Below are positions 1-64,000 of a stretch of 64,000 nt of DNA, piece after piece. The notes below the pieces were generated by a model, which did not search any database, was not told the DNA's origin, and was given only the letters and a program-made list of their open reading frames with translations. The translations under genes and the position numbers were made by a program. The first letter of the stretch is position 1, and each line of letters starts with the position of its first letter. The stretch spans positions 1-64,000 of the forward strand of contig SMNH02000001.1 in NCBI GenBank assembly GCA_006383075.2, written 5' to 3'. Source of the stretch: Kordia sp. TARA_039_SRF (GTDB taxonomy: Bacteria > Bacteroidota > Bacteroidia > Flavobacteriales > Flavobacteriaceae).

Positions 1-3
1 ACA

Positions 4-1113
4 TTACCGAAGAAATACACGTTTTACTCGTTGAGAGACTGCTGTTAAGATTTCATACGAAATACTATTTACTTTTCTAGCCAATTCTTCAGCACTTTGT
101 CCTTCGCCAAAAATGATGACTTCATCACCTTCGTTGAAACGAATTCCTGTAATATTGACCATTAACATGTCCATACATACATTGCCCACAATTGGTGCGA
201 GTTTTCCATTGATAACTACACTTCCAACACCATTTCCAAATTGTCGACTAATGCCGTCTGCATGTCCGAGTGGAATGGTGGCAATAGTTGTATAATCGTC
301 CGCAACAAACGCGCGATTGTAACCAACACTTTCGCCTTTTTCGATACGGTGAATTTGTGAAATGACCGATTTTAACGAAGCTACAGGTTGTAAGTGTTTG
401 TCGTATTTTGGGTCGTTTCCAAAACCATACAGTCCAATTCCTGTGCGAACCATGTCAAAATGTGCTTCAGGATAGTTTAAAATTCCTGAAGTATTGGTCA
501 TGTGCAATATCGGTTTGTAATTAAGTTCTTTTTGAAATTGTTCGCTTATTTCCTTAAAAGTCTGGATTTGATTTTGTGTAAATTCTTTTTCGTCTAAATC
601 TTCCGACGCTGCTAAATGTGAAAAAATAGAAACAGCTTTTATCTGCGAAAGTGTTTTTAGCTTTTTAATGACGAAGTCTGTATCGGTGTGAAAAAAGCCT
701 AAACGATTGAGTCCTGTATTGAACTTTATATGTACAGGATAATCTTTTTTTCCTTGTTTTGCCGCTTCTTTGGCAAACGCCGTAAAAATACGATCGTTGT
801 ACAAGCTTGGTTCTAAATTGTACGCAATGGCGTGTTTTAAGTTTCCAATTTGCGGATGCAGTACTAAAATAGGCGTTGTGATTCCTGCCGCTCGTAAATA
901 CGCGCCTTCACGAATATACGCCACGGCAAAATAATCAATATTGAGTTCGTCTTGCAGAAACTTTGCAATTTCAGTAGCGTCGCTTCCGTAGCCGTATGCT
1001 TTTACAACGGCTAAAATTTTAGTACCCGCTTTGGTTTTGGATTTAAGAAACTCGAAGTTTTGTTTGAGTGCTTTAAAATTAATTTCTAAAACAGATTCTT
1101 GTATATGTAGCAT
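4..1113 (-). CDS. alr: alanine racemase
   Basis: PLP-dependent racemase making D-alanine for peptidoglycan, cytoplasmic. The 369-residue length is normal for the family. The PLP lysine lies in the N-terminal barrel motif VVKAYGYG (K38), and the second catalytic region contains GYNR followed by PLGHADG. The C-terminal beta domain carries the conserved VGNVCMDM motif. The start ATG overlaps the tdk stop codon by one base (TAATG), so the gene is probably translationally coupled to tdk as the second gene of an operon. No sign of truncation; both ends lie inside the window. Confidence 0.97.
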   Translation of the reverse strand: MLHIQESVLEINFKALKQNFEFLKSKTKAGTKILAVVKAYGYGSDATEIAKFLQDELNIDYFAVAYIREGAYLRAAGITTPILVLHPQIGNLKHAIAYNLEPSLYNDRIFTAFAKEAAKQGKKDYPVHIKFNTGLNRLGFFHTDTDFVIKKLKTLSQIKAVSIFSHLAASEDLDEKEFTQNQIQTFKEISEQFQKELNYKPILHMTNTSGILNYPEAHFDMVRTGIGLYGFGNDPKYDKHLQPVASLKSVISQIHRIEKGESVGYNRAFVADDYTTIATIPLGHADGISRQFGNGVGSVVINGKLAPIVGNVCMDMLMVNITGIRFNEGDEVIIFGEGQSAEELARKVNSISYEILTAVSQRVKRVFLR

Positions 1114-1763
1114 TATGGTAGTTTGTCTGGTTGTTGTTTTGGAATGATTTCTTCCGCATCATCAACTTCAATCTCCTTCACAGATTCTTTGAGCATTGCT
1201 TTGTAATAAGCGCCGCGACTTAACGGTTCGTATTCATCCGTTTCCCCTAGCAATACCAAGTCGTCACTTTTAGATTTTCTAAAACTGTATTGAGCTAGGT
1301 TTCCTGTTCGTGTACAAACGGCATGTACTTTCGTCACATATTCAGCCGTTGCCATAAGGGAAGGCATTGGTCCAAAAGGATTTCCTTTAAAGTCCATATC
1401 CAAACCAGCGACAATCACGCGAATACCTTTATTGGCTAAGTCGTTACATACAGCAACGATACCATCGTCAAAAAATTGTGCTTCGTCAATTCCTACAACA
1501 TCACAATTGTCGGCTAATAATCGTATGTTGGCGGCGGCGGGAACAGGTGTGGAACGAATTTCGTTTGCGTCGTGAGAAACTACCATTTCCTCATCATAAC
1601 GAACATCTACAGCAGGTTTGAAGATTTCTACTTTTTGTTTGGCAAATTGCGCTCTTTTGAGTCTTCGGATGAGTTCTTCGGTTTTTCCAGAGAACATTGA
1701 ACCACAAATAACTTCAATCCAACCAAATTGTTCTTTATGATTTACTGTATTTTCGAGAAACAT
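1113..1763 (-). CDS. tdk: thymidine kinase (type II)
   Basis: Phosphorylates thymidine to dTMP in the pyrimidine salvage pathway. A Walker A motif GSMFSGKT sits near residue 22 and a Walker B/DEAQ motif (GIDEAQFF) follows about 70 residues later, as in bacterial type II thymidine kinases. The C-terminal 30 residues are acidic and family-variable. It is the first gene of a tdk-alr operon, with a candidate promoter about 50 bp upstream. Pairing of tdk with alr has no obvious metabolic logic but the one-base overlap is clear. Confidence 0.96.
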
Positions 1764-1816
1764 TTTGTAATTTTCAAGTCGAAAACGAATTTATACTCGT
1801 TTTTGTAAAGGTGGAA

Positions 1817-1847
1817 CAAATTTATTAAAAAACCAAAGGTTATACAA
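1817..1847 (-). promoter_or_regulatory. candidate promoter of tdk-alr
   Basis: On the minus strand the -7 element TAAATTTG (1824-1817) matches the Bacteroidetes consensus TAnnTTTG, and a -33 TTG (1847-1845) lies 20 bp upstream. The predicted transcript start near 1810 leaves a leader of about 47 nt before tdk. Confidence 0.5.
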
Positions 1848-1866
1848 CGACATTAGTTTAAAAATT

Positions 1867-2697
1867 ATGAAGAAAAAATTAGAAGGAGATTTGATAAGTA
1901 TTGCACATAGAATCCTTAAATTAAAAGGCAAAGAAGATGTAGTTGCATTACACAAAGAAGCGAAAGAAGTTTTTGAAAAATTGTCTGTACTCTTGTTTTT
2001 TGAAGAGCAATTTAAAGACTCTGTTCCCAATTATGCAGACTCGTCTTTTTTCCAAACATTAGAAAATGTGTACAATCACGATAAGGTTGAAAAAAATGCC
2101 GAAGACGATACCATTACGCGTCATTATTTGGTAAGTGAAGATCCTGAGCAAGACGAATTGGTAGAGCCGTTGATGGAAACCATTAAAAATATGGTTGCTG
2201 AAATGCCAGAAGATGAGCAAGAAGAAGACACCATTCTAGCGGAAGCTCAAGAAACAGAAGTGCCAAAGCAAGAAACTTTAGAAGACATTTTAGCAGATGT
2301 GTTGCCACAACCAACATTTGTTAAAAGTGAAGAAGTGGCGACCAAAGATGAAGAAAAAGCTCCGAAAGAAGCCGAAACAGTTACCAAAGAAGTCACAGCA
2401 CGAATTCAGGTAGAAGCGAAAGTGACGAAAACAGAAAACAAACCAAAATCGTTAAACGACCGATTGAACACAGGAATTTCTATCGGATTGAATGATCGTA
2501 TTGCGTTTACAAAGCATTTGTTTGATGGCAATCAAGAAGATTACAACCGTGTGATTTCACAATTGAATACGATTGAAAGCGAAACGGAAGCAAAAGACTT
2601 TATCTACGACATGATTAAGCCTGATTATAACAATTGGGAAGGCAAAGAAGAATACGAAACGCGCTTTATGGAAATTGTGGAGCGTAAGTTTGCGTAA
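1867..2697 (+). CDS. hypothetical acidic/coiled protein
   Basis: 276-residue protein without signal peptide or membrane segment, so probably cytoplasmic. Three parts are visible: an N-terminal helical region of about 80 residues, a central low-complexity stretch (about 95-195) rich in Glu, Lys, Ala and Thr that is probably disordered, and a C-terminal region of about 75 residues with the segment SLNDRLNTG...LNDRIAFTKHLFDGNQEDYNRVISQLN, which looks like a folded helical domain. It is divergent from tdk. I do not recognise a characterised family; similar acidic-linker proteins are common hypothetical proteins in Flavobacteriia. Function unknown. Confidence 0.85.
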   Translation: MKKKLEGDLISIAHRILKLKGKEDVVALHKEAKEVFEKLSVLLFFEEQFKDSVPNYADSSFFQTLENVYNHDKVEKNAEDDTITRHYLVSEDPEQDELVEPLMETIKNMVAEMPEDEQEEDTILAEAQETEVPKQETLEDILADVLPQPTFVKSEEVATKDEEKAPKEAETVTKEVTARIQVEAKVTKTENKPKSLNDRLNTGISIGLNDRIAFTKHLFDGNQEDYNRVISQLNTIESETEAKDFIYDMIKPDYNNWEGKEEYETRFMEIVERKFA

Positions 2698-2808
2698 TAT
2701 ATGTGTTTGGTGTTAGGTCTTGGGTTTTAGGTTTTGGAACGCTTTATTTCGACGGGCTCAATATGACGCTTTTTGGTTTAAAGCTTTGCTAAAGATTGTT
2801 ATAACGTC

Positions 2809-2829
2809 AAGCTGAACTTGATTCAGCTT
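2809..2829. repeat. short palindromic repeat, copy 1
   Basis: Inverted repeat AAGCTGAA-cttga-TTCAGCTT in the gap between the hypothetical gene and the T9SS protein gene. Three relatives occur at 14895, 16454 and 30125. The rest of this gap holds only degenerate pieces of other dispersed repeats (for example a cttcg/ggctcaat-type segment near 2748). Confidence 0.7.
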
Positions 2830-2898
2830 CTCACAAGCTAAAGTTATAGTTCTAAATTCTAATAGCGAAAGCAGTCTAACAGCGAAGCGTTCTGAACA

Positions 2899-5800
2899 TC
2901 AATAACTCAAATACACCCAACCTGTTTTTTCAATGGTATTTCCTTGTAATTTTAAAACATAGAAATACGTGCCAACGGGCAAACGTCCGCCACTGTTGAA
3001 CAATACCGTATTTTGATTGGCTTCTCCGTTCCAGTTGTTGGCGTAGTTTCGTGTTTTGTACACAATAGTTCCATAACGATTGAAAATTGTCAATTCGTTA
3101 TCAGAATAGTTGTCCAAACAGCGAATTTCCCAAAAGTCATTGAATAAATCGTTGTTAGGCGAAAATCCACTTGGAATTTCAATACAATCTGGAAATGTTT
3201 CCGCACTTGCGCTATTATTGTCTAAATTTTCATCAATTGGTGACTGATTGATAATTTCTACCACATTTAAATAATCACTTCCATCAACCACAGTGACGGT
3301 CAGTGTCAGCGTGGCAGAACCTCCCGCTGCAAGCGAATCGATTGTCCATAATTGTGAGCTTTCATCGTAGGTTCCTGCACTTGCTATGTGTGAATCATAT
3401 TCGTAACCATCGGGCAGCATTTCTTCTACAATAATATTGCTAGCATCATTGGTACTATTATTTGTGATGGTAATCGTAAAATTGACAGTTTCACCGATAG
3501 AAGGCATTTCTATATCAACTACTTTTTCTATGCTTACATCCGCCGTTGGTGGAATTGGAAGCACATTCAGTGTGGCAAATATGGTACTTGCATCAATATT
3601 GGTGAGATTTGAAAAATTGATAAATTCATTCGTGTAAAATCCGCTTGTATCTGAAGTTACCAATACAGCAAACGAGCAACTCGCAACACCATCTGGAATG
3701 ACTAAATTGGCAACTCCTACAAAATCATCATTGGTTGCACCGACAAAATCTGCCGTAGCGCCATTATTTTCCACCCAAAAAGGTTCGCCAGCTAACACAA
3801 TTCCCGAAGGTAAATTATCTGTAAAAGAAATGCCAGATTGCGCTAAGTTTCCAGGAATATTTTCAATGGTAAAAGTCAATAGAGATGTTTCCAAAGCGGT
3901 TATTTCTTCTGGAGAAAAAGCTTTTGTCAATGTTGGAGATAACACTTGTACGCTCGAAATAGAAACATTGGTACTTGGGTCTGCTTCTGTGTTGTTAGAA
4001 GGATTGGGCTGAATTTCAGCAATATTGGTAAACGAACCACCAAAATTGGGCGCTGTAACTGGAATGATAATTTGTATGGTAGCATCCGGATCGAGTAGTG
4101 GAATAACGCCAGAAACTTCATTCGTAGTCGTATCCACTGTAAACGACGTAATACACGTTGCATTTCCGCTCGTCACAGTACATGTCGGTGTTCCTGAAAT
4201 GGTAAACGCAGGATTGATAGCCGTAGAAAAAAGAGCGTCAGTCGCTGTAGAACTTGCAATACTATTGGTAATATCCACAATCCAATTGAAAGTAGAATTT
4301 ACCGGTGTTGTTGCTTGCGACGGATAGGTTTGTATAATTAAATCTACACAAGAAGTTAAGTAACTTGTTTCCTCCACAGTAATGGTGGAATTAGGCAAAC
4401 CGATAATGTCGGTAGATACCGTATTGGTTACAGGCACGACTAAACTTGAACATTGTGGATTCCAATTGACAACCACTTCAAATGTGATAGAACTTTGTGC
4501 AGGAAGCACCCAGTTTTCGGCTTCTGTAATTTCCCAAAATATTTCGTCCATCATGGTCAATTCGACACCAATATTTGTATTCGGTGTCGGAATACATGCT
4601 GCGGTTCCCGTCGTTTCAATACAGGTTACTGATTGTAAAATTCCGGTTGCAACCGTATCTCCACCATAAAAATCAACCAAAGTCAGCGGAATTTCATTCA
4701 GGTTATTGTTGGCAACAGTAATATGATAGGTAATATCGCCCCACGGAATCGGATTGTCTTCAGAACTTCCCAATGGTAACACTGGATCTACTTGTGTTTT
4801 GGTAAGAATTACGTTAGAAGAGGTTACACAATCAACCGTTCCTGCTGCTTGTGGCAAGATGATAGAATCAAAATCATTATTGTTTCCTTCATCACAATCA
4901 ATATGTTGTAACATGTTGACTGTTGTTCTGTAGGGTGAATCAATCACATCATCTGTGGGACAAATAGGCTCACTATACGCAACTGTCGTTTCAATGACAA
5001 TAACCGCTCCCGCGGGAATAAAAAAGTTATCCACTTCCCAAAAAAGATTATCAATCTCAAAATTGATATCATTACAAGTAACGCCGCCTGTTGCACTAAC
5101 GCAGTTTATAGAAACAAATTCCCAATTGATTCCTAAGTTTTGAAAAAAGAATTGAATCGTTGTATCTAATGGTCCGTTATTGGTCAATACTGTTTGATAC
5201 GTGACTTGGTCGCCGTAATTGGGAATGGTTCCAATTGCAGGAACTATTTGGTCAGTTGCAATAGTAACATCTGTACATGGACATATTGTAGAATCTAGCA
5301 AATCGGTTATTTCTATATTGGATTGGTCGGAATTGGTATTCGGTTCCGTTAAAGTAACTTCTGCAAAACTCTGAATACGAATCAATTCTGATTCAATTCC
5401 GCAGTCACCTTCCGTATATTCAAAAACCGCACGAAACGTTAAACTAGCTTGTGATGGAAAGATAATTTCTTGATCGTATTGATAAATTTCTTGAATAGGC
5501 ACAATTCCAATAGTAGTCCCTGGAATGCCCGCAAAATTTGTGGGACACACCACGCCGTTGGTTGCTGTAATACAATTTAAAGACAATAATTGTAGTGTTG
5601 CTGAACCGTTTACAGAGTTGGAAGCCAAACCTTGAAACAATCCAAAATCGTCAATTGGATATTGAATAGCACTGTTGTTGGTAATGGTAAATTCAAACGT
5701 AACTTGGTCGCCCCAAGCAGAAATTCCCGTACCAGAAGCTGGATTTACTTGTTGATAGGTAACAGAAAAATCCAACGGTGTATAGGTAACATCCATAGAA

Positions 5801-6267
5801 ATGACGGACGTATTTCCGCTAGGTGACGTATCGGTCGTTCCGTCGGGTGGCGTTACGGCTGCTGTGGTAGAAATTCCCCCAGAAAACTTTGGTGCTCTCA
5901 CCAAAATGCGTATTTCTACACTCGACGCGTTTGGTAAATTTGGTACTAAAGCCGTAACAGTATCCGTATCAGCATTGTATACAAAATTGGTAGCATCAGC
6001 CGCGCCACCAACTGCGTTTTGACTTTCAATGGACAACACCACAACACTTGGTGCCAGTTGTTGAGAAAAAGTAACATTGCTCACGTCGTCGCCAGAGTTA
6101 CTAATCGTCGTCACATAATAAAACTCTTGAAAAATAATAATATTGGAAATCGGTGTTCCGTTGAGGTCTGTAGCTTCAAGACTTGCAGAAATATCAGTGG
6201 TTTGACTCCAGCCGAAATAACAACAAAGCAAGAAAAGGATGGTTAGGTATTTTTTTCTCATAATCAT
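2899..6267 (-). CDS. DUF11-repeat T9SS type B cell-surface protein
   Basis: 1122-residue secreted protein. An N-terminal signal peptide (MRKKYLTILFLLCCYFG) is followed by about seven tandem beta-sandwich repeats of DUF11/conserved-repeat type (phrases such as TYQTVLTNNGPLD, VNFTITITNNSTNDASN). The last 90 residues are the gliding-motility-associated C-terminal domain (IPSGFSPNNDLFNDFW ... VGTYFYVLKL ... GWVYLSY), the type B signal for export by the type IX secretion system and surface attachment. Several repeats carry a conserved cysteine pair of the form NCxxATxGVxC. Probably a stalk-like adhesin or structural surface protein. The annotated start gives MIMRKK; the second Met is equally possible. 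Confidence 0.93.
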   Translation of the reverse strand: MIMRKKYLTILFLLCCYFGWSQTTDISASLEATDLNGTPISNIIIFQEFYYVTTISNSGDDVSNVTFSQQLAPSVVVLSIESQNAVGGAADATNFVYNADTDTVTALVPNLPNASSVEIRILVRAPKFSGGISTTAAVTPPDGTTDTSPSGNTSVISMDVTYTPLDFSVTYQQVNPASGTGISAWGDQVTFEFTITNNSAIQYPIDDFGLFQGLASNSVNGSATLQLLSLNCITATNGVVCPTNFAGIPGTTIGIVPIQEIYQYDQEIIFPSQASLTFRAVFEYTEGDCGIESELIRIQSFAEVTLTEPNTNSDQSNIEITDLLDSTICPCTDVTIATDQIVPAIGTIPNYGDQVTYQTVLTNNGPLDTTIQFFFQNLGINWEFVSINCVSATGGVTCNDINFEIDNLFWEVDNFFIPAGAVIVIETTVAYSEPICPTDDVIDSPYRTTVNMLQHIDCDEGNNNDFDSIILPQAAGTVDCVTSSNVILTKTQVDPVLPLGSSEDNPIPWGDITYHITVANNNLNEIPLTLVDFYGGDTVATGILQSVTCIETTGTAACIPTPNTNIGVELTMMDEIFWEITEAENWVLPAQSSITFEVVVNWNPQCSSLVVPVTNTVSTDIIGLPNSTITVEETSYLTSCVDLIIQTYPSQATTPVNSTFNWIVDITNSIASSTATDALFSTAINPAFTISGTPTCTVTSGNATCITSFTVDTTTNEVSGVIPLLDPDATIQIIIPVTAPNFGGSFTNIAEIQPNPSNNTEADPSTNVSISSVQVLSPTLTKAFSPEEITALETSLLTFTIENIPGNLAQSGISFTDNLPSGIVLAGEPFWVENNGATADFVGATNDDFVGVANLVIPDGVASCSFAVLVTSDTSGFYTNEFINFSNLTNIDASTIFATLNVLPIPPTADVSIEKVVDIEMPSIGETVNFTITITNNSTNDASNIIVEEMLPDGYEYDSHIASAGTYDESSQLWTIDSLAAGGSATLTLTVTVVDGSDYLNVVEIINQSPIDENLDNNSASAETFPDCIEIPSGFSPNNDLFNDFWEIRCLDNYSDNELTIFNRYGTIVYKTRNYANNWNGEANQNTVLFNSGGRLPVGTYFYVLKLQGNTIEKTGWVYLSY

Positions 6268-6351
6268 GATAAAGATGAGAAAAATCTCAAAAGGTTGCGT
6301 TATCTTTCCAATTAATAATTAATGAGCACTCTTTTTTTAACTCGGAATCAT

Positions 6352-6359
6352 TACTTTTG
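6352..6359 (+). promoter_or_regulatory. candidate -7 element for rsmI
   Basis: TACTTTTG fits TAnnTTTG, 43 bp before the rsmI start. No clear -33 TTTG is seen at the usual distance, only a T-run. Confidence 0.35.
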
Positions 6360-6402
6360 GATTGAAAAATAGACAGGAAATTTCACCGTCAAAACTGTAT
6401 GT

Positions 6403-7071
6403 ATGAAGCTATTTATTGTGCCAACTCCTATCGGAAATTTACAAGATATGACCTTTAGAGCTATTGAAGTTTTAAAAAGTGTCGATCTGATTTTGGCAGA
6501 AGATACACGTACGAGTGGAAAGTTGTTGAAGCATTTTGAAATTGCGACTCCAATGCAAAGTCATCACATGCACAACGAACACAAAACAACAGAAGCATTG
6601 GTACAACGCATGAAAGCTGGAGAAACTTTTGCCCTCATCAGTGATGCTGGAACGCCTGCTATTTCTGATCCTGGATTTTTGTTGACGCGTGAATGTATTG
6701 CAAAAAATATTCTTGTAGAGTGTCTGCCTGGCGCGACTGCTTTTGTGCCTGCGCTAGTCAATAGTGGTTTGCCGAATGATAAATTTGTCTTTGAAGGATT
6801 CTTACCTGTCAAAAAAGGACGTCAAACACGCTTAAAACTTCTAGCCGAGGAAACTCGCACGATGATTTTTTACGAATCGCCACACAAATTGGTTAAAACG
6901 TTGGGACATTTCTGTGAATATTTCGGCGAAGACCGACAAATTTCTGTTTCCAGAGAATTGACAAAGTTATACGAAGAAACCATTCGAGGCACAGCAAAAG
7001 AAGTATTAGCACATTATCAAAACAAACCGCCAAAAGGGGAAATTGTGGTGGTTGTGGAAGGGTTGAAGTAG
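6403..7071 (+). CDS. rsmI: 16S rRNA (cytidine-1402-2'-O)-methyltransferase
   Basis: SAM-dependent methyltransferase of the tetrapyrrole-methylase fold that 2'-O-methylates C1402 of 16S rRNA. The family hallmark PTPIGNLQDMTFRA opens the protein, followed by LAEDTRTS, ISDAGTPAISDPG and LPGATAFVPALVNSGLP, all in the expected order. At 222 residues it is the short form typical of Bacteroidetes, lacking the C-terminal extension of longer homologues. It stands alone, convergent with the degenerate glycosyltransferase gene 10 bp downstream. Confidence 0.96.
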   Translation: MKLFIVPTPIGNLQDMTFRAIEVLKSVDLILAEDTRTSGKLLKHFEIATPMQSHHMHNEHKTTEALVQRMKAGETFALISDAGTPAISDPGFLLTRECIAKNILVECLPGATAFVPALVNSGLPNDKFVFEGFLPVKKGRQTRLKLLAEETRTMIFYESPHKLVKTLGHFCEYFGEDRQISVSRELTKLYEETIRGTAKEVLAHYQNKPPKGEIVVVVEGLK

Positions 7072-7081
7072 TATTGAGATA

Positions 7082-7528
7082 TTAGTATTGAGAATTGAGG
7101 TTTTTTTGTACGCTTTTACCAATATTCTCCAACAAAAACACATTCTTATACGGCAATCGCTTTAGGTTGGTGAAGAAATGCTTTAGTTGCTTTTTATCTT
7201 GATGTATAACGTGCAACAGGTTTTTTATTGTTGCGTACGTAAATTCTTGAACACAAATAACATGCGTTACGTTTGCTGCGCTGTGTAAGTAGCGAATTCC
7301 AGCTTTTATAGCAGCTGCATGACCACGATTTTTCTTAATCTCCACAATCGAAATTTGACAATTAACCTCTTCCTGAATTTCTTTTAAAGATGACAACGTA
7401 TCATCCGAACTTCCATTATGTACAAAACACAGATGAAGCTTCGTATTTTTAGAAAATAAATCAACATATTTAGCTACGTCAAAGGCGTTTTCATTCGTTG
7501 GAAATATCAACACTATTCCAATTTTCAT
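7082..7528 (-). CDS. short degenerate GT2-like protein
   Basis: 148 residues resembling only the nucleotide-binding half of a GT-A family 2 glycosyltransferase. The phrases LHLCFVHNGSSDDTLSSL and KKNRGHAAAIKAGIRYL match the same parts of the upstream fusion protein (YHLCFVNDGSKDNTLEVL, KKNGGKAEAVRLGML). The DxD metal motif and all acceptor-domain sequence are missing: where the fusion has FLDAD this protein has VICVQEF. It lies 70 bp downstream of the fusion gene on the same strand, so probably is co-transcribed. Catalysis by itself looks unlikely; a regulatory or partner role, or a decaying duplicate, are the alternatives. The reading frame is intact. Confidence 0.75.
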   Translation of the reverse strand: MKIGIVLIFPTNENAFDVAKYVDLFSKNTKLHLCFVHNGSSDDTLSSLKEIQEEVNCQISIVEIKKNRGHAAAIKAGIRYLHSAANVTHVICVQEFTYATIKNLLHVIHQDKKQLKHFFTNLKRLPYKNVFLLENIGKSVQKNLNSQY

Positions 7529-7598
7529 AAGTAGGGTAAAGTTTAGGGGAATCTATTTTTTTGTGATTGATTTTAACTGAACTATTTTTATGAAATAC

Positions 7599-8774
7599 TT
7601 ATACCATTTCTAAATCAGCGTTGGAAGCACTTTTCTTTTTGCCGCGATACGACCATGCAATTTGTCCTAACTGACCAATGATTTTGATAGAATCTTTCAT
7701 AGACAATTTTGAACCATCAGCGTGAATCCAACGTTTCAAAGGCTTTTCACACATCATCGATTTTGCCCTTTCCAAGCCAAAATGCAATCGCATGCGCATA
7801 AAAATCTCCACATCAAACAACCATTTGGTGATGAATTTTTTATCAAAAGAAATAGGAATCACATCTTTATGAAAAATCTTGGCGCCACATTGTGTGTCTT
7901 TAAAATTCATCGATAAAATGGTACGAATGATTAAATTGATAGTCATGCTAATCACTTTACGCGCCGATTCTTTGGTAATATTTGCGCCCATTCGGCTAAT
8001 TCTTGAGCCGCTTACAATCTTAAAATCGGAGTTTTCTATCGTAGACACCAAATCGTCAAAATCTGCCAAATCCGTAGACAAATCCGCATCTAAAAATCCT
8101 ATATAATCCAAGTCCGTTCGTGCTGCCATGTGCAACATTCCCAATCGCACAGCTTCTGCTTTTCCGCCGTTTTTTTTACAGTCGTACACGGTTATGTAAT
8201 TTTCTCTTCCTTTCTGTAAATTTTGCAAAACTTCCAATGTGTTGTCTTTACTTCCATCGTTCACAAAACACAAATGATAGCCTGAATTTCTATCAATAAA
8301 CTCAATAAATTCAGTACTTAACAAACGCTCAGCTTCGTTGTAACACGGAATTACCACACCAACACAACGCTGCTGAATCATCACAGTTTCTGTATGTGCT
8401 GTTGCGGTATTTTTAGGAACACCAATCAAACGTTTGACACGCGCACAAACTTCATTCAAACTCAGCGGTTTTTTCATATAATCATTCACGCCTAAATCAA
8501 AACCTTTGGTAATCATATCATCATCGGTATTTCCAGATAATATCATAATAGGTGTTTGTTCTGCTTTATCTCTTCGAATATGTTGCACGATTTCCATGCC
8601 AGAAACCGTTGGCATGTTCATATCTACAATCACCAAATCTGGTTGAAAAGTATCATACGCTTCTACACCTTTTAACGCGTTGGTTTCTATTTGGACTTCG
8701 TATCCCAATTCCTGCAATCTGCTTTCTAAAGGAATCAATACTAATTTCTGATCGTCAATAGCTAAAATTTTCAT
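7599..8774 (-). CDS. response-regulator receiver fused to GT2 glycosyltransferase
   Basis: 391 residues in two domains. Residues 1-120 are a CheY-like receiver: acidic pair D7/D8, phospho-acceptor D51 in VIVDMNMP, S80 and the K102-P103 pair. After a short linker, residues 137-370 are a dolichyl-phosphate-mannose-synthase-like GT2 domain: VVIPCYNEAERL, VNDGSKDNT, KNGGKAEAVRLG and the DxD motif FLDAD (D229, D231), with a CGAKIF segment typical of polyprenyl-phosphate glycosyltransferases. No membrane segments are seen. Glycosyl transfer to a lipid carrier could be gated by phosphorylation. A tandem LytTR-type site and a -7 element lie upstream. The fusion architecture is unusual. Confidence 0.92.
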   Translation of the reverse strand: MKILAIDDQKLVLIPLESRLQELGYEVQIETNALKGVEAYDTFQPDLVIVDMNMPTVSGMEIVQHIRRDKAEQTPIMILSGNTDDDMITKGFDLGVNDYMKKPLSLNEVCARVKRLIGVPKNTATAHTETVMIQQRCVGVVIPCYNEAERLLSTEFIEFIDRNSGYHLCFVNDGSKDNTLEVLQNLQKGRENYITVYDCKKNGGKAEAVRLGMLHMAARTDLDYIGFLDADLSTDLADFDDLVSTIENSDFKIVSGSRISRMGANITKESARKVISMTINLIIRTILSMNFKDTQCGAKIFHKDVIPISFDKKFITKWLFDVEIFMRMRLHFGLERAKSMMCEKPLKRWIHADGSKLSMKDSIKIIGQLGQIAWSYRGKKKSASNADLEMV

Positions 8775-8853
8775 CGGTATGTATTTTAAAATGTGACTAC
8801 TATGTTTTGTAAGCTTCTGTCAAAGTTGTGTTGTTTCTGAATGACTTACAGGT

Positions 8854-8942
8854 CAAAAGTAGGATGGATTTGCAGCGTATTTTGCCGAAAACACCTTAAG
8901 CGAAATTATCCTTAGACGAAATGCAATTTCCTTTAGTCCAAT
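8854..8942 (-). promoter_or_regulatory. tandem LytTR-type site A plus -7 element (RR-GT2 gene)
   Basis: Read on the minus strand: distal half-site ATTGGACTA (8942-8934), 12-bp spacer, proximal half-site TTTCGTCTA (8921-8913), then 51 bp to a -7 element TACTTTTG (8861-8854). The start codon of the RR-GT2 gene is 79 bp beyond. No -33 TTTG is visible at its usual place. The segment CTAAAG and the TTGCATTTCGTCTA core are shared with site C at 30919. The site could also influence the divergent gene at 9050. Confidence 0.6.
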
Positions 8943-9049
8943 TAAAAATTGCACCGTTTATCTTTGATTTCATCGAAAAGTACATTTTACAAATCAGATA
9001 TTTTGTAAGTAAATGACTATATTCGGTTTGAAGGCAGAAACATTCCTTT

Positions 9050-12000
9050 ATGAAAAAAACGACTAACAAATTATTACTACTAGCGCTACTTCTCGGAGTT
9101 GTGTTTCATGGTACGTCTATTTTTTTCACGCTCGAAACTACCTATGACGCATTAATTCACTTATTTTTTGCAGATCATTACGCCGAAAGTTGGTTTGAGC
9201 CTTGGAATTACAAATGGTACACAGGATTTACCGTGATGAGTTATCCGCCGCTCGTTCATCAATCCATTGGTGCGTTGTCGTTTATTGGCGGATTGAAATT
9301 TGGCTTGTTTACCGTTGCTATTATTGCGGTAATACTCTTTATAACTGGCGTATATCGCTTTTCGTTACTAATGACAGGCAATAAAAGAGTAGCAGGTTAT
9401 GCGGCTATTTTGGCTGTTTTTTCGTCTTCATTTGTGGAAACTTTACACATCTTTGGACAATTGCCAAGTATTGTGGGAATTTCAGTGTTGATGCACGCGT
9501 TACCCGAAATCTATCTTTGGCTAAAAACAGGCAAGTACAAATATCTTTTTACCTCGCTTTCGCTGATTGCTGTAACGGTGACATCGCATCATGTAACGCC
9601 TATTTTCGGAATGGTTTTCTTTATTTTTCCGTTAATCGGGATGGTACTCATGGATGCTTCTCGCGAACGTGTACACAATATGAAAGAAGTCACCTTTCTC
9701 GTATTCTGGAAAACGTTTCGCAGACTTTTCAAGCGAATTGTGATGTTTGGAACGTTTTCTTTGGTGATTATTGTAAGCTGTATCTTACCGTATTGGATTA
9801 ACTCTAAAAACAATCCGATTACGCAAGTTCCGATACCACACGGTTCACGTGATCATTTTCTGGAAATCACTTCGTCAGGATTGGTGTTTTTTCTAATTCC
9901 GTGGGGAGTTTTACTGTTTCTATTACCCTATATTTTTTATAGATATTACAGCAAACGCTATCTCTTCTTTGGTTTATCCATTACCTTATTATTTGTATTA
10001 GGAACTGGCGGAACAACGCCTATTCCACGCATGATTTTGGGAGAAACGGCTTTCAATATCTTAACCTTAGACCGTTTTACACTTTGGGCTTCCATTATGT
10101 CGTTGCCGTTGTTTGGCGAATTTGTCTATCGTTTCGCTGATGCTGATTTAAAAAGACATTTTCAGCAAAAATTTGGCGCTATGTATCATCGAATCGTTGG
10201 TGGCGGATTGGCGGCATTGTTTGTTTTCATGACAATTTTTACGATGAGTTTAGGGTATTTTCGACCATCGCAACCGCAAAAAATCAAGATGTTGCCCATT
10301 GTCAATTTTCTCAATCAAGACCAACACGACCAATGGCGTTATTTAACTCTAGGTTTTGGTGACCAAATGGCGTGGTTGTCCGCACAAACCAATGCGTTAA
10401 CCGTAGATGGAAACTATCATTCAGCACGTCGTTTGCCAGAACTAACCACGCGACCAATTGAACGCTTGGAAAACTCAAAATTCAAAGGTGTTGCAGGCAT
10501 CGGTTCGTTACAACAATTCTTGACAACACCCGAAAAATACAACCTGAAATACATTTTTTCCAACGATAAATTTTATGATCCAATTCTCTATTTCTGTGGT
10601 TGGCAGCGTTTATCACCATTGGAAAATGGCATCATGGTTTGGGAAAAATTAAATGTGCCGCCGTTGTCATCTATCTTACCAAAAGATGAGGTGGCAACGT
10701 GGCAAAAATTAGCTTGGGGAACCATACCGTTTCTCACTGTGATGTTGGCGTTGTTGTTCAACATTCAACCTATTTTTTTAAGATACATTCAGCGAAAGCG
10801 AACCGATTCGCAAACATATCTGCAATATGACAAAGGCTACACAAAATTTTCAAGCAAACTCGTTCGTATCAATCATATTTGGGCGATTATGTTGGTGGGA
10901 ATTATAACATTTGGAAGCTATCAATTCTATATAAAAAATGATGCGCAGCGTTCGCCTGAAAATGTCGTAAAAGCCTATTATGACGCGCTCGATTTTAAAG
11001 AATTTGAAAAAGCACACAGCTATATCAATCCGAAAAATAATTTGACGATAGCCCAATACATGCTCGAAATTTCGTCTACGGACGGATTGCTAAGTTCGTA
11101 TGCAAAATTAGATGCCATTGAAACTGTTATCACTAAAAAAACAGATAGATTGGCAACGGTAACAGTACACACCAAATGGATTACGCCGTTGGAAAAAATT
11201 GAAAAAACAGCCTATAAAACGGTGGTCAAGCGCAACAACAAATGGTTTTTAGAAGCGGAAACTCCAGAAGCCGATTTGCCGCCAGACCAACTATTCACAG
11301 CAAATAAAACGACCTATTTCAATCACGGAAGAAGACGTATTACCACTGAGCAAACCTACCATGAAGATGTGTTGAAACAGCCTGTATTGGAAATCATTTC
11401 GGCAACATTGGTACAGCGAAATGGTCATTATGCCATTGTGGGCGAAGTGCAAAATATTGACAATGTGCCTGCAGATGTGGTGTTAAAAGGAACGTTGTAC
11501 AACGATGAAAATGTAGCATTGGCAACGTATAATGCCAAATATCACATGAAGCACAAACTGATGCCGAAGGAAAAAACGCCGTTTCGTATCAATTTTGAAG
11601 GTATTGCCTGGTCAAAAACACAGGATTCCATTCCGAAAACCTTCAATCCTGATGAGTTTACGCCAGTGGATTTTACAGAAGCGCCCACAAAATTCAATCT
11701 GCAAGCGGCAGGCAATGTTTCGGGTTCGGATTTGTATAAAAATATGGTCTTGAGTAATGTGCAAGTGACTTCGGAAACGATTAATGGAAACCTGTTCAAT
11801 AGCGGATTGCAGGAAATTACGGTTCCGCAGTTATTGGTATCGTATTACAATGATCATCAGCAACTTTTGTGGGTAGACCATCAGTTTCTGGATGAAGGAA
11901 TTCGTCAGCAACGCCAGCAAGCATTTCGGTATACAATCTTGCAAAATGACACCATAAAAGTCATCAGTACTGACATGAAAAACTGTTTTGTCAATGGTTT

Positions 12001-12130
12001 GCCGAACGAAGATATTTCGAGAAAAATCATTCCAGAACGGAAAAATTACCAGCAATTACAACCGATTCAAAATTCGGTGTACAGCTTTATAAATATTGAA
12101 TTAAACGCCTATATCGGAAATCCAAAATGA
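9050..12130 (+). CDS. large multi-membrane protein, PTPS-related/GT-C-like, with periplasmic NTF2-like domain
   Basis: 1026 residues. The first about 610 contain roughly ten hydrophobic membrane segments with an early periplasmic loop TYDALIHLFFADHYAESWFEPWNYKWYTG (written here in two overlapping pieces: TYDALIHLFFADHY, then AESWFEPW), resembling the acidic-loop region of GT-C/PMT-like transferases and of the family called 6-pyruvoyl-tetrahydropterin-synthase-related membrane proteins. After a further membrane segment near 625-645, residues 660-760 look NTF2-like (VVKAYYDALDFKEFEKAHSY) and the rest is a beta-rich extracytoplasmic region. It heads a tightly overlapping operon with a secreted protein and a GH5-like hydrolase, pointing to polysaccharide assembly. 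Exact reaction unknown. Confidence 0.8.
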   Translation: MKKTTNKLLLLALLLGVVFHGTSIFFTLETTYDALIHLFFADHYAESWFEPWNYKWYTGFTVMSYPPLVHQSIGALSFIGGLKFGLFTVAIIAVILFITGVYRFSLLMTGNKRVAGYAAILAVFSSSFVETLHIFGQLPSIVGISVLMHALPEIYLWLKTGKYKYLFTSLSLIAVTVTSHHVTPIFGMVFFIFPLIGMVLMDASRERVHNMKEVTFLVFWKTFRRLFKRIVMFGTFSLVIIVSCILPYWINSKNNPITQVPIPHGSRDHFLEITSSGLVFFLIPWGVLLFLLPYIFYRYYSKRYLFFGLSITLLFVLGTGGTTPIPRMILGETAFNILTLDRFTLWASIMSLPLFGEFVYRFADADLKRHFQQKFGAMYHRIVGGGLAALFVFMTIFTMSLGYFRPSQPQKIKMLPIVNFLNQDQHDQWRYLTLGFGDQMAWLSAQTNALTVDGNYHSARRLPELTTRPIERLENSKFKGVAGIGSLQQFLTTPEKYNLKYIFSNDKFYDPILYFCGWQRLSPLENGIMVWEKLNVPPLSSILPKDEVATWQKLAWGTIPFLTVMLALLFNIQPIFLRYIQRKRTDSQTYLQYDKGYTKFSSKLVRINHIWAIMLVGIITFGSYQFYIKNDAQRSPENVVKAYYDALDFKEFEKAHSYINPKNNLTIAQYMLEISSTDGLLSSYAKLDAIETVITKKTDRLATVTVHTKWITPLEKIEKTAYKTVVKRNNKWFLEAETPEADLPPDQLFTANKTTYFNHGRRRITTEQTYHEDVLKQPVLEIISATLVQRNGHYAIVGEVQNIDNVPADVVLKGTLYNDENVALATYNAKYHMKHKLMPKEKTPFRINFEGIAWSKTQDSIPKTFNPDEFTPVDFTEAPTKFNLQAAGNVSGSDLYKNMVLSNVQVTSETINGNLFNSGLQEITVPQLLVSYYNDHQQLLWVDHQFLDEGIRQQRQQAFRYTILQNDTIKVISTDMKNCFVNGLPNEDISRKIIPERKNYQQLQPIQNSVYSFINIELNAYIGNPK

Positions 12131-13338
12131 TGAAATTAAACTCTTTTTTATATTACCTATTCATATTTGCGTCAAGCGCGAATGTACTTTTGGCGAATAC
12201 TTCCGAAGGCATTCAACTAGAAACAACACAACAACAATTCACCGCTGGCGAAACCATTATATTGACATTTTCTGGAACGCAAGATGCAACTATCCAATTA
12301 TACTGCTCAAACAGTTACGGAACAACATTGCTATCGCCAAAAGTTGTGGAAAATCGACTGGAATACACTTTTCCAAAACAAATTTCAAGCAAAACAGGAA
12401 TCGTCAATTGGAAGCTATTGACAAAAAAAATAGCACTTTCGGGAACATTTACCATCATTCCACAAACTACGCCAACTTCTTTAGAAACCTATCTCGGTCC
12501 GCCAAGTATAGAAGCTGGCGAAAAAGACTATGCGATGTTGGTAGTGATTCCAACTGATGCGCTGGACAATCCTGTACAATCACAAACACAAGTCACAATA
12601 CAAAAGCAATTTCTAGCCGATGTACAACAAGAAACCGTTCAAACCAACAATTTAATTGCGTATCAACGTATCTATTCACCCAAAAAAAATGGTAGAATGT
12701 TACTAGCGACGGAATGTCTCGGCATCAATTCGGAAGAATACACACTTAACATAACACCTGCAATTGCTACAAATTTTGACATTTTCACCAAACGCGCACA
12801 CGAATACGCAGATGGCAATCAAATTACGACGTTTACGACTTCCATCATCAAAGACAAAAACAACAATGTGGTGAGCGATGGCACCTACGTGGAATTTTTC
12901 ATCACAAACAGCAAAGGAAGTGTGTTAAAAACTTCTGGAATGACGATTGAAGGCGTTGCCACAGCGCAAATGCTGCATCCAGATTATGAAGAAACATGGA
13001 CTGTTAAAGCACACGTAGCAGGAATTTCGGAAAGCAATTCTATGTCGCTTTCGTACACAAAAGTCATGGACGATTTTGCTATTTCATTCTCGAAAAACAA
13101 TCGAAATATTAACGTTGGTCCGTTGCGAAGCTTTATGAATCAACGTATTCCAGACGGTTTGCAAGTCACGCTACGCATTTCTCAACACGGAAAAACAAAA
13201 GAAATCTATGTAAAAGAATCGCGTGACGGATTTGTCCATTTTGAGCTCAATCCGAACATTTTTATCAACGGAATCTACGATGTAGAAATCACTGCGGCAG
13301 GAATCACGAAAACGAAAAAAGCACTTCAACTATGGTAA
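12127..13338 (+). CDS. secreted Ig-like beta-domain protein
   Basis: 403 residues. An N-terminal signal peptide (MKLNSFLYYLFIFASSANVLLA) is followed by at least three beta-sandwich-like segments: FTAGETIILTFSGTQ, a middle region around LGPPSIEAGEKDYAMLVV, and a segment FTTSIIKDKNNNVVSDGTYV that is typical of bacterial Ig-like/invasin repeats. No catalytic motif is recognised. The start overlaps the upstream stop by four bases (ATGA) and the end overlaps the GH5-like gene by seven, so the three products probably work together at the cell envelope, perhaps holding or guiding a nascent polysaccharide. Confidence 0.8.
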   Translation: MMKLNSFLYYLFIFASSANVLLANTSEGIQLETTQQQFTAGETIILTFSGTQDATIQLYCSNSYGTTLLSPKVVENRLEYTFPKQISSKTGIVNWKLLTKKIALSGTFTIIPQTTPTSLETYLGPPSIEAGEKDYAMLVVIPTDALDNPVQSQTQVTIQKQFLADVQQETVQTNNLIAYQRIYSPKKNGRMLLATECLGINSEEYTLNITPAIATNFDIFTKRAHEYADGNQITTFTTSIIKDKNNNVVSDGTYVEFFITNSKGSVLKTSGMTIEGVATAQMLHPDYEETWTVKAHVAGISESNSMSLSYTKVMDDFAISFSKNNRNINVGPLRSFMNQRIPDGLQVTLRISQHGKTKEIYVKESRDGFVHFELNPNIFINGIYDVEITAAGITKTKKALQLW

Positions 13339-14846
13339 AAACTGATAAAAATATCATGCGCGGATTTTTGGTGTTGACGTACATAGTCATCATTTCCATG
13401 CTCGTTTTTCTGATAAGCAGTGCGTTTACCTATTTGAATACGGGCGCGGACAGAAGTCGCATGTTGCATACCGAAGTCGCCAAAGAAACGCTCTATCTTC
13501 CAAAGATGAATTGGGCAACACTGCGCAATGAAGGAAGAAAAATGGACAGCCAAACCTTACTCAAAATTGAACAGGATTATTTGAACGCTTGGTATGTAAA
13601 ACAGCGTGCGTACAAAACCCATCAAACGACAGGAATTGACGATTATTACACGGAAAATGCGCGCAAAAACATCTTGGATTTTGTCGCGCAACAGCAACAG
13701 CAAAACGTATTTGTAAACGCAACGACACTTTCGCATCAACCAACGGTGGAATTTTTTAGCGAAGATGGACAATTAGTGGTGTTGACAGACAACAATGTAG
13801 TGGAATACAAGCAAGTCTATCAAGGAGAAACGTTTGTGGTGGAAACGACGGAAAAAGCAGATTATAAAATAGTGTTATTGTTGGAAGATGGTTTTTGGCG
13901 CATTCGTCATTTGGTGAAAGAATCGGTGGAAACGGTTGAAGATGCTGTCGAAACAAAAACTTTAGAAGCACTGCATTTCAGAGGCATCAATTACTATCCG
14001 CAAGCGACGCCGTGGGACATGTTTGGTGATAAATTTGACATAGAAATCATCAAAACGGACTTTACGATTCTTAAAAATGCCAATTTGAATACCATCCGAA
14101 TTTTTATTCCGTATGAAGATTTTGGAGCAGCGACGGTGACAACAGAAAAGCTCAAAAAATTACAGCAAGTTTTAGACGCTGCCGAACAACAAGAACTCAA
14201 AGTAATTGTCACGTTATTTGACTTTTATGGAAACTACGACGTGTTGAATTGGACATTGACGCAGCGACATGCGGAAACCATTGTATCCACTTTTAAAAAT
14301 CACAAGGCTATTTTGGCGTGGGACATCAAAAACGAACCGAATTTGGACTTTGAAACGCGCGGACAACAAAACGTGTTGGCGTGGTTGGAAACCATGATTT
14401 CACTCGTCAAATCGATTGACGAACGACATTTGGTGACCGTTGGTTGGTCCAATACGGAAAGCGCGCATGTATTGCAAGAGAAGGTAGATTTTGTGTCGTT
14501 TCACTATTATGACGCTGCTGCAGATTTTTCTAAGAACTATGCCAATTTGAAAGCTAAAATCAACGAGAAACCCATTGTTTTGGGAGAATTTGGGCAATCT
14601 TCCTATGGCGGATTTTGGAAGCCATTTGCAGGTTCAGAGAAAAAACAAGCCAACTATTTCAAAGAAATGCGAGTAGCGTTAGATGCTGAAAACATTTCAT
14701 ATCTAGCTTGGACATTGTATGATTTTGAAGACATTCCAAGTAAAGTTGTAGGCAACAGACCGTGGCGCACCAATCCACAGAAAAAGTTTGGGATTTTGGA
14801 TAAAGATGGGAAACGGAAGTTGGCTTTTGAGGTTTTTGTGGAGTAG
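13332..14846 (+). CDS. membrane-anchored GH5/cellulase-fold glycoside hydrolase
   Basis: 504 residues. A single N-terminal membrane anchor (residues 11-34) is followed by an extracytoplasmic domain (about 75-195) that looks NTF2-like, then a TIM-barrel glycosidase domain (about 213-504). Clan GH-A residues are present: the acid/base in WDIKNEPN (N334-E335) and the nucleophile in IVLGEFGQ (E419), with the SFHYYD segment between them. Substrate cannot be told; mannan/glucan-type activities are common. Periplasmic hydrolases of this sort occur in exopolysaccharide synthesis operons (for example BcsZ, PelA), which fits the overlap with its two upstream genes. Confidence 0.9.
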   Translation: MVKTDKNIMRGFLVLTYIVIISMLVFLISSAFTYLNTGADRSRMLHTEVAKETLYLPKMNWATLRNEGRKMDSQTLLKIEQDYLNAWYVKQRAYKTHQTTGIDDYYTENARKNILDFVAQQQQQNVFVNATTLSHQPTVEFFSEDGQLVVLTDNNVVEYKQVYQGETFVVETTEKADYKIVLLLEDGFWRIRHLVKESVETVEDAVETKTLEALHFRGINYYPQATPWDMFGDKFDIEIIKTDFTILKNANLNTIRIFIPYEDFGAATVTTEKLKKLQQVLDAAEQQELKVIVTLFDFYGNYDVLNWTLTQRHAETIVSTFKNHKAILAWDIKNEPNLDFETRGQQNVLAWLETMISLVKSIDERHLVTVGWSNTESAHVLQEKVDFVSFHYYDAAADFSKNYANLKAKINEKPIVLGEFGQSSYGGFWKPFAGSEKKQANYFKEMRVALDAENISYLAWTLYDFEDIPSKVVGNRPWRTNPQKKFGILDKDGKRKLAFEVFVE

Positions 14847-14894
14847 TGTGTTAATTTGAAAATTTGCTGATTTAAAAATGGACTTTCAAACTTC

Positions 14895-14915
14895 ATGCTG
14901 AACTTGATTCAGCAT
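14895..14915. repeat. short palindromic repeat, copy 2
   Basis: ATGCTGAA-cttga-TTCAGCAT, arms perfectly complementary. It lies between convergent genes, followed at about 15010-15050 by another hairpin-forming segment (tacttcgag ... gaagta). Confidence 0.75.
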
Positions 14916-15045
14916 CCCACAAAAAGCTAAAAATCATCAATCAAAAATCGGCAATCGTACATCAAATAGATTCCTACCTTTGCAGGAATAATAAAGAAAA
15001 TATAGTCAACTACTTCGAGGCACGCCCGCGAAGCAATCTGAAGTA

Positions 15046-16320
15046 TCAAGATTCTTCAAGAGATTGTCGCTTGATATCTTCGGTCAAATCCAATTCACGC
15101 AACGGTTTGTTAAAGAATCCTGTCGCAAATACAGTTAATAACGTCATCGTTCCACCAAAAACAACTGCTGGAACAACACCCATTAATTTAGCGGTAGCAC
15201 CACTTTCAAAAGAACCTAATTCATTAGAAGATCCTACAAAAATAGAATTTACTGATGCCACACGTCCGCGCATTTCATCTGGCGTTCGCAATTGTAAAAT
15301 GGTTTGACGAATGACCATAGAAACACCATCTGCCAATCCACTTATAAATAATGCAAGTAACGATAGCCAAAATGATGTTGAGATACCAAAAACGATGATA
15401 CAAAGTCCAAATACAAAGATGGACGTCAGCAATTTCATTCCTGCATTTGTAGATACAGGAATATAGGCTGTAATTAACATGGTAATTAATGCTCCTATAG
15501 AAGCCGCTGCACTTAAAATTCCGAAACCAAGTGCTCCAACATTTAAAATACTTTTTGCAAATATTGGTAGTAACGCAACTGCTCCTCCTAATAAAACCGC
15601 AATCATATCTAGCGTCAATGCACCTAAAATTACTTTTTCATTCTTAACAAAAGTGATACCTTCTTTAAGACTTTTCCAGACATTTTCTCCAATATTTGGA
15701 TTCATAATAGGTTTCTTCGGAATCATCATTAACAAGACTAAAGAAATCATCACCATTATAAAAACCATACCTAAAGAGATTTGTTCGCCAAACCAATAAA
15801 TTGCCAATCCTCCAAAAGCTTTTCCCAAAATCCCAGAAGCTTGCCATGTAGAACTGCTCCAAGTAGCAGCGTTTGGATATGTTTTTTTAGGAACAATTAA
15901 TGCGATTAGCGAAAAGATAGTTGGTCCAAAAAAGGAACGCAATATTCCTCCAAAAAAGATAAAAGCATAAATACTATATAAAACAGGTTCAAGCTTCCAC
16001 TTTCCTGTGATTTCTGGCGTTGCAATAAGAAACAATCCTAAGCTCATCAGAGAAAACAACACTATACAAATAGCTAACAGATTTCGTTTTTCCCGTTGAT
16101 CTACAATATGTCCCGCAAATAATGCCATTCCTACGGCAGGAATTACCTCCATTAATCCTACCAAACCTAGTGACCAAGGATCGTCATCTGTTATTTCACT
16201 GATAATCCAAATAATTACAATAAACTGCATCGACCAGCCAAATACCAAAAAGAATCGCACTAATAAAAAAATGTTGAATTCTCTAAATCGTAAGGCTTCG
16301 TATGGATCTTGTTTTTGCAC
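15046..16320 (-). CDS. MFS transporter
   Basis: 424-residue major facilitator superfamily protein with about twelve membrane segments (for example FFLVFGWSMQFIVIIWIISE and LSLLALFISGLADGVSMV). The cytoplasmic loop after TM2 has HIVDQREKRNLL, matching the MFS motif A position, and the second half has RTPDEMRGRVASVNSIFVGSSNELG, characteristic of the TetA/EntS-like subfamily. Substrate unknown; probably an efflux permease. It is monocistronic with repeat-filled gaps on both sides. Confidence 0.92.
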   Translation of the reverse strand: MQKQDPYEALRFREFNIFLLVRFFLVFGWSMQFIVIIWIISEITDDDPWSLGLVGLMEVIPAVGMALFAGHIVDQREKRNLLAICIVLFSLMSLGLFLIATPEITGKWKLEPVLYSIYAFIFFGGILRSFFGPTIFSLIALIVPKKTYPNAATWSSSTWQASGILGKAFGGLAIYWFGEQISLGMVFIMVMISLVLLMMIPKKPIMNPNIGENVWKSLKEGITFVKNEKVILGALTLDMIAVLLGGAVALLPIFAKSILNVGALGFGILSAAASIGALITMLITAYIPVSTNAGMKLLTSIFVFGLCIIVFGISTSFWLSLLALFISGLADGVSMVIRQTILQLRTPDEMRGRVASVNSIFVGSSNELGSFESGATAKLMGVVPAVVFGGTMTLLTVFATGFFNKPLRELDLTEDIKRQSLEES

Positions 16321-16453
16321 GCAGTGTAATTTCTTGACAAAAATACATTATAAAATGGAATTTACCGTGAATGAAAACTTTCTCAGTGACGTGTTTTTTG
16401 TTTAGGAGTTTATTCGTTTAAATCTTTATGTGTGATTTTCTCACTGTTATGCG

Positions 16454-16474
16454 AAGTTGAATTAAGTTCAACTT
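16454..16474. repeat. short palindromic repeat, copy 3 (covariant)
   Basis: AAGTTGAA-ttaag-TTCAACTT. Relative to the other copies, the G-C pair in GCTGAA/TTCAGC is replaced by G-T on one arm and A-C on the other so that pairing is kept. Confidence 0.7.
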
Positions 16475-16522
16475 GACGAAATACATCATCAATCTTAGAA
16501 AATCATTGATATATTAAAAAAC

Positions 16523-16657
16523 CGTCACTTCGAGTGGCGAATCTGTGATTCGTTGTATCGAGAAGTACTTTGATAATCTGAGTTTCATAGTACTTCTCGA
16601 TACAAATTTGCTTCATTGCGACAGGCTCAATGAGCAGCAAATTCACTCGAAGTGACG
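16523..16657. repeat. 135-bp nested inverted repeat
   Basis: Outer arms CGTCACTTCGAGTG and CACTCGAAGTGACG are perfect complements; inner arms TGTATCGAGAAGTACT and AGTACTTCTCGATACA are also perfect, with an AT-rich centre. The same arm sequences recur at 20930-20990, 21045-21675 and 38420-38495. It lies 15 bp beyond the stop of the GH97 gene and may also work as a transcription end. Confidence 0.85.
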
Positions 16658-16671
16658 TTTTGTAGCTAAAA

Positions 16672-18747
16672 TTATTTTTTCATAAAACTAATTGCCGTTC
16701 CGCCACCTGCAGCGAGTTGTAATGTAAGCTTTGTTTCCGCAGTAACTTCCATCGTTTCAATTTCAATCGCCGTTGGATTGTCGTTCCAATGTGCGTCTTT
16801 TCCATCTTTATAAATCGTCGCTGTATATGTTGTATTTGGCGCTAAAAAGTCCAAAGAAACTTCAATAGTACGAGCGTTTTCATCTGTGATACTTCCTAAA
16901 AACCAATTGCCTGTGTTGCGTTCTTCGCGAGCAATCGTAACAAAATCGCCTACTTCTCCATTTAGTACGTTGGTTTGTTTCCAATCGACACCAACATCGC
17001 GGATGAATTGTAAGGCTGGATTTCCTTCGTAATGTTCTATCAAATCGGCTGCCATTTGAATCGGACTGTAAATCACAACGTACAATGCCAATTGTTGTGC
17101 AATGGTCGTATTCACCTGATTTTCCTCTTTGTAGGGTAACAATTTGATGTTGAAAATACCAGGTGTATAATCTATCGGACCTGCCAACATACGCGTAAAT
17201 GCTACGATTGGTAAATGTTCTGGTGGATTTCCGCCATCGGATGCCCACGCGTTGAATTCTTGTCCACGCAATCCTTCTCGGGAAATAATATTCGGATAGG
17301 TTCTGCGTAATCCTGTGGCTTTGATAGGTTCGTGCACGTTCACGGCTACTTCATATTCGGCTGCTTTCATGGCTGCGTTGTTGTAATGATTCACCATCCA
17401 TTGTCCGTGATGATATTCGCCTTTCGGGATGATTTTACCCACGTAACCAGACTTCACGGAATGAATTCCCAAGTCTTTCATCAATTGATACGCTTTGTCC
17501 ATTTGTTTATTATACGTGCCAATCGCTGCTGAGGTTTCATGGTGCATGATGATTTCCACACCTTTTTCCTTTGCATAACGCACTACTTCTTGTAAATCGT
17601 AATCGTCGTACGGTGTTACGAAATCGAATACACCTTCGCGATCTTCAAAACCAATCCAATGTTCCCAACCTGTATTCCAACCTTCTACCAACACACCTTT
17701 AATATTGTTTTTAGCAGAGAAATCGATAAAAGCTTTGGCGTTTTCCGTTGTTGCTCCGTGTTTTCCTGCAGCTTTGTCCCACGAAGATTTTCCTAAGTGC
17801 ATTTCCCACCAAATTCCGGTGTATTTCATCGGTGTAAACCAAGAAACATCATCTATTTTTGAAGGTTCATTCAAGTTGACAATTAATTTTGATTCAATAA
17901 GTTCTGTAGCTTTTTCCACAATTTGAATCGTTCGCCAAGGTGTGGTGAATGGTGTCGTACGTTTTACTTTATAATCTGTTCGTTCTGAGCCTACCAATTC
18001 ACTTTGCAATGTTAAGTTTTTGGTGTCTACTTTTAAGGTCATTCCCGAATAATCTAGCAATGCGGCTTCATGAAAACTAAGATGCAAACCGTCTTTTGTT
18101 CGCATAGTAACGGGCGTATTCACAGCATTTTCTGGAATGTGTGTTTGCGCTAAATTTGCGTGATTTGCTTTGCTCAACGCATCAATTTCAGACACTTTGG
18201 TTGTTGTATACAAATGTTCGTAAATATCCCAATCGCCAGGAATCCACCATGTGGTATGATCGCCCGTAAGTTGAAATTCTGTATTTTCATCCGTAATGAG
18301 TACTTCTGTTAAATGCTCTTGTTTTGGGAATTCATAGCGAAATCCGATACCATCGTCATACACTTTAAAAACGATGTTCAATTTTCGTTGCAGCGAATCT
18401 TTTTCTTGTAATTCAATCGTCAATTCGTTGTAATGATTGCGCACAGCTTCTTGTTCGCCCCAAGGCATATTCCACGTTTCATCAGCGGTATTGGTAGCTG
18501 TTCTTACAATTTTAAAATTATCCTGTAAAGATGGCGCATCTTTTAAGTCGAAACCAATTGCAGACGTGTCAATCACTGTCTGATTTTTGTGTGCAATGGT
18601 GTAGTGAGGTGTTCCATCATCCGACAGGAAAAAAGAAATAGCAATATCGCTATTTGGAGAGAAAATTGACACCTTTTTTTCTTCTGTTGAACAAGAATAA
18701 ACGCTAAAAATTCCAGCAAGAAGAATAATTTTAAAGACAGTTTTCAT
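16672..18747 (-). CDS. GH97 family alpha-glycosidase (SusB-like)
   Basis: 691-residue secreted lipoprotein: signal peptide with lipobox ending VYSC (Cys19). The order is an N-terminal beta-sandwich (FKVYDDGIGFRYEFP), a TIM barrel beginning WWEMHLGKSSWDKAAGKHG, and a C-terminal beta domain, as in GH97. The barrel has HHETSAAIGTYNKQMDKAY, VKSGYVGK, VHEPIKATGLRR and REGLRGQEFNAW. The Gly in VKSGYVG where retaining members have a nucleophile Asp, together with Glu in VHEP, suggests the inverting, SusB-like group; that assignment is from memory of the family. Acts on alpha-glucans, probably periplasmic or outer-membrane-anchored. No SusCD partner in the window. Confidence 0.93.
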   Translation of the reverse strand: MKTVFKIILLAGIFSVYSCSTEEKKVSIFSPNSDIAISFFLSDDGTPHYTIAHKNQTVIDTSAIGFDLKDAPSLQDNFKIVRTATNTADETWNMPWGEQEAVRNHYNELTIELQEKDSLQRKLNIVFKVYDDGIGFRYEFPKQEHLTEVLITDENTEFQLTGDHTTWWIPGDWDIYEHLYTTTKVSEIDALSKANHANLAQTHIPENAVNTPVTMRTKDGLHLSFHEAALLDYSGMTLKVDTKNLTLQSELVGSERTDYKVKRTTPFTTPWRTIQIVEKATELIESKLIVNLNEPSKIDDVSWFTPMKYTGIWWEMHLGKSSWDKAAGKHGATTENAKAFIDFSAKNNIKGVLVEGWNTGWEHWIGFEDREGVFDFVTPYDDYDLQEVVRYAKEKGVEIIMHHETSAAIGTYNKQMDKAYQLMKDLGIHSVKSGYVGKIIPKGEYHHGQWMVNHYNNAAMKAAEYEVAVNVHEPIKATGLRRTYPNIISREGLRGQEFNAWASDGGNPPEHLPIVAFTRMLAGPIDYTPGIFNIKLLPYKEENQVNTTIAQQLALYVVIYSPIQMAADLIEHYEGNPALQFIRDVGVDWKQTNVLNGEVGDFVTIAREERNTGNWFLGSITDENARTIEVSLDFLAPNTTYTATIYKDGKDAHWNDNPTAIEIETMEVTAETKLTLQLAAGGGTAISFMKK

Positions 18748-19207
18748 AATGATTACGATTGATTAGTTTTTAAAAATACAGTTTTCAACGCAAAAAAACC
18801 TACGCAACCGTTTTCGTGTTGATAAAATTTAGGAAGTAAAGTTAAATTTCAATCTAAAAAAATGATTATTTCCTCAAAAATACATTTACAAATTATCTAA
18901 ATTTAGTTTCCTTTTTTCATTTTCTTTGCTCGCCCAAAGAAAACGAAACAAAAGAAATGGCGCTTTTCCAGAGGTGTTTTTAGTTTTTCTTTAAGAAAAA
19001 CTAAAACCGTGCTAATTTTTTCTGAATTACTGTTTAAATATGCTCTATTTTAGTTAAATAGCTTGCAAATTGCGTTGTAAGTTTATTTGAATTTCCATGC
19101 GAAAAAATCATCACTACACTGCGGAAAAGATAAAAACTTTTTCAAATAAAAAAAGCTCAAGAAAAAGTGAATTTTCAAATCAACACATTTCCAAATTTTC
19201 AAATTCA
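18748..19207. other. 460-bp intergenic region
   Basis: The first about 150 bp (AT-rich) should hold the GH97 promoter. The rest contains copy 1 of a long dispersed repeat (18918-19140). No coding sequence is convincing here. Confidence 0.6.
18918..19140. repeat. dispersed repeat family 2, copy 1
   Basis: A block starting TTTCTTTGCTCGCCCAAA, continuing GCGCTTTTCCAGAGGTGTTT, then a hairpin (agtttttcttta/aagaaaaact), then after a variable AT-rich part CACTGCGGAAAAGA. The second copy is at 22212-22392 with the same block order. Function unknown. Confidence 0.8.
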
Positions 19208-20896
19208 CTATCGAATATCGCGCAAGCGTAGTTGCAGTTTGGTTTCGCCATTCCATGTGTTTTCGTCGATGGAGAAAACGGCGTCAAATGGTTTTTTTCC
19301 TTTTACTTTACTGAGTTTGTCACCTAAATTGAATCCGATGCCATCCATTCGTGGTGATTTTCGTTGTACGGCGGTGAGTTTGATATGTGCTTCGTCTGAA
19401 CCTACACATTTTGCCCAACCTGTGTCTTGTAATTGTTTACTCATAAAGATTGGACTCATGTTTTGCGGTCCAAATGGCGCAAATTGTTTGATAATGCGAT
19501 AGAATTTAGGCGTGATTTCTTGTAGCGTGATTTCTTTGTCAATCAGAATTTCGGGTGTGAGCAATTTTTTGTCAATCGTATTTTTGACGACTTCTTCAAA
19601 CGCTTCTTTAAATGCTGGATAGTTTTCTTCTTTCAAGGTCAATCCTGCTGCGTATTTGTGTCCGCCAAATTGTATGAGATGTTCTTTGCATTGTTCCAAC
19701 GCATCATACACATCAAAACCTTTCACAGAACGTGCAGAAGCGGCAAGTTTGTCACCACTTTTGGTAAAAACCAACGTTGGGCGATAATAGGTTTCAATTA
19801 ATCGAGATGCCACAATTCCGATGACGCCTTTGTGCCAATGTTCGTTGTAGACAACCGTTGTAAATCGTTCTTGCTCGCCTAGTTTTTCAATTTGTTGAAA
19901 GGCTTCTTGCGTAATTTCTTGATCCAACGCACGACGTTCCGAATTGAATTCTTCGATGTCTGAAGCATATTGTTTTGCAGTATCAAAATTGGTTTCTGTG
20001 AGCAATTCCACCGCATGCAATCCGTGACTCATACGTCCCGCCGCATTAATTCGTGGCGCAACAATAAAAACCACATCGGTAATGGTGAGTTCTTGTTTTT
20101 TGAGTTGATGAATAATCGCTTTGATACCTGCTCTCGGTGCTGAATTGATAACTTGCAACCCAAAATATGTCAGCGTTCTGTTTTCACCAGTAAGCGGAAC
20201 AATATCGGCGGCAATGGCAGTCGCTACCAAGTCCAAGTACGGGAATAAATCTGCTATGGTTTGTCCTCTTTTGGAAGCCAAAGCTTGAATCAGTTTGAAA
20301 CCTACGCCACAACCGCATAATTCATCGTACGGATAGGTACAATCGTCACGTTTTGGGTCTAAGACAGCCACTGCTTTTGGCAATTCGTTGCCTGGACGGT
20401 GATGATCGCAGATGATGATATCAATTCCTTTTTCGGTTGCATAGGCTACTTTTTCAACAGCTTTAATGCCACAATCGAGTGTGATGATTAAGGAAATATC
20501 ATTGTCAGATGCATAGTCAATTCCTTGAAACGACAGTCCGTATCCTTCTTCATATCTGTCTGGAATATAGGTCGCTATGTTTGGATAAATTGTTTTCAGA
20601 TACGATGACACCAACGCTACAGATGTAGTTCCATCTACATCATAATCGCCATATACCAATATATTTTCATCATTTGCAATCGCGTTGTCAATTCGCGCCA
20701 CAGCGACATCCATATCTTTCATCAAAAACGGATTGTGAATGTGTTCAATAGACGGGCGAAAGAAGTTTTTGGCGTCTTCAAAAGTTTCGATACCGCGTTG
20801 CAATAAGAGTGTTGCTACAATTTCGTCTACGTGCAACACGTCCATGAGGTGTTGTATTTTGTGTGTTTCAGGTTTTGGTTTTAACGTCCAGCGCAT
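19208..20896 (-). CDS. recJ: single-stranded-DNA-specific exonuclease RecJ
   Basis: 5'-3' ssDNA exonuclease of the RecF pathway and mismatch repair; cytoplasmic. 562 residues, normal length. DHH-family motifs appear in order: VYGDYDVDGTTS, ITLDCGI, CDHHRPG (DHH), CGCGVGFKL, and the DHHA1 motif FGGHKYAAGL. The OB-fold follows at the C terminus (around SPIFMSK ... IKLTAVQRKS). The ATG at 20896 is chosen because MRWTLKP is the usual N terminus. Confidence 0.97.
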   Translation of the reverse strand: MRWTLKPKPETHKIQHLMDVLHVDEIVATLLLQRGIETFEDAKNFFRPSIEHIHNPFLMKDMDVAVARIDNAIANDENILVYGDYDVDGTTSVALVSSYLKTIYPNIATYIPDRYEEGYGLSFQGIDYASDNDISLIITLDCGIKAVEKVAYATEKGIDIIICDHHRPGNELPKAVAVLDPKRDDCTYPYDELCGCGVGFKLIQALASKRGQTIADLFPYLDLVATAIAADIVPLTGENRTLTYFGLQVINSAPRAGIKAIIHQLKKQELTITDVVFIVAPRINAAGRMSHGLHAVELLTETNFDTAKQYASDIEEFNSERRALDQEITQEAFQQIEKLGEQERFTTVVYNEHWHKGVIGIVASRLIETYYRPTLVFTKSGDKLAASARSVKGFDVYDALEQCKEHLIQFGGHKYAAGLTLKEENYPAFKEAFEEVVKNTIDKKLLTPEILIDKEITLQEITPKFYRIIKQFAPFGPQNMSPIFMSKQLQDTGWAKCVGSDEAHIKLTAVQRKSPRMDGIGFNLGDKLSKVKGKKPFDAVFSIDENTWNGETKLQLRLRDIR

Positions 20897-20929
20897 GTGT
20901 GATGTGTTTAGATTTTATGATACTTTTCG

Positions 20930-20985
20930 TTTCTGAGTACTTTTCGATACTATTTCTGTCGAAAATCACTCGAAGTGACTTTGAC
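20930..20985. repeat. dispersed repeat family 1, partial copy
   Basis: Contains TACTTTTCGATACT and CACTCGAAGTGACTTT, the same arms as the 16523 repeat in a shortened arrangement, directly upstream of recJ. Confidence 0.65.
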
Positions 20986-21044
20986 AGTATCAAAATCTAA
21001 TTTTATGGTTGGTTTGTTATTCTACAGTTTTGTTTTCAAAGCAC

Positions 21045-21170
21045 TTCTCGATACTTTTTCCTTCGGAAAACACTCAAAGTGACGTTGTTGCTTCTTTTAT
21101 ATTCTGAACGTCTGTTCGAGTGGAAAATGCATCGCATTTTTTGTATCGAGAACTACTTGTTTACTCTAAA
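21045..21170. repeat. direct repeat, left flank of GIY-YIG gene
   Basis: Shares with 21475-21603 the ordered blocks CACTTCTCGATACT, AGTGACGTTGTTGCTTCTTT, TCTGAACGTCTGTTCGAGTG and TGTATCGAGAACTNCTTG. The two copies bracket the nuclease gene, and the left copy runs into its 3' end. Confidence 0.8.
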
Positions 21171-21452
21171 TTTCTTTTTTGCTAAATTAGGTAATGCCTC
21201 ATATTCATCATTAATTAAAGCTTCTTTTTTTACTCGTGACCATTTTTTTATTTGTTTTTCAGTATCGATTGCTATATTGATATCTGAAAAAGTTGCATAG
21301 AAAACTAATGAAATTGGTCTTCGTAAGTATGTGTAACAACTTTTGTAAAATCCGTTTTGGTGTTGTTCAAAACGTTTTTCTAGATTGGATGTAATTCCTG
21401 TGTAATATGAATTGTCTTTGCATAGTAAAATGTACACATACGATAATTTCAT
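21153..21452 (-). CDS. small GIY-YIG nuclease-domain protein
   Basis: 99 residues from ATG 21452 (MKLSYVYILLCK). The GIY-YIG core is YVYILL ... YYTGITSNLEKRFEQHQNG, followed by RRPISLVFYATF and EKQIKKWSRVKKEALI, the usual arrangement of stand-alone UPF0213/YhbQ-like proteins. An open frame continues upstream to 21770 but that part reads through repeat DNA and is not homologous, so the internal start is chosen. It is flanked by near-identical direct repeats. Possible DNA repair or element-associated nuclease; role unknown. Confidence 0.88.
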   Translation of the reverse strand: MKLSYVYILLCKDNSYYTGITSNLEKRFEQHQNGFYKSCYTYLRRPISLVFYATFSDINIAIDTEKQIKKWSRVKKEALINDEYEALPNLAKKKFRVNK

Positions 21453-21474
21453 TTTCCCATTTCGTTTTAGTTTC

Positions 21475-21675
21475 AAAGTACTTCTCGATACTATTTTCTG
21501 TCGAAAATCACTCGAAGTGACGTTGTTGCTTCTTTTATGTTCTGAACGTCTGTTCGAGTGGAATTCTGAAAGAATTTTGTATCGAGAACTGCTTGTTTTC
21601 TCAATATTTTTTATTTCAGAATACTTCTCAATACAAATTTGCTGCGCAAATTCACTCGAAGTGACGACTTTAAAG
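21475..21675. repeat. direct repeat, right flank of GIY-YIG gene, plus further arm
   Basis: 21475-21603 is the second copy of the block order seen at 21045-21170. It continues with AATACTTCTCAATACA and CACTCGAAGTGACG up to 21675, which resembles half of the 16523 inverted repeat. Confidence 0.8.
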
Positions 21676-21705
21676 TATAAAAATGAGGAAAATGATTCTA
21701 CGGAA

Positions 21706-22128
21706 TTAAGAACTATGAAAATACGTATTGGTTTTGACTTTTGCAAAACGACGGAACATTTCCATAACACCGCAATAGGTTTCTACAGATAAATCTACGG
21801 CGCGTTGAATTTTTTTTTGGTTCAAGTCTTTTCCGTAAAAATGATAGTCAAGCGTTACGGAATGGTAATATTTGGGATGTTCTTCCGTCAATTCGCCCGT
21901 TGCTTCCATTCTAAAATCTTCTACCTCAACTTTCATTTTTTTAAGGATAGAAACCACATCTAAACCCGAACAACCTGCGAGTGATGATAACATTAGTGCT
22001 TTAGGTGTCAAACCTTCGTTAGTTCCGCCATTTTCAGGCGATGTGTCTATGAAAGCCGTTTTTCCGCTCGGATTGTCCGTTTCAAATAACATATTTCCTT
22101 TCCATTGCGTAGTAACTTTATGTGCCAT
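21706..22128 (-). CDS. OsmC/Ohr-family protein
   Basis: 140-residue OsmC-like protein, a thiol peroxidase family acting on organic hydroperoxides. The two redox cysteines are in MLSSLAGCSGLDVV and VETYCGVMEM, at the usual spacing, after the N-terminal beta region with GKTAFIDTSPENGG. It is cytoplasmic with no signal. Which peroxide or other substrate it uses cannot be said. The upstream gap holds a dispersed repeat. Confidence 0.93.
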   Translation of the reverse strand: MAHKVTTQWKGNMLFETDNPSGKTAFIDTSPENGGTNEGLTPKALMLSSLAGCSGLDVVSILKKMKVEVEDFRMEATGELTEEHPKYYHSVTLDYHFYGKDLNQKKIQRAVDLSVETYCGVMEMFRRFAKVKTNTYFHSS

Positions 22129-22488
22129 AGTGTCGATTCTTTTTTGTTTATAATTCCTTACATTCGCATGAGTTAGCTAAATATATTTTCAATAACTAAA
22201 ATTCAATTTCTTATTTTCTTTTCTTTGCTCGCCCAAATAAAAGAAACAAAAGAAAAGACGCTTTTCCAGAGGTGTTTTTAATTTTTCTTCTTTAGAGAGA
22301 AAAATTAAAACTGCGCTGATTTTTCTAAATTTCTTCCAAGGTTTCAGAAATTTTAACGAAAAATCCTCGCTACACTGCGGAAAAGACCAAACTCACTATG
22401 ATATTTTCTTTTAATTGATATAAATTAGCTCGCTTTCACACAAAAATAATCTCAAAAATACAAATACTAATTTTAAAAATATACGAAT
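22129..22488. other. 360-bp intergenic region
   Basis: Divergent promoters for the OsmC-like and AhpD-like genes must lie at the two ends; no clean TAnnTTTG was found. The centre is copy 2 of dispersed repeat family 2. Confidence 0.6.
22212..22392. repeat. dispersed repeat family 2, copy 2
   Basis: Same blocks as 18918-19140: TTTCTTTGCTCGCCCAAA, CGCTTTTCCAGAGGTGTTTT, a hairpin of compensating sequence (aatttttcttct/agagaaaaatt), CGCTGATTTTT, and CTACACTGCGGAAAAGA at the end. Confidence 0.8.
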
Positions 22489-23079
22489 ATGCCATTAGTA
22501 ACACCACTGAGTCCAGAACACGATTTGGAAACCAAAGAGTTAGCCGAATTTTTTAATGAAACGCTCGGATTTTGCCCAAATTCAGTATTAACTATGCAGC
22601 GCAGACCTGCCATTTCCAAAGCATTTATCAACCTCAACAAAGCGGTAATGGCAAATGAAGGTCGTGTAACTTCTGCTTTGAAGCGTATGATTGCTTGGGT
22701 AAGTAGCAATGCTACAGGTTGTCGTTACTGCCAAGCACACGCTATTAGAGCAGCAGAACGTTATGGTGCAGAACAAGAACAGTTAGACAATATTTGGGAA
22801 TACAAAACACATCCTGCGTTTTCAGATGCTGAACGTGCTGCGTTGGACTTTTCATTAGCAGCTTCTATCATTCCAAATGCGGTAGATGCTAAAATTAAAG
22901 AGGAATTGTATAAATATTGGGACGAAGGCGAAATTGTGGAAATGTTAGGTGTAATTTCGTTGTTCGGATATTTGAATCGTTGGAATGACAGTATGGGAAC
23001 TTCTATTGAAGATGGCGCTGTGGAAAGCGGCGAACAGTATTTAGGAAAACACGGTTGGGAAAAAGGAAAACACGTATAA
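22489..23079 (+). CDS. AhpD-like carboxymuconolactone decarboxylase-family protein
   Basis: 196 residues, all-helical. The redox motif CRYCQAHA (C-X2-C-X3-H) with the preceding SSNATG is that of AhpD-like alkylhydroperoxidases and peroxidase-related enzymes. Likely an antioxidant thiol enzyme in the cytoplasm. It is immediately followed by the zinc-ribbon membrane protein gene (3 bp gap), suggesting an operon; the divergent OsmC-like gene gives a small oxidative-stress neighbourhood. Confidence 0.9.
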   Translation: MPLVTPLSPEHDLETKELAEFFNETLGFCPNSVLTMQRRPAISKAFINLNKAVMANEGRVTSALKRMIAWVSSNATGCRYCQAHAIRAAERYGAEQEQLDNIWEYKTHPAFSDAERAALDFSLAASIIPNAVDAKIKEELYKYWDEGEIVEMLGVISLFGYLNRWNDSMGTSIEDGAVESGEQYLGKHGWEKGKHV

Positions 23080-23082
23080 TTG

Positions 23083-23589
23083 ATGGAAGCAAACAATCTT
23101 ATGTGTCCGAATTGCAACGAGGAAGTTTCGAAGATTTCCGTGTATTGTGAAAATTGTAAATTTCCTTTAAGTGGAACCGATAAAGAAAAAGCAATTTTTA
23201 TCGGACAGCAAACGTTGAATAAATCGAAAATTGACAATTCTGAAAGTGTCATTAAAAGAACTCAAATCATTTTGTACGTGGTTGTTGGATTTCAGGTTTT
23301 AAATGCCTTTTTGGTGTATTATAATTTTGAAAGCGTGATTGATACGGTGTTTTATCTGGTTATTGGTTTGATTTTAGGTGTATTTGCCTTTTTATTACCT
23401 AAAAAACCAATTGTTTTTATCATTTCCGCGCTTGCGGTGATTTTAGGATATTATTTACTGTTATTTTTAGCAAACCCATTTTTATTGTATAATGGTATTT
23501 TGTGGAAATGTATCATTGTCATGGCGCTTTTATATGCGTTATACACCGTAGTGGAAAGTCAGAAAATTAAAAAGAAATTTAATTTATAA
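23083..23589 (+). CDS. zinc-ribbon membrane protein
   Basis: 168 residues from ATG 23083; a TTG three bases earlier is in frame but less likely. The N terminus is a zinc ribbon (MCPNCNEEV ... YCENCKFPL, two CxxC knuckles). Four hydrophobic segments follow (about 65-165), for example TVFYLVIGLILGVFAFLL and SALAVILGYYLLLFLANP. I do not recognise a characterised family. Co-transcribed with the AhpD-like gene and closed by an intrinsic terminator. Confidence 0.85.
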   Translation: MEANNLMCPNCNEEVSKISVYCENCKFPLSGTDKEKAIFIGQQTLNKSKIDNSESVIKRTQIILYVVVGFQVLNAFLVYYNFESVIDTVFYLVIGLILGVFAFLLPKKPIVFIISALAVILGYYLLLFLANPFLLYNGILWKCIIVMALLYALYTVVESQKIKKKFNL

Positions 23590-23596
23590 AAAACAT

Positions 23597-23628
23597 AAAA
23601 CCCTTACTATTAGCTTCGTAAGGGTTTT
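23597..23628 (+). terminator. intrinsic terminator
   Basis: Stem AAAACCCTTAC / GTAAGGGTTTT with a 10-nt loop and a T-rich tail, 8 bp after the zinc-ribbon gene. It separates this operon from the signalling operon. Confidence 0.9.
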
Positions 23629-23673
23629 TGCTTTTTGTAGATAAATTCTCAAAAAAGAGGAATCGCTAAAAAT

Positions 23674-23761
23674 TTTCATCTACACTTTTTTGCATTTCGT
23701 CTACACTTATTCTTCACTAAACTGCATTCGCGTTTTACTTATTTTTTATACTGTAACATTG
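23674..23761 (+). promoter_or_regulatory. tandem LytTR-type site B plus -7 element (signalling operon)
   Basis: Distal half-site TTTCATCTA (23674-23682), 12-bp spacer, proximal half-site TTTCGTCTA (23695-23703); both are followed by CACTT, so the direct repeat extends to 14 bp. A -7-like element TAACATTG (23754-23761, one mismatch to TAnnTTTG) begins after a 50-bp gap, and the first gene starts 25 bp later. No -33 TTTG is seen, as expected for an activated promoter. Confidence 0.65.
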
Positions 23762-23786
23762 TATATCAATTGCTGAATACACGAAA

Positions 23787-24200
23787 ATGAAAAATACATT
23801 AAACGTACTATTAATCGAAGATAACATGATTGAAATCATGAAGATGAATCGGACAGTTTCGTTGTTAAAAGCCAAGCATGAAATTAGAGAAGCTAAAAAT
23901 GCAGAAGAGGCTTTAGCAATATTAGAAACGAAAGAAAATTTACCCGATATCATTCTCCTCGATTTGAACATGCCAAAGATTAACGGAATCGAGTTTTTAA
24001 CTATCTTAAAAAATGATCCTGACTTACGACACATTCCGACTATCATTTTAACAACTTCTGACAACAGAAAAGATATCTTAGAATGTTACCGCATTGGAAT
24101 TTCTGGCTATATTTTAAAGCCGTTGAAATATGAAGAATACGTGTCTAAAATTGAAATAGCACTTTCCTATTGGTCCATTAATGAACTAAAAAGTGCGTAA
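23787..24200 (+). CDS. single-domain response regulator
   Basis: 137-residue CheY-like receiver without output domain. Acidic pair E11-D12, phospho-acceptor D59 in ILLDLNMP, Thr in IILTTSDN, and Lys in GYILKPLKYEEY are all present. The NMPKINGIEFL and LRHIPTIILTTSD phrases are those of the Rcp1-like subfamily that often pairs with bacteriophytochrome/PAS kinases. First gene of a seven-gene operon; it may be a competing phosphate sink or act by protein contact with the downstream kinases. Confidence 0.94.
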   Translation: MKNTLNVLLIEDNMIEIMKMNRTVSLLKAKHEIREAKNAEEALAILETKENLPDIILLDLNMPKINGIEFLTILKNDPDLRHIPTIILTTSDNRKDILECYRIGISGYILKPLKYEEYVSKIEIALSYWSINELKSA

Positions 24201-24257
24201 CTTTACAAAACACTTTTAAAAACCCCAACTTAAAAGTGAACTTAACCTAAATGTGCT

Positions 24258-24797
24258 ATGAAAGGAATCGTCTTTACAGAATTTTTAGATTTGGTAGAAG
24301 ATACTTTCGGATTGGAAATGGTGGACCAAATCATTTCAGAATCCGAATTGCCATCTGAAGGTGCGTACACCGCAATTGGCACGTACAGCTTTTCGGAAAT
24401 GTTGCAACTCATCCAAAATTTGAGCAAGCATACCAACATTTCCATTGATGATTTATTACTTACCTATGGCGAACACTTTTTTAGTGTTATTGAAACCAAT
24501 TACGCTGGACTTTTAGCCACCTACAAAAACCCGATAGAAATGTTGTCTTCTATTGAAAATCACATTCATGTAGAAGTCCAGAAAATATATCCTGACGCTG
24601 AATTGCCAACTTTTATTGTACAAGAAAAAACAGCTACTACGTTGATTATGATTTACAAATCGAGTAGAGCTATGCATCATTTTGGACTGGGCTTAATGAA
24701 CAAAACATTTGAGCATTTTAACAGTTCGGCTGAAATTATTCTTGAAAAGATAAAAGACGACGGAACCGAAGTAAAATTTATCATTACCAAGCATTAA
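24258..24797 (+). CDS. H-NOX heme nitric-oxide sensor
   Basis: 179-residue haem-NO/oxygen-binding domain protein. The candidate proximal haem ligand is H104 in NHIHVEVQKIYPDAELPTF, aligned by eye with His102 of the Thermoanaerobacter protein; the haem propionate-binding YxSxR motif is Y133-K-S-S-R137. N terminus MKGIVFTEFLDLVEDTFG is typical. In other bacteria such proteins sit next to a histidine kinase or diguanylate cyclase and control it on binding NO. Here the next gene, 3 bp away, is a PAS histidine kinase. The distal pocket cannot be judged for O2 versus NO selectivity. Confidence 0.93.
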   Translation: MKGIVFTEFLDLVEDTFGLEMVDQIISESELPSEGAYTAIGTYSFSEMLQLIQNLSKHTNISIDDLLLTYGEHFFSVIETNYAGLLATYKNPIEMLSSIENHIHVEVQKIYPDAELPTFIVQEKTATTLIMIYKSSRAMHHFGLGLMNKTFEHFNSSAEIILEKIKDDGTEVKFIITKH

Positions 24798-24800
24798 TGC

Positions 24801-26780
24801 ATGAGTCAGGAAAAAATTGACATATTAGAACGCGCCCTAAAACGAGAAAAAGCAGCACGACGAGCCGCCGAGAAAATTTTGGAAGACAAGTCGAGAGAAC
24901 TTTACTTGTTATCCGAGCAACTCAAAGTTTCTAACGCAAAACTCGAAGCATCTGTTAGTGAGACCTCTTCTCAATTGGCAGGTGTTTTTGAAAATATAAT
25001 AGATGCGTATTTAGTGATGGACTTATCAGGAAATGTGCTAAAAATGAACGATGCAGCGTCTGAACTTTTTGGATACAATCTTGACGAAGAGGCGCTGAAT
25101 GTTTCCAAATTGGTGTATCCAGAAGACAGCAAATACGCATACGATTCGTTCAATGAGTTGATTGAAAAAGGAACGTTTTCAAACTATACAGCACGTGTGT
25201 ATCGAAAAAATAAAGAAGTTCGTTGGGTTCAAATCAATGCGAGTCTTATTTATGATAAAACTGAAAAACCAATTGCCGCACAAGGAATTATCCGCGATAT
25301 TACCGATCAAAAAGCGTTTGACGACAAGTTGATTGAATCTGAAAACCGTCTGTCAACGCTCATTCTCAATTTAGACAGTGCCATTTTATTAGAAGATGAA
25401 GATCGAAAAATTGTATTGACTAATCAAAAATTCTGTGAAATCTTTAAAATTCCTGTTGAGCCACAATTTTTAACAGGACAAGATTGCTCGCAAGCCGCCG
25501 AAGAAAGTAAAAAACTATTCAAAGAGCCTGAAGCCTTTATCAAAATTATCAATCAAATTTTACACGAAAAAAAGCAAGTTATTGGCAAAGAATTGGTCAT
25601 GGCAGACGGCACAATTTTAGAATTGGATTTTATTCCAATCTTAAAAGGAAAAACCTATAAAGGGCATTTGTGGACGTACAGAGATATTACGCTCAACAGA
25701 CAATACCGCAAAAGTTTAGAGGCTCAAAAAGAAAAATACAGCAGTATTATTGCCAATATGAATCTTGGATTGGTAGAAGTTGACAATGATGATAAAATTT
25801 TGATGGTGAATCAAAGTTTCTGCGAAATATCAGGCTATGAGGAAGAAGAACTGATTGGAAAAGTTGGTGGAAAATTATTTCCGATTGTAGCAGATCAAAA
25901 TGTAATTGTTGAAGAAAACAAAAAACGATTGCAAGGTGAGTCCAATTCCTATGAAATTAAGGTTACCAACAAGAAAGGTGAAGCTCGGAATTGGTTGATT
26001 AGTGGCGCTCCAAACTATAATTTAAAAGGGGAAGTTATTGGCTCTATCGGAGTTCATTTAGACATTACTGAACTAAAAAATTTGGAAAAACAAAAGGAAG
26101 CCATCTTAAAAGAACTCGAAAAAAGCAACAAAGAATTATACGAATACGCACACATTGTTTCGCACGATTTAAAATCGCCGCTGCGCAGTATTGATGCCTT
26201 AATTTCTTGGATTAAATCTGACAACGAAGGAAAACTAGACGAAGAAACACTGCAAAATTTCAGCATGATTGAAAGCACGCTACAAACAATGGAAAATTTA
26301 ATTTCTGACATTCTAGCCTACTCGAGTGCAGGTGCAGAAACAGGAAAAATGGAAACTGTAGACTTGAACAAAACAATGGACGATTTGAAACGTTTGTTGT
26401 TTGTTCCTGAGCATATTACGATACACATTCCCGAAAAAATGCCCATAATAAAAGGAGATGCTACCAAATTTCAACAACTATTTCAAAACTTAATGAGCAA
26501 CGCCATTAAATTCTGTGATAAGGAAAATGGTATCGTCGAAATTGATTTTACTGAAGAAGCTTCATTCTATCAGTTTTCGGTGCGTGACAACGGTATTGGA
26601 ATTGAAAAAAAGTTTCATGATCGCATCTTTAAAATCTTTCATTCGCTCAACAAAAGCAAAGAATCAACAGGAATCGGTTTGTCGATAGTGAAAAAAATTG
26701 TAGATGTATACGAAGGAACTATTTGGCTAGAAAGTGAACCTGGCGAAGGCACAACCTTCTTTTTCACCTTAAAAAAATAG
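24801..26780 (+). CDS. PAS-repeat histidine kinase
   Basis: 659 residues, no membrane segments, so cytoplasmic. An N-terminal coiled coil (about 1-55, ILERALKREKAARRAAEKIL) precedes three PAS domains (about 55-170, 185-295, 310-430), a HisKA dimerisation domain with phospho-acceptor H455 in HIVSHDLKSPLRS, and an HATPase domain with N-box NLMSNAIKF, DNGIGI and STGIGLSIVKK. The N-terminal coiled coil is like that of kinases controlled by H-NOX proteins. Start ATG 24801 is three bases after the H-NOX stop. Likely partners: H-NOX upstream, receiver proteins at both ends of the operon. Confidence 0.95.
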   Translation: MSQEKIDILERALKREKAARRAAEKILEDKSRELYLLSEQLKVSNAKLEASVSETSSQLAGVFENIIDAYLVMDLSGNVLKMNDAASELFGYNLDEEALNVSKLVYPEDSKYAYDSFNELIEKGTFSNYTARVYRKNKEVRWVQINASLIYDKTEKPIAAQGIIRDITDQKAFDDKLIESENRLSTLILNLDSAILLEDEDRKIVLTNQKFCEIFKIPVEPQFLTGQDCSQAAEESKKLFKEPEAFIKIINQILHEKKQVIGKELVMADGTILELDFIPILKGKTYKGHLWTYRDITLNRQYRKSLEAQKEKYSSIIANMNLGLVEVDNDDKILMVNQSFCEISGYEEEELIGKVGGKLFPIVADQNVIVEENKKRLQGESNSYEIKVTNKKGEARNWLISGAPNYNLKGEVIGSIGVHLDITELKNLEKQKEAILKELEKSNKELYEYAHIVSHDLKSPLRSIDALISWIKSDNEGKLDEETLQNFSMIESTLQTMENLISDILAYSSAGAETGKMETVDLNKTMDDLKRLLFVPEHITIHIPEKMPIIKGDATKFQQLFQNLMSNAIKFCDKENGIVEIDFTEEASFYQFSVRDNGIGIEKKFHDRIFKIFHSLNKSKESTGIGLSIVKKIVDVYEGTIWLESEPGEGTTFFFTLKK

Positions 26781-26783
26781 CGG

Positions 26784-27923
26784 ATGAAAACGGTACAACT
26801 TAAAAAAACAATACACACACAATGGGAATATGTAAGCGAAAAACTCACGCTGCAAAAGCCGTTGGTGTTGGTGTTTGGAAATCGGTTCATGTTAGAAGAT
26901 AAAGAACTGTATGCCGAAATTCGTGCGTTGTTTCCTGATGGTGAATTTGTTTTTGGTTCGAGTGCTGGCGATATTACATCGCACTATGTAGATGACGAAA
27001 GTATTACGATAACCGCTATTGAATTTGAGAAAAGTTCATACGTCATTAAAACAGCAAACATGCTTGAAAATGAGGTAAAAAAAGACAGTTTTGAAACAGG
27101 AAAACACCTTATTGAGCAATTTGATACCCAAGGATTGAAACATGTATTCGTTTTTTCGGAAGGAAGTTTTGTCAACGGAAGTCAATTAACACTTGGCATG
27201 AACGCTGCCACCAAAAACAATGTACTAATTACTGGCGGATTATGTGGCGATGCAGCACGCTTTGAAAAAACCCTAGCTTCCTACAATGAGCTTCCAAAAC
27301 CTGGAGAAATTGTGGCAATTGGTCTGTATGGCGAAACCCTTGAAGTAAGTTTTGCCATTAAAGGAGGTTGGATTCCTTTTGGTCCAGAACGTGTTGTTAC
27401 CAAATCAAGCTCCAATATTTTATATGAATTGGATAACAAACCTGCGTTAGATTTATACAAAAAATACCTAGGCGAAAAATCGAAAGAATTGCCCGCAGCA
27501 GCCTTGTTATATCCGCTCAAAGTAAAATCGACCAACGAAAAACAATCAATTGTACGCACTATTTTAAATATTGACGAACAGGAAAACTCCATGATTTTAG
27601 CAGGAGATATTCTTGAAAATTCGCGTGTACAATTAATGATGACCAATGTAGATACCATTGTAGATGCTTCTGAAAAAGCGGCAACTACGGCACTACAATA
27701 TAGAGAACATACGCCAGAACTTGCGATATTGGTAAGTTGTATTGGTAGAAAATTAGTATTAGATCAACGTGTAGAAGAAGAAGTAGAAGAAGTCATTGAG
27801 GTAATAGGAGCAACCACCACAGTTTGCGGATTGTATTCGTACGGAGAAATTGCCCCTTTTATTGGTGAAAACAACTGTCAATTGCACAACCAAACGATGA
27901 CGATTACACTTATAAGTGAATAA
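26784..27923 (+). CDS. FIST-domain sensor (NosP-type)
   Basis: 379 residues with FIST_N (about 25-215: FGSSAGDIT, FVFSEGSFVNGSQLT, GGLCGDAARFEKT) followed by FIST_C (about 225-379: LAGDILENSRVQLMMTN, YSYGEIAP). FIST proteins in several bacteria (NosP) bind haem and NO and inhibit a neighbouring histidine kinase; others sense small ligands such as amino acids. The gene is placed directly between two histidine kinases and three genes from an H-NOX. Haem binding is inferred from context and family, not seen as a defined motif. Overlap/abutment with its neighbours supports one operon. Confidence 0.92.
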   Translation: MKTVQLKKTIHTQWEYVSEKLTLQKPLVLVFGNRFMLEDKELYAEIRALFPDGEFVFGSSAGDITSHYVDDESITITAIEFEKSSYVIKTANMLENEVKKDSFETGKHLIEQFDTQGLKHVFVFSEGSFVNGSQLTLGMNAATKNNVLITGGLCGDAARFEKTLASYNELPKPGEIVAIGLYGETLEVSFAIKGGWIPFGPERVVTKSSSNILYELDNKPALDLYKKYLGEKSKELPAAALLYPLKVKSTNEKQSIVRTILNIDEQENSMILAGDILENSRVQLMMTNVDTIVDASEKAATTALQYREHTPELAILVSCIGRKLVLDQRVEEEVEEVIEVIGATTTVCGLYSYGEIAPFIGENNCQLHNQTMTITLISE

Positions 27924-27927
27924 GCTG

Positions 27928-28977
27928 ATGAATCCCTTACTAAAACGACAATTGCGAAAATATATCTCTCAAGATTTGCAAAATCATCCTGAGATGGAGC
28001 GGTTTTTAGATGCTGTAAATCGTTCCTACAATAATTCTGAAGAACAATTTTCGATGTTGCAACGCGCTACGGCGATTAGCTCAGAAGAACTTTTTGAGGC
28101 AAATCAGCAATTGCGAAATGAATCGGATGCGCAAAAGGAAATTATTGAAAAACTAAAAAGTGTTATTGATACGCTTAAATCGTATGGCTTGACCGATGGT
28201 GAAACCACTGAAAATGTAGCATCAGATTCGTTGAGTTTGGTTGATTTAATCGATAATCAAACCAAAGAAATATTACAAATTAATCAGCAGCGCGATAAAT
28301 TACTTGCCAATTTGGAACGTCAAAATCAAGAGTTGAACAATTACACACATTTAGTTTCACACGATTTAAAATCGCCCTTGCAAAGTATTGATGCGCTCAC
28401 TACTTGGCTCAAAGAAGATTACAACGAGTTACTTGACGACAACGGAAAGCAAACCATCAAACTGATTGAGAACAATGTAGAAAAGATGGACAAACTCGTC
28501 AAAGGCATCTTAAAATATTCTACTATTGGGGCGATTGGACATCAGTTTTACGATGTGGATTTACAGCAAACTGTTCAAAAAATTATTGATTTTATGGACA
28601 TTCCTGCGCACTTTACGATTTCCATCCCGCAAAAATTGCCGATTATTAAAGGAGATAATTTCCGCATGGAAGAATTGTTTCGAAATTTGCTTCGAAATGC
28701 TATCAAATTCAACGACAAACCCAAAGGAGAAATCACGATTGGCTATACTGACAACAATGATTTTTGGGAATTTTACATTCAAGATAACGGCAAAGGAATT
28801 GAAGAAAAGTATTTTGAAAAGGTATTTGTTGCCTTTCAAAAACTGGAAAATAATTATAAATCTTCAGGTATTGGACTCTCCATTGTCAAGAAAATTGTAG
28901 AATTGTATGGTGGTGCTATTTGGATACAATCGACTCCAAGTGAAGGAACTACATTTTATTTTACACTAAAAAAATAA
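27928..28977 (+). CDS. histidine kinase lacking recognisable sensor domain
   Basis: 349 residues from ATG 27928; an in-frame GTG at 27916 would overlap the FIST stop codon. The N-terminal 130 residues are helical and coiled (SSEELFEANQQLRNESDAQKE, in part), then a HisKA domain with H145 in HLVSHDLKSPLQS and an HATPase domain (LLRNAIKF, DNGKGIEE, SSGIGLSIVKK). It is a close relative of the C-terminal half of the upstream PAS kinase. With no sensor of its own, it plausibly takes its input from the FIST protein, as known NosP-associated kinases do. Confidence 0.94.
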   Translation: MNPLLKRQLRKYISQDLQNHPEMERFLDAVNRSYNNSEEQFSMLQRATAISSEELFEANQQLRNESDAQKEIIEKLKSVIDTLKSYGLTDGETTENVASDSLSLVDLIDNQTKEILQINQQRDKLLANLERQNQELNNYTHLVSHDLKSPLQSIDALTTWLKEDYNELLDDNGKQTIKLIENNVEKMDKLVKGILKYSTIGAIGHQFYDVDLQQTVQKIIDFMDIPAHFTISIPQKLPIIKGDNFRMEELFRNLLRNAIKFNDKPKGEITIGYTDNNDFWEFYIQDNGKGIEEKYFEKVFVAFQKLENNYKSSGIGLSIVKKIVELYGGAIWIQSTPSEGTTFYFTLKK

Positions 28978-28980
28978 ATT

Positions 28981-29298
28981 ATGGAGCAACCAAACTTAAC
29001 CTACGTAGATCAATTAGCACGCGGCGATGAAAAAATTCGACAAACGCTTATTGATGTTATTAAAACAGAGTTTCCAGAAGAAGAAAAAGAATATTATACT
29101 GTTTTAGCGAAAAAAGATTACAAAAAAATAGAGGAAAGCGTACACAAAATTAAGCATAAAATTAGTATTTTGGGACTTGAGAAAAGCTATGAACTCGCAA
29201 ACACATACGAACACAATCTACGAGAGCATCGAATGGAAGGTGAAACAGATTTTGAAGAAATTTTGAACACTATTTCGGCGTACCTAAAAACAATATAA
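28981..29298 (+). CDS. Hpt phosphotransfer protein
   Basis: 105-residue helical-bundle histidine phosphotransfer protein. The phospho-acceptor is H55 in ESVHKIKHKISILGLEK, fitting HxxK with the small-residue turn that follows. It starts 3 bp after the kinase stop. It likely carries phosphate between the kinases and the LytTR regulator just downstream, making this a multi-step relay. Confidence 0.88.
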   Translation: MEQPNLTYVDQLARGDEKIRQTLIDVIKTEFPEEEKEYYTVLAKKDYKKIEESVHKIKHKISILGLEKSYELANTYEHNLREHRMEGETDFEEILNTISAYLKTI

Positions 29299-29301
29299 GC
29301 T

Positions 29302-30009
29302 ATGAATTGTATTATTATTGATGATGAAAAATTGGCAAGAACCATACTAAAAACTTTGTGTGATGATGTAGATTCATTGCAGGTTGTGGGCGAATTTCCA
29401 AATGCCATGCAAGCCATCAAATATCTCAATGAAAACGAAGTTGATTTGATTTTCTTGGACATTCACATGCCCGATTTTACAGGATTTGACTTTGTAAAAA
29501 CGCTCAAAAATCCGCCGAGTATTGTATTGACGACTTCCGATTCGCAATTTGCCATTGAAGCTTTTCAATATGAATGTATTGTTGATTATTTGCTAAAACC
29601 TATTGCCGCTGAACGATTTAAAACTGCCGTTACTAAAGCTAAAAAACATCAGTTAATTTCGGCAAAAACGGAAGAACAAAACGCTGAAAAAACATACGAA
29701 AATGATTTTTACATCAATATTGATCGCCGTTTGATTAAAATTGACATTCCTAGCATTTATTTGGTAGAAGCGAAAGGCGATTATATTCACATTAAAACGG
29801 AAGACAAAAATTACACCGTACATTCTACGTTAAAGAAGATTGAGGAAAAATTACCTGAATCCTTATTCTTAAAAATTCACCGTTCATACATCATCAACTT
29901 AAAGAAAATCATTGATATTGAAGACAATAGCGTGTTGATTAAGAAAGATGTAATTCCTGTAAGTCGTTCCAAGCGTCCGGAATTGATGAAGCGTTTGGAT
30001 TTACTTTGA
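29302..30009 (+). CDS. LytTR-family response regulator
   Basis: 235 residues. Receiver domain 1-120 (D7-D8, phospho-acceptor D53 in LIFLDIHMP, Thr in VLTTSDS, Lys in DYLLKPI) and a C-terminal LytTR DNA-binding domain about 135-235 (IYLVEAKGDYIHIKTEDKN, FLKIHRSYIINL, VIPVSRSKRPELM). LytTR domains bind pairs of 9-bp direct repeats spaced by about 12 bp, exactly the pattern found at 8913, 23674, 30919 and 38663. Last gene of the operon, 3 bp after the Hpt gene. Confidence 0.96.
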   Translation: MNCIIIDDEKLARTILKTLCDDVDSLQVVGEFPNAMQAIKYLNENEVDLIFLDIHMPDFTGFDFVKTLKNPPSIVLTTSDSQFAIEAFQYECIVDYLLKPIAAERFKTAVTKAKKHQLISAKTEEQNAEKTYENDFYINIDRRLIKIDIPSIYLVEAKGDYIHIKTEDKNYTVHSTLKKIEEKLPESLFLKIHRSYIINLKKIIDIEDNSVLIKKDVIPVSRSKRPELMKRLDLL

Positions 30010-30124
30010 TACTAGACCGCTTCGCTTTTTAGACACGTTTTTCACTTACGCGAAAATCTTTAGATATTTTAGATGTAATTCCTTTGGATTTACTTTTAGA
30101 TTTTTTCTTTTCTTCTATTATGTG

Positions 30125-30145
30125 ATGCTGAATCAAGTTCAGCAT
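30125..30145. repeat. short palindromic repeat, copy 4
   Basis: ATGCTGAA-tcaag-TTCAGCAT in the gap between the convergent LytTR and methyltransferase genes. The rest of that 194-bp gap has degenerate cttcgctttttagac-type repeat fragments. Confidence 0.75.
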
Positions 30146-30203
30146 GACGTAAAAACAATCTAAAAGTCTAACACGTCTAAGTCCGTCTAACCTTCTAACA
30201 AAT

Positions 30204-30881
30204 CTAAAAAGTCTCATAAACAGTAGTCACAATCACACCTTTTCCGTTTTTTGGCATAACTGATACCAATTCTGTTGCTTTTTTTACTTTAAAATTGAAT
30301 GGCGCTTCAAGCAGATTTATGCCACTATTTTTCTTTAAACGAATGCCTTGCCCTGAAATGATATCTTTATTAGGAATAAAATCACCTGACGGAATATGCT
30401 CTGTAAGAATGATATATGGATACTTTTCCAGCTTTCGCACAATTTGCAAAACCTCAGCGTTAGATAGGTGTTGCAGTACTTGTCGTACCAAAGCGCAATC
30501 GCCCGTTGGCAATTTGTCTGTTGCCAAATCTAAACACTGAAACACTAAATTTTCAGCTGAAAAGGTTTGTTTATTTCGTTCTATTAAATCGGGAACGATA
30601 TCAATAGCGATATACTGTTTTGCGTACGAAACCAATTCTTTTCCCACATTAAAATCGCCACAACCCAAATCGCACACGATTAATTTTTCCGAAAAAGACG
30701 TTAAAAACGAGCGTACTTTTTCCACATAAGAATTCACTAGAGTTTCCTCGTGCGAACCTTCTCCGGAATAAAAATCATCGCCATTTGTTCCCCACAAATT
30801 CAATTCATAAATCTGTTCCATGGCTTTCTTGGTTGCCCATGGCTTTTTGATACGTTTTGCGTTGTTCTTTCCCGATTCCAC
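30204..30881 (-). CDS. class I SAM-dependent methyltransferase
   Basis: 225 residues. SAM-binding motif I is VCDLGCGDFNVGK (about 67-79), motif II IAIDIVPDLI, and a catalytic-region segment ALVRQVLQHLSNAEV. N terminus MESGKNNAKRIKKPWATKKAMEQIYELN (first part) and the WGTNG phrase resemble sugar/small-molecule methyltransferases. Substrate unknown. It is divergent from the T9SS protein gene; the intervening region holds LytTR-type site C. Confidence 0.88.
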   Translation of the reverse strand: MESGKNNAKRIKKPWATKKAMEQIYELNLWGTNGDDFYSGEGSHEETLVNSYVEKVRSFLTSFSEKLIVCDLGCGDFNVGKELVSYAKQYIAIDIVPDLIERNKQTFSAENLVFQCLDLATDKLPTGDCALVRQVLQHLSNAEVLQIVRKLEKYPYIILTEHIPSGDFIPNKDIISGQGIRLKKNSGINLLEAPFNFKVKKATELVSVMPKNGKGVIVTTVYETF

Positions 30882-30918
30882 AGTTCAAAAATATACTTTT
30901 CTTACTATCGATGAAAAA

Positions 30919-31006
30919 ATTTGTCTAAAGCATTTTGCATTTCGTCTACACTTTTTCCAATCGTGCCGACGTAAGCGATTTTCCCTTTTTTCACACTGTA
31001 GATTTG
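30919..31006 (+). promoter_or_regulatory. tandem LytTR-type site C plus -7 element (DUF4114/T9SS gene)
   Basis: Distal half-site ATTTGTCTA (30919-30927), 12-bp spacer, proximal TTTCGTCTA (30940-30948) followed by CACTT; the -7 element TAGATTTG (30999-31006, full match to TAnnTTTG) starts after 50 bp. The start codon is 19 bp further on. No -33 TTTG is present. Confidence 0.65.
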
Positions 31007-31025
31007 TGATATAAAACAAAACGCC

Positions 31026-33479
31026 ATGAAGCAATTACTACTTTTTATAAGCATCGCTTTTGCCACAGTAGCAAACGCACAGAATTATCAATATTTAGGA
31101 AATTACACTTCCAACGGAACACCTTTGTATTTGGAAACTCCTGGCGATATTGTGTCAGTAGAAACTCTTGAATTGATTAGCAATTCACTTCCTGAAAGTT
31201 ATCCAGTTCCCGATTACAATCCACATTATATCTCATCAGGTTACGACACTGATGTGATTATTACAGAAACTGCCGATGTTTGGGTAACATTTGTCAGTGA
31301 AGGCGCAGGCTACCGAAATGTGCTAGGTTTTTATACCTACGATGTAAACAATCCGTCAGCAACAGCGCCACAACCAGAAGACATTACCATTATTTTTCCA
31401 AATGCTTCCGCACTCGGAAGTGGTGGCGGATTGCAAGTTGGTGATAAGGTAAAAATTGGAACTTTTCAACCAGGAACGGGAATTGGTTGGGTTTTGTTGG
31501 CGAATGCTTGGGATTCTAATAATAGCACAGTTGGACATGGTTTGTGGAAATTATTTTCCAACCCAGATTACAATCCAGAAGCCCAAGAAGAATTACGTTA
31601 CCACAATGTATTGCTCAACGATTCAAGAAATGAGCGTATTATTTTAGGTTTTGAAGATATTCGTCGCGATTACAGTTCGTGTGATAATGATTTTAATGAT
31701 GCTGTTTTTTATATCACGGCAAATCCGCATACTGCATTGAAAACTACCAATTACGCAGACGTAGAAAGTGCCACAGATGTAACTTCTGCCAACGACGGCG
31801 GATTGGAAAGTAACGGTAATTTAGCAAGTCTGATTGCAAAGCGTAATTTACGCAGAACACAAACAAAAAATATTCACAATAAGAAGCAATATCAAACGCT
31901 ATTTGACAAAAAGACATTTACTTCAAAAAGTACTGAAAACAGTACGAGTTTGGATATGTATTTGCCGCAAACGGGCATGTTTGGAACGGAAACTGCGTAT
32001 GTTTCGAGTCCCACAGATTTGATAGGTATTACCAATGCTTCTGAGATATTTGCTTTAGACATGTATCAAGACAATTCGCGCGTTTCTGCGGTATTGGCTA
32101 CGGCAACACAAGGCAGTATTTATGACCATTCCAAAGTAATTTGTGATCGTTTAAACAATTCTTCCTTAAAAGATATCAGAACCGTAATGGTACGCGGACA
32201 TCAGTTGATTAGTGCCAAAATAGAACGCGCTTCGGGCGAAATTGAATACACTTTGAGTTTTTCAGTAAAATTGGGCGAAACAGCAAATGAATTGTTTAGT
32301 TTCTGGAATATTGCACAATATCCTGACGGCGATTATTATAATTTTCAAATTTGGGGAAGTTCCTTTTCGCAGGTGTTTACTATTGGAAATCATATTATTG
32401 ATACGCTTACGCTGGAAAAGCCACTGAATAGTCAAATCGTAAGTGATGTAATTCCGCCAGTATTTGTGAGTTCTGGGTATTATGAAAACGGAAATATTCA
32501 TCTACAAATTATCAATAAAGCAAATGCCACTTCCGTATTGTTTGATGCCAATATTGCTGCAACTGAAGTTCCCAATGCTACTTCCATGACGCAGAATATA
32601 GCACTATCAGGCGATTGGAATGAATCACTCACTATTGCAACAGGACAATTGTTTGATATCGGTTTTTCGCTAAGTACTGCTGTTTCTGCACAACAAGATG
32701 CTTTATACTTGGCAGACGGTCCTTGGGGAATTGATTTTCAAGAAAATACAGTTGTTGTCGATAGTTTTCTAGTAGAAAACACAAATACACAAAACCAAGG
32801 TGATACATACGAAATTGAACGACAAGCCAGTGTTTCTGGACAAGTACAAGAAACCATCAATCTTTTTAGACATGTATTACCTGGCGATCAAACTTTGGAT
32901 GTGAGTATGTATGACACATTTCAATTTAGCATCACCAATTCGCAACCTGTAGAAGTAATTTTAGTACAAGAAGGTTTGACTGACTGGAATAATCGTTATC
33001 GTAAAGTCATTTCACAAAACAATACCGAAACCTTATATCGAATTCCTTTTGACGAATTTGAAGACGGCAACGGAAATGTAGCGACACTTACCGATATCAA
33101 AACCGTTATTTTTTCCATACAAGGCGATTATCAAAACTTTACTCCTTTCAACATTCAAGTTACCAATGCTCGTTTTGGCATGGAAAATACCTTAGACGTC
33201 GCAGAATTTGAACAAGAAACACCCACAAATACTGTTTTGGCAATTCCAAATCCGATGACAACACACACTCAATTACAATTTACAGCAAAGCAATCCGGGA
33301 ACGCGCAATTGTTTGTTTATGACCAAGTAGGTAAAGTAGTTTATACGATAAAGGTTAAAACCGAAGTTGGTCAGAACAACATCCCCCTAAACCGCAATAA
33401 CCTGCGTCCCGGGTTGTATTTCTGTAGCATACAAAACAATACACAAACTTATAAAACGGCAAAGTTGCTGGTTAAATAG
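31026..33479 (+). CDS. DUF4114-domain T9SS type A surface protein
   Basis: 817 residues with signal peptide MKQLLLFISIAFATVANA. Residues about 110-245 form a DUF4114-like domain (VGDKVKIGTFQPGTGIGW; LGFEDIRRDYSSCDNDFND), whose Asp/Asn-rich DNDFND segment suggests calcium binding. A DUF4842-like beta region follows. The C-terminal 80 residues are a type A T9SS sorting domain (AIPNPMTTHTQLQF ... YDQVGKVVY ... RPGLYFCSIQNN). Likely a secreted, cell-surface adhesin or matrix protein. Its promoter carries LytTR-type site C, linking it to the signalling operon. Confidence 0.92.
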   Translation: MKQLLLFISIAFATVANAQNYQYLGNYTSNGTPLYLETPGDIVSVETLELISNSLPESYPVPDYNPHYISSGYDTDVIITETADVWVTFVSEGAGYRNVLGFYTYDVNNPSATAPQPEDITIIFPNASALGSGGGLQVGDKVKIGTFQPGTGIGWVLLANAWDSNNSTVGHGLWKLFSNPDYNPEAQEELRYHNVLLNDSRNERIILGFEDIRRDYSSCDNDFNDAVFYITANPHTALKTTNYADVESATDVTSANDGGLESNGNLASLIAKRNLRRTQTKNIHNKKQYQTLFDKKTFTSKSTENSTSLDMYLPQTGMFGTETAYVSSPTDLIGITNASEIFALDMYQDNSRVSAVLATATQGSIYDHSKVICDRLNNSSLKDIRTVMVRGHQLISAKIERASGEIEYTLSFSVKLGETANELFSFWNIAQYPDGDYYNFQIWGSSFSQVFTIGNHIIDTLTLEKPLNSQIVSDVIPPVFVSSGYYENGNIHLQIINKANATSVLFDANIAATEVPNATSMTQNIALSGDWNESLTIATGQLFDIGFSLSTAVSAQQDALYLADGPWGIDFQENTVVVDSFLVENTNTQNQGDTYEIERQASVSGQVQETINLFRHVLPGDQTLDVSMYDTFQFSITNSQPVEVILVQEGLTDWNNRYRKVISQNNTETLYRIPFDEFEDGNGNVATLTDIKTVIFSIQGDYQNFTPFNIQVTNARFGMENTLDVAEFEQETPTNTVLAIPNPMTTHTQLQFTAKQSGNAQLFVYDQVGKVVYTIKVKTEVGQNNIPLNRNNLRPGLYFCSIQNNTQTYKTAKLLVK

Positions 33480-33614
33480 CAGTTTTTTTATTCATGTTAA
33501 TTTTATTTTGGTTGATTGAAAAGGCAAAAAGGATGTAGTGTTCTTTTTGTCTTTTTTTGATTTATAAATAGGTATATTTATTGTACGTAGAATAATCAGT
33601 CAAAAAGCAATTAT

Positions 33615-34541
33615 ATGAGAATAGAAGATATTCTAAAAAACCCCATTAAAAACTATCTCTATAATAAATCACTTGAGTATAAAAATAATGAATTAGCAAG
33701 AAACTTTAGGAAAGAATTTCCTGTGGCAATAGATGAAATTTTACTAGATAAACATAGGTATAAAGTTGATGGTTCTGCTGGAAAAGGAAAGTGGACAGAA
33801 TGCCCATGGATAGCTATTTTTGATATTTTAGTTACTGATAGTGCACAAAGAGGTTTTTATCCTGTATTCTTGTTCAAATCTGACATGAGTGGTGTTTACT
33901 TATCTCTAAATCAAGGAGTAACTAAAGTCGTTGAAGATTATAAAAAAGATGCTAAATCAATTTTAAAACTCAGGGCAGAAAACTACAGAGCAAAAATAGA
34001 TATTAAAAAACCCGAACTTTTAACTCAAATAAATCTTGATTCCGGTGTTAGTAATGCCAAGAATTATGAAGCTGGAAATATTATTGCAAAATATTATCCC
34101 AAAGAAAATCTACCTGATTCTAATGCACTTAAGAAAGATATCTATATGTTTCTAGAGTTATACAACAATTTAGTTTATTTAGATAATTCTTTTGATGAAT
34201 TGAATTATAACAAGGTCTTTGAGAGGAAGCGAATTAGGCTTCATAAGCGAATAGAAAGAAACTCCTCTATATCTAAGAAAGTGAAGAGACTAAAAGGATA
34301 TAAATGTGAATGTTGTGAAATGAAGTTTAAGGATACTTATGGAGAATTAGGAGAAAAATTTATTGAAGCTCATCATCTACAACCTATTTCTGAATTGGAT
34401 ATTGGCCAGTTCAAAGTTGATTTAAAAAATGATTTTGCTGTTTTATGTAGTAATTGTCACAGGATGATTCATAAATTAGATGATCCTAGTAATTTGGATA
34501 TTTTAAGAAATATTATACAAAAAAACAAGTCTACCTTTTAA
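33615..34541 (+). CDS. DUF3578 (MrcB-type)-HNH endonuclease
   Basis: 308 residues. The first about 190 match the DUF3578 module found in MrcB-like restriction proteins (VDGSAGKGKWTECPWIAIFD, DSAQRGFYPVFLFKSDMSGVYLSL in part), considered a modified-base or DNA-recognition region. The C-terminal 80 residues are an HNH nuclease: CECCEMKF, IEAHHLQPISE, NDFAVLCSNCHRMIHK, with two zinc-type CxxC pairs. This is a modification-dependent restriction endonuclease architecture in one polypeptide. The gene is noticeably more A+T-rich and uses more AGA/ATA codons than its neighbours, suggesting transfer. Solitary; no methyltransferase nearby. Confidence 0.88.
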   Translation: MRIEDILKNPIKNYLYNKSLEYKNNELARNFRKEFPVAIDEILLDKHRYKVDGSAGKGKWTECPWIAIFDILVTDSAQRGFYPVFLFKSDMSGVYLSLNQGVTKVVEDYKKDAKSILKLRAENYRAKIDIKKPELLTQINLDSGVSNAKNYEAGNIIAKYYPKENLPDSNALKKDIYMFLELYNNLVYLDNSFDELNYNKVFERKRIRLHKRIERNSSISKKVKRLKGYKCECCEMKFKDTYGELGEKFIEAHHLQPISELDIGQFKVDLKNDFAVLCSNCHRMIHKLDDPSNLDILRNIIQKNKSTF

Positions 34542-36600
34542 CCCTAAAAATATCTCCAAAAACCCATCGAAACCGCAACCCAACTTCCGTAAAGGTAAAC
34601 CCAGCAGCAGTGGCTGATGCAATATTACTGCGTGTTCCAAATACGTTTAGTAAGCAATTATTGGAGAATTTATATCCCAATTTTCCTTGAAAACGATAGG
34701 TGCTTTGACGCTCTTGATTTTCAATGAATTGAAAACCTGTTGCCGCCGTGAGCTCGTAAAACCATTCGTTGGATTTTGTGATGTTTTCGTCTTTGATGAG
34801 ATTTAAAAAAAGTTCGCCAGCGTTGAATTTCTCAGGACTGAAATAGATAGCTGGCACTTGCTTTTCAAAAGTAATGTACTGATAGTTCAATCCGACTTTT
34901 AACGACGGTTTGCTCAAAAGGTTGTAGTATAATGATGTAAACAACAAATGCCTAGAATTGTCATCGTTTTGCGCCGTGTAATAGTATTGCGTAAACCAGC
35001 CGAGATTGAAATTGGTACTCACGTTGTAATTCGCGTAGAAATGATTTTGCACAATTGCTCTGTCTAACAAATCGGCATTAAAGCTCTGCAATTCACGCTT
35101 GTAACCAACATCCAAGGTTTGCAATTTAAAAGGTTGTACGTTCAAGGAAAAATCTGCTAGCAACTGCGTATAATTTGTAGTTTTCGCCGTTGCGGATGTG
35201 ATTCCTAAAGTTCCTTTGAAAATGATTTTCGGAGCGAATTGATATGCCAAACCTGCTGAAATTGCATGTGAATTTGCGTTGTTTTGGGTAACCGAATTGA
35301 TAGTAGTTCTAAATTGATACTTTCCAAGCAGTTTCAAACGTGTCGAAAACGGAACTTCAACCGTATTTTCAACCGAAAACGCTTCGTTATTGCCATTATC
35401 AAACGAATACGAAGCTTTTCCATCATAAAAAGCGGAAAATTTAGTGTCTAATTCGTTGATAAAGTTTGTGGCGTCTTTCTGATTGTTATAAAATGTCAGC
35501 GTTTTTTCTGCAGCAGCATACGCTTCGTCATAACGTCCTAAAGCTTTTAACACATTGGCTTTTCCCAAATTTCCATCAAACGACGTGGAATCGTTAGCGA
35601 GAATTTGTTCGTAATCTGCCAAGCTTTCTTTAAAATTACTTTTATAAACATTTAAAGTGGCGCGCAATGCCAAAACCCAGTTTTCGTTGGGTTCTTTTGT
35701 AATTAATTCATCAATACATTTTTGAGCTTTTGTGTATTTTTTATTCCAAATTAATGCCTGAATATAGCGCTCGGTTGTTTGTTGAAGGATTTTTGAATTG
35801 AATTGTTTTCGCAAACGATGATACGCAGTTTCGCTCGTTTGCAACGCTTTCTTTTCCTTTCCTTTCAAATGAAGCACTAATGACAAACCGTTCAATGCGG
35901 AAATGGTATCTTCATAGGTTTTCGAAGTATCAAACAAGGTTTTATAGGTCATTTCAGCCTTTTCCAATTCGTTCATGATTAGGTACAAATTTGCCAAATT
36001 CAACAGTACATCTCTATCATTCGCGAAAAGCGACAAACATTCTTGCAACAACCGCTCCGCCGCTTCATACTGTTGCAATTGCTGCTGTTGATAGGCATGT
36101 CCCAAATAGATATACTTTTTTGAAATCAACGCGTTTGGGTTTTCGGGCGACACTTGCAATGCTTTGTTCACATAAATTAATGCTTCTTTATATTCTTTTA
36201 GGTTCGATAAAGTGTTCGCAAATCCTAACAAGGCTGGAAAACTGTTCGCGTCTTCTGCAACTAATTTTTGGTAGTACGCTTTCGCGAGATGAAACTCTTT
36301 ATTCCACAATAATGATTCGCCGTAATTCAGCTTCACTTCAAAATCGTTTGGATACTCGTTTACCAATTGTGTGAATAGTTGTTTCGCTTCCGCAGAATTG
36401 CCACGCAATCCCACAGCGCGACCGTAACACAAGCGAGCTGTTTTGTTCGTTGGATATTCTTCTAAAATCGCTTTAAAAAATGTTTCGGCAGCTTGATACT
36501 TTCCTGTTTCTAAATAAGAAAAGCCTTCTTTCATATTTTGTGAAAAACTCAAAAAAGTCATGAATAGACTTAAAAAAAGGAGTTGAAATTTTGTGTGCAT
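34531..36600 (-). CDS. TPR-repeat protein with outer-membrane beta-barrel
   Basis: 689 residues from ATG 36600, chosen because MHTKFQLLFLSLFMTFLSFSQ is a clear signal peptide; the longer frame to 36648 adds 16 unlikely residues. Residues about 20-395 are tandem tetratricopeptide repeats (ALLGFANTLSNLKEYKEALIY, in part). The last about 280 residues alternate in the manner of outer-membrane strands and end in an aromatic-rich FTEVGLRFRWVFGDIF. TPR-plus-barrel architecture is known from exopolysaccharide exporters (PgaA, BcsC) and YaiO-type proteins. It converges with the HNH gene (11 bp overlap) and is divergent from the STAS gene; flippase and glycosyltransferase genes follow. Confidence 0.88.
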   Translation of the reverse strand: MHTKFQLLFLSLFMTFLSFSQNMKEGFSYLETGKYQAAETFFKAILEEYPTNKTARLCYGRAVGLRGNSAEAKQLFTQLVNEYPNDFEVKLNYGESLLWNKEFHLAKAYYQKLVAEDANSFPALLGFANTLSNLKEYKEALIYVNKALQVSPENPNALISKKYIYLGHAYQQQQLQQYEAAERLLQECLSLFANDRDVLLNLANLYLIMNELEKAEMTYKTLFDTSKTYEDTISALNGLSLVLHLKGKEKKALQTSETAYHRLRKQFNSKILQQTTERYIQALIWNKKYTKAQKCIDELITKEPNENWVLALRATLNVYKSNFKESLADYEQILANDSTSFDGNLGKANVLKALGRYDEAYAAAEKTLTFYNNQKDATNFINELDTKFSAFYDGKASYSFDNGNNEAFSVENTVEVPFSTRLKLLGKYQFRTTINSVTQNNANSHAISAGLAYQFAPKIIFKGTLGITSATAKTTNYTQLLADFSLNVQPFKLQTLDVGYKRELQSFNADLLDRAIVQNHFYANYNVSTNFNLGWFTQYYYTAQNDDNSRHLLFTSLYYNLLSKPSLKVGLNYQYITFEKQVPAIYFSPEKFNAGELFLNLIKDENITKSNEWFYELTAATGFQFIENQERQSTYRFQGKLGYKFSNNCLLNVFGTRSNIASATAAGFTFTEVGLRFRWVFGDIFRVKR

Positions 36601-36743
36601 AACGCTTGTTTTTAGACAATTGTAAGTTAAGCACAACCTATCAATCATTCATCGCAAGAAAATTGAATCTCACCGACAACGACGCTTTTTTGGTAGCATT
36701 TCGGAGATATTTGTAGCAAGTTTAATCACTAAAACACATAAAA

Positions 36744-37022
36744 ATGGCTTTACAAATCACACAACAAAACGGAACATTTTTACTAACTGGAAAGTTAAAC
36801 ACAACAACTACACGCTCGTTTATTATTCACTTCGAATACATCATTGAGCAATGTCAAAACGTCGTAGTAAACATTGATGAAGTTACCGAGATAGATCATG
36901 ATGGTTTGGAAGGAATCAAAACGTTGACGGCAATTGCTTTGCAAAACCACACACTATTTTCAGTCATCGGAAATGGTTGTAAGGATATTTATCAAGATTG
37001 GAATTGCTCGCAAGTTGCTTGA
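36744..37022 (+). CDS. STAS-domain protein without phospho-acceptor serine
   Basis: 92 residues with the STAS fold pattern of anti-sigma-factor antagonists (FLLTGKLNTTTTRSFIIHF, NVVVNIDEVTEIDHDGLEGI in part). At the position where SpoIIAA-like proteins have DSSG, this one has DHDG, so there is no phosphorylatable Ser/Thr. Its partner is unknown; no anti-sigma kinase is visible. Placed upstream of the flippase, it may control polysaccharide export by protein contact. Confidence 0.75.
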   Translation: MALQITQQNGTFLLTGKLNTTTTRSFIIHFEYIIEQCQNVVVNIDEVTEIDHDGLEGIKTLTAIALQNHTLFSVIGNGCKDIYQDWNCSQVA

Positions 37023-37117
37023 TTAGTAGTGAGTATTGAGGTGTTAGTATTGAGATACCTTCTTATTTAAATTATGACAAACATAATCGAGCCTAGCGGC
37101 TCTGAAAAACAACAATA

Positions 37118-38350
37118 ATGATTGCAATTACAAAAAAAATCAAAAGGAGTTTTACCTCAGCACACGTTTTTATGCTCAGTGTGCTGTTGGTCAACGGTGG
37201 AAATTATGTGTATAATTTACTCTTGGGACGATTTTTAGGTCCCGAAAAATTTGCTGATGCCGCCGTATTGGTTACTTTTTTATTGGTATTTTCGTTTATC
37301 GCGATGACATTTCAGTTGGTCACGGCAAAATTTGCTGTTGTGTTTGAAGACAGCATTTTCAGAGCGTTTATTGCTAAAATGTATAAAAATTGCATTACAG
37401 CAGGACTCGTTTTTGGCTGTTTCATTGTTGGTTTTGCTTCTGAATTGCAAACTTTTTTCAACACGTCATCTTCCACAATGTTTGTAGTTTTTGGTTTGGG
37501 AATTCCGTTATATTTCATCATGAGTGTCAATCGCGGAATTTTTCAAGGGAAACAACAATTGGTATCACTTTCGGTTACCTATCAGGCAGAAATGTTGAGT
37601 CGTTTGGTATTGACGTTGGCATTTTTATACTTTCTACAAACTGATAGTTCGCTACTAATTTCCTTCGGAATTTTAGCATCCTTTTGCTTCGGATTGTTTC
37701 CGTTGCACGTTAAAAATAGTACGCTTAAAAACACTTTTTCCTTATCCAAAACGCAGGCAAAATTGGTGCGTAACTTTTTTATCATCACCGCTTTTTACGA
37801 ACTCACACAAATCATCATTAACAACAGTGATATTTTGTTGGTAAAGCATTACTTTTCGTCCTATGATGCAGGATTGTATGCATCGTTGGCGTTAATTGGT
37901 CGCGTCGTATATTTTATGGCATGGATGTTTGTGATGTTGCTATTGCCAACCGTTGTCAAATTAAAAAAAGAAGGAAAAGCAACCGCTCCTATTCTACTGA
38001 AATACGTAAGTTATATTGCTGGAATTGCAGCTGTAATCATCGTTGGATGCGTACTGTTTCCAACGCAAATCATTCACATTTTATTTGGTGAAAACTATTT
38101 AGAAATCACGCCATTGTTATGGAAATATGCGCTTGCAACAGGAATTTTCGCGCTGTCCAACATCTTCGCGTATTACTATTTATCCTTAGACAAATACATT
38201 CCCGTAGTACTTTCAGGAATCTTCGGAATGTTGCAAGTGGTTTTAATTGTATTCTTCCACGAAAACTTAGCACAAGTCGTTAACGTACAAATCTTTTCGA
38301 TGGTTTTTTTGTTGCTGGTGCAGTTGTCTTTTTTCTTAAGGAATCGATAG
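37118..38350 (+). CDS. polysaccharide flippase (Wzx/MATE-like)
   Basis: 410 residues with about twelve membrane segments. The N terminus (SAHVFMLSVLLVNGGNYVYN, LLLGRFLGPEKFADAAVL) is typical of the polysaccharide-transport/oligosaccharide flippase family of the MOP superfamily, which moves undecaprenyl-linked sugars across the inner membrane. The C-terminal half has the usual FGENYLEITPLLWKYALA segment. It lies between the STAS gene and a GT4 gene on the same strand, supporting a surface-polysaccharide role. Confidence 0.9.
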   Translation: MIAITKKIKRSFTSAHVFMLSVLLVNGGNYVYNLLLGRFLGPEKFADAAVLVTFLLVFSFIAMTFQLVTAKFAVVFEDSIFRAFIAKMYKNCITAGLVFGCFIVGFASELQTFFNTSSSTMFVVFGLGIPLYFIMSVNRGIFQGKQQLVSLSVTYQAEMLSRLVLTLAFLYFLQTDSSLLISFGILASFCFGLFPLHVKNSTLKNTFSLSKTQAKLVRNFFIITAFYELTQIIINNSDILLVKHYFSSYDAGLYASLALIGRVVYFMAWMFVMLLLPTVVKLKKEGKATAPILLKYVSYIAGIAAVIIVGCVLFPTQIIHILFGENYLEITPLLWKYALATGIFALSNIFAYYYLSLDKYIPVVLSGIFGMLQVVLIVFFHENLAQVVNVQIFSMVFLLLVQLSFFLRNR

Positions 38351-38356
38351 CTATTT

Positions 38357-38640
38357 TAGACTGCTGACGCTTTTAGAAACGCTTTGCTTTAGACTTTTTA
38401 GATCAATAGTAAAGTTTAGTATTCAAAGTACTTCTCGATACATTTTTCCTTCATTTCGACAGGCTCAATGTGTGGAAAAACACTCGAAGGGACGGTTTTT
38501 GATTAACGATTTAGGATTGTTGATGTTAGATGTTGAATCTTTCAATCAAAAAGAACAATAAAGAAAAGTAATCTTGATTCTAATAGCAAAGTGGTCTTAC
38601 AATCTAAAAGCGTCAGCAGTCTAGAGCAAAGCGTTTCTAA
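38357..38640. repeat. long inverted repeat with nested dispersed repeat
   Basis: A perfect 20-bp inverted repeat has arms at 38357-38376 and 38604-38623 (both containing GCTGACGC or its complement), extended outwards and inwards by partial matches (AGAAACGCTTTGCTTTAGA / TAGAGCAAAGCGTTTCTAA, shown in ordinary order). Inside lies a family 1 repeat (38420-38495: TACTTCTCGATACA ... CACTCGAAGGGACGG). This covers much of the 403-bp gap between flippase and GT4 genes. Confidence 0.8.
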
Positions 38641-38662
38641 AAGAAATCCAAACATAATCTCC

Positions 38663-38730
38663 TTTCGTCTAAACATACTTGCATTTCGGCACAGCGTGTC
38701 CATTTTTCAGAGTTTGAAAACAGACATTTG
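38663..38730 (+). promoter_or_regulatory. tandem LytTR-type site D plus -7-like element (GT4 gene)
   Basis: Distal half-site TTTCGTCTA (38663-38671), 12-bp spacer, proximal half-site TTTCGGCAC (38684-38692) preceded by TTGCA as in sites A-C. The nearest -7-like element is GACATTTG (38723-38730, one mismatch), a 30-bp gap that is about two helical turns shorter than in A-C. The GT4 start is 23 bp later. Confidence 0.55.
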
Positions 38731-38753
38731 TATATCATTAAAAACTAAAAATC

Positions 38754-39962
38754 ATGAAGTTAGCTATTGTCACTGCGTATCCGCCAAGTAAAGTCACGTT
38801 AAACGAATATGCCTTTCATTTGGTAAAAAGCTTTCGCCAGAAAGAACGCATTACAGAAATCATTTTATTGACAGATACAACGCCAGAAGCCAAAGATTTG
38901 AACTTTTCGGAAGCTGGTTGTAACATCACGGTGAAAGAATGCTGGAAATTTAACAGCTATACAAACATCTTTTCTGTGACCAAAGCTATCAATCAAACAC
39001 AACCTGATGCAGTGTTGTTCAATTTGCAATTCATGAAGTTTGGAGATAAAAAAGTTGCTGCTGCGTTAGGTTTGATGCTTCCGTGGATATGTTCACTCAA
39101 AAACATTCCAAACATTGTGCTATTACACAATATTTTGGAAGAAGTCGATTTGGCAAGTGCTGGTTTTACGTCTAACAAATTGTTACAAAAAGCCTATAAC
39201 TTCATCGGAACTAGCTTGACAAAATTACTTTTAAAAGCAAACAAAGTAGCTGTGACTATGCACAAATATGTAGACATTTTAGAGCAAAAATACCTGGCTG
39301 ACAATATTATACAAATTCCACACGGAACTTTTGAAATTGCTGAAAAACCTACCTACGAACTACCAAAAGGTCCGTTGAAAATCATGACGTTTGGAAAATT
39401 CGGAACGTATAAAAAAGTAGAACACATGATTGAAGCCGTGGAAAAAGTACGAACATCTACTGGACTCAATTTAGAAATCGTCATCGCAGGAACCGACAAT
39501 CCAAATGTGCCTGGCTATTTGGCAAACGTACAAGAGCAGTACAAACACGTACCACAATTAATGTTTACAGGCTATGTCGCCGAAGAAGATGTGGCAACTT
39601 TATTCAACGAAAGTGCTGTTGTGGTATTTCCATACACGTCAACCACAGGAAGTTCGGGCGTGTTGCACCAAGCGGGAAGTTACGGAAAAGCTGTTGTGAT
39701 GCCCGATTTGGGCGATTTGGCTTTGTTGGTAAAAGACGAAGGTTATCAAGGTGAATTTTTTGAACCGACAAGCGTAGACAGCTTGGCAAACGCCATCAAA
39801 GCGATTGTCACCAACGACGCTTACAGAGTTGCACTTGGAAACGCCAATTACAAAGCTGCCACTGCTTTTCCTATGAGTCGAATTACAGATATGTATTTGG
39901 AGGCATTTGAAGGAATAATTGCGGAGAAGAATGTGAGAGGGTTAAAATCGCTTCGCTCTTAG
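38754..39962 (+). CDS. GT4 family glycosyltransferase
   Basis: 402 residues, GT-B fold. N terminus MKLAIVTAYPPSKVTLNEYA is a typical GT4 donor-domain start; the C-terminal domain has LKIMTFGKFGTYKKVEHMIEA, a sugar-nucleotide loop VFPYTSTTGSSGVLHQAGSY, GKAVVMPDLGDL. Cytoplasmic, possibly peripheral to the membrane. The acceptor is unknown; with the upstream flippase it suggests assembly of a surface polysaccharide. Site D in its promoter ties it to the signalling circuit. Confidence 0.92.
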   Translation: MKLAIVTAYPPSKVTLNEYAFHLVKSFRQKERITEIILLTDTTPEAKDLNFSEAGCNITVKECWKFNSYTNIFSVTKAINQTQPDAVLFNLQFMKFGDKKVAAALGLMLPWICSLKNIPNIVLLHNILEEVDLASAGFTSNKLLQKAYNFIGTSLTKLLLKANKVAVTMHKYVDILEQKYLADNIIQIPHGTFEIAEKPTYELPKGPLKIMTFGKFGTYKKVEHMIEAVEKVRTSTGLNLEIVIAGTDNPNVPGYLANVQEQYKHVPQLMFTGYVAEEDVATLFNESAVVVFPYTSTTGSSGVLHQAGSYGKAVVMPDLGDLALLVKDEGYQGEFFEPTSVDSLANAIKAIVTNDAYRVALGNANYKAATAFPMSRITDMYLEAFEGIIAEKNVRGLKSLRS

Positions 39963-40001
39963 ATCTGTTCCTGCGTAGGCGGGAACGTCTTAGAAATGCT
40001 T

Positions 40002-41120
40002 CTAAAAATCAAACTTTAACTGCACTGAAAAACGCTGCTTTTCTTCCGTTTTTTGTTCTTTTTTCTTGTCCTTATCGGTGTTCAAATTACTCAATGAAAT
40101 TCCCAATAAACGCACGGAATCTTTCAATTTTTCTTGATACAATAACTCTTTGGCAGTTTCTAAAATCAAGCTTTTATCAGAAATATAATAGGCAATCGTT
40201 TTGCTGCGGGTTTGTGTGGTGAAATCGCTATACTTAATTTTTAGCGTCACTGTTTTTCCCGAAACATCATAGCGTTTTAAGCGTTTTTCTAATTCTTTGG
40301 CGATGTTTTCTAACTTCTCTAGCATAAAAATCTCGCTGGTCAAATTGTCTGAAAACGTTCGTTCTGCACCAACCGATTTCGCAATCCGATTTGGTTTTAC
40401 AGCACTCAAATGTATACCGCGAACCACGTTGTAGTAAAAACGTCCCGATTTGCCAAAATGCTCCGTTAAAAAATCAACATCTTTCGCTTTTAAATCTTTT
40501 CCTGTAAAAATTCCCAACTGATACATGCGTTCCGCTGTGACTTTTCCAACGCCATAAAACTTCCGAATGTCCAAATTTTCTAAAAATGCCAACACTTCTT
40601 CTGGCGGCACCGTTTTTTGTCCGTTAGGCTTGTTATAATCGCTAGCAACTTTGGCAATAAACTTATTAATGGAAATTCCTGCGGAAGCGGTCAAACCGAC
40701 TTTTTCTAAAATTTTCGCACGAATTTCTTCTGCAATCAACGATGCGCTTGGATTTCCTTTTTTATTTTGTGTAACGTCTAAATAGGCTTCATCCAATGAC
40801 AACGGCTCTACCAAATCGGTATATTCGTAAAAAATAGCTCGAATTTGTTGTGAAATCTCTTTATAGCGATCAAATCGTGGACGTACAAAAATCAACTCTG
40901 GGCATCTTTTTTTAGCCAAAAATCCGCTCATGGCACTTCGCACGCCAAACTTTCTTGCTTCATAGCTCGCCGCACTGACTACGCCACGTTTCGCTCCGCC
41001 ACCAACAGCCAATGGTTTTCCTTTCAGTTCAGGATTGTCCAATTGTTCTACAGACGCATAAAACGCGTCCATATCCACGTGAATAATTTTTCGCAAAGGG
41101 AAATTGAAATCCATATTCAA
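40002..41120 (-). CDS. dinB: DNA polymerase IV
   Basis: Y-family translesion polymerase, 372 residues including a short C-terminal tail ending QLKFDF, which fits a beta-clamp-binding motif. Catalytic motifs: HVDMDAFYASVEQ (residues about 14-26), LSLDEAYLDVT, and the little-finger domain with KIKYSDFTTQTRSKT. AGISINKFIAKVASDYNKPNG marks the thumb. The ATG at 41120 is followed by MNMDFNF; the internal Met is a less likely start. Divergent from the CYTH gene. Confidence 0.97.
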   Translation of the reverse strand: MNMDFNFPLRKIIHVDMDAFYASVEQLDNPELKGKPLAVGGGAKRGVVSAASYEARKFGVRSAMSGFLAKKRCPELIFVRPRFDRYKEISQQIRAIFYEYTDLVEPLSLDEAYLDVTQNKKGNPSASLIAEEIRAKILEKVGLTASAGISINKFIAKVASDYNKPNGQKTVPPEEVLAFLENLDIRKFYGVGKVTAERMYQLGIFTGKDLKAKDVDFLTEHFGKSGRFYYNVVRGIHLSAVKPNRIAKSVGAERTFSDNLTSEIFMLEKLENIAKELEKRLKRYDVSGKTVTLKIKYSDFTTQTRSKTIAYYISDKSLILETAKELLYQEKLKDSVRLLGISLSNLNTDKDKKKEQKTEEKQRFSVQLKFDF

Positions 41121-41155
41121 AATTATAATATCTTTAGCAGTCTATAACGATATCT

Positions 41156-41632
41156 ATGCAAGAAATAGAACGAAAATTTCTCGTTAACAGTTTACAATTT
41201 AAAGAAGAAGCGACGAATGCTTTCGAAATTGCGCAAGGTTTCCTCAACACACATCCTGAACGTACAGTGCGTGTGCGCATCAAAGGACAGCAAGGATTTT
41301 TAACTGTCAAAGGGAAATCGAACGAAAGTGGCACCAGTCGTTTTGAGTGGGAAACTGAAATTTCTGTGGCAGAAGCAAAGCAATTATTGTCACTTTGCGA
41401 AAAAGGTATTATCGAAAAAAAACGCTATCATATTCCACAAGGAAAGCATATTTTTGAAGTCGATGAGTTTTTTGGAGATAATGAAGGACTCATCGTTGCA
41501 GAAGTCGAACTGCAACAGGAAAATGAAGTATTTTCCACACCAACGTGGCTTGGAAAAGAAGTCACGGGCGACATAAAATATTACAACTCACAACTCAGTA
41601 AAAAACCGTATAAAACCTGGCATCATGAATAA
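41156..41632 (+). CDS. CYTH-domain protein
   Basis: 158 residues beginning with the CYTH signature ExExK (MQEIERKFLV). The triphosphate-tunnel residues RVRIKG, FLTVKGK, RFEWETEI, KKRYHI and EVDEFFG follow in order. Family members are adenylate cyclases, thiamine triphosphatases or inorganic triphosphatases; the small bacterial YjbK/NE1496-like type is often a tripolyphosphatase. The activity here is unassigned. It overlaps the lipoprotein gene by eight bases. Confidence 0.92.
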   Translation: MQEIERKFLVNSLQFKEEATNAFEIAQGFLNTHPERTVRVRIKGQQGFLTVKGKSNESGTSRFEWETEISVAEAKQLLSLCEKGIIEKKRYHIPQGKHIFEVDEFFGDNEGLIVAEVELQQENEVFSTPTWLGKEVTGDIKYYNSQLSKKPYKTWHHE

Positions 41633-42149
41633 ATATATCTATTTCATTCTTATCGGAATCTTGAGTGTTTCATGCAATGATTCAACCGAAAAACCAACAA
41701 AAACTCCAACGGAAACAACCACTAAAACAACCGTTGAACCGTCAAAAGATGTTAAAAAATATTCAAGAGAATATATCCAAAAACTCATCAATAAAGGTCA
41801 TAAAATCATTGAAATGACTGATCCAAAAACGAAAGACACCATTTTAATGCAAGAATACTTCATTGCGTTTCTTAAAAAAGGAGAAAATCGTTCGCAAACC
41901 AAACAAGAAGCAGACAGTTTACAGCGTTTACACATTTTACATCTCAACAAAATGTACGACCTAGGCTATGCTGACATTTCAGGCCCTTTTGGCGAATTGG
42001 ATGGTGATATTCGTGGTATTACCATTTACAATGTACCAACGCTCGAAATGGCAGATAGTTTGGCAAATTCCGATCCATCGGTAAAAGCGGGACGACTCAA
42101 AATTGAAATGCATCCTTGGTGGGCTGGAAAAGGCTATTATTTACGATAA
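41625..42149 (+). CDS. lipoprotein with YCII-like domain
   Basis: 174 residues. Signal peptide with lipobox ending GILSVSC (Cys17), then a Thr/Lys-rich linker (residues 22-45) and a domain resembling YCII: GITIYNVPTLEMADSLANSD followed by PSVKAGRLKIEMHPWW, matching the DPxVxAG...E(I/M)HPW pattern. YCII proteins are small ferredoxin-like dimers of unclear activity. A lipid-anchored version is unusual. Probably outer-membrane or periplasmic. Coupled to the CYTH gene. Confidence 0.8.
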   Translation: MNKYIYFILIGILSVSCNDSTEKPTKTPTETTTKTTVEPSKDVKKYSREYIQKLINKGHKIIEMTDPKTKDTILMQEYFIAFLKKGENRSQTKQEADSLQRLHILHLNKMYDLGYADISGPFGELDGDIRGITIYNVPTLEMADSLANSDPSVKAGRLKIEMHPWWAGKGYYLR

Positions 42150-42178
42150 ATTCATTCCTGTGACAGCGGGAATTTGCT

Positions 42179-43060
42179 ATGAAATTTAAAACGTACTTTA
42201 CAAAATCACTACAAATTTTCTTGTGTATTGCACTTTTGATACACTTCACGATTAAAGACACGTTTTACCTTTCTTCTTTGCTATTTTACACAACGCCGCT
42301 TCCGCTGATTGCTCTCGGATTGTTGTTTTTATTGCTGTTTGTAAAGGCTTCCGCCAGAAAATACTATGTAATAGTTGCGGTTGTTGTAGGCGCAATTTGG
42401 TTCAATAGAAGCTACACATCTTCGGCTGAAGTTACTATTGAAAATGCTACAGAAGTTGTATTGTGGAATGCCTATCGACGTGCTAATTTTGAAGATGCTT
42501 TTTCGGAAAGCAATTCCATTCCTGATGTGTTGGTGATGATTGAAGCAGACAAAGAAAACTATCAAAAAATTCGAGAAAACTATCCAAATTATCACTTTGA
42601 ATTGACGGAGAGAGGCATCGGAATTTTTTCCAAAACGCCCATACAAATTCACTCCAATATCAAATCCGAACAGCATGTTGTAGTAGTTCATTTTAGCACA
42701 AAAAACACAAATTTTTACGTCATAGATGTTTCCGCAGACTTGCGATTTTTTCGAAAAACCATGCTTCAAAGTGTACTTTCTGAAATAAAAACTAATGAAA
42801 AAAACATCATTTTGGGTGACTTTAATACGCCTTTTGAGTCACTTTTCTTTGAAAATTTCAAAAAAAAGTATCAGCATGCATTCACAGAAAAAGGCAACGG
42901 ATTTCGTGAAACGTGGTTTTGGAATCTTCCGCTCTTATCACTAGATCATATCTGGGTTTCCCGCGATTTAGAAATTCTCAAAACTGAAAAAATTTCTACG
43001 TGGAAATCCGATCATTCCATGTTGAAAACGTACCTCAAAAACGAGTCCGCCAAAAAATAA
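42179..43060 (+). CDS. membrane-anchored EEP-superfamily protein
   Basis: 293 residues. Two or three N-terminal membrane segments (ITKSLQIFLCIALLIHF region, then FYTTPLPLIALGLLFLLLF and YYVIVAVVVGAIWF) are followed by an endonuclease/exonuclease/phosphatase-like domain: VVLWNAYRR, VLVMIEADKENY, IILGDFNTPFES, SLDHIWVS, WKSDHSMLKTY. The catalytic Asp-Asn and terminal Asp-His of the EEP fold are present. Substrate unknown; membrane-anchored forms are often extracytoplasmic phosphodiesterases. Followed by the structured region before the pcfJ-like gene. Confidence 0.86.
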   Translation: MKFKTYFTKSLQIFLCIALLIHFTIKDTFYLSSLLFYTTPLPLIALGLLFLLLFVKASARKYYVIVAVVVGAIWFNRSYTSSAEVTIENATEVVLWNAYRRANFEDAFSESNSIPDVLVMIEADKENYQKIRENYPNYHFELTERGIGIFSKTPIQIHSNIKSEQHVVVVHFSTKNTNFYVIDVSADLRFFRKTMLQSVLSEIKTNEKNIILGDFNTPFESLFFENFKKKYQHAFTEKGNGFRETWFWNLPLLSLDHIWVSRDLEILKTEKISTWKSDHSMLKTYLKNESAKK

Positions 43061-43061
43061 A

Positions 43062-43094
43062 TTTGGAAATATAAAAAATGATATTCTATATTTG
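43062..43094 (+). promoter_or_regulatory. strong consensus promoter of the structured leader
   Basis: -33 TTTG (43062-43065), 21-bp spacer, -7 TATATTTG (43087-43094): the best complete Bacteroidetes promoter in the window. The transcript would start near 43100. It overlaps the end of the EEP gene. Confidence 0.7.
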
Positions 43095-43099
43095 CAATC

Positions 43100-43283
43100 G
43101 TCGAAAAGCGACAGAAATTAATTAGAAACAAAAACGAAAAAGTGCAAAACGTAAAATTTACATATCGAAACAGTGTTGGAAACATTCCGATGCGCGACTT
43201 GGGTTTTACCAGTTGTACATTTCAATAGAAATATAACTTATTAATAAAAACCCGAGTCCAACAAAGGCTCGGGTTTTTTAATG
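43100..43283 (+). ncRNA. attenuator-like leader or small RNA with mini-ORF
   Basis: From the promoter above to the first terminator. It contains a 12-codon ORF (43190-43228, MRDLGFTSCTFQ, stop TAG). The segment GACTTGGGTTTT (43196-43207) inside this ORF can pair with AAAACCCGAGTC (43247-43258), the left arm of the terminator, with one G-U pair: a mutually exclusive alternative to the terminator hairpin. This is the layout of translation-linked attenuation, but could also be a stand-alone small RNA. Confidence 0.5.
43246..43279 (+). terminator. intrinsic terminator 1 of the leader
   Basis: Stem AAAACCCGAG / CTCGGGTTTT, 11-nt loop (43257-43267), then six T. It is about 380 bp before the pcfJ-like start. 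Confidence 0.85.
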
Positions 43284-43362
43284 CTCATTTTTAAAAATAT
43301 GCTCGCAAAAGCTACAAAACATATCGTAACAAACACTGTGAATGCACAGTTATTGTTCATTT

Positions 43363-43446
43363 TAGAACCAAACTATTCTTTGGGTTAAAAGAATATATAC
43401 AAAAAGTATCAAAGCTCGGTTCTATGGCAGAATCGGGCTTTTTGTT
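43363..43446 (+). terminator. intrinsic terminator 2 with alternative partner
   Basis: Stem AGCTCGGTTCT (43413-43423) / AGAATCGGGCT (43429-43439) with 2 G-U pairs, loop ATGGC, then TTTT G TTTTT. Upstream TAGAACC (43363-43369) can pair with GGTTCTA (43418-43424) and would disrupt this stem. A further hairpin ACTGTG-aatg-CACAGT lies at 43335-43350. The rest of the gap to 43660 holds no convincing gene. Confidence 0.75.
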
Positions 43447-43659
43447 TTTAAGAGCTAAAAAATAAAAGCTAAAAATCGTACAGTAACACAAAAAAGAACG
43501 ATGAATTTAATCAAACAAATGGAGCGACTGTAAACTCGGGAGTGTGTTTTCAGTGCTAACAAAAAAGAATTTTTAATCAAAAAAACAAACGATGCGACAA
43601 CAAAGACAAACACGCAGATTTAAAATTTTCACTGAAAATAACACTCAAAAAATACAGTC

Positions 43660-44967
43660 ATGGAAACACAACATATACATCGAAAGCATATTTCGAAATC
43701 CCGACGATTAAAGGAAAAATTAGCCGCAAAAGCAAAGGAAGCAGCATTACAAGAAAGCTTACAAAAACATAACAAAGCCAAAAAAGTACTGTTTGCAGCA
43801 TTGGTTGAAAAGATTTATGAAGGCAGAGAACGACTTGAATATGAAAGTGGTTCGTTAGCCCACATCTTGACAAATCAATTTGGCGGGTTTCACAAGAAAA
43901 AGCAGTCCGGTAGACGTAAAGCGTTCAAAGAAATCCTCTTGCATCTGTACAAAAAGCGTTGTACAAAGTTGCTGAGAGATGAGCATTACATACGAGTACT
44001 TTCGTTAGTCGCTTGGTTTAGCACAGCAGCAGTTCGCGATATTAGTACTTGGAAACGTAACAGTCACAATGCAGACAAGCAACTGAAGAGTATCATTACA
44101 CACTGTTTCGTAGCCTATAAAGTTCCTGCGTTTATGTACGAAGCATGGTTCGATTTCAATCGCAAACACATTTCTTGGTTTATCGATTTAGGACGTGGGC
44201 AAAGTGTAAAAACACTCACAAAAATGCCTGTCCGATTAACGAAAAAAGGAGCACATCATTTTTTACAAGCTCCTGCTGAATATACCATCGAAATGGCATT
44301 GCGAAGAGCGCAAGCCTTGGCTTTTGGAAACGATGAATTGCTAGCAGGACGCATTGCATGTACAAGATTGAGTAGAAATCGCTTTCGACACGAAACTTTC
44401 TGGGAAACGGTAATTCAGTTCTTGATGAAACAAACGATGTTGGATTTTAATAAGATGGAGGAAATCATCGATTACTTAAACGATTGTATTCGTAATAATC
44501 CTGACTATTCCATCAAAGGACGCACCATTACATCGCTTACCAGACAATCGGATGCTTGGCACATAGAGCAAGCAATACACAATACCAATAGGGTGGAAAA
44601 ATTTACATGGAAACCTACGCTTGATACGTCTTTTATCGTCACAAAAAAGAATGGAAGTGATGTTAAAAAATATCGCTTATTCGAATTGTGTTCTTCGGAA
44701 GAATTGATTCGAGAAGGACGAAAAATGAACCATTGTGTAGCGTCGTATGCGCGCTCGTGCTGCGTAAAAGTAGCGGCGATATTTACGCTACGATGCATTA
44801 GTTTTTCAAAAGGACAAGAAATTTTAGCGACGATTGAAGTTGATATCAAGTCGCGAACTATTGTGCAAGCAAAAGCACGATTTAATCAGCCAATTTCTCC
44901 TATTGCCCAAAAAATAATGACAGATTGGGCAATGGAACACGAATTAAAAATCGGGAAATGGCTTTAA
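43660..44967 (+). CDS. PcfJ-like domain protein
   Basis: 435 residues. N terminus is very basic (HRKHISKSRRLKEKLAAKAK). A helical middle is followed by a C-terminal PcfJ-like domain (about 320-435): YRLFELCSSEELIREGRKMN, HCVASYARSCC, ISFSKGQEILATIEVDIKS, IVQAKARFNQPISP. PcfJ-like proteins are known from plasmid/phage contexts and bacterial chromosomes; their activity is not established. The fold suggests nucleic-acid handling. It is followed after 10 bp by an rtcB-like gene, so the two are probably one operon. Confidence 0.85.
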   Translation: METQHIHRKHISKSRRLKEKLAAKAKEAALQESLQKHNKAKKVLFAALVEKIYEGRERLEYESGSLAHILTNQFGGFHKKKQSGRRKAFKEILLHLYKKRCTKLLRDEHYIRVLSLVAWFSTAAVRDISTWKRNSHNADKQLKSIITHCFVAYKVPAFMYEAWFDFNRKHISWFIDLGRGQSVKTLTKMPVRLTKKGAHHFLQAPAEYTIEMALRRAQALAFGNDELLAGRIACTRLSRNRFRHETFWETVIQFLMKQTMLDFNKMEEIIDYLNDCIRNNPDYSIKGRTITSLTRQSDAWHIEQAIHNTNRVEKFTWKPTLDTSFIVTKKNGSDVKKYRLFELCSSEELIREGRKMNHCVASYARSCCVKVAAIFTLRCISFSKGQEILATIEVDIKSRTIVQAKARFNQPISPIAQKIMTDWAMEHELKIGKWL

Positions 44968-44977
44968 AATTTAAAAG

Positions 44978-46372
44978 ATGGCAAAATTAAAATTAAGAGG
45001 CAAAGACCTCATAGAGATAGGATATCCACAAAAGGGAAAAGCAATTAGCATCGCTATAGATGTCATGCTGAAAAACTTTAGACGCGAACGAAAAGACAAA
45101 GTAATACAGCGATTAAAAACGATTCTGAAAAATCCTGAAAAGTATCTAGGTGACGGAATTGTAGGGAGAATAGCAGAAGAATTGACAACTCCTGTAGAGG
45201 TGGAAGCACAACAACTAGCAACAACACGTGCACCTTTTACCATTTTTGGTGAAAACGGAATTGCAGACGAAGCAAAGCATCAGTTGTACACAGCGTTAAA
45301 ACTACCCATTGCAAAAGCTGGCGCCTTAATGCCTGACGGACATGCAGGGTACGGTTTACCAATTGGCGGTGTTTTGGCAGCAAAAGATGCGGTAATTCCG
45401 TATGGTGTTGGCGTGGATATTGGTTGCAGAATGTGTTTATCAATGTATGATATTCCTGCAAGTTACATAGACGGACATCGCGATAAGTATGTAAATATGT
45501 TACAAGAGCATACCAAATTTGGAAGTTACGAAACGCACAAGCGCATCAATGACCATGAAATTTTTGAGCGTTCGGAATTCAAAGACATTCCAACGGTAAA
45601 AAAACTGTTCAAAAAAGCGTATTCACAATTGGGTTCGTCAGGTGGTGGAAATCATTTTGTAGAATTTGGAATCGTAAAAATTTCTGATGAACACAACGAA
45701 TTCAACGTGCCTGTAGGAACATATTTGGGCATTCTGTCGCACAGCGGTTCACGTGGTTTAGGCGCGAACATTGCCAAGCATTACACAAAATTGGCAATGC
45801 AACAAACGCCGTTACCTGGAGAAGCAAAAAATTTAGCTTGGCTCGATTTGAATACGCACGACGGACAAGAATACTGGCTCGCAATGAATTTAGCGGGCGA
45901 TTACGCTTCGGCATGTCATCATGATATTCACAAGCGATTGGGAAAAGCTTTAGGTGCTAGACCAATAGCGATGGTGGAGAATCATCACAATTTCGCTTGG
46001 AAAGAAATGGTCGACGGAGAAGAATTGGTTGTACATCGAAAAGGAGCAACACCAGCACAAAAAGGAGTGTTAGGTATCATTCCAGGATCGATGACAGCAC
46101 CAGGATTTATTGTCAGAGGCACGGGAAACAAACACGCGTTGCAATCGGCTTCACACGGAGCAGGACGACAATTGTCCCGACGAAAAGCCAAACAAACCAT
46201 CACGCAAAGTGACATTAAAAAGCAATTAAAAGATTGTGGAGTTACGTTGATTGGTGGTGGCATTGACGAAGCGCCAATGGCATACAAAAACATTCACCAA
46301 GTCATGAGCAATCAAACGGAATTGGTGGAAGTTGTTGGAACCTTTACGCCAAAAATTGTGCGTATGGAATAG
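44978..46372 (+). CDS. rtcB: RtcB-family RNA ligase
   Basis: 464 residues. RtcB joins 2',3'-cyclic-phosphate or 3'-phosphate RNA ends to 5'-OH using GTP and Mn2+. Motifs: PDGHAGYGLPIGGVLA, GVGVDIGCRM (metal ligands), GSSGGGNHFVEFG, LSHSGSRGLG, MVENHHNFAWK, and SHGAGRQLSRRKA, which holds the histidine that becomes guanylylated in the family. First about 90 residues are an unusual N-terminal extension (KLRGKDLIEIGYPQKGKAI), seen in a bacterial subset of the family. Operon with the pcfJ-like gene; no archease gene in the window. Confidence 0.95.
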   Translation: MAKLKLRGKDLIEIGYPQKGKAISIAIDVMLKNFRRERKDKVIQRLKTILKNPEKYLGDGIVGRIAEELTTPVEVEAQQLATTRAPFTIFGENGIADEAKHQLYTALKLPIAKAGALMPDGHAGYGLPIGGVLAAKDAVIPYGVGVDIGCRMCLSMYDIPASYIDGHRDKYVNMLQEHTKFGSYETHKRINDHEIFERSEFKDIPTVKKLFKKAYSQLGSSGGGNHFVEFGIVKISDEHNEFNVPVGTYLGILSHSGSRGLGANIAKHYTKLAMQQTPLPGEAKNLAWLDLNTHDGQEYWLAMNLAGDYASACHHDIHKRLGKALGARPIAMVENHHNFAWKEMVDGEELVVHRKGATPAQKGVLGIIPGSMTAPGFIVRGTGNKHALQSASHGAGRQLSRRKAKQTITQSDIKKQLKDCGVTLIGGGIDEAPMAYKNIHQVMSNQTELVEVVGTFTPKIVRME

Positions 46373-46447
46373 TACACTTCGACAGGCTCAGTGTACGCTA
46401 GTTTAGTTATACTTAGCTTGTAGAAGTAGAGTTGCGTCTTCACAAAC

Positions 46448-46486
46448 ATACTAGGGAAACTGCGGTTCTCAAGGTTTCTCTAGTAT
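46448..46486 (+). other. strong RNA hairpin between rtcB and TPR gene
   Basis: Arms ATACTAGGGAAAC (46448-46460) and GTTTCTCTAGTAT (46474-46486) form 13 pairs with one G-U; loop TGCGGTTCTCAAG is 13 nt. No T-run follows, so it is not a normal terminator. Possible processing site, stabiliser, or translational control element of the TPR gene 55 bp downstream. Confidence 0.75.
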
Positions 46487-46541
46487 TTCAAAAGAAGACC
46501 TAAGGTAATTATTGAAATAATAAAAAGAAATTTTAAACAAA

Positions 46542-47102
46542 ATGGCAACATATACCAACGATATATTATTCATGCAAGCTTTGGATAGCTATTCGTATGA
46601 CTTGGAGCAATGTGTGCAAAAATTGCAATACATTTTGGGCGGAGAAGACCACGCAGGTGCGAATTATTTAATGGGAAGAATTTACCACGAGCAAATGCAC
46701 GATTACCCAAAAGCAAAAGAATATTATTTGCGTGCCTTGTGTATTGACCATGAATATGTGCAAACGTATTATTACTATCCGTTTTTATTGATTGACTTGT
46801 GCGATTATAAAGAAGCGGAACACGTGTTAGAAGTTGCTTTTTCATTACCACAAACCGACAAAGCAAGTTTGCATTATGCACAAGCATGTATTCATGAAAA
46901 ATTAACACAATTCAAACAAGCTAAAAAAAGTTTGAAAGCGTCTAAACATAAGGCTTTGAATAATAATTTTAGATACTTTATTGACGAACAATTACGACGT
47001 ATTGAAGAAAAAATAAACGTTGGAAAGCAGTCAAAAAAGAAGAAAGCTAAACGGAAAAATAAAACAACTACTAAGGTGAAATTTAATTCCATGTTAGATT
47101 GA
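46542..47102 (+). CDS. TPR-repeat protein
   Basis: 186 residues, no signal peptide. Three or four tetratricopeptide-like helical pairs (ANYLMGRIYHEQMHDYPKAK, YYYPFLLIDLCDYKEAEHVL, LHYAQACIHEKLTQFKQAKK) are followed by a strongly basic tail (KQSKKKKAKRKNKTTTKVK), suggesting RNA or ribosome contact. It follows the rtcB-like gene on the same strand behind a hairpin. Partner unknown; the basic tail fits the RNA-related neighbourhood. Confidence 0.82.
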   Translation: MATYTNDILFMQALDSYSYDLEQCVQKLQYILGGEDHAGANYLMGRIYHEQMHDYPKAKEYYLRALCIDHEYVQTYYYYPFLLIDLCDYKEAEHVLEVAFSLPQTDKASLHYAQACIHEKLTQFKQAKKSLKASKHKALNNNFRYFIDEQLRRIEEKINVGKQSKKKKAKRKNKTTTKVKFNSMLD

Positions 47103-47124
47103 TTTTCGTTTGCTGTACGAGTTT

Positions 47125-47152
47125 AGAGTCTAGAATCTAGATTCTAGACTCT
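47125..47152. terminator. perfect 28-bp palindromic terminator (bidirectional)
   Basis: A perfect palindrome with arms AGAGTCTAGAATCT / AGATTCTAGACTCT and T-run after it on the plus strand. It lies between the convergent TPR gene and a precursor peptide gene and can serve both. Confidence 0.85.
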
Positions 47153-47165
47153 TTTTGTTTCTTTT

Positions 47166-47336
47166 TTATTTCTCAGCAATCCAACAAATATCTTCTCCAA
47201 CATAAATCATTGTTGGACAAAACATGGTGATTAAAGTTACTGTAGTTGTTGGCGCAACACCGCCTGTAGCTTGCTTAGCGTTTAACCTTGAAATAGAACG
47301 CTTCTTTAAGTGCATTTTTTTGATACTTTTCTTCAT
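47166..47336 (-). CDS. class I lanthipeptide-type precursor peptide
   Basis: 56-residue peptide, too short for routine ORF lists. Leader MKKSIKKMHLKKRSISRLNA has the LKKxSIxxLN motif of Bacteroidetes class I lanthipeptide/natural-product precursors; TGG (24-26) marks a double-glycine-type cleavage point; core VAPTTTVTLITMFCPTMIY (start of it) is Thr-rich with two Cys (40, 51). Paralogue of the next peptide gene. No LanB/LanC or transporter gene is seen nearby, so modification enzymes would act in trans. Confidence 0.8.
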   Translation of the reverse strand: MKKSIKKMHLKKRSISRLNAKQATGGVAPTTTVTLITMFCPTMIYVGEDICWIAEK

Positions 47337-47473
47337 TTTATTTTTCGTTTTTGGTTAGAAATATTGCCTACATACCTGACTTAGCATCGTAAAGTATCTA
47401 AAGTATTGAGTGGCAAAATATTTTCTATAGAAAACTTTACGCAGAAAAGAAATTGATGTGACATTTTAAAACA

Positions 47474-47505
47474 TGAGGAAAGCAATAGTTGCATCACTTT
47501 CCTCA
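47474..47505 (-). terminator. intrinsic terminator of peptide gene
   Basis: Stem TGAGGAAAG / CTTTCCTCA with 14-nt loop, followed on the minus strand by TGTTTTAAAA, 11 bp after the stop of the 58-residue peptide gene. Confidence 0.7.
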
Positions 47506-47515
47506 CGATTGAAAT

Positions 47516-47692
47516 TTATTTTGCGTTAGAAAGACAAACATCTTCGCCGCCTTGCATAAAAGATTTTGCCGTAATGGTCAATAGTGAAGTTGTACCTATC
47601 GTGGTAGTGGCAATTCCACCTTTTACATTGTGCGCGTTTAATGTAGAAATTGAGCGCTTCTTTAACTGAATTTTTTTTGAACTTTTTTTCAT
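47516..47692 (-). CDS. class I lanthipeptide-type precursor peptide
   Basis: 58 residues. Leader MKKSSKKIQLKKRSISTLNA is nearly identical to that of the 47166 peptide; KGG (24-26) precedes a Thr/Ser-rich core (IATTTIGTTSLLTITAKSF) with a single Cys near the C terminus. GEDVCLSNAK resembles GEDICWIAEK of the neighbour. The strongest constraint is on the leader and the GEDxC tail, as expected for a duplicated precursor. Confidence 0.8.
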   Translation of the reverse strand: MKKSSKKIQLKKRSISTLNAHNVKGGIATTTIGTTSLLTITAKSFMQGGEDVCLSNAK

Positions 47693-47903
47693 CTGTTGAT
47701 TTTTATTTGGTTAATACATTCTCTATCTAAAAAGATTTACCTAAAATCACATCATCAGCAACAAAAAATAATACTGCTTTCTAGTTGTAAATCAAGCAGT
47801 AAGGTACTTTATTATTTTCTGAAAAGAATGACCAATTCCTGACAAAACTGCCAGCAACTCAATGAAAAAAATAGTGTTTAAAATAATGATTACAATCGAC
47901 AAA

Positions 47904-49016
47904 CTACTCTTGCCATTCTGCAATAAACAAATTGGTGTCTCTTCCACCGCCGTTATTTCGGTTGGATGAAAAAGCCAATTTCTTTCCGTCGTTTGAAAAT
48001 ACAGGAAAGGCATCAAACGTTTCTCCGTGTGTGATGCGCTCCAAGCCAGTTCCGTCAATATTAATCATGTATAAATTAAAAGGAAATCCACGCTCACTTT
48101 CATGATTGGATGAAAAGATAATTTTCTCTCCAGAAGGATGAAAAAATGGACTCCAATTGGCGTTTCCTAAGTCGGTTAACTGTCGCAAATCGCTTCCGTC
48201 TGCATTGCAAATGTACAACTCCATTTGTGTTGGTTGTACCAAACCTTCTGCCAAAAGCTCTTTATATTCTTTAATTTCTTCTTTGGTTCTCGGGCGCGAT
48301 GAACGGAAGATAATTTTAGTTCCATCTGGTGAAAAGAAAGCACCGCCGTCGTAACCCAATTCATTCGTAATTTGCTTAACGTCCGAACCGTCTAAATTCA
48401 TGGTGTACAATTCCAAATCGCCACTTCGCGTTGAGGTAAATACAATTTTATCCCCTTTTGGCGATACGGTTGGCTCTGCATCATAGCCTACTTCATTCGT
48501 CAATTGCTTTACGATATTTCCTTCCAAATCTGCCACAAAAATGTCAAACGAATCGTATACAGGCCAAATATACTTTCCGTTTTTGCGCAATGGCACATCA
48601 GGACATTTTTCATCTACCAAATGCGTTGAAGCGTAAATAATATGTTTATTATCTGGTAAAAAATACGAACATGTAGTTCGTCCTTTTCCTGTACTTACCA
48701 TGGGTGGCATGTTATCTTTAAAGGTATCGTCAATATTCATCAAAAACATTTGGTCACAAGACACATTCCATTTTGCATTGTTTGATTGAAACACCAATTG
48801 TTGGTCGTCAAAACTCCAATACGCTTCAGCATTATCGCCACCAAACGTCACCTGACGGATGTCTTTAAAATATTTTTCTTCAGGATAAATTAGAGGATTA
48901 TCAGATTTTTTTTGTGTAGTTTCTTCCGATTTATTCGTTGTAGCTGTCTTTTCTTTTGAAGCTTCTTTACAGGAAAAAACAACCAAGCATACCACTAAAA
49001 CAAAAATACGTGTCAT
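47904..49016 (-). CDS. TolB-like/PD40 beta-propeller lipoprotein
   Basis: 370 residues. Signal peptide with lipobox ending VVFSC (Cys16) and a Lys/Thr/Glu-rich linker, then a six-bladed propeller of PD40 repeats, e.g. AEPTVSPKGDKIVFTSTRSG, DGGAFFSPDGTKIIFRSSR, WSPFFHPSGEKIIFSSNHE. Family members bind peptide partners or carry substrate-recognition roles; no peptidase domain is fused here. It is divergent from the M28 peptidase gene across 43 bp, and the two may be co-regulated. Confidence 0.9.
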   Translation of the reverse strand: MTRIFVLVVCLVVFSCKEASKEKTATTNKSEETTQKKSDNPLIYPEEKYFKDIRQVTFGGDNAEAYWSFDDQQLVFQSNNAKWNVSCDQMFLMNIDDTFKDNMPPMVSTGKGRTTCSYFLPDNKHIIYASTHLVDEKCPDVPLRKNGKYIWPVYDSFDIFVADLEGNIVKQLTNEVGYDAEPTVSPKGDKIVFTSTRSGDLELYTMNLDGSDVKQITNELGYDGGAFFSPDGTKIIFRSSRPRTKEEIKEYKELLAEGLVQPTQMELYICNADGSDLRQLTDLGNANWSPFFHPSGEKIIFSSNHESERGFPFNLYMINIDGTGLERITHGETFDAFPVFSNDGKKLAFSSNRNNGGGRDTNLFIAEWQE

Positions 49017-49059
49017 AAGTACTTAATATTTTGATAATTTTGCACAAAAATAATGTCTT

Positions 49060-50304
49060 ATGTCTAACAAACCAGTATTTATAATTCTTTTTTTAGCATT
49101 TCTAATAGCTTGTAAAACAGAACGTACAATTGAAAACCGTATCAAAGAAGATATTCAGGTATTAGCAAACGATTCTTTGCAAGGAAGAGCCACAGGATCG
49201 GAAGGGGAAATTTTAGCAGCCTCGTACATCGCGAATCGATTTAAAAAATTGAACATTCAGCCAAAAGGAACAAACGAATACATTCAGGCATTTACATTTA
49301 CACCAAAAACAGATCCACACGCGGAAATCAACTACGGAGAAGGGAGTAGTGAAACTTCTATTACGGGAAGAAACGTTATCGGATTCATCGATAATAAAGC
49401 AGAAAACACCATTGTCATTGGCGCGCACTACGACCATTTGGGCATGGGACAAGATGGCTCATTGCACAGAGGCGAACCAGCAATACATAATGGCGCGGAC
49501 GACAATGCAAGCGGTGTAGCTGTGATGCTGTATTTGGCTGACAAATTACAAGAAAACAATACCAATAATAATTACCTATTCATCGCTTTTTCGGGAGAAG
49601 AAATGGGCTTGTTAGGTTCTAATTATTTTGTAAAAAATCCGACGATTGACCTTTCTAAAGTGAATTATATGGTAAATATGGACATGGTAGGTCGTTTAAA
49701 GAAAAACAAATCGTTGGCAATTTATGGAACAGGAACATCACCTATTTGGGAAGAAACGATTGCTAAGGCAAACTCACAAGAAACATTTAAACTAAAACTA
49801 GATGCTTCTGGTGTTGGTCCGTCAGATCATACGTCGTTTTATTTGCAAGACATTCCTGTGTTGCACTTGTTTACTGGACAACATGTAGATTATCACAAAC
49901 CTTCCGACGATTCTGAAAAGTTGAATTATGACGGAATGGTACAAATTGCCAATTACATTTACGATATCATTTCAGACGTCAATTCGAAAGGAAAAATTGA
50001 ATTTACCAAAACGGTCAATGAATCGGATGATACACCGCGATTTAAAGTTACGTTAGGTGTCGTTCCCGATTATTTATTTGACGGAAAAGGAATGCGTATT
50101 GATGGCGTGAGCGAAAATCGTCCTGCACAAAAAGCAGGCTTGCAAAAAGGTGATGTCGTAGTACAATTGGGCGATTTTGAAGTTACGGATATGAAAAGCT
50201 ATATGAAAGCTCTTTCAGGATTTGAAAAAGGAGATACTACAACAGTAAAAGTGGATAGAAATGGGAAAACGATAGCCGCTGAAATTATCTTTTTTAAAAA
50301 ATAA
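49060..50304 (+). CDS. M28 family zinc peptidase with PDZ domain, lipoprotein
   Basis: 414 residues. Lipobox in FLAFLIAC (Cys18). M28 aminopeptidase core: ligand motifs HYDHLGMG, ADDNASGVAVML, GEEMGLLGS, VNMDMVGR, and DHTSFYLQDIPVLHLFTG with the final zinc His in HVDYHKPSDD. A PDZ domain (about 320-410: RPAQKAGLQKGDVVVQLGDF) ends the protein. Acts in the periplasm or at the outer surface on peptides. A candidate -7 TAATTTTG lies at 49035-49042, though very close to the start codon. Confidence 0.95.
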   Translation: MSNKPVFIILFLAFLIACKTERTIENRIKEDIQVLANDSLQGRATGSEGEILAASYIANRFKKLNIQPKGTNEYIQAFTFTPKTDPHAEINYGEGSSETSITGRNVIGFIDNKAENTIVIGAHYDHLGMGQDGSLHRGEPAIHNGADDNASGVAVMLYLADKLQENNTNNNYLFIAFSGEEMGLLGSNYFVKNPTIDLSKVNYMVNMDMVGRLKKNKSLAIYGTGTSPIWEETIAKANSQETFKLKLDASGVGPSDHTSFYLQDIPVLHLFTGQHVDYHKPSDDSEKLNYDGMVQIANYIYDIISDVNSKGKIEFTKTVNESDDTPRFKVTLGVVPDYLFDGKGMRIDGVSENRPAQKAGLQKGDVVVQLGDFEVTDMKSYMKALSGFEKGDTTTVKVDRNGKTIAAEIIFFKK

Positions 50305-50384
50305 ATAAAAGTTAAAACTTTCAAAAACAATCATCCTTTTCTGTATTTTTTGTTATTTTAAAAGCTAACCAAAAATTAAATATC

Positions 50385-50630
50385 ATGAAAAAACAAATCT
50401 TACAAGTAAAAGGAGCTGTAAAACTCACGAAAAAAGAGCAGCAATTTATCAACGGAGGAAATCCAGTTGGTGTATGCGACGGGAACGGAAGTTGTCCTCC
50501 AGGATATATATGTATTGGTTATTTGTGTTACGCTGAAGGTGGCGGAAATCCAAATCCAGGAGGTGGTTGTAATGAGCCAAGACGTATATGCGAACTTCCA
50601 GAAACAGGTTGTGGCTGTGTTTATTTATAA
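50385..50630 (+). CDS. double-glycine-leader Cys-rich peptide
   Basis: 81 residues. Leader of about 25 (MKKQILQVKGAVKLTKKEQQ ... FINGG) ends in a double glycine as in bacteriocin/natural-product precursors cleaved by C39 peptidase transporters. The mature part has eight Cys (GNGSCPPGYICIGYLCY and RRICELPETGCGCVYL among them) and a Gly/Pro/Asn linker, suggesting disulfide or ring formation. No processing enzyme gene adjoins. Ends at a strong terminator. Confidence 0.8.
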   Translation: MKKQILQVKGAVKLTKKEQQFINGGNPVGVCDGNGSCPPGYICIGYLCYAEGGGNPNPGGGCNEPRRICELPETGCGCVYL

Positions 50631-50651
50631 ATCCCACTTAAAAATTATATT

Positions 50652-50677
50652 AAAGAGGCTTTGTGCCTCTTTTTTTA
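50652..50677 (+). terminator. intrinsic terminator
   Basis: Stem AAAGAGGC / GCCTCTTT, loop TTTGT, seven T. It ends the Cys-rich peptide transcript and touches the 3' end of the convergent pbpC. Confidence 0.92.
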
Positions 50678-53029
50678 TTCTTGAATCTCAATGATTCGAG
50701 TCGCTTCATTTCCCAATGCATCCACTACAGTAATTTTGTGAACTCCTGCGTTGGGTTTTACTTCCATTTCGTGAATGGTTTCGGTTTCACCTAAAAAGGT
50801 TTCATCCAAATACCAAAACACTTTAGTATCGGGAATGGAATGTGCCAATCGCAACACAACACCGTTGATGTTTCCGTCAAAATCTTTTGGGAGAAATACT
50901 TTGGTGTTCTTTTCTGGATAGATAAAATCCATCGTTTTTTGAAAAGCACTGGTGCAATCGTTTCTGAATGGAGGTAAGGTTTTATACAACGGATTTTTGT
51001 GTTGATAATAATATTCCATCAACGGCGGCAATACAAACCAACTTTTATGCACCATTTGATTCAACGGCTGACATGAAGAATTGACTTGATACTGTTCGTT
51101 AGCATCTAAATGTACCAAAATGTGATACGGACAAGGTTTTGTTTTGAGTCCGCTAATTGGAATGAATTGTTGTTGTTTTTCAACGCATAAATCTGAAGCT
51201 CTGTAACCGCTTTGCGCGCAAACGTCTACTTCTACCAATTCATCATACGGAATGTCAAACCATTCACTTTTGGGTAGCATGTCAAAAACATCAAACAGTA
51301 TTGGTGCGGCAGTCACTGTACCAATCAATCCTGGACGACCTTCGCCATCAGCATTTCCTACCCAAACGCCAACTACATAATCTTTCGTGGTGCCAATTGC
51401 CCACGCATCTCGAAAACCAAAACTAGTACCTGTTTTCCAAGCAATTTGTTTGCTGGAATCAAAAAACTCCCAATTTTCTTCGCCTTCTGGACGATTCACG
51501 TCTTTTAAAGATTCATAGGTTTTATAAATAGCGCCTGCATCAAAAATGGTTTTTTCTGCCGTAAGCGTTCCAAAATCCACAGTTGTTTCGTTCAAAAACG
51601 AAGGTTCACAAAATTCATTCGTAAAATATTGACTCGAATTTTCACCAAAATGTGTCAAGGTTGATGAAAAGCCAGCGTACGTTCTACACAAATCCCACAA
51701 GTTGCTTTCTGCGCCACCCAATATTAGAGAAAGTCCATAATGATCGGCATGTTGCGATATATCTTTTAGTTGTAATTTTTGTAAATAATAATGAAATTTT
51801 TCCAAGCCATATTGTCGCAACATACGCACCGCTGGCACATTTAACGAACGCGATAATGCACGTTTTGCAGTCACAGCGCCATCATACGTTTCTTTAAAGT
51901 TTTTTGGGTTGTAATTGCCAATTTGTGTCGGAACATCCACAACGAGTGTGTTTGGAAGTAAATCACCTGCATCAAGCATAGCGGCGTATAAAAACGGCTT
52001 CATAATGCTTCCTGTACTTCTCGGTTTGTGAATGATATTGACATCTTTTTGATGCGATTTGTCCGTCGGCGTATTGCCCACATACGCCAATACTTTTCTA
52101 GTTTTTATATCCAATACCAACACCGCAGCGTTGTAAATTTGATTTTGTTGCAACTCATTATAATGTCGGGCAACAATCGCATTGGTTTCTTGCTGTAAAA
52201 AGGAGTTTACCGAAGTTTCTACACGTTGTCCTTTGTGCGTTTCCGCAACTTTATTCAATAAATGTGTTGCTGTTTGTGGCAGTGCAAATGGTTTTTGTGG
52301 TAAGGGTTCTTCAATCGCTAATTCGTAGGTAAGTTGATCAATAATTTCTTCATCGAGTAGCTTCTTTAACAAGCGATTGCGTTTATTTTTTAAGCGAATT
52401 TGATTCTTTCCAGGATAAATTAAACTTGGCGCATTCGGTAATACAGCAAGTGTTGCGTTTTCTGCCCACGAGAGTTCTTGCGGTCTTCTTCCAAAATAAC
52501 GCCAAGCAGCAGCATCCAAACCGACCACATTTCCACCAAAAGGTGCATGTGAAGCGTATAGTTTTAAAATCTCATCTTTGGAAAGTCGAAACTCCAATCG
52601 TGTTGCTAAAACAAGTTCTATAGCTTTTTCAAAATACGTGCGTTTTTTTCCTTTTCGGGATAGGCGAATGACTTGTTGTGTGAGTGTACTTCCGCCACGT
52701 TGCACTTCGCCCGAAGTTATGTTTTGCCACAACGCTTTGGCAATAGAAACAGGATTAAATCCAGGATGACTGTAAAAATACGCGTCTTCAAACTGAATGA
52801 TACAGGTTTTAAATTTTTCAGGAACAGAATCCAATTGTGGAAAACGCCATTGTCCGTCATCGGCAATTTTTGCACCTAATAAAAGTCCTTCGCGACTCTC
52901 AATCACGGTAGATGTAGGAACATCGAACAATATTTTTGGTAGACAGAAATAGTAGGTGATTAAAAAAATTACCAGAATAACCGTCTTGATTTTATTGTTT
53001 TGAATCTTACGGATTATTCTGGTAATCAT
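50675..53029 (-). CDS. pbpC: penicillin-binding protein 1C
   Basis: 784 residues. One N-terminal membrane segment (VILVIFLITYYFCLP), then a GT51 glycosyltransferase (FEDAYFYSHPGFN, RGGSTLTQQVIRLSR), a transpeptidase domain (SxxK in STGSIMKPF, SxN in SRSLNVPA, KTGT in AWKTGTSFG) and the PbpC-specific C-terminal beta domain (NGVVLRLAHSIPDTKVFWY). It builds peptidoglycan in the periplasm. PbpC proteins usually pair with alpha-2-macroglobulin; here that gene is about 3 kb upstream in the same orientation. It follows the tandem-repeat protein gene by 8 bp. Confidence 0.96.
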   Translation of the reverse strand: MITRIIRKIQNNKIKTVILVIFLITYYFCLPKILFDVPTSTVIESREGLLLGAKIADDGQWRFPQLDSVPEKFKTCIIQFEDAYFYSHPGFNPVSIAKALWQNITSGEVQRGGSTLTQQVIRLSRKGKKRTYFEKAIELVLATRLEFRLSKDEILKLYASHAPFGGNVVGLDAAAWRYFGRRPQELSWAENATLAVLPNAPSLIYPGKNQIRLKNKRNRLLKKLLDEEIIDQLTYELAIEEPLPQKPFALPQTATHLLNKVAETHKGQRVETSVNSFLQQETNAIVARHYNELQQNQIYNAAVLVLDIKTRKVLAYVGNTPTDKSHQKDVNIIHKPRSTGSIMKPFLYAAMLDAGDLLPNTLVVDVPTQIGNYNPKNFKETYDGAVTAKRALSRSLNVPAVRMLRQYGLEKFHYYLQKLQLKDISQHADHYGLSLILGGAESNLWDLCRTYAGFSSTLTHFGENSSQYFTNEFCEPSFLNETTVDFGTLTAEKTIFDAGAIYKTYESLKDVNRPEGEENWEFFDSSKQIAWKTGTSFGFRDAWAIGTTKDYVVGVWVGNADGEGRPGLIGTVTAAPILFDVFDMLPKSEWFDIPYDELVEVDVCAQSGYRASDLCVEKQQQFIPISGLKTKPCPYHILVHLDANEQYQVNSSCQPLNQMVHKSWFVLPPLMEYYYQHKNPLYKTLPPFRNDCTSAFQKTMDFIYPEKNTKVFLPKDFDGNINGVVLRLAHSIPDTKVFWYLDETFLGETETIHEMEVKPNAGVHKITVVDALGNEATRIIEIQE

Positions 53030-53037
53030 TTTTGATT

Positions 53038-54135
53038 TTAGTTTTCGTTGTGAGGAGAAACAACAATGTTTCCTGCTCCATAATTTGTGTTTGGATAGCT
53101 AGTTCCAGTCCATACGCCATCTTCTGCATTCCATACATAATACATATTGTCATCAGAAGCTTTAAAAATAAAGTTTCCGTTAGATGCTGTTATTGAACTA
53201 GCTCCGTAAGCCGTATTTGTATAACTTACGGACGACCATGTTCCTGTATGTGCGCTCCATGCATAAATTTTGTTTTCATCACTAGATTTAAATGCGAAAT
53301 TTCCTTCTGAAGCAGTTAAATTATTAGGTCCATACGCTGTATTTACATAAGAAACAGAAGACCAAACACCTGTCTTACCATTAAATACAAAATATTTATT
53401 ATCATCAGAAGCTTTAAAAATAAAATTTCCTTTGGAAGCTGTTATTGAACTAGCTCCGTAAGCCGTATTTGTATAATCTACACTTGTCCAATTGTACGTT
53501 ACAAAACTCCACGCATACATTTTATTATCATCATTTGCTTTAAAGGCAAAGTTACCGTTAGAAGCAATTAGACTTCCAGCTCCATACGCTGTATTTGTGT
53601 AACTTACAGACGACCAACTTCCTTGATTGCTCCATGCATATACTTTATTTTCGTCAGATGATTTGAATGCAAAACTTGTATTATTGTTTAGGTTGAGTGG
53701 ATTGTTCGTATTAGTGCTACCGCTTCCTTCCACACTTCCAGCAGTTTTTGCATACAACGCATACGGAACGCTTAGTAATTGACTTGTCCCAGTAATAGTA
53801 TAATTAGTTCCTCCTGCGACGTCAGTTTCGGTTTTAATAAAATACGGTCCATTACTCCAATCAATTGTTGAAAAATCATCAGAAGAAGTTCCGCCACCAA
53901 TCATAATTGTCACCAAACCATTGGTATTGGTAGAAGCAGTATGTGTTTCTGTATATACGGCTGTTCCTGTAGCGTTTGTTTGTAAAATGCTTACGCGCAT
54001 TCCTATGTTGGAATCTTGTACCAAATTACCATCTGAATTTCTAATAATAGCCTGATAATTAATAAAATCTGGTGCCTGCGCAAATGTCATTAAGGTTATA
54101 CAAAAGGCAATGAGTGTAATAATTTTTTTATTCAT
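53038..54135 (-). CDS. secreted protein with five 42-residue tandem repeats
   Basis: 365 residues. Signal peptide MNKKIITLIAFCITLMTFAQ, then an about 110-residue domain shared with the neighbouring 54169 gene (PDFINYQAIIRNSDGNLV ... SQLLSVPYALYAKT), then five repeats of 42 residues of the form NGNFAFKA-DDNKMYAW ... W-SVSYTNTAYGASSITAS. The WSSVSYTNTAYG block is nearly invariant. Repeats of this type could form a beta-propeller or beta-solenoid. The shared N-terminal domain occurs at the start of many Bacteroidetes surface/tail-fibre-like proteins. No sorting domain seen. Confidence 0.85.
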   Translation of the reverse strand: MNKKIITLIAFCITLMTFAQAPDFINYQAIIRNSDGNLVQDSNIGMRVSILQTNATGTAVYTETHTASTNTNGLVTIMIGGGTSSDDFSTIDWSNGPYFIKTETDVAGGTNYTITGTSQLLSVPYALYAKTAGSVEGSGSTNTNNPLNLNNNTSFAFKSSDENKVYAWSNQGSWSSVSYTNTAYGAGSLIASNGNFAFKANDDNKMYAWSFVTYNWTSVDYTNTAYGASSITASKGNFIFKASDDNKYFVFNGKTGVWSSVSYVNTAYGPNNLTASEGNFAFKSSDENKIYAWSAHTGTWSSVSYTNTAYGASSITASNGNFIFKASDDNMYYVWNAEDGVWTGTSYPNTNYGAGNIVVSPHNEN

Positions 54136-54168
54136 GTTAGATGTTTAATAAATATTGGCATTGCCAGA

Positions 54169-55281
54169 TTAATTGTAATATTGATACGTGAAAGAGCAAT
54201 TAAAATTCACATTTAGTCGTATTGCAGTTGCAGAAGCAGGTGTCGTAATTGATTCACCATTATGCTCTAACGATAAATCACTTAGGTTGTCTCCATAAAT
54301 TTGTCCTCCAATGTAAAAACTTCCTGTCTGAGAAGTGTTGTTTGGTAAAAGTGCAAATGGAAAAAAATCGACTCCGTCAGATCCATAGGTCAACGCTGTG
54401 CCATTGAACGAAATATTTATGGAATCAATAACATAACTGACGACACCTCCACCGGTAGGAAAAACTTGAATTCGGTATAATCCATTATTAGGAATAGTTA
54501 ATGCGTTTCCATTTTCAACAAAATCTCCATTGGAAAACCCAGTTCCCCCATACACAACGCTTTCGTTTTGAGCAGCTAAAAATTTAATTTCGGTTCCTGC
54601 ATCAAAATAACGCATACCAACAAAATTACTATATGGGTCGACGTTGTTCCCAAATTCTAATGCTGTTGAAGCATCCCAATTGTTAAAACTTCCATATAAA
54701 TATAAACTTGTAGGGGTTGAAGAAGATGTATTCGATGTTGGTACAGATAATTGTCCATTATCATTTATTCCTAATTCATATACTGTTCCGTCAGGAGAAG
54801 TCAATTTTATAGTTGCGCCAGGTTGAGTTAATGTAATGTTGCCACCATCATATTCCAAACCATCAGCAGCATCAGTAAATTTTGAACCATTTTTGGCATA
54901 CAACGCATAAGGAACACTTAGTAGCTGACTTGTTCCTGTGATTGTGTAGTTAGTTCCGCCAGTGACGTCCGTTTCTGTTTTGATAAAATAGGTTCCGTTG
55001 CCCCAATCGATAGTTGCAAAATCATCAGAAGACGTTCCGCCACCAATCATTACTGTTACCAATCCGTTAGTATTAGTAGTTGTAGTATGTGTTTCTGTAT
55101 AGACAGCAGTTCCAGTAGCTGAACTTTGTAAAATACTTATTTGCATTCCGATTGGAGACTCCGTTACTAGGTTTCCTTCCGAATTTCTGATAATCGCCTG
55201 GTAGTTAATCAACTCAGGAGATTGCGCAAATGTAGTAAGGGTAATAAATAGGGTGATTAGTGAAAGTATAGTTTTTTTCAT
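54169..55281 (-). CDS. secreted protein, SusE/F-like beta domains
   Basis: 370 residues. N terminus MKKTILSLITLFITLTTFAQ then the same module as its neighbour (SPELINYQAIIRNSEGNLV, SQLLSVPYALYAK). The middle holds LYLYGSFNNWDASTALEF and a segment FVGMRYFDAGTEIKFLA, the pattern of SusE/SusF-type starch-binding Ig-like domains. The end is a further beta domain (FYIGGQIYGDNLSDLSLEHNG). Possibly binds glycan at the cell surface; ligand unknown. Three bp from the upstream type A sorting gene. Confidence 0.85.
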   Translation of the reverse strand: MKKTILSLITLFITLTTFAQSPELINYQAIIRNSEGNLVTESPIGMQISILQSSATGTAVYTETHTTTTNTNGLVTVMIGGGTSSDDFATIDWGNGTYFIKTETDVTGGTNYTITGTSQLLSVPYALYAKNGSKFTDAADGLEYDGGNITLTQPGATIKLTSPDGTVYELGINDNGQLSVPTSNTSSSTPTSLYLYGSFNNWDASTALEFGNNVDPYSNFVGMRYFDAGTEIKFLAAQNESVVYGGTGFSNGDFVENGNALTIPNNGLYRIQVFPTGGGVVSYVIDSINISFNGTALTYGSDGVDFFPFALLPNNTSQTGSFYIGGQIYGDNLSDLSLEHNGESITTPASATAIRLNVNFNCSFTYQYYN

Positions 55282-55284
55282 GAA

Positions 55285-55752
55285 TTATTTTTTTATGATT
55301 TTAAATGTTTTAATTTCTTTATTTCCTTGAAGAATTTTAAAGAGATAAATTCCACTTTTGTATGCACCTAAAGAAATTTGTTTCGTAGAAATATTGACTT
55401 GTTTCGTAATTAATTTTCCATGAATATCATAAATAAAGACACTTAAATCCTGGTGATTTCCCACGTTAATTCTAACAACATCGGTTGTTGGATTGGGATA
55501 TGCTCGTAAGCTAACATTGTTAAATTGCGAATCGTTAATGCTTAGTATTTGTGTAACCTCCAAAGGAATTTGTATTCCTTGGCTTACACTTCCTTCTGCA
55601 CCTTCAAGGGTTTTGATGGAAATTAGGCCAACAGAATAGGTAACACTTCCATTACTTCCTGTACTTTCATTGGCAGAAGATACAGGTGTTTCTTGAGCAG
55701 TGGCAAAGCTAGCAAAGCAAAGAGCTAGTAATAAAATAGATTTTTTAATCAT
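55285..55752 (-). CDS. short T9SS type A sorting-domain protein
   Basis: 155 residues: signal peptide MIKKSILLLALCFASFATA, a short Ser/Gly-rich stretch (about 20-75) and a complete type A sorting domain (LRAYPNPTTDVVRINV, VFIYDIHGKLITK, KSGIYLFKILQGNKEIKTF). Most of the protein is the export signal, with only about 55 residues of cargo. Small cargo-poor T9SS proteins are often first in operons with larger surface proteins, as here. Function unknown. Confidence 0.9.
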   Translation of the reverse strand: MIKKSILLLALCFASFATAQETPVSSANESTGSNGSVTYSVGLISIKTLEGAEGSVSQGIQIPLEVTQILSINDSQFNNVSLRAYPNPTTDVVRINVGNHQDLSVFIYDIHGKLITKQVNISTKQISLGAYKSGIYLFKILQGNKEIKTFKIIKK

Positions 55753-55844
55753 AAATAGTATATTAAAATTTGTGTAAAGTTCTTTAAAAATAGCTATGCA
55801 AGCAAAAAAACTTTACAAACGTTAAAAATTATAAATAAGCGTTG

Positions 55845-56159
55845 TTAATTTTTTTCAAAACCATACTCACGCTCTACTTTACAAATTTTCACATGGTAAT
55901 ACGCATACCAATTTTGCATGCCTTTTTGTTGGGCAATCACATGTTCCGTATGCTGTTTCCACTGCTGAATGGCTTCCAAACTTTCCCAATAACTTACGGT
56001 AATTCCAATAGTATTTCGGGCGCTTTCTATTCCGAGAAAGCCCTTTTGCTGTTTTGCTAAAGTTTCCATTTGCTGCGCCATTTCTGCATATCCTTCCAAG
56101 GTTGAGGTTTGGATAGATGTAAAAATAACGGCGTAATACGGTTTAAAATTTTCGTTCAT
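55845..56159 (-). CDS. antibiotic biosynthesis monooxygenase-like (ABM) protein
   Basis: 104 residues with the dimeric alpha+beta barrel pattern of ABM/heme-degrading proteins (YYAVIFTSIQTSTLEGYAEM, IESARNTIGITVSYWESLEAI in part, QWKQHTEHVIAQQKG). Members include quinone/phenol monooxygenases and many of unknown activity. Start ATG overlaps the stop of the alpha-2-macroglobulin gene by one base (TAATG), so translation is probably coupled. The functional link is not obvious. Confidence 0.9.
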   Translation of the reverse strand: MNENFKPYYAVIFTSIQTSTLEGYAEMAQQMETLAKQQKGFLGIESARNTIGITVSYWESLEAIQQWKQHTEHVIAQQKGMQNWYAYYHVKICKVEREYGFEKN

Positions 56160-59100
56160 TATTGTACTACTTCAATCCATTGTCCTTTGGTGCGTACAAA
56201 GAAATCGTTGTCATACATGGCTTCTGCTTGTACGCCTGGCAAATAGTATTTTCCCAAATAGGAAGCATTCAACAACACATTGAAAGTTTTGGCTTTTCCG
56301 CGCGGTAAATCAAAATAGAAATTCACCCTGTCATCGCGAATATCGGTATGTCTGGCTTCGCTGGAAGGTGTATTTCCGTAATCGGTAAAACGCGTATTCA
56401 CAATTTCCCAACCTGAAGGGAAAATTTCGGTCAACGCAATATCGCCTACAAACTCAGGTTTGTCGTTGGAAACTGTTACTGTTGCCATAAAATCTGTTCC
56501 TTGCGTTAATTTAGTCACATCAATAGCATTTCCAGCTTTGTCTTTATACGTAATGCGAATGCTGAGGTTACGCTTTTCAGCCAATTCTTCGCCCAAAGGT
56601 AATTTTCCAGTATTCAATACACGTACAAAAAGTACATTGTCTTCTTGGTTGGTGATTTGAAGCGAATTGGTACCTTTTTGAATGCTTAAATCGCGTTGTG
56701 CAATCGCTTTGGTTGTTTGTATGTTTTGCTGATTTTTTCCGTTTAGCGTGAATGCCATTTTTACATTCTTACCGCCATTTTGCAATACCATTTTGCCCAT
56801 TGCCAACAAACAATATGCGGTAGTTTGTGTGCTCATCCAGTCATTTGATGATAATTCTTTCGCGATGGTTTTTGCTACATCAATTGCTTTGGAATCTTGC
56901 ATGATGACTAAAGTTTCCATTGCCATTGCACGATTTCTATTGACAGAACCATACGTATAATCATAACGTGTGTTGGAAGGCGTAAAGTTGATAGTTGCTG
57001 TTTTAGCAATTTGCGTTGCTGCTTCTTTTTGCGAAGCCAATGCGTACGCAGCCGCTAATCGCCATTTGGCATCGTTTGATAGGTTTGCCGTTTCGCGCAA
57101 TCGGTTCATTGACGCTAAATCTGGATAACCAGCCAATGCCAATGTGTACAAACGATAGGCTTGCGTAACATCTGAATGGTATCTGTCACCAGTTCGCCAT
57201 GTTCGTGCAGCATTTTGTTGATATTTTATCCAATTGCTCATAAAGGTCAATGGCAAAATGTATCCTTTCTTTTCGGCTTCAATCATAAAATGACCAGCGT
57301 AATTGGTTCCCCAATCATCTACTGCATTTTCACCAATCCAATAGCTGAGCCCGCCATTTGGTCGTTGGAAATGTGCCAAACGCTTGATGCCTTTTTCTAT
57401 ATTTCGGTTGATGTCTCCTTTCTTTAAAGCTGTCAAATCGAAAATATCTGCCAAATACAATTGTGGAAATACACTCGATGTTGTTTGCTCAACACAACCG
57501 TGCGGATAACGAATCAAATATTCCAAACGCGCGGTGAAATCCATTGGTGGCAAGGTAGAAAACTCAACCGTTGCCGCGTTGGTTCCTGCTACGCCAAAAG
57601 TATCAAACGAAAGCGTTTCTGTTCCTTTTCCTTGTAGCGTAATTTCGTGAATTTTCTTAGAAATCGGATTTGGATTTTCTACGTCCAATTCAACTTCATA
57701 CGATGCTTTTTCGCCATTTCCAGACGCTACAACTTCGATGGTTTGAATGCCTTTTACTTCGCCAACTTCCAAATCGAAATACACCATTTTTTCGTCAGGT
57801 TTGCTAAAGTTGATTGATTTTGTATTGCTTCCCAGGACGGAGATTCCGTTTTGTAATTTCAGCGAAAGCGATACATTTTTCACCTTACTTTCCATGGCAA
57901 AAACCGTGACAGGCAACGTGACTTTTTCGCCTGGACTGAGTTTTCTCGGTGCTGTTGCCAAAACCATTAACGGTTTTTTCACTTGCGATGATTGTTCGGC
58001 GTTTCCGTAGGCTTCTGTTTTCGGATTTCCAGCTACGACCATTGTACGCACGGCACCAATATAATTTGGCATGTCAATTTCGTGCGACTTGGTTTGTCCA
58101 GCCTTCAATTCAAAAGGTCCTAAATACTTTACCACAGGTTTGAAACGATTGGCTTTTTTGTTTTTAGCACCATTTCCGCCATCGCCACCACCAATGGCAA
58201 ATACTTGATCAATATCGCCACTGAATGCACCAATAATGTCATCGTAAATATCCCACGTACGTACGCCCAATGCTTGTCGTTGGTAGAATACATCCCACGG
58301 ATTTGGTGTTTTGAAGCGTGTTAAATCTAACAATCCTTCATCCACAACAGCAATGGTATAGGTCATTGCTTTTTTGTTTTCTTCGCTAACTTTTACAGTA
58401 AATGATTGTTCTGGGCGAAGTGTTTCTGGTACTGAAATCTTCGGTTTTAGAATGGTCACAGGATTTTCAACCATGATTGGAATGACACCGTAGAGGCGAA
58501 TTGGTAAATCGTTGGAAACATTGTCGTGTTTTTGCACTAATGAAATGTTCACAAATACATTTGGCGCCATTTCTTCTGTGATTGGAATAGTGGTCGTTGT
58601 TTGTTCTTGCGATGTTTTTACCCATTTTGTGCTCAGTACTTCCGTACCGTTTTCCACACTTACCAATGCGCGTCCGCCTTTTCCTGACGGGAAAGTGATA
58701 GTTGCTTGTTCACCAACATTGTAGGTTTCTTTGTCTGCTGCAAAAATTAGCATTTTAGCAGATTCAGCATTGCCATCATTGCTTCTGCGCCACCAATTTT
58801 TGTAGAAATACGCTGTTCGTCCCGTAGCATGTCCGCTCACAGGATCGGAAATGTGAATTAAGTAACGTCCGCGGTCTTCATCAGGAATGTTAATTTTAAA
58901 ACTTCCTTTTCCGTTGGCGTCCGTATTGATGGTAAAAGTGCGATAGCGTTCGTGATAGTTGTTTCCTGTGTACGACGATAAATCTTCATACGACGAACTC
59001 CACCACCAACGCCAATTGATTTCATAGATTTTCACTTTTAATCCGTTGCGTTTGATTAGATTTCCGCGATCGTCCACCGTCACAATTTCAAAAGTATTGT

Positions 59101-61729
59101 CTTCATCTGTGTAAAATGAACCGTATTGTTTTGGTGTTGGCGATTGCAATCCGACAAAGGATGTATATGGCGCAAAATCTTTTGAGAAGGCATCAATAGA
59201 GAAATCGCCACCATTTTCAAATACACGCGTTAGGAACGAAGCACGCAACATGCCTGGCGCTTGTTTTTCCACGTTGATTTTCTTTGAAATGTCAACAACA
59301 CCTTCTTCATTGAGTTGTCCTTTAAACATTACAAATTCTTCCGCGTTGAATCTTCGGGTTGGATCGTTGAATTCGTAGTTTGGATATTTTTTGAACGATG
59401 TTTTTGTGCTGGTCAATCGTACGTTGACTTCAGCTTTTAGGTTTTTCGCTGGCGCGCCGTGCAGCCAATTTGCTTTCAGCGTTCCTTCAATCGGGCGAGA
59501 ATTGGCTAAGATTTCATCTTCAAAGTCAATATTAATTTTTAAGCGATTTGGTTTTACCGTTTCAACTTTGAGCGTTTTATAGAAGTTAACGCCGCCGACA
59601 CTTACATTGGCTTCCCAATTTCCGGTAGGTGCTTCTCTATCGGTCGCAACCGTAAATTTGTAAAAGTTATTGACACCTTGCGTTTGGATGTTTTTATACA
59701 CCAATTTACCACGCGCATCGGTAACTTCCATTTTTACAGGATGATTTTCTGGAAGCGGATTTCCAGCATCATTCAACACAAAAGCTAAGTGTAACGAGTC
59801 GCCAGGGCGCCAAACACCGCGTTCCCCGTAAATGTAACCGTTGATTCCTTTTTTGATTCGTTTTCCAGCAACGTCAAATTTGCTCATGGAAAGTGAGCTG
59901 TTGTCGTTGAGTTTTACATACGTAATTTGATTGCCTTTAGAAACTGTGGCAAAGTATGCGTATTTGTTAGCATCAATCGTTGTTAAACCTTCGCTATCTG
60001 TTTGTTTGGAAGCAATTTCTTGTTGCTGAAAGTTGTAGAGCGTGACTTTAGCGTTGCCCACAGGATTGGTGGAAAGAATGTTACTTACTGCAAAGTAATA
60101 CGATTTGTTTTCGCCACTTTTTACAATCACACCCAAATCAGATGCTAAGATATTTGTGGTCAAAAAACGGTTTGGCTGATAATACGATTCCGTACATGGA
60201 TTGTCGCGCTCTCTCCAGTTGTAGCGATAGTTTCGGAAGCCATAAATTCTATTGTCCCAGTAGTCTTCTTCATTTTCGTCTTCATCTTCTCGGTTTTGAT
60301 AATAATTGCTACGCGAACGAGAAGTATCTGCCGAAGCAACATCACCAGCTTCACAGGTGTAGAGCGAATATTCTTTTTTAAAGCTTATTTCTACTTGATA
60401 GATAGCGCCAGGTTCTGCCGTGAAGAATTTGGACAAATCAATTCCATAGGTTTTCCATTGTCCGTCATTTTCGTTTTTGTTTTCAATCAGGTTAATGGTT
60501 TTTTTGGCAATACGTCTTCCGACTCTTCGAATGCTGTATCTATCTATATCGCCAAGATTATTGTCTTGTAAAAACTGCAACACATTGTCTTGATAAATTT
60601 TTATGATTCGCACATCTACCGAATGCAAGTTCATCGCTTGAAAGTTGTACGTTAGGTTTTTTGAGTTTGGCAGAATGATTCCTTTGCTTACCGCACGAAT
60701 TTGCGGTTTTTGCTGTTCAAACGTGATGCTTTTGGTAAGTCCTTTTTTGAGTTTGAAATCTTCTTTGTTTTTGATGCCAGGAAATATTTCGAGCGTAGTA
60801 GAGCCTTTGATTCTGTTTTTTGGATAGATGTTTAAAATGTTGCCATCAGTAGCGTAGGTAATGTCTTTTTGATTTTTGATAGTCACCAATCCTGCAAAGT
60901 TTTGATTTTTAAGTAGCGGATCGGTAAAGTTGATGCTTACTTTTTGCTCAGGATTTTGAGAAACGGTGACGTCTAGTATGGAAAAGTTGTTTTTTCCGGG
61001 AATGATATAATCGGTTGATCCTTTTGCTTTTGCGCTGATGGGTGTTCCTGTCCAACTAATTTTTATTTCTGAATCTTCTTCCTGTCGGTTGATGCTGTCA
61101 ATCGTAAATTCATACGATGTACTGCTGAGTAATGATTTTTCCCATTTGACGCTGAGTGCTTTTCCGTTTTGCGTAGCTGAGAGTAATTCTGAGAGTTTTT
61201 CTGAAGGAATGACATCTGAGGCGCGCAACGTTCCGTTTAAATATTGCCATTCTTTTGAATACGATTGTAAATCGTTCGTTGTAATTGAAAAATTCGGTTC
61301 TACCGTTTTAAAGACGAAGGTGTATGTGTGAAATTCTTTTGGCACATCTTCATATAAGTCTTTGAGGTTTACCGTTACCGAATATTCTGTATCTGGTTGC
61401 AAATTGCCTTCTGGTTGAAAACGCAAGGTTTTGTTGTTTTGCACCAACAATTTTCCATTGACTTTTGGACTGATAGTTAATACATCTTTGTTGATTTCGC
61501 CAGCATCGCCTGTGTCGGGCAATTGTTTTTGAAGTCCGATAAGAATTGGCTCAGTCACAGAAACTGTTCCTGCAGTTGTTTGATAAATATAGTCTTTGAA
61601 TTCGAAAATATTGTCTGCTTCCGAGCTTCCCGAATTACAAGAAACGAAGCTGAGAATTACTCCAAAAAGAATAAAAAAAGTACAGTTGCGCATGATGGTT
61701 TTTGAGGGAATGTAGACAGATTTTCTCAT
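56159..61729 (-). CDS. bacterial alpha-2-macroglobulin
   Basis: 1856 residues. Lipoprotein signal (lipobox near LSFVSC); an internal ATG at 61693 gives the shorter signal MRNCTFFILFGVILSFVSC and is also plausible. Many MG/beta domains, then a thioester loop CVEQ (C1412, Q1415) in RYPHGCVEQTTSSVFPQ, with alpha-toroid and receptor-like end (WIKYQQNAARTWRTGDRYHSD). It is a trap for foreign proteases in the periplasm, likely protecting the envelope with PbpC. The thioester residues are intact, so it should be functional. 1-bp overlap with the ABM gene. Confidence 0.95.
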   Translation of the reverse strand: MRKSVYIPSKTIMRNCTFFILFGVILSFVSCNSGSSEADNIFEFKDYIYQTTAGTVSVTEPILIGLQKQLPDTGDAGEINKDVLTISPKVNGKLLVQNNKTLRFQPEGNLQPDTEYSVTVNLKDLYEDVPKEFHTYTFVFKTVEPNFSITTNDLQSYSKEWQYLNGTLRASDVIPSEKLSELLSATQNGKALSVKWEKSLLSSTSYEFTIDSINRQEEDSEIKISWTGTPISAKAKGSTDYIIPGKNNFSILDVTVSQNPEQKVSINFTDPLLKNQNFAGLVTIKNQKDITYATDGNILNIYPKNRIKGSTTLEIFPGIKNKEDFKLKKGLTKSITFEQQKPQIRAVSKGIILPNSKNLTYNFQAMNLHSVDVRIIKIYQDNVLQFLQDNNLGDIDRYSIRRVGRRIAKKTINLIENKNENDGQWKTYGIDLSKFFTAEPGAIYQVEISFKKEYSLYTCEAGDVASADTSRSRSNYYQNREDEDENEEDYWDNRIYGFRNYRYNWRERDNPCTESYYQPNRFLTTNILASDLGVIVKSGENKSYYFAVSNILSTNPVGNAKVTLYNFQQQEIASKQTDSEGLTTIDANKYAYFATVSKGNQITYVKLNDNSSLSMSKFDVAGKRIKKGINGYIYGERGVWRPGDSLHLAFVLNDAGNPLPENHPVKMEVTDARGKLVYKNIQTQGVNNFYKFTVATDREAPTGNWEANVSVGGVNFYKTLKVETVKPNRLKINIDFEDEILANSRPIEGTLKANWLHGAPAKNLKAEVNVRLTSTKTSFKKYPNYEFNDPTRRFNAEEFVMFKGQLNEEGVVDISKKINVEKQAPGMLRASFLTRVFENGGDFSIDAFSKDFAPYTSFVGLQSPTPKQYGSFYTDEDNTFEIVTVDDRGNLIKRNGLKVKIYEINWRWWWSSSYEDLSSYTGNNYHERYRTFTINTDANGKGSFKINIPDEDRGRYLIHISDPVSGHATGRTAYFYKNWWRRSNDGNAESAKMLIFAADKETYNVGEQATITFPSGKGGRALVSVENGTEVLSTKWVKTSQEQTTTTIPITEEMAPNVFVNISLVQKHDNVSNDLPIRLYGVIPIMVENPVTILKPKISVPETLRPEQSFTVKVSEENKKAMTYTIAVVDEGLLDLTRFKTPNPWDVFYQRQALGVRTWDIYDDIIGAFSGDIDQVFAIGGGDGGNGAKNKKANRFKPVVKYLGPFELKAGQTKSHEIDMPNYIGAVRTMVVAGNPKTEAYGNAEQSSQVKKPLMVLATAPRKLSPGEKVTLPVTVFAMESKVKNVSLSLKLQNGISVLGSNTKSINFSKPDEKMVYFDLEVGEVKGIQTIEVVASGNGEKASYEVELDVENPNPISKKIHEITLQGKGTETLSFDTFGVAGTNAATVEFSTLPPMDFTARLEYLIRYPHGCVEQTTSSVFPQLYLADIFDLTALKKGDINRNIEKGIKRLAHFQRPNGGLSYWIGENAVDDWGTNYAGHFMIEAEKKGYILPLTFMSNWIKYQQNAARTWRTGDRYHSDVTQAYRLYTLALAGYPDLASMNRLRETANLSNDAKWRLAAAYALASQKEAATQIAKTATINFTPSNTRYDYTYGSVNRNRAMAMETLVIMQDSKAIDVAKTIAKELSSNDWMSTQTTAYCLLAMGKMVLQNGGKNVKMAFTLNGKNQQNIQTTKAIAQRDLSIQKGTNSLQITNQEDNVLFVRVLNTGKLPLGEELAEKRNLSIRITYKDKAGNAIDVTKLTQGTDFMATVTVSNDKPEFVGDIALTEIFPSGWEIVNTRFTDYGNTPSSEARHTDIRDDRVNFYFDLPRGKAKTFNVLLNASYLGKYYLPGVQAEAMYDNDFFVRTKGQWIEVVQ

Positions 61730-61798
61730 AATTTAGGTGTTGTTTGCGTATTCGTTGTGGTGTATTTAGTATTCGTGTACTCTCAACTAGGATTCGTT

Positions 61799-62842
61799 TT
61801 ACTCGTCTTTATAAATTCCGATGGTTACCGTTCCTTTTTCGTCTACCATAGCTCTGTACATGCCTGGTGTATTGAATTCGGCAACCAAATTTCCTTTTGC
61901 ATCTATGGCAATGATTCCGCCATCGCCACCCATGTTTTTGAGTTTGTTTTGTATAACTTCTTTGGCAGCATCTTGCAACGACATGTTTTTATATTCCATC
62001 ATAGCAGAAATGTCGTGCGCTACAGCAGCTCTGATAAAATATTCACCATGTCCTGTCGCTGATACTGCACAGGTTTTGTTATTGGCATAAGTTCCTGCAC
62101 CAATGATTGGCGAATCTCCAATACGATTCCACTTTTTGTTGGTCATTCCGCCTGTAGATGTTCCTGCGGCAATATTTCCATCTTTGTCTAACGCCACACA
62201 ACCCACAGTTCCGTATTTGTAATCTTTGATATACGGATCAATGTAAGCAGCTTTGTCTTTGTCTCCTTCTTTGGCTCTTTGAAGCGATTTGTATCGTGCT
62301 TCCGTATAGAAATAACTAGTGTCCACAACTTCCAAACCTTGTGTTGCGGCAAATTCTTCTGCACCTTTTCGCGCTAGCAATACATGGTCGGAGTTTTCCA
62401 TGACTTTCCGAGCAGCAGAGATTGGATTTTTAAGATTGGTCACGCCCGCAACCGCACCAGCATTGAGCGTTTTTCCCTCCATAATAGAAGCATCCAATTC
62501 GTTTTTCCCATTATTTGCAAATACGGCTCCTTTTCCCGCATTGAACAACGGCGAGTTTTCCAGAATATGAATGGTTTGCTCTACAGCATCCAAACTAGAG
62601 CCGCCATTGTTTAAAATTTCATACCCTTTTTTTGCTGCTTTTTCAAGCATGGCTTTGTATTCGGCTTCTCTTTCGGGCGTCATGTTTTTCTTTAAAATAG
62701 TTCCTGCACCACCGTGTATTACCAATCCAATACTATTTACAGGAGTTTCATCAGTTGTTGTAATTTTTTCTTTCGATGGAGTGTCAGCGCAGTTGTAAAA
62801 TAGAAAGGCAACTGCGAAGAAGACGAGGGTTATTTTTTTCAT
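61799..62842 (-). CDS. isoaspartyl peptidase/L-asparaginase, lipoprotein
   Basis: 347 residues, Ntn-hydrolase. Signal with lipobox ending FLFYNC (Cys18). The alpha-subunit part has GLVIHGGAGTI, DAVEQTIHILE and NAGKGAVFANNGKNELDASIM; autocleavage is expected before Thr in KYGTVGCVALDKDG (canonical HDTVGAV), and the beta-subunit has GMTNKKWNRIGDSPIIGAGTYA. Hydrolyses isoaspartyl dipeptides or asparagine in the periplasm. A stand-alone gene. Upstream is the terminator of the precursor peptide cluster. Confidence 0.94.
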   Translation of the reverse strand: MKKITLVFFAVAFLFYNCADTPSKEKITTTDETPVNSIGLVIHGGAGTILKKNMTPEREAEYKAMLEKAAKKGYEILNNGGSSLDAVEQTIHILENSPLFNAGKGAVFANNGKNELDASIMEGKTLNAGAVAGVTNLKNPISAARKVMENSDHVLLARKGAEEFAATQGLEVVDTSYFYTEARYKSLQRAKEGDKDKAAYIDPYIKDYKYGTVGCVALDKDGNIAAGTSTGGMTNKKWNRIGDSPIIGAGTYANNKTCAVSATGHGEYFIRAAVAHDISAMMEYKNMSLQDAAKEVIQNKLKNMGGDGGIIAIDAKGNLVAEFNTPGMYRAMVDEKGTVTIGIYKDE

Positions 62843-62938
62843 TTGAGAAAGGGATTGATTTAAGTGCTTTAAAAGTACATAATTTAGCGAAGGAAAACAG
62901 CTTGTTTTTCAGATATTTATTCACAAATACCCATAAAA

Positions 62939-62967
62939 AATGCTCCAAAATTAACCTTTGGAGCATT
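62939..62967 (-). terminator. intrinsic terminator of the precursor-peptide cluster
   Basis: Stem AATGCTCCAAA / TTTGGAGCATT (62939-62949, 62957-62967) with a 7-nt loop; on the minus strand it is followed by TTTTTATGGG. It lies 31 bp after the stop of the 77-residue peptide. Confidence 0.85.
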
Positions 62968-62997
62968 GAAATTATCTTTTTAAAAAGATGTGGTATT

Positions 62998-63231
62998 TTA
63001 TATTGGACAAGGAATGTCAATTGATTGTTGACAACCTAAATCCCAAGACGGCTCACATTCGCAAGCGGTATATAGTTCACTGTACCAAGTACAATCTCTG
63101 ATATTGCGCGTAAAGACACAATCTCTAATATTTCTAGTTAATGGAACAGGAATAGGTTCTTGCGCACCACCACTCAATCTGGAGATGGATGCTTTTTTAA
63201 GTTTTAATGTTTTTAGATTCTTTTTTTTCAT
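62998..63231 (-). CDS. GG-leader Cys-rich precursor peptide 3
   Basis: 77 residues. Leader MKKKNLKTLKLKKASISRLS plus GG (about 22). Core: an internal 7-residue tandem duplication TRNIRDC, then TWYSELYTACECEPSWD and CQQSIDIPCPI. Six Cys. The shared TWYSEL-TAC-C-PSWD core ties it to peptide 1 at 63529. Promoter is probably at the head of the three-gene cluster. Confidence 0.85.
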   Translation of the reverse strand: MKKKNLKTLKLKKASISRLSGGAQEPIPVPLTRNIRDCVFTRNIRDCTWYSELYTACECEPSWDLGCQQSIDIPCPI

Positions 63232-63249
63232 GATTATATGTGTTTAAAG

Positions 63250-63510
63250 TTATGCTTCACAAGGAATATCAATAGATAATTGACAAGGGTTTAAGAACGA
63301 TTGATTGCAATCAAAATCTTGTGTTGGCGGACAACATGCCGTGTTCAATTCACTAATCCAAGTTGTAGTACATTGCGTGTTATTGATAGTAAATGCACAC
63401 TCTCTTATTTGTCTTGTTAACTCAATTGGAGTTGGTGCGCCACCGTTTAGTTTTGAAACAGATGCTTTTTTGAGTACTAATGATTTAAGTTTTAGATTCT
63501 TTTTTTTCAT
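63250..63510 (-). CDS. GG-leader Cys-rich precursor peptide 2
   Basis: 86 residues. Leader MKKKNLKLKSLVLKKASVSK then LNGG. Core has seven Cys: IRECAFTINNTQC, TWISELNTACCPPTQ, DCNQSFLNPCQLSIDIPCEA. The IR-C motif and the SIDIPC tail match peptide 3; TW-SEL-TAC is common to all three. Separated by 18 bp from each neighbour. Confidence 0.85.
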   Translation of the reverse strand: MKKKNLKLKSLVLKKASVSKLNGGAPTPIELTRQIRECAFTINNTQCTTTWISELNTACCPPTQDFDCNQSFLNPCQLSIDIPCEA

Positions 63511-63528
63511 GATTGGTAGTTTTTAATA

Positions 63529-63819
63529 TTAAGCTTCACAGATATAGTTTGAATCTGGTGAACATCCTGGTTGTTTTGTGTATTCGCATGGGAAATCAAT
63601 GGATGCGCCACAATTTCCATCCCAAGACGGATCACATTCACAAGCAGTATACAATTCGCTATACCACGTACATGTTTTTACAAATTGACTTGTGCAATTT
63701 CCACCACCTACAGTACATGAAATATGTGATGCTACGGCTGCGCCACCTTGCACACTGTCGAGCTTAGAAATCTGTTTTTTGCCTAAGTCTAGCTTTTTTC
63801 CGAATTTCTTTTTTTTCAT
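63529..63819 (-). CDS. GG-leader Cys-rich precursor peptide 1
   Basis: 96 residues, first of the three. Leader MKKKKFGKKLDLGKKQISKL ... DSVQGG, then a core with nine Cys: HISCTVGGGNC, CTWYSELYTACECDPSWDGN, CGASIDFPCEY, GCSPDSNYICEA. The leader has the LxLxKKxISKL arrangement of natural-product precursors. The region upstream to the window end (63820-64000) holds no gene; it should contain the cluster promoter, not recognised. Confidence 0.85.
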   Translation of the reverse strand: MKKKKFGKKLDLGKKQISKLDSVQGGAAVASHISCTVGGGNCTSQFVKTCTWYSELYTACECDPSWDGNCGASIDFPCEYTKQPGCSPDSNYICEA

Positions 63820-64000
63820 GATTATTATGTTTATAGTTAATGAGAAAAAAGATAGTTAATAATACAATCAACAAATTACGGTTTTACCTTACTTAACACT
63901 TACACAACTAGACTTGAGTCTGATTAAATAGCTGAGTAATTTCTTGTAGTGTAGACTTTCGTGGGAATAGGGAAAGTAGCTCATAAAAAATGCGTAATTT

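Follow-up and report, generated by a model that had tools for sequence, protein, structure and literature searches.

The window analysed here, 64,000 nucleotides of contig SMNH02000001.1 from Kordia sp. TARA_039_SRF, carries an operon that runs from a single-domain receiver (RR1) through an H-NOX haem sensor, a PAS histidine kinase, a FIST-domain protein, a second histidine kinase and an Hpt phosphotransfer protein to a LytTR response regulator (Table 1). Taken together, these genes form an H-NOX/FIST multi-kinase relay that the first-pass annotation of this DNA overlooked. Glycosyltransferase, flippase and surface-protein genes lie on either side of it, and five of the promoters in the region carry direct repeats of one kind.

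Table 1. Relay genes, repeat sites, candidate -7 boxes and predicted target genes in the window.
Feature	Position	Strand	Remarks
RR1, single-domain receiver	23787..24200	+	
H-NOX haem sensor	24258..24797	+	151/178 positions identical to aligned PDB chain 6bde (Kordia algicida H-NOX)
PAS histidine kinase	24801..26780	+	
FIST-domain protein, NosP-like	26784..27923	+	below NosP cut-off
Second histidine kinase	27916..28977	+	
Hpt phosphotransfer protein	28981..29298	+	23.7 bits, just under cut-off 24.6
LytTR response regulator, proposed DNA-binding protein	29302..30009	+	receiver 4-110, LytTR 143-232
Site S1	8906..8945	-	precedes receiver-GT2 fusion gene; profile E 1.4e-5
Site S2	23671..23710	+	half-sites 23674, 23695; precedes RR1-HNOX-HK-FIST-HK2-Hpt-LytTR operon; profile E 6.1e-9
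Site S3	30916..30955	+	half-sites 30919, 30940; precedes DUF4114/T9SS gene; profile E 1.6e-7
Site S4	38639..38699	+	three half-sites ~38642, 38663, 38684; precedes GT4 gene; E 3.8e-3, register 38646-38677
Fifth, weaker site	36644..36683	+	half-sites 36647, 36668; precedes 92-aa STAS-like ORF and Wzx; PWM 11.7, profile E 0.32
Candidate -7 box TACTTTTG (S1)	8854..8861	-	60 bp from second half-site start; same in 7/8 other Kordia promoters, the eighth left unscored as its core differs
Candidate -7 box TAACATTG (S2)	23754..23761	+	59 bp from second half-site start; offset identical in 9/9 Kordia promoters compared
Candidate -7 box TAGATTTG (S3)	30999..31006	+	59 bp from second half-site start; same place in 4/5 other Kordia DUF4114 promoters listed
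Candidate -7 box GATATTTG (STAS-like/Wzx unit)	36706..36713	+	downstream of fifth site
Candidate -7 box GACATTTG (S4)	38723..38730	+	60 bp from middle half-site, 39 from third; same in 6/7 other Kordia promoters scored
Receiver-GT2 glycosyltransferase fusion, predicted target	7599..8774	-	
DUF4114 protein with T9SS sorting domain, predicted target	31026..33479	+	
92-aa ORF, predicted target	36744..37022	+	STAS-like by eye only; no Pfam match
Wzx-type polysaccharide flippase, probable target	37118..38350	+	next gene after 92-aa ORF
GT4 glycosyltransferase, predicted target	38754..39962	+	

Domain searches place both halves of the LytTR response regulator above their curated cut-offs (receiver, 73.4 bits; LytTR domain, 78.8 bits). 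Residues D7, D8, D53, T78 and K99 are invariant across 21 aligned sequences, as expected of a phospho-accepting receiver, and among solved structures the LytTR domain, used alone as the query, matches only 3d6w. The H-NOX protein matches the HNOB fold at 139.7 bits and has both the proximal histidine and the YxSxR motif; across 77 named loci, a loose form of the histidine pattern occurs in 76 and YxSxR in 71. Its orthologue, encoded by the same gene of the same operon in Kordia algicida, has been crystallised (PDB 6bdd), and of the 178 positions aligned with the 6bde chain the K. algicida protein shares 177, departing at residue 71 only. By analogy with that orthologue only, the H-NOX protein of the window is predicted to bind nitric oxide. 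FIST domains are found in the neighbouring sensor, which scores 51.8 bits against the NosP model (NF041558), far under the curated cut-off of 450. Orthologues of the 92-aa STAS-like ORF exist in other Kordia genomes.

The four repeat pairs lie where the first-pass annotation had placed them, at 8913-8942 (minus strand), 23674-23703, 30919-30948 and 38663-38692, with spacers of exactly 12 bp. Relative to the pattern then proposed, TTTCGTCTA-N12-TTTCGTCTA, the pair at 23674 departs at one position, that at 30919 at two, and the remaining two at three each, all within the distal half at 8913-8942 and all within the proximal half at 38663-38692. The TTGCATTTCG core is common to all four as had been described, but the family-wide unit is the longer CATTCRTCKACACTT, and the full motif is a 14-bp direct repeat with a 21-bp period, ATTCRTCKACACTT-n7-ATTCRTCKACACTT. 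LytTR proteins, according to the accessible part of a published account, bind a pair of imperfect direct repeats separated by about 12 bp (PMC4064291). The Kordia sites likewise pair direct repeats of 8-13 bp across a gap of about 12 bp, and are genetically linked to a LytTR regulator gene. The earlier list of four sites holds but left out a fifth promoter, the H-NOX/FIST input and the layout of the GT4 promoter, which has three half-sites. At the latter the register in use probably lies one period off, because the half-site at 38663 stands 60 bp from the -7 box and has partners 21 bp to either side.

Whether such repeats are a chance likeness of AT-rich intergenic DNA can be judged at several scales. 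The earlier loose pattern, allowing up to three mismatches, yields 35 matches genome-wide where its reversed control yields 48, and so shows no enrichment. Within the window, four matches compare with 0.10 expected, and none of 100 dinucleotide shuffles reaches four. A profile (R1) was then built from conserved orthologous sites, the four window sites among them; in the 4.59-Mb Kordia sp. genome it finds only these four below E 0.01, the next match having E 0.13 (150 of 4039 first-look candidates scored). That the clear sites of this genome are confined to one locus had also been overlooked. A profile-free count of paired TTCRYCKA words, finally, gives 31 pairs at an offset of 21, all on the plus strand, and at most five at any other offset from 9 to 60. 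Together with the conservation, promoter spacing and linkage to the LytTR gene described below, these counts leave coincidence with almost negligible probability.

Orthologous promoters within the genus point the same way. Site columns are better conserved than their flanks at three Kordia promoters (p 2e-6, 2e-12 and 1.5e-4). At the operon promoter the site is found in 9/9 Kordia promoters compared, with 27 of 35 site columns invariant against 54 of 163 in the flanks; at the receiver-GT2 promoter, also across nine Kordia promoters, the figures are 33/35 and 51/163. All nine receiver-GT2 promoters and all nine GT4 promoters carry the site.

The sites also stand in a fixed relation to the promoter. 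The sigma-A promoter of Flavobacteriaceae, in the portion of the source available, has a -7 box of the form TAnnTTTG (PMC9723704), and a sigma-70-type consensus was set aside because the consensus of the family is another. TAnnTTTG occurs exactly at the DUF4114 and receiver-GT2 promoters and with one mismatch at the other three. Each of the targets named by the first-pass annotation (the regulator's own operon, the receiver-GT2 fusion, the DUF4114/T9SS gene and the GT4 gene) retains its place, with a site at a fixed distance from a candidate -7 box. The fifth site follows the same rule in another register: in the window, as in five other Kordia genomes, it is the first half-site that stands 59 bp from the -7 box. 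An RNA leader element is unlikely, since the sites fall upstream of the predicted transcript.

Comparable sites turn up in many relatives of this bacterium. In 80 named Flavobacteriaceae loci that contain this LytTR gene, R1 (whose training sites came from three of these loci, and from 8 of the 199 family genomes used below, those of other genera having been selected visually or with a PWM derived from such selections) finds 129 sites in 69 loci; the 11 without a site at E<=0.01 may reflect divergent sites, cut contigs or true absence. A -7 box lies 59 or 60 bp from the site, or one period less, at 93 of the 129 (control mean 3.6, maximum 16), and none of the 129 is found deeper than 60 bp within any coding stretch that the 21 query proteins from the window match, which answers the concern that the pattern might be equally common in genes. 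All 129 lie on the strand of the LytTR gene, a uniformity that therefore reflects the layout of the target genes: in the window, S1 points opposite to the LytTR gene, together with its own target. Outside Kordia a clear site is often missing from the polysaccharide promoters, with 6/10 GT4 promoters scoring above 18 (one of these with the site 471 bp away) and 1/7 receiver-GT2 promoters above 20.

Across 199 family genomes, sites occur in 56, the LytTR gene in 78 and both in 49 (Fisher 1e-18), where the cut-off for the gene, 1e-80, fails to separate the regulator from its paralogue. Leaving out the eight training genomes gives 42 with both, 7 with the site only, 28 with the gene only and 114 with neither (2e-16). 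In the 49 genomes with both, 72 of 82 sites lie within 50 kb of a LytTR gene, while 29 of the 78 LytTR-positive genomes have no site at E<=0.001, for which divergent sites, cut contigs or true absence could each account. The site-only genomes bear on the idea that the sites belong to some other, unlinked DNA-binding protein, with the LytTR gene a mere neighbour. In G104 and G139 the profile has a match, and the stretch read contains no gene of the operon. G002, the closest genome, keeps a perfect operon site, the sensors and the kinases, but shows no Hpt match, a LytTR match of 61 columns only (the gene it was credited with is the paralogue) and, at E<=1e-80, nothing that matches GT4 or receiver-GT2. 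The joint absence of regulator and targets fits control by LytTR; as for the site that is kept, either the regulator was lost recently or another protein binds there. Against an unrelated owner stand the presence of the LytTR gene in 49 of the 56 site-bearing genomes and the make-up of the remaining seven: in four the site immediately precedes RR1 of the same operon (three of these show a LytTR gene of 52-63% identity and one is cut by a contig end), one has a weak Hpt match and two have nothing. The geometry of the sites is moreover of the LytTR type, and among the relay and target proteins scanned with Pfam none but the LytTR regulator shows a DNA-binding domain, which makes an unlinked owner quite improbable.

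A second candidate owner is the paralogous LytTR regulator at C1:610565 of the same genome, which is 66% identical and closely similar in its DNA-binding domain. Its own promoter has distinct half-sites (CATTAATCTA, TTTAATCGAAA) at 21-bp spacing. Half-sites 1 and 2 are 21 bp apart in 11/11 paralogue promoters and half-sites 2 and 3 are 21 or 22 bp apart, so that anchoring on half-site 3 puts 5/11 promoters off by one base. R1 finds nothing in the 11 paralogue loci at E<=1. The paralogue profile, R2, has a single clear match in the genome, at the paralogue's own promoter (next E 0.04), and misses every main-operon promoter; its weak matches elsewhere are at 8307 of locus L061 (E 0.0095) and 60477 of the window (E 0.094). 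As neither profile finds the other's promoters, the two paralogues do not appear to share an operator. G004 and G002, furthermore, keep the paralogue yet lack, at E<=1e-80, any match to GT4 or receiver-GT2, and it is highly improbable that the paralogue shares or owns the sites.

The sites are thus very probably the operator of the LytTR response regulator encoded at 29302, fed by the H-NOX/FIST relay and acting at five promoters. Each operator would offer two direct half-sites CATTCRTCKACACTT (three at GT4) spaced by 21 bp, or two helical turns, and in the usual register these would span, relative to the transcription start, roughly -72 to -59 and -93 to -80. A LytTR dimer on the half-sites would act on RNA polymerase, most plausibly as an activator, to control the operon that encodes it together with the receiver-GT2 fusion, the gene for the DUF4114/T9SS surface protein, the STAS-like/Wzx unit and GT4. 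Two kinases under the control of the H-NOX and FIST proteins would supply LytTR with phosphate by way of Hpt; because these proteins would govern the kinases, nitric oxide (or another haem ligand) is the most likely input. Hpt might also phosphorylate the receiver of the receiver-GT2 fusion and so gate the glycosyltransferase directly, a tentative extension under which a gas signal would set enzyme level and activity together, without c-di-GMP, in Flavobacteriaceae.

Control of the opposite sign deserves some weight. The sites lie at -60 to -93, at a fixed distance and outside the -7 box and start, and such a fixed upstream position is typical of activators. Autoregulation is compatible with either sign, and within the H-NOX network of Shewanella, as far as the accessible text describes it, HnoC is a repressor relieved by phosphorylation (PMC8738867). 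That the Kordia regulator similarly binds as a repressor and is freed by phosphorylation is unlikely, though it is the strongest of the rivals to activation by LytTR. The Hno network resembles the Kordia operon in setting H-NOX beside a kinase and a transcriptional response regulator with feedback (PMC8738867, in part). Kordia differs in its LytTR output domain, in that the operon proteins scanned include no c-di-GMP enzyme, in gathering a FIST protein, a second kinase and Hpt into one operon, and in its linked polysaccharide genes and receiver-GT2 fusion.

AgrA/VirR-type systems use a peptide-sensing kinase, whereas Kordia has a relay with Hpt and haem/FIST sensors; their half-site sequence presumably differs from that of Kordia. 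Their operators in S. aureus and C. perfringens, according to the text available, are like those of Kordia two imperfect direct repeats ~12 bp apart (PMC4064291). AlgR, the LytTR regulator of alginate in P. aeruginosa, also has exopolysaccharide targets, and its box CCGTTCGTC equals the family consensus CCATTCGTC at 8/9 positions, but its sites, in the partial account consulted, need not be direct repeats spaced by 12 bp and can be far away. Judged by sequence, the Kordia half-site resembles the AlgR box in an AgrA-type arrangement. The open-access collection searched has no paper joining LytTR, H-NOX and Bacteroidetes, or Kordia and LytTR, none on a LytTR regulon in Flavobacteria, and none joining LytTR response regulator, 12-bp, direct repeats and consensus; where one paper joins H-NOX and LytTR, the LytTR context, in the part available, is nitrosylation of AgrA. 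The K. algicida H-NOX has been studied as an isolated gas-binding protein, with no regulon described in the accessible text (PMC7356049).

An operator and a spacing rule are hereby defined for a LytTR regulator of Flavobacteriaceae, and the rule (a half-site placed 59-60 bp before the -7 box, with a period of 21 bp) is usable for reading regulons elsewhere. The paralogue pair, with its diverged half-sites, offers a natural test of how LytTR specificity evolves. The regulator appears to link a gas-sensing relay, probably for nitric oxide, to surface-polysaccharide genes, and the crystallised K. algicida H-NOX thereby gains a concrete predicted output: common marine bacteria would switch their surface polysaccharide and a T9SS surface protein in response to nitric oxide or another haem ligand.

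All four pairs of 9-bp elements reported by the first-pass annotation re-locate in the window at exactly the coordinates it gave, and the four matches stand against 0.10 expected, a count reached in none of 100 shuffles. Its looser pattern fares worse genome-wide, where 35 matches vs 48 for the reversed pattern show no enrichment, so that this pattern alone proves little. Orthologous promoters yield a longer repeat unit, CATTCRTCKACACTT, present twice 21 bp apart. A sequence-only profile built from 34 sites, the window's own included, returns 18 matches to E = 10 over the 4.59-Mb Kordia genome, and the four with E < 0.01 are the four window sites (next best, E 0.13; 150 of 4039 first-look candidates scored). 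Clear sites are therefore local in this organism, and despite the training overlap the score gap that separates the window sites from all other matches carries information. A fifth window site has E 0.32 in that scan. PMC4064291 describes the target of LytTR proteins as a pair of imperfect direct repeats, each 8-13 bp long and set about 12 bp apart, with crucial spacing, and gives the AlgR box as CCGTTCGTC. The family consensus half-site here, CCATTCGTC, is one base off that box, and the half-sites lie in an AgrA-type arrangement.

Conservation in orthologous promoters supports the proposal of LytTR binding sites. In operons from eight other Kordia genomes and other genera, the site precedes RR1 in 9/9 Kordia promoters compared (window, L061-L067, L192), with 27/35 site columns invariant vs 54/163 in the flanks of the nine-way Kordia alignment. 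It is likewise present in 9/9 Kordia promoters of both receiver-GT2 (33/35 invariant vs 51/163 in flanks) and GT4 (19/35 vs 32/152). Among other-genus loci, variants judged by eye precede RR1 in 9/10 (unclear in L071), most of them subsequently used in the profile. GT4 loci score above 18 in 6/10, one with its site 471 bp upstream, and receiver-GT2 loci above 20 in 1/7. The receiver-GT2 fusion itself occurs in 8/10 other Kordia genomes and seven other-genus genomes (60 searched, own included). Divergent from it lies a conserved three-gene unit encoding proteins of 1026 aa (no Pfam hit), 403 aa and 504 aa (GH5-like); no site directed toward these genes was found.

At E<=0.01, 129 sites fall in 69 of the best 80 of 568 loci from the genome collection (Kordia, Tenacibaculum, Winogradskyella, Polaribacter, Algibacter, Psychroserpens and others); in these counts, L333 and L336 share one contig with matches at identical places, and there is overlap between L259-L261 and the training set. 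The other 11 loci have no site at that threshold. None of the 129 lies deeper than 60 bp within a matched coding stretch. The next matched downstream gene is RR1 for 58, Wzx for 28, GT4 for 18, DUF4114 for 17 and receiver-GT2 for one, with none within reach for seven. All 129 share the strand of the LytTR gene, a uniformity due to target layout, as the window's receiver-GT2 site faces the opposite way together with its target. A profile-free count over 76 non-Kordia loci finds 31 TTCRYCKA pairs at offset 21, all on the plus strand, and at most five at each other offset from 9 to 60.

Promoter geometry adds independent evidence, because the profile did not contain the sigma-A box, described for flavobacteria in PMC9723704 as TAnnTTTG at -12 to -5. 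From the start of the second half-site to the box candidate, the window distances are 59 bp (RR1), 59 bp (DUF4114), 60 bp (receiver-GT2) and 39 bp (GT4); at GT4, the middle of three half-sites is 60 bp from the candidate. When one mismatch is allowed, a box stands at offset 59/60 or 38/39 in 93 of the 129 sites; control offset sets averaged 3.6 and never exceeded 16. This spacing also supports the fifth promoter. Its 59 bp recur in five other Kordia genomes; of four equivalent other-genus loci, two have a spacing of 60 and two lack such a half-site/box pair. The 92-aa ORF that it precedes is STAS-like by eye only and has no Pfam hit.

Coordinates of sites, genes and loci
Feature	Position	Sequence	Remark
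Receiver-GT2 fusion	7599-8774 (-)		window
Three-gene unit	9050-14846		window
Fifth site, profile match	36645-36678		window
Fifth-promoter half-site	36647	ATTCATCG	box candidate 59 bp away
Fifth-promoter box candidate	36706	GATATTTG	precedes 92-aa ORF + Wzx
LytTR regulator gene	29302		last in operon
Paralogue operator (L363)	G000:C1:614311-614369	CATTAATCTA..., CATT..., ...TTTAATCGAAA	own genome
Locus in closest relative (L191)	G002:C6:232000-251900
Close site pair in a relative	G101:C1:851079 and 851486
Sites in L066	11348 and 14165		listed with relatives having close site pairs or tandem DUF4114 genes

Among 199 evenly drawn family genomes (profile E<=0.001), the site occurs in 56, the LytTR protein in 78 at a cut-off (E<=1e-80) that cannot separate regulator from paralogue (the closest relative, G002, counts via its paralogue), and both in 49 (Fisher 1e-18). 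Minus eight training-site genomes, 42 have both, 7 the site only, 28 the protein only and 114 neither (2e-16). The 49 genomes with both contain 82 sites, of which 72, spread over 42 genomes, are no more than 50 kb away from a LytTR gene. In four of the seven site-only genomes the site stands immediately ahead of RR1 in this same operon; three of these show a LytTR gene with 52-63% identity, and in the fourth the contig ends first. Of the remaining three, one has a weak Hpt match alone and two have no operon gene matched within the stretch read. The 29 protein-only genomes are profile misses with no site at E<=0.001; two, G015 and G028, hold weaker sites chosen by eye for the PWM. Sites unlinked to LytTR precede homologues of DUF4114, GT4, receiver-GT2 and RR1 in G223, G180, G157 and G112, respectively. 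Those in G176, G108 and G090 (L356, L358, L360) adjoin genes unmatched by window proteins, more than 500 kb from the LytTR gene or on a different contig; they are possibly extra targets, or chance. Some relatives have close site pairs, or tandem DUF4114 genes that apparently have one site each.

The 66% identical paralogue has its own operator, before an RR1-PAS kinase-Hpt-LytTR operon (L076) in which H-NOX was not found. This operator has three half-sites, with 21 bp from the first to the second; they are kept in 11/11 Kordia copies and diverge in sequence from the main sites. The paralogue profile detects one clear genomic site, the paralogue's own, at E 8.5e-14 (the next stands at 0.04); in cross-searches neither profile detects the other's promoters. 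Parts of the system gave no match in two relatives. G004, whose sole such LytTR gene is the paralogue, matches neither GT4 nor receiver-GT2 and yields no site with E < 0.05. G002 has retained RR1, H-NOX, FIST and both kinases (90-96% identical), with no Hpt match in the operon and a LytTR match of just 61 columns; its genome has no GT4 or receiver-GT2 match at E<=1e-80, and the stretch read no DUF4114, TPR or Wzx match. The operon site persists there alongside a decayed DUF4114-type site. Sensors and kinases are thus left beside an orphaned DUF4114-type promoter, with the linked polysaccharide genes absent from that locus, and local gene order suggests deletion plus inversion.

The operon runs RR1, H-NOX, PAS kinase, FIST, second kinase, Hpt and LytTR, the last a receiver joined to a LytTR domain. 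The window H-NOX has 6bde as its top PDB match, then 6bdd, and is the orthologue of the structurally solved Kordia algicida H-NOX: it is identical to the 6bde chain at 151/178 positions, and the K. algicida protein from the equivalent operon at 177/178. FIST matches NosP weakly (51.8 bits; cut-off 450). The relay is constant across the best 80 of 568 loci: RR1 and Hpt are found in 79 each, H-NOX in 77, FIST in 58, and the PAS and second kinases in 78 and 61, two counts that tblastn can mix up; linked genes are DUF4114 (63), TPR (56), Wzx (47) and GT4 (37). L320 and L326 are operon variants with FIST and the second kinase found and H-NOX and the PAS kinase not found.

H-NOX partners acting on transcription include HnoC, a repressor (PMC8738867). 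In the favoured model, a haem-sensor relay, its signal probably NO, would feed Hpt and then LytTR, which from site position we infer to act as an activator. LytTR would control its own operon and the surface-polysaccharide cluster. Since the receiver-GT2 fusion is among the targets, this enzyme might, in addition, be gated directly by the relay.
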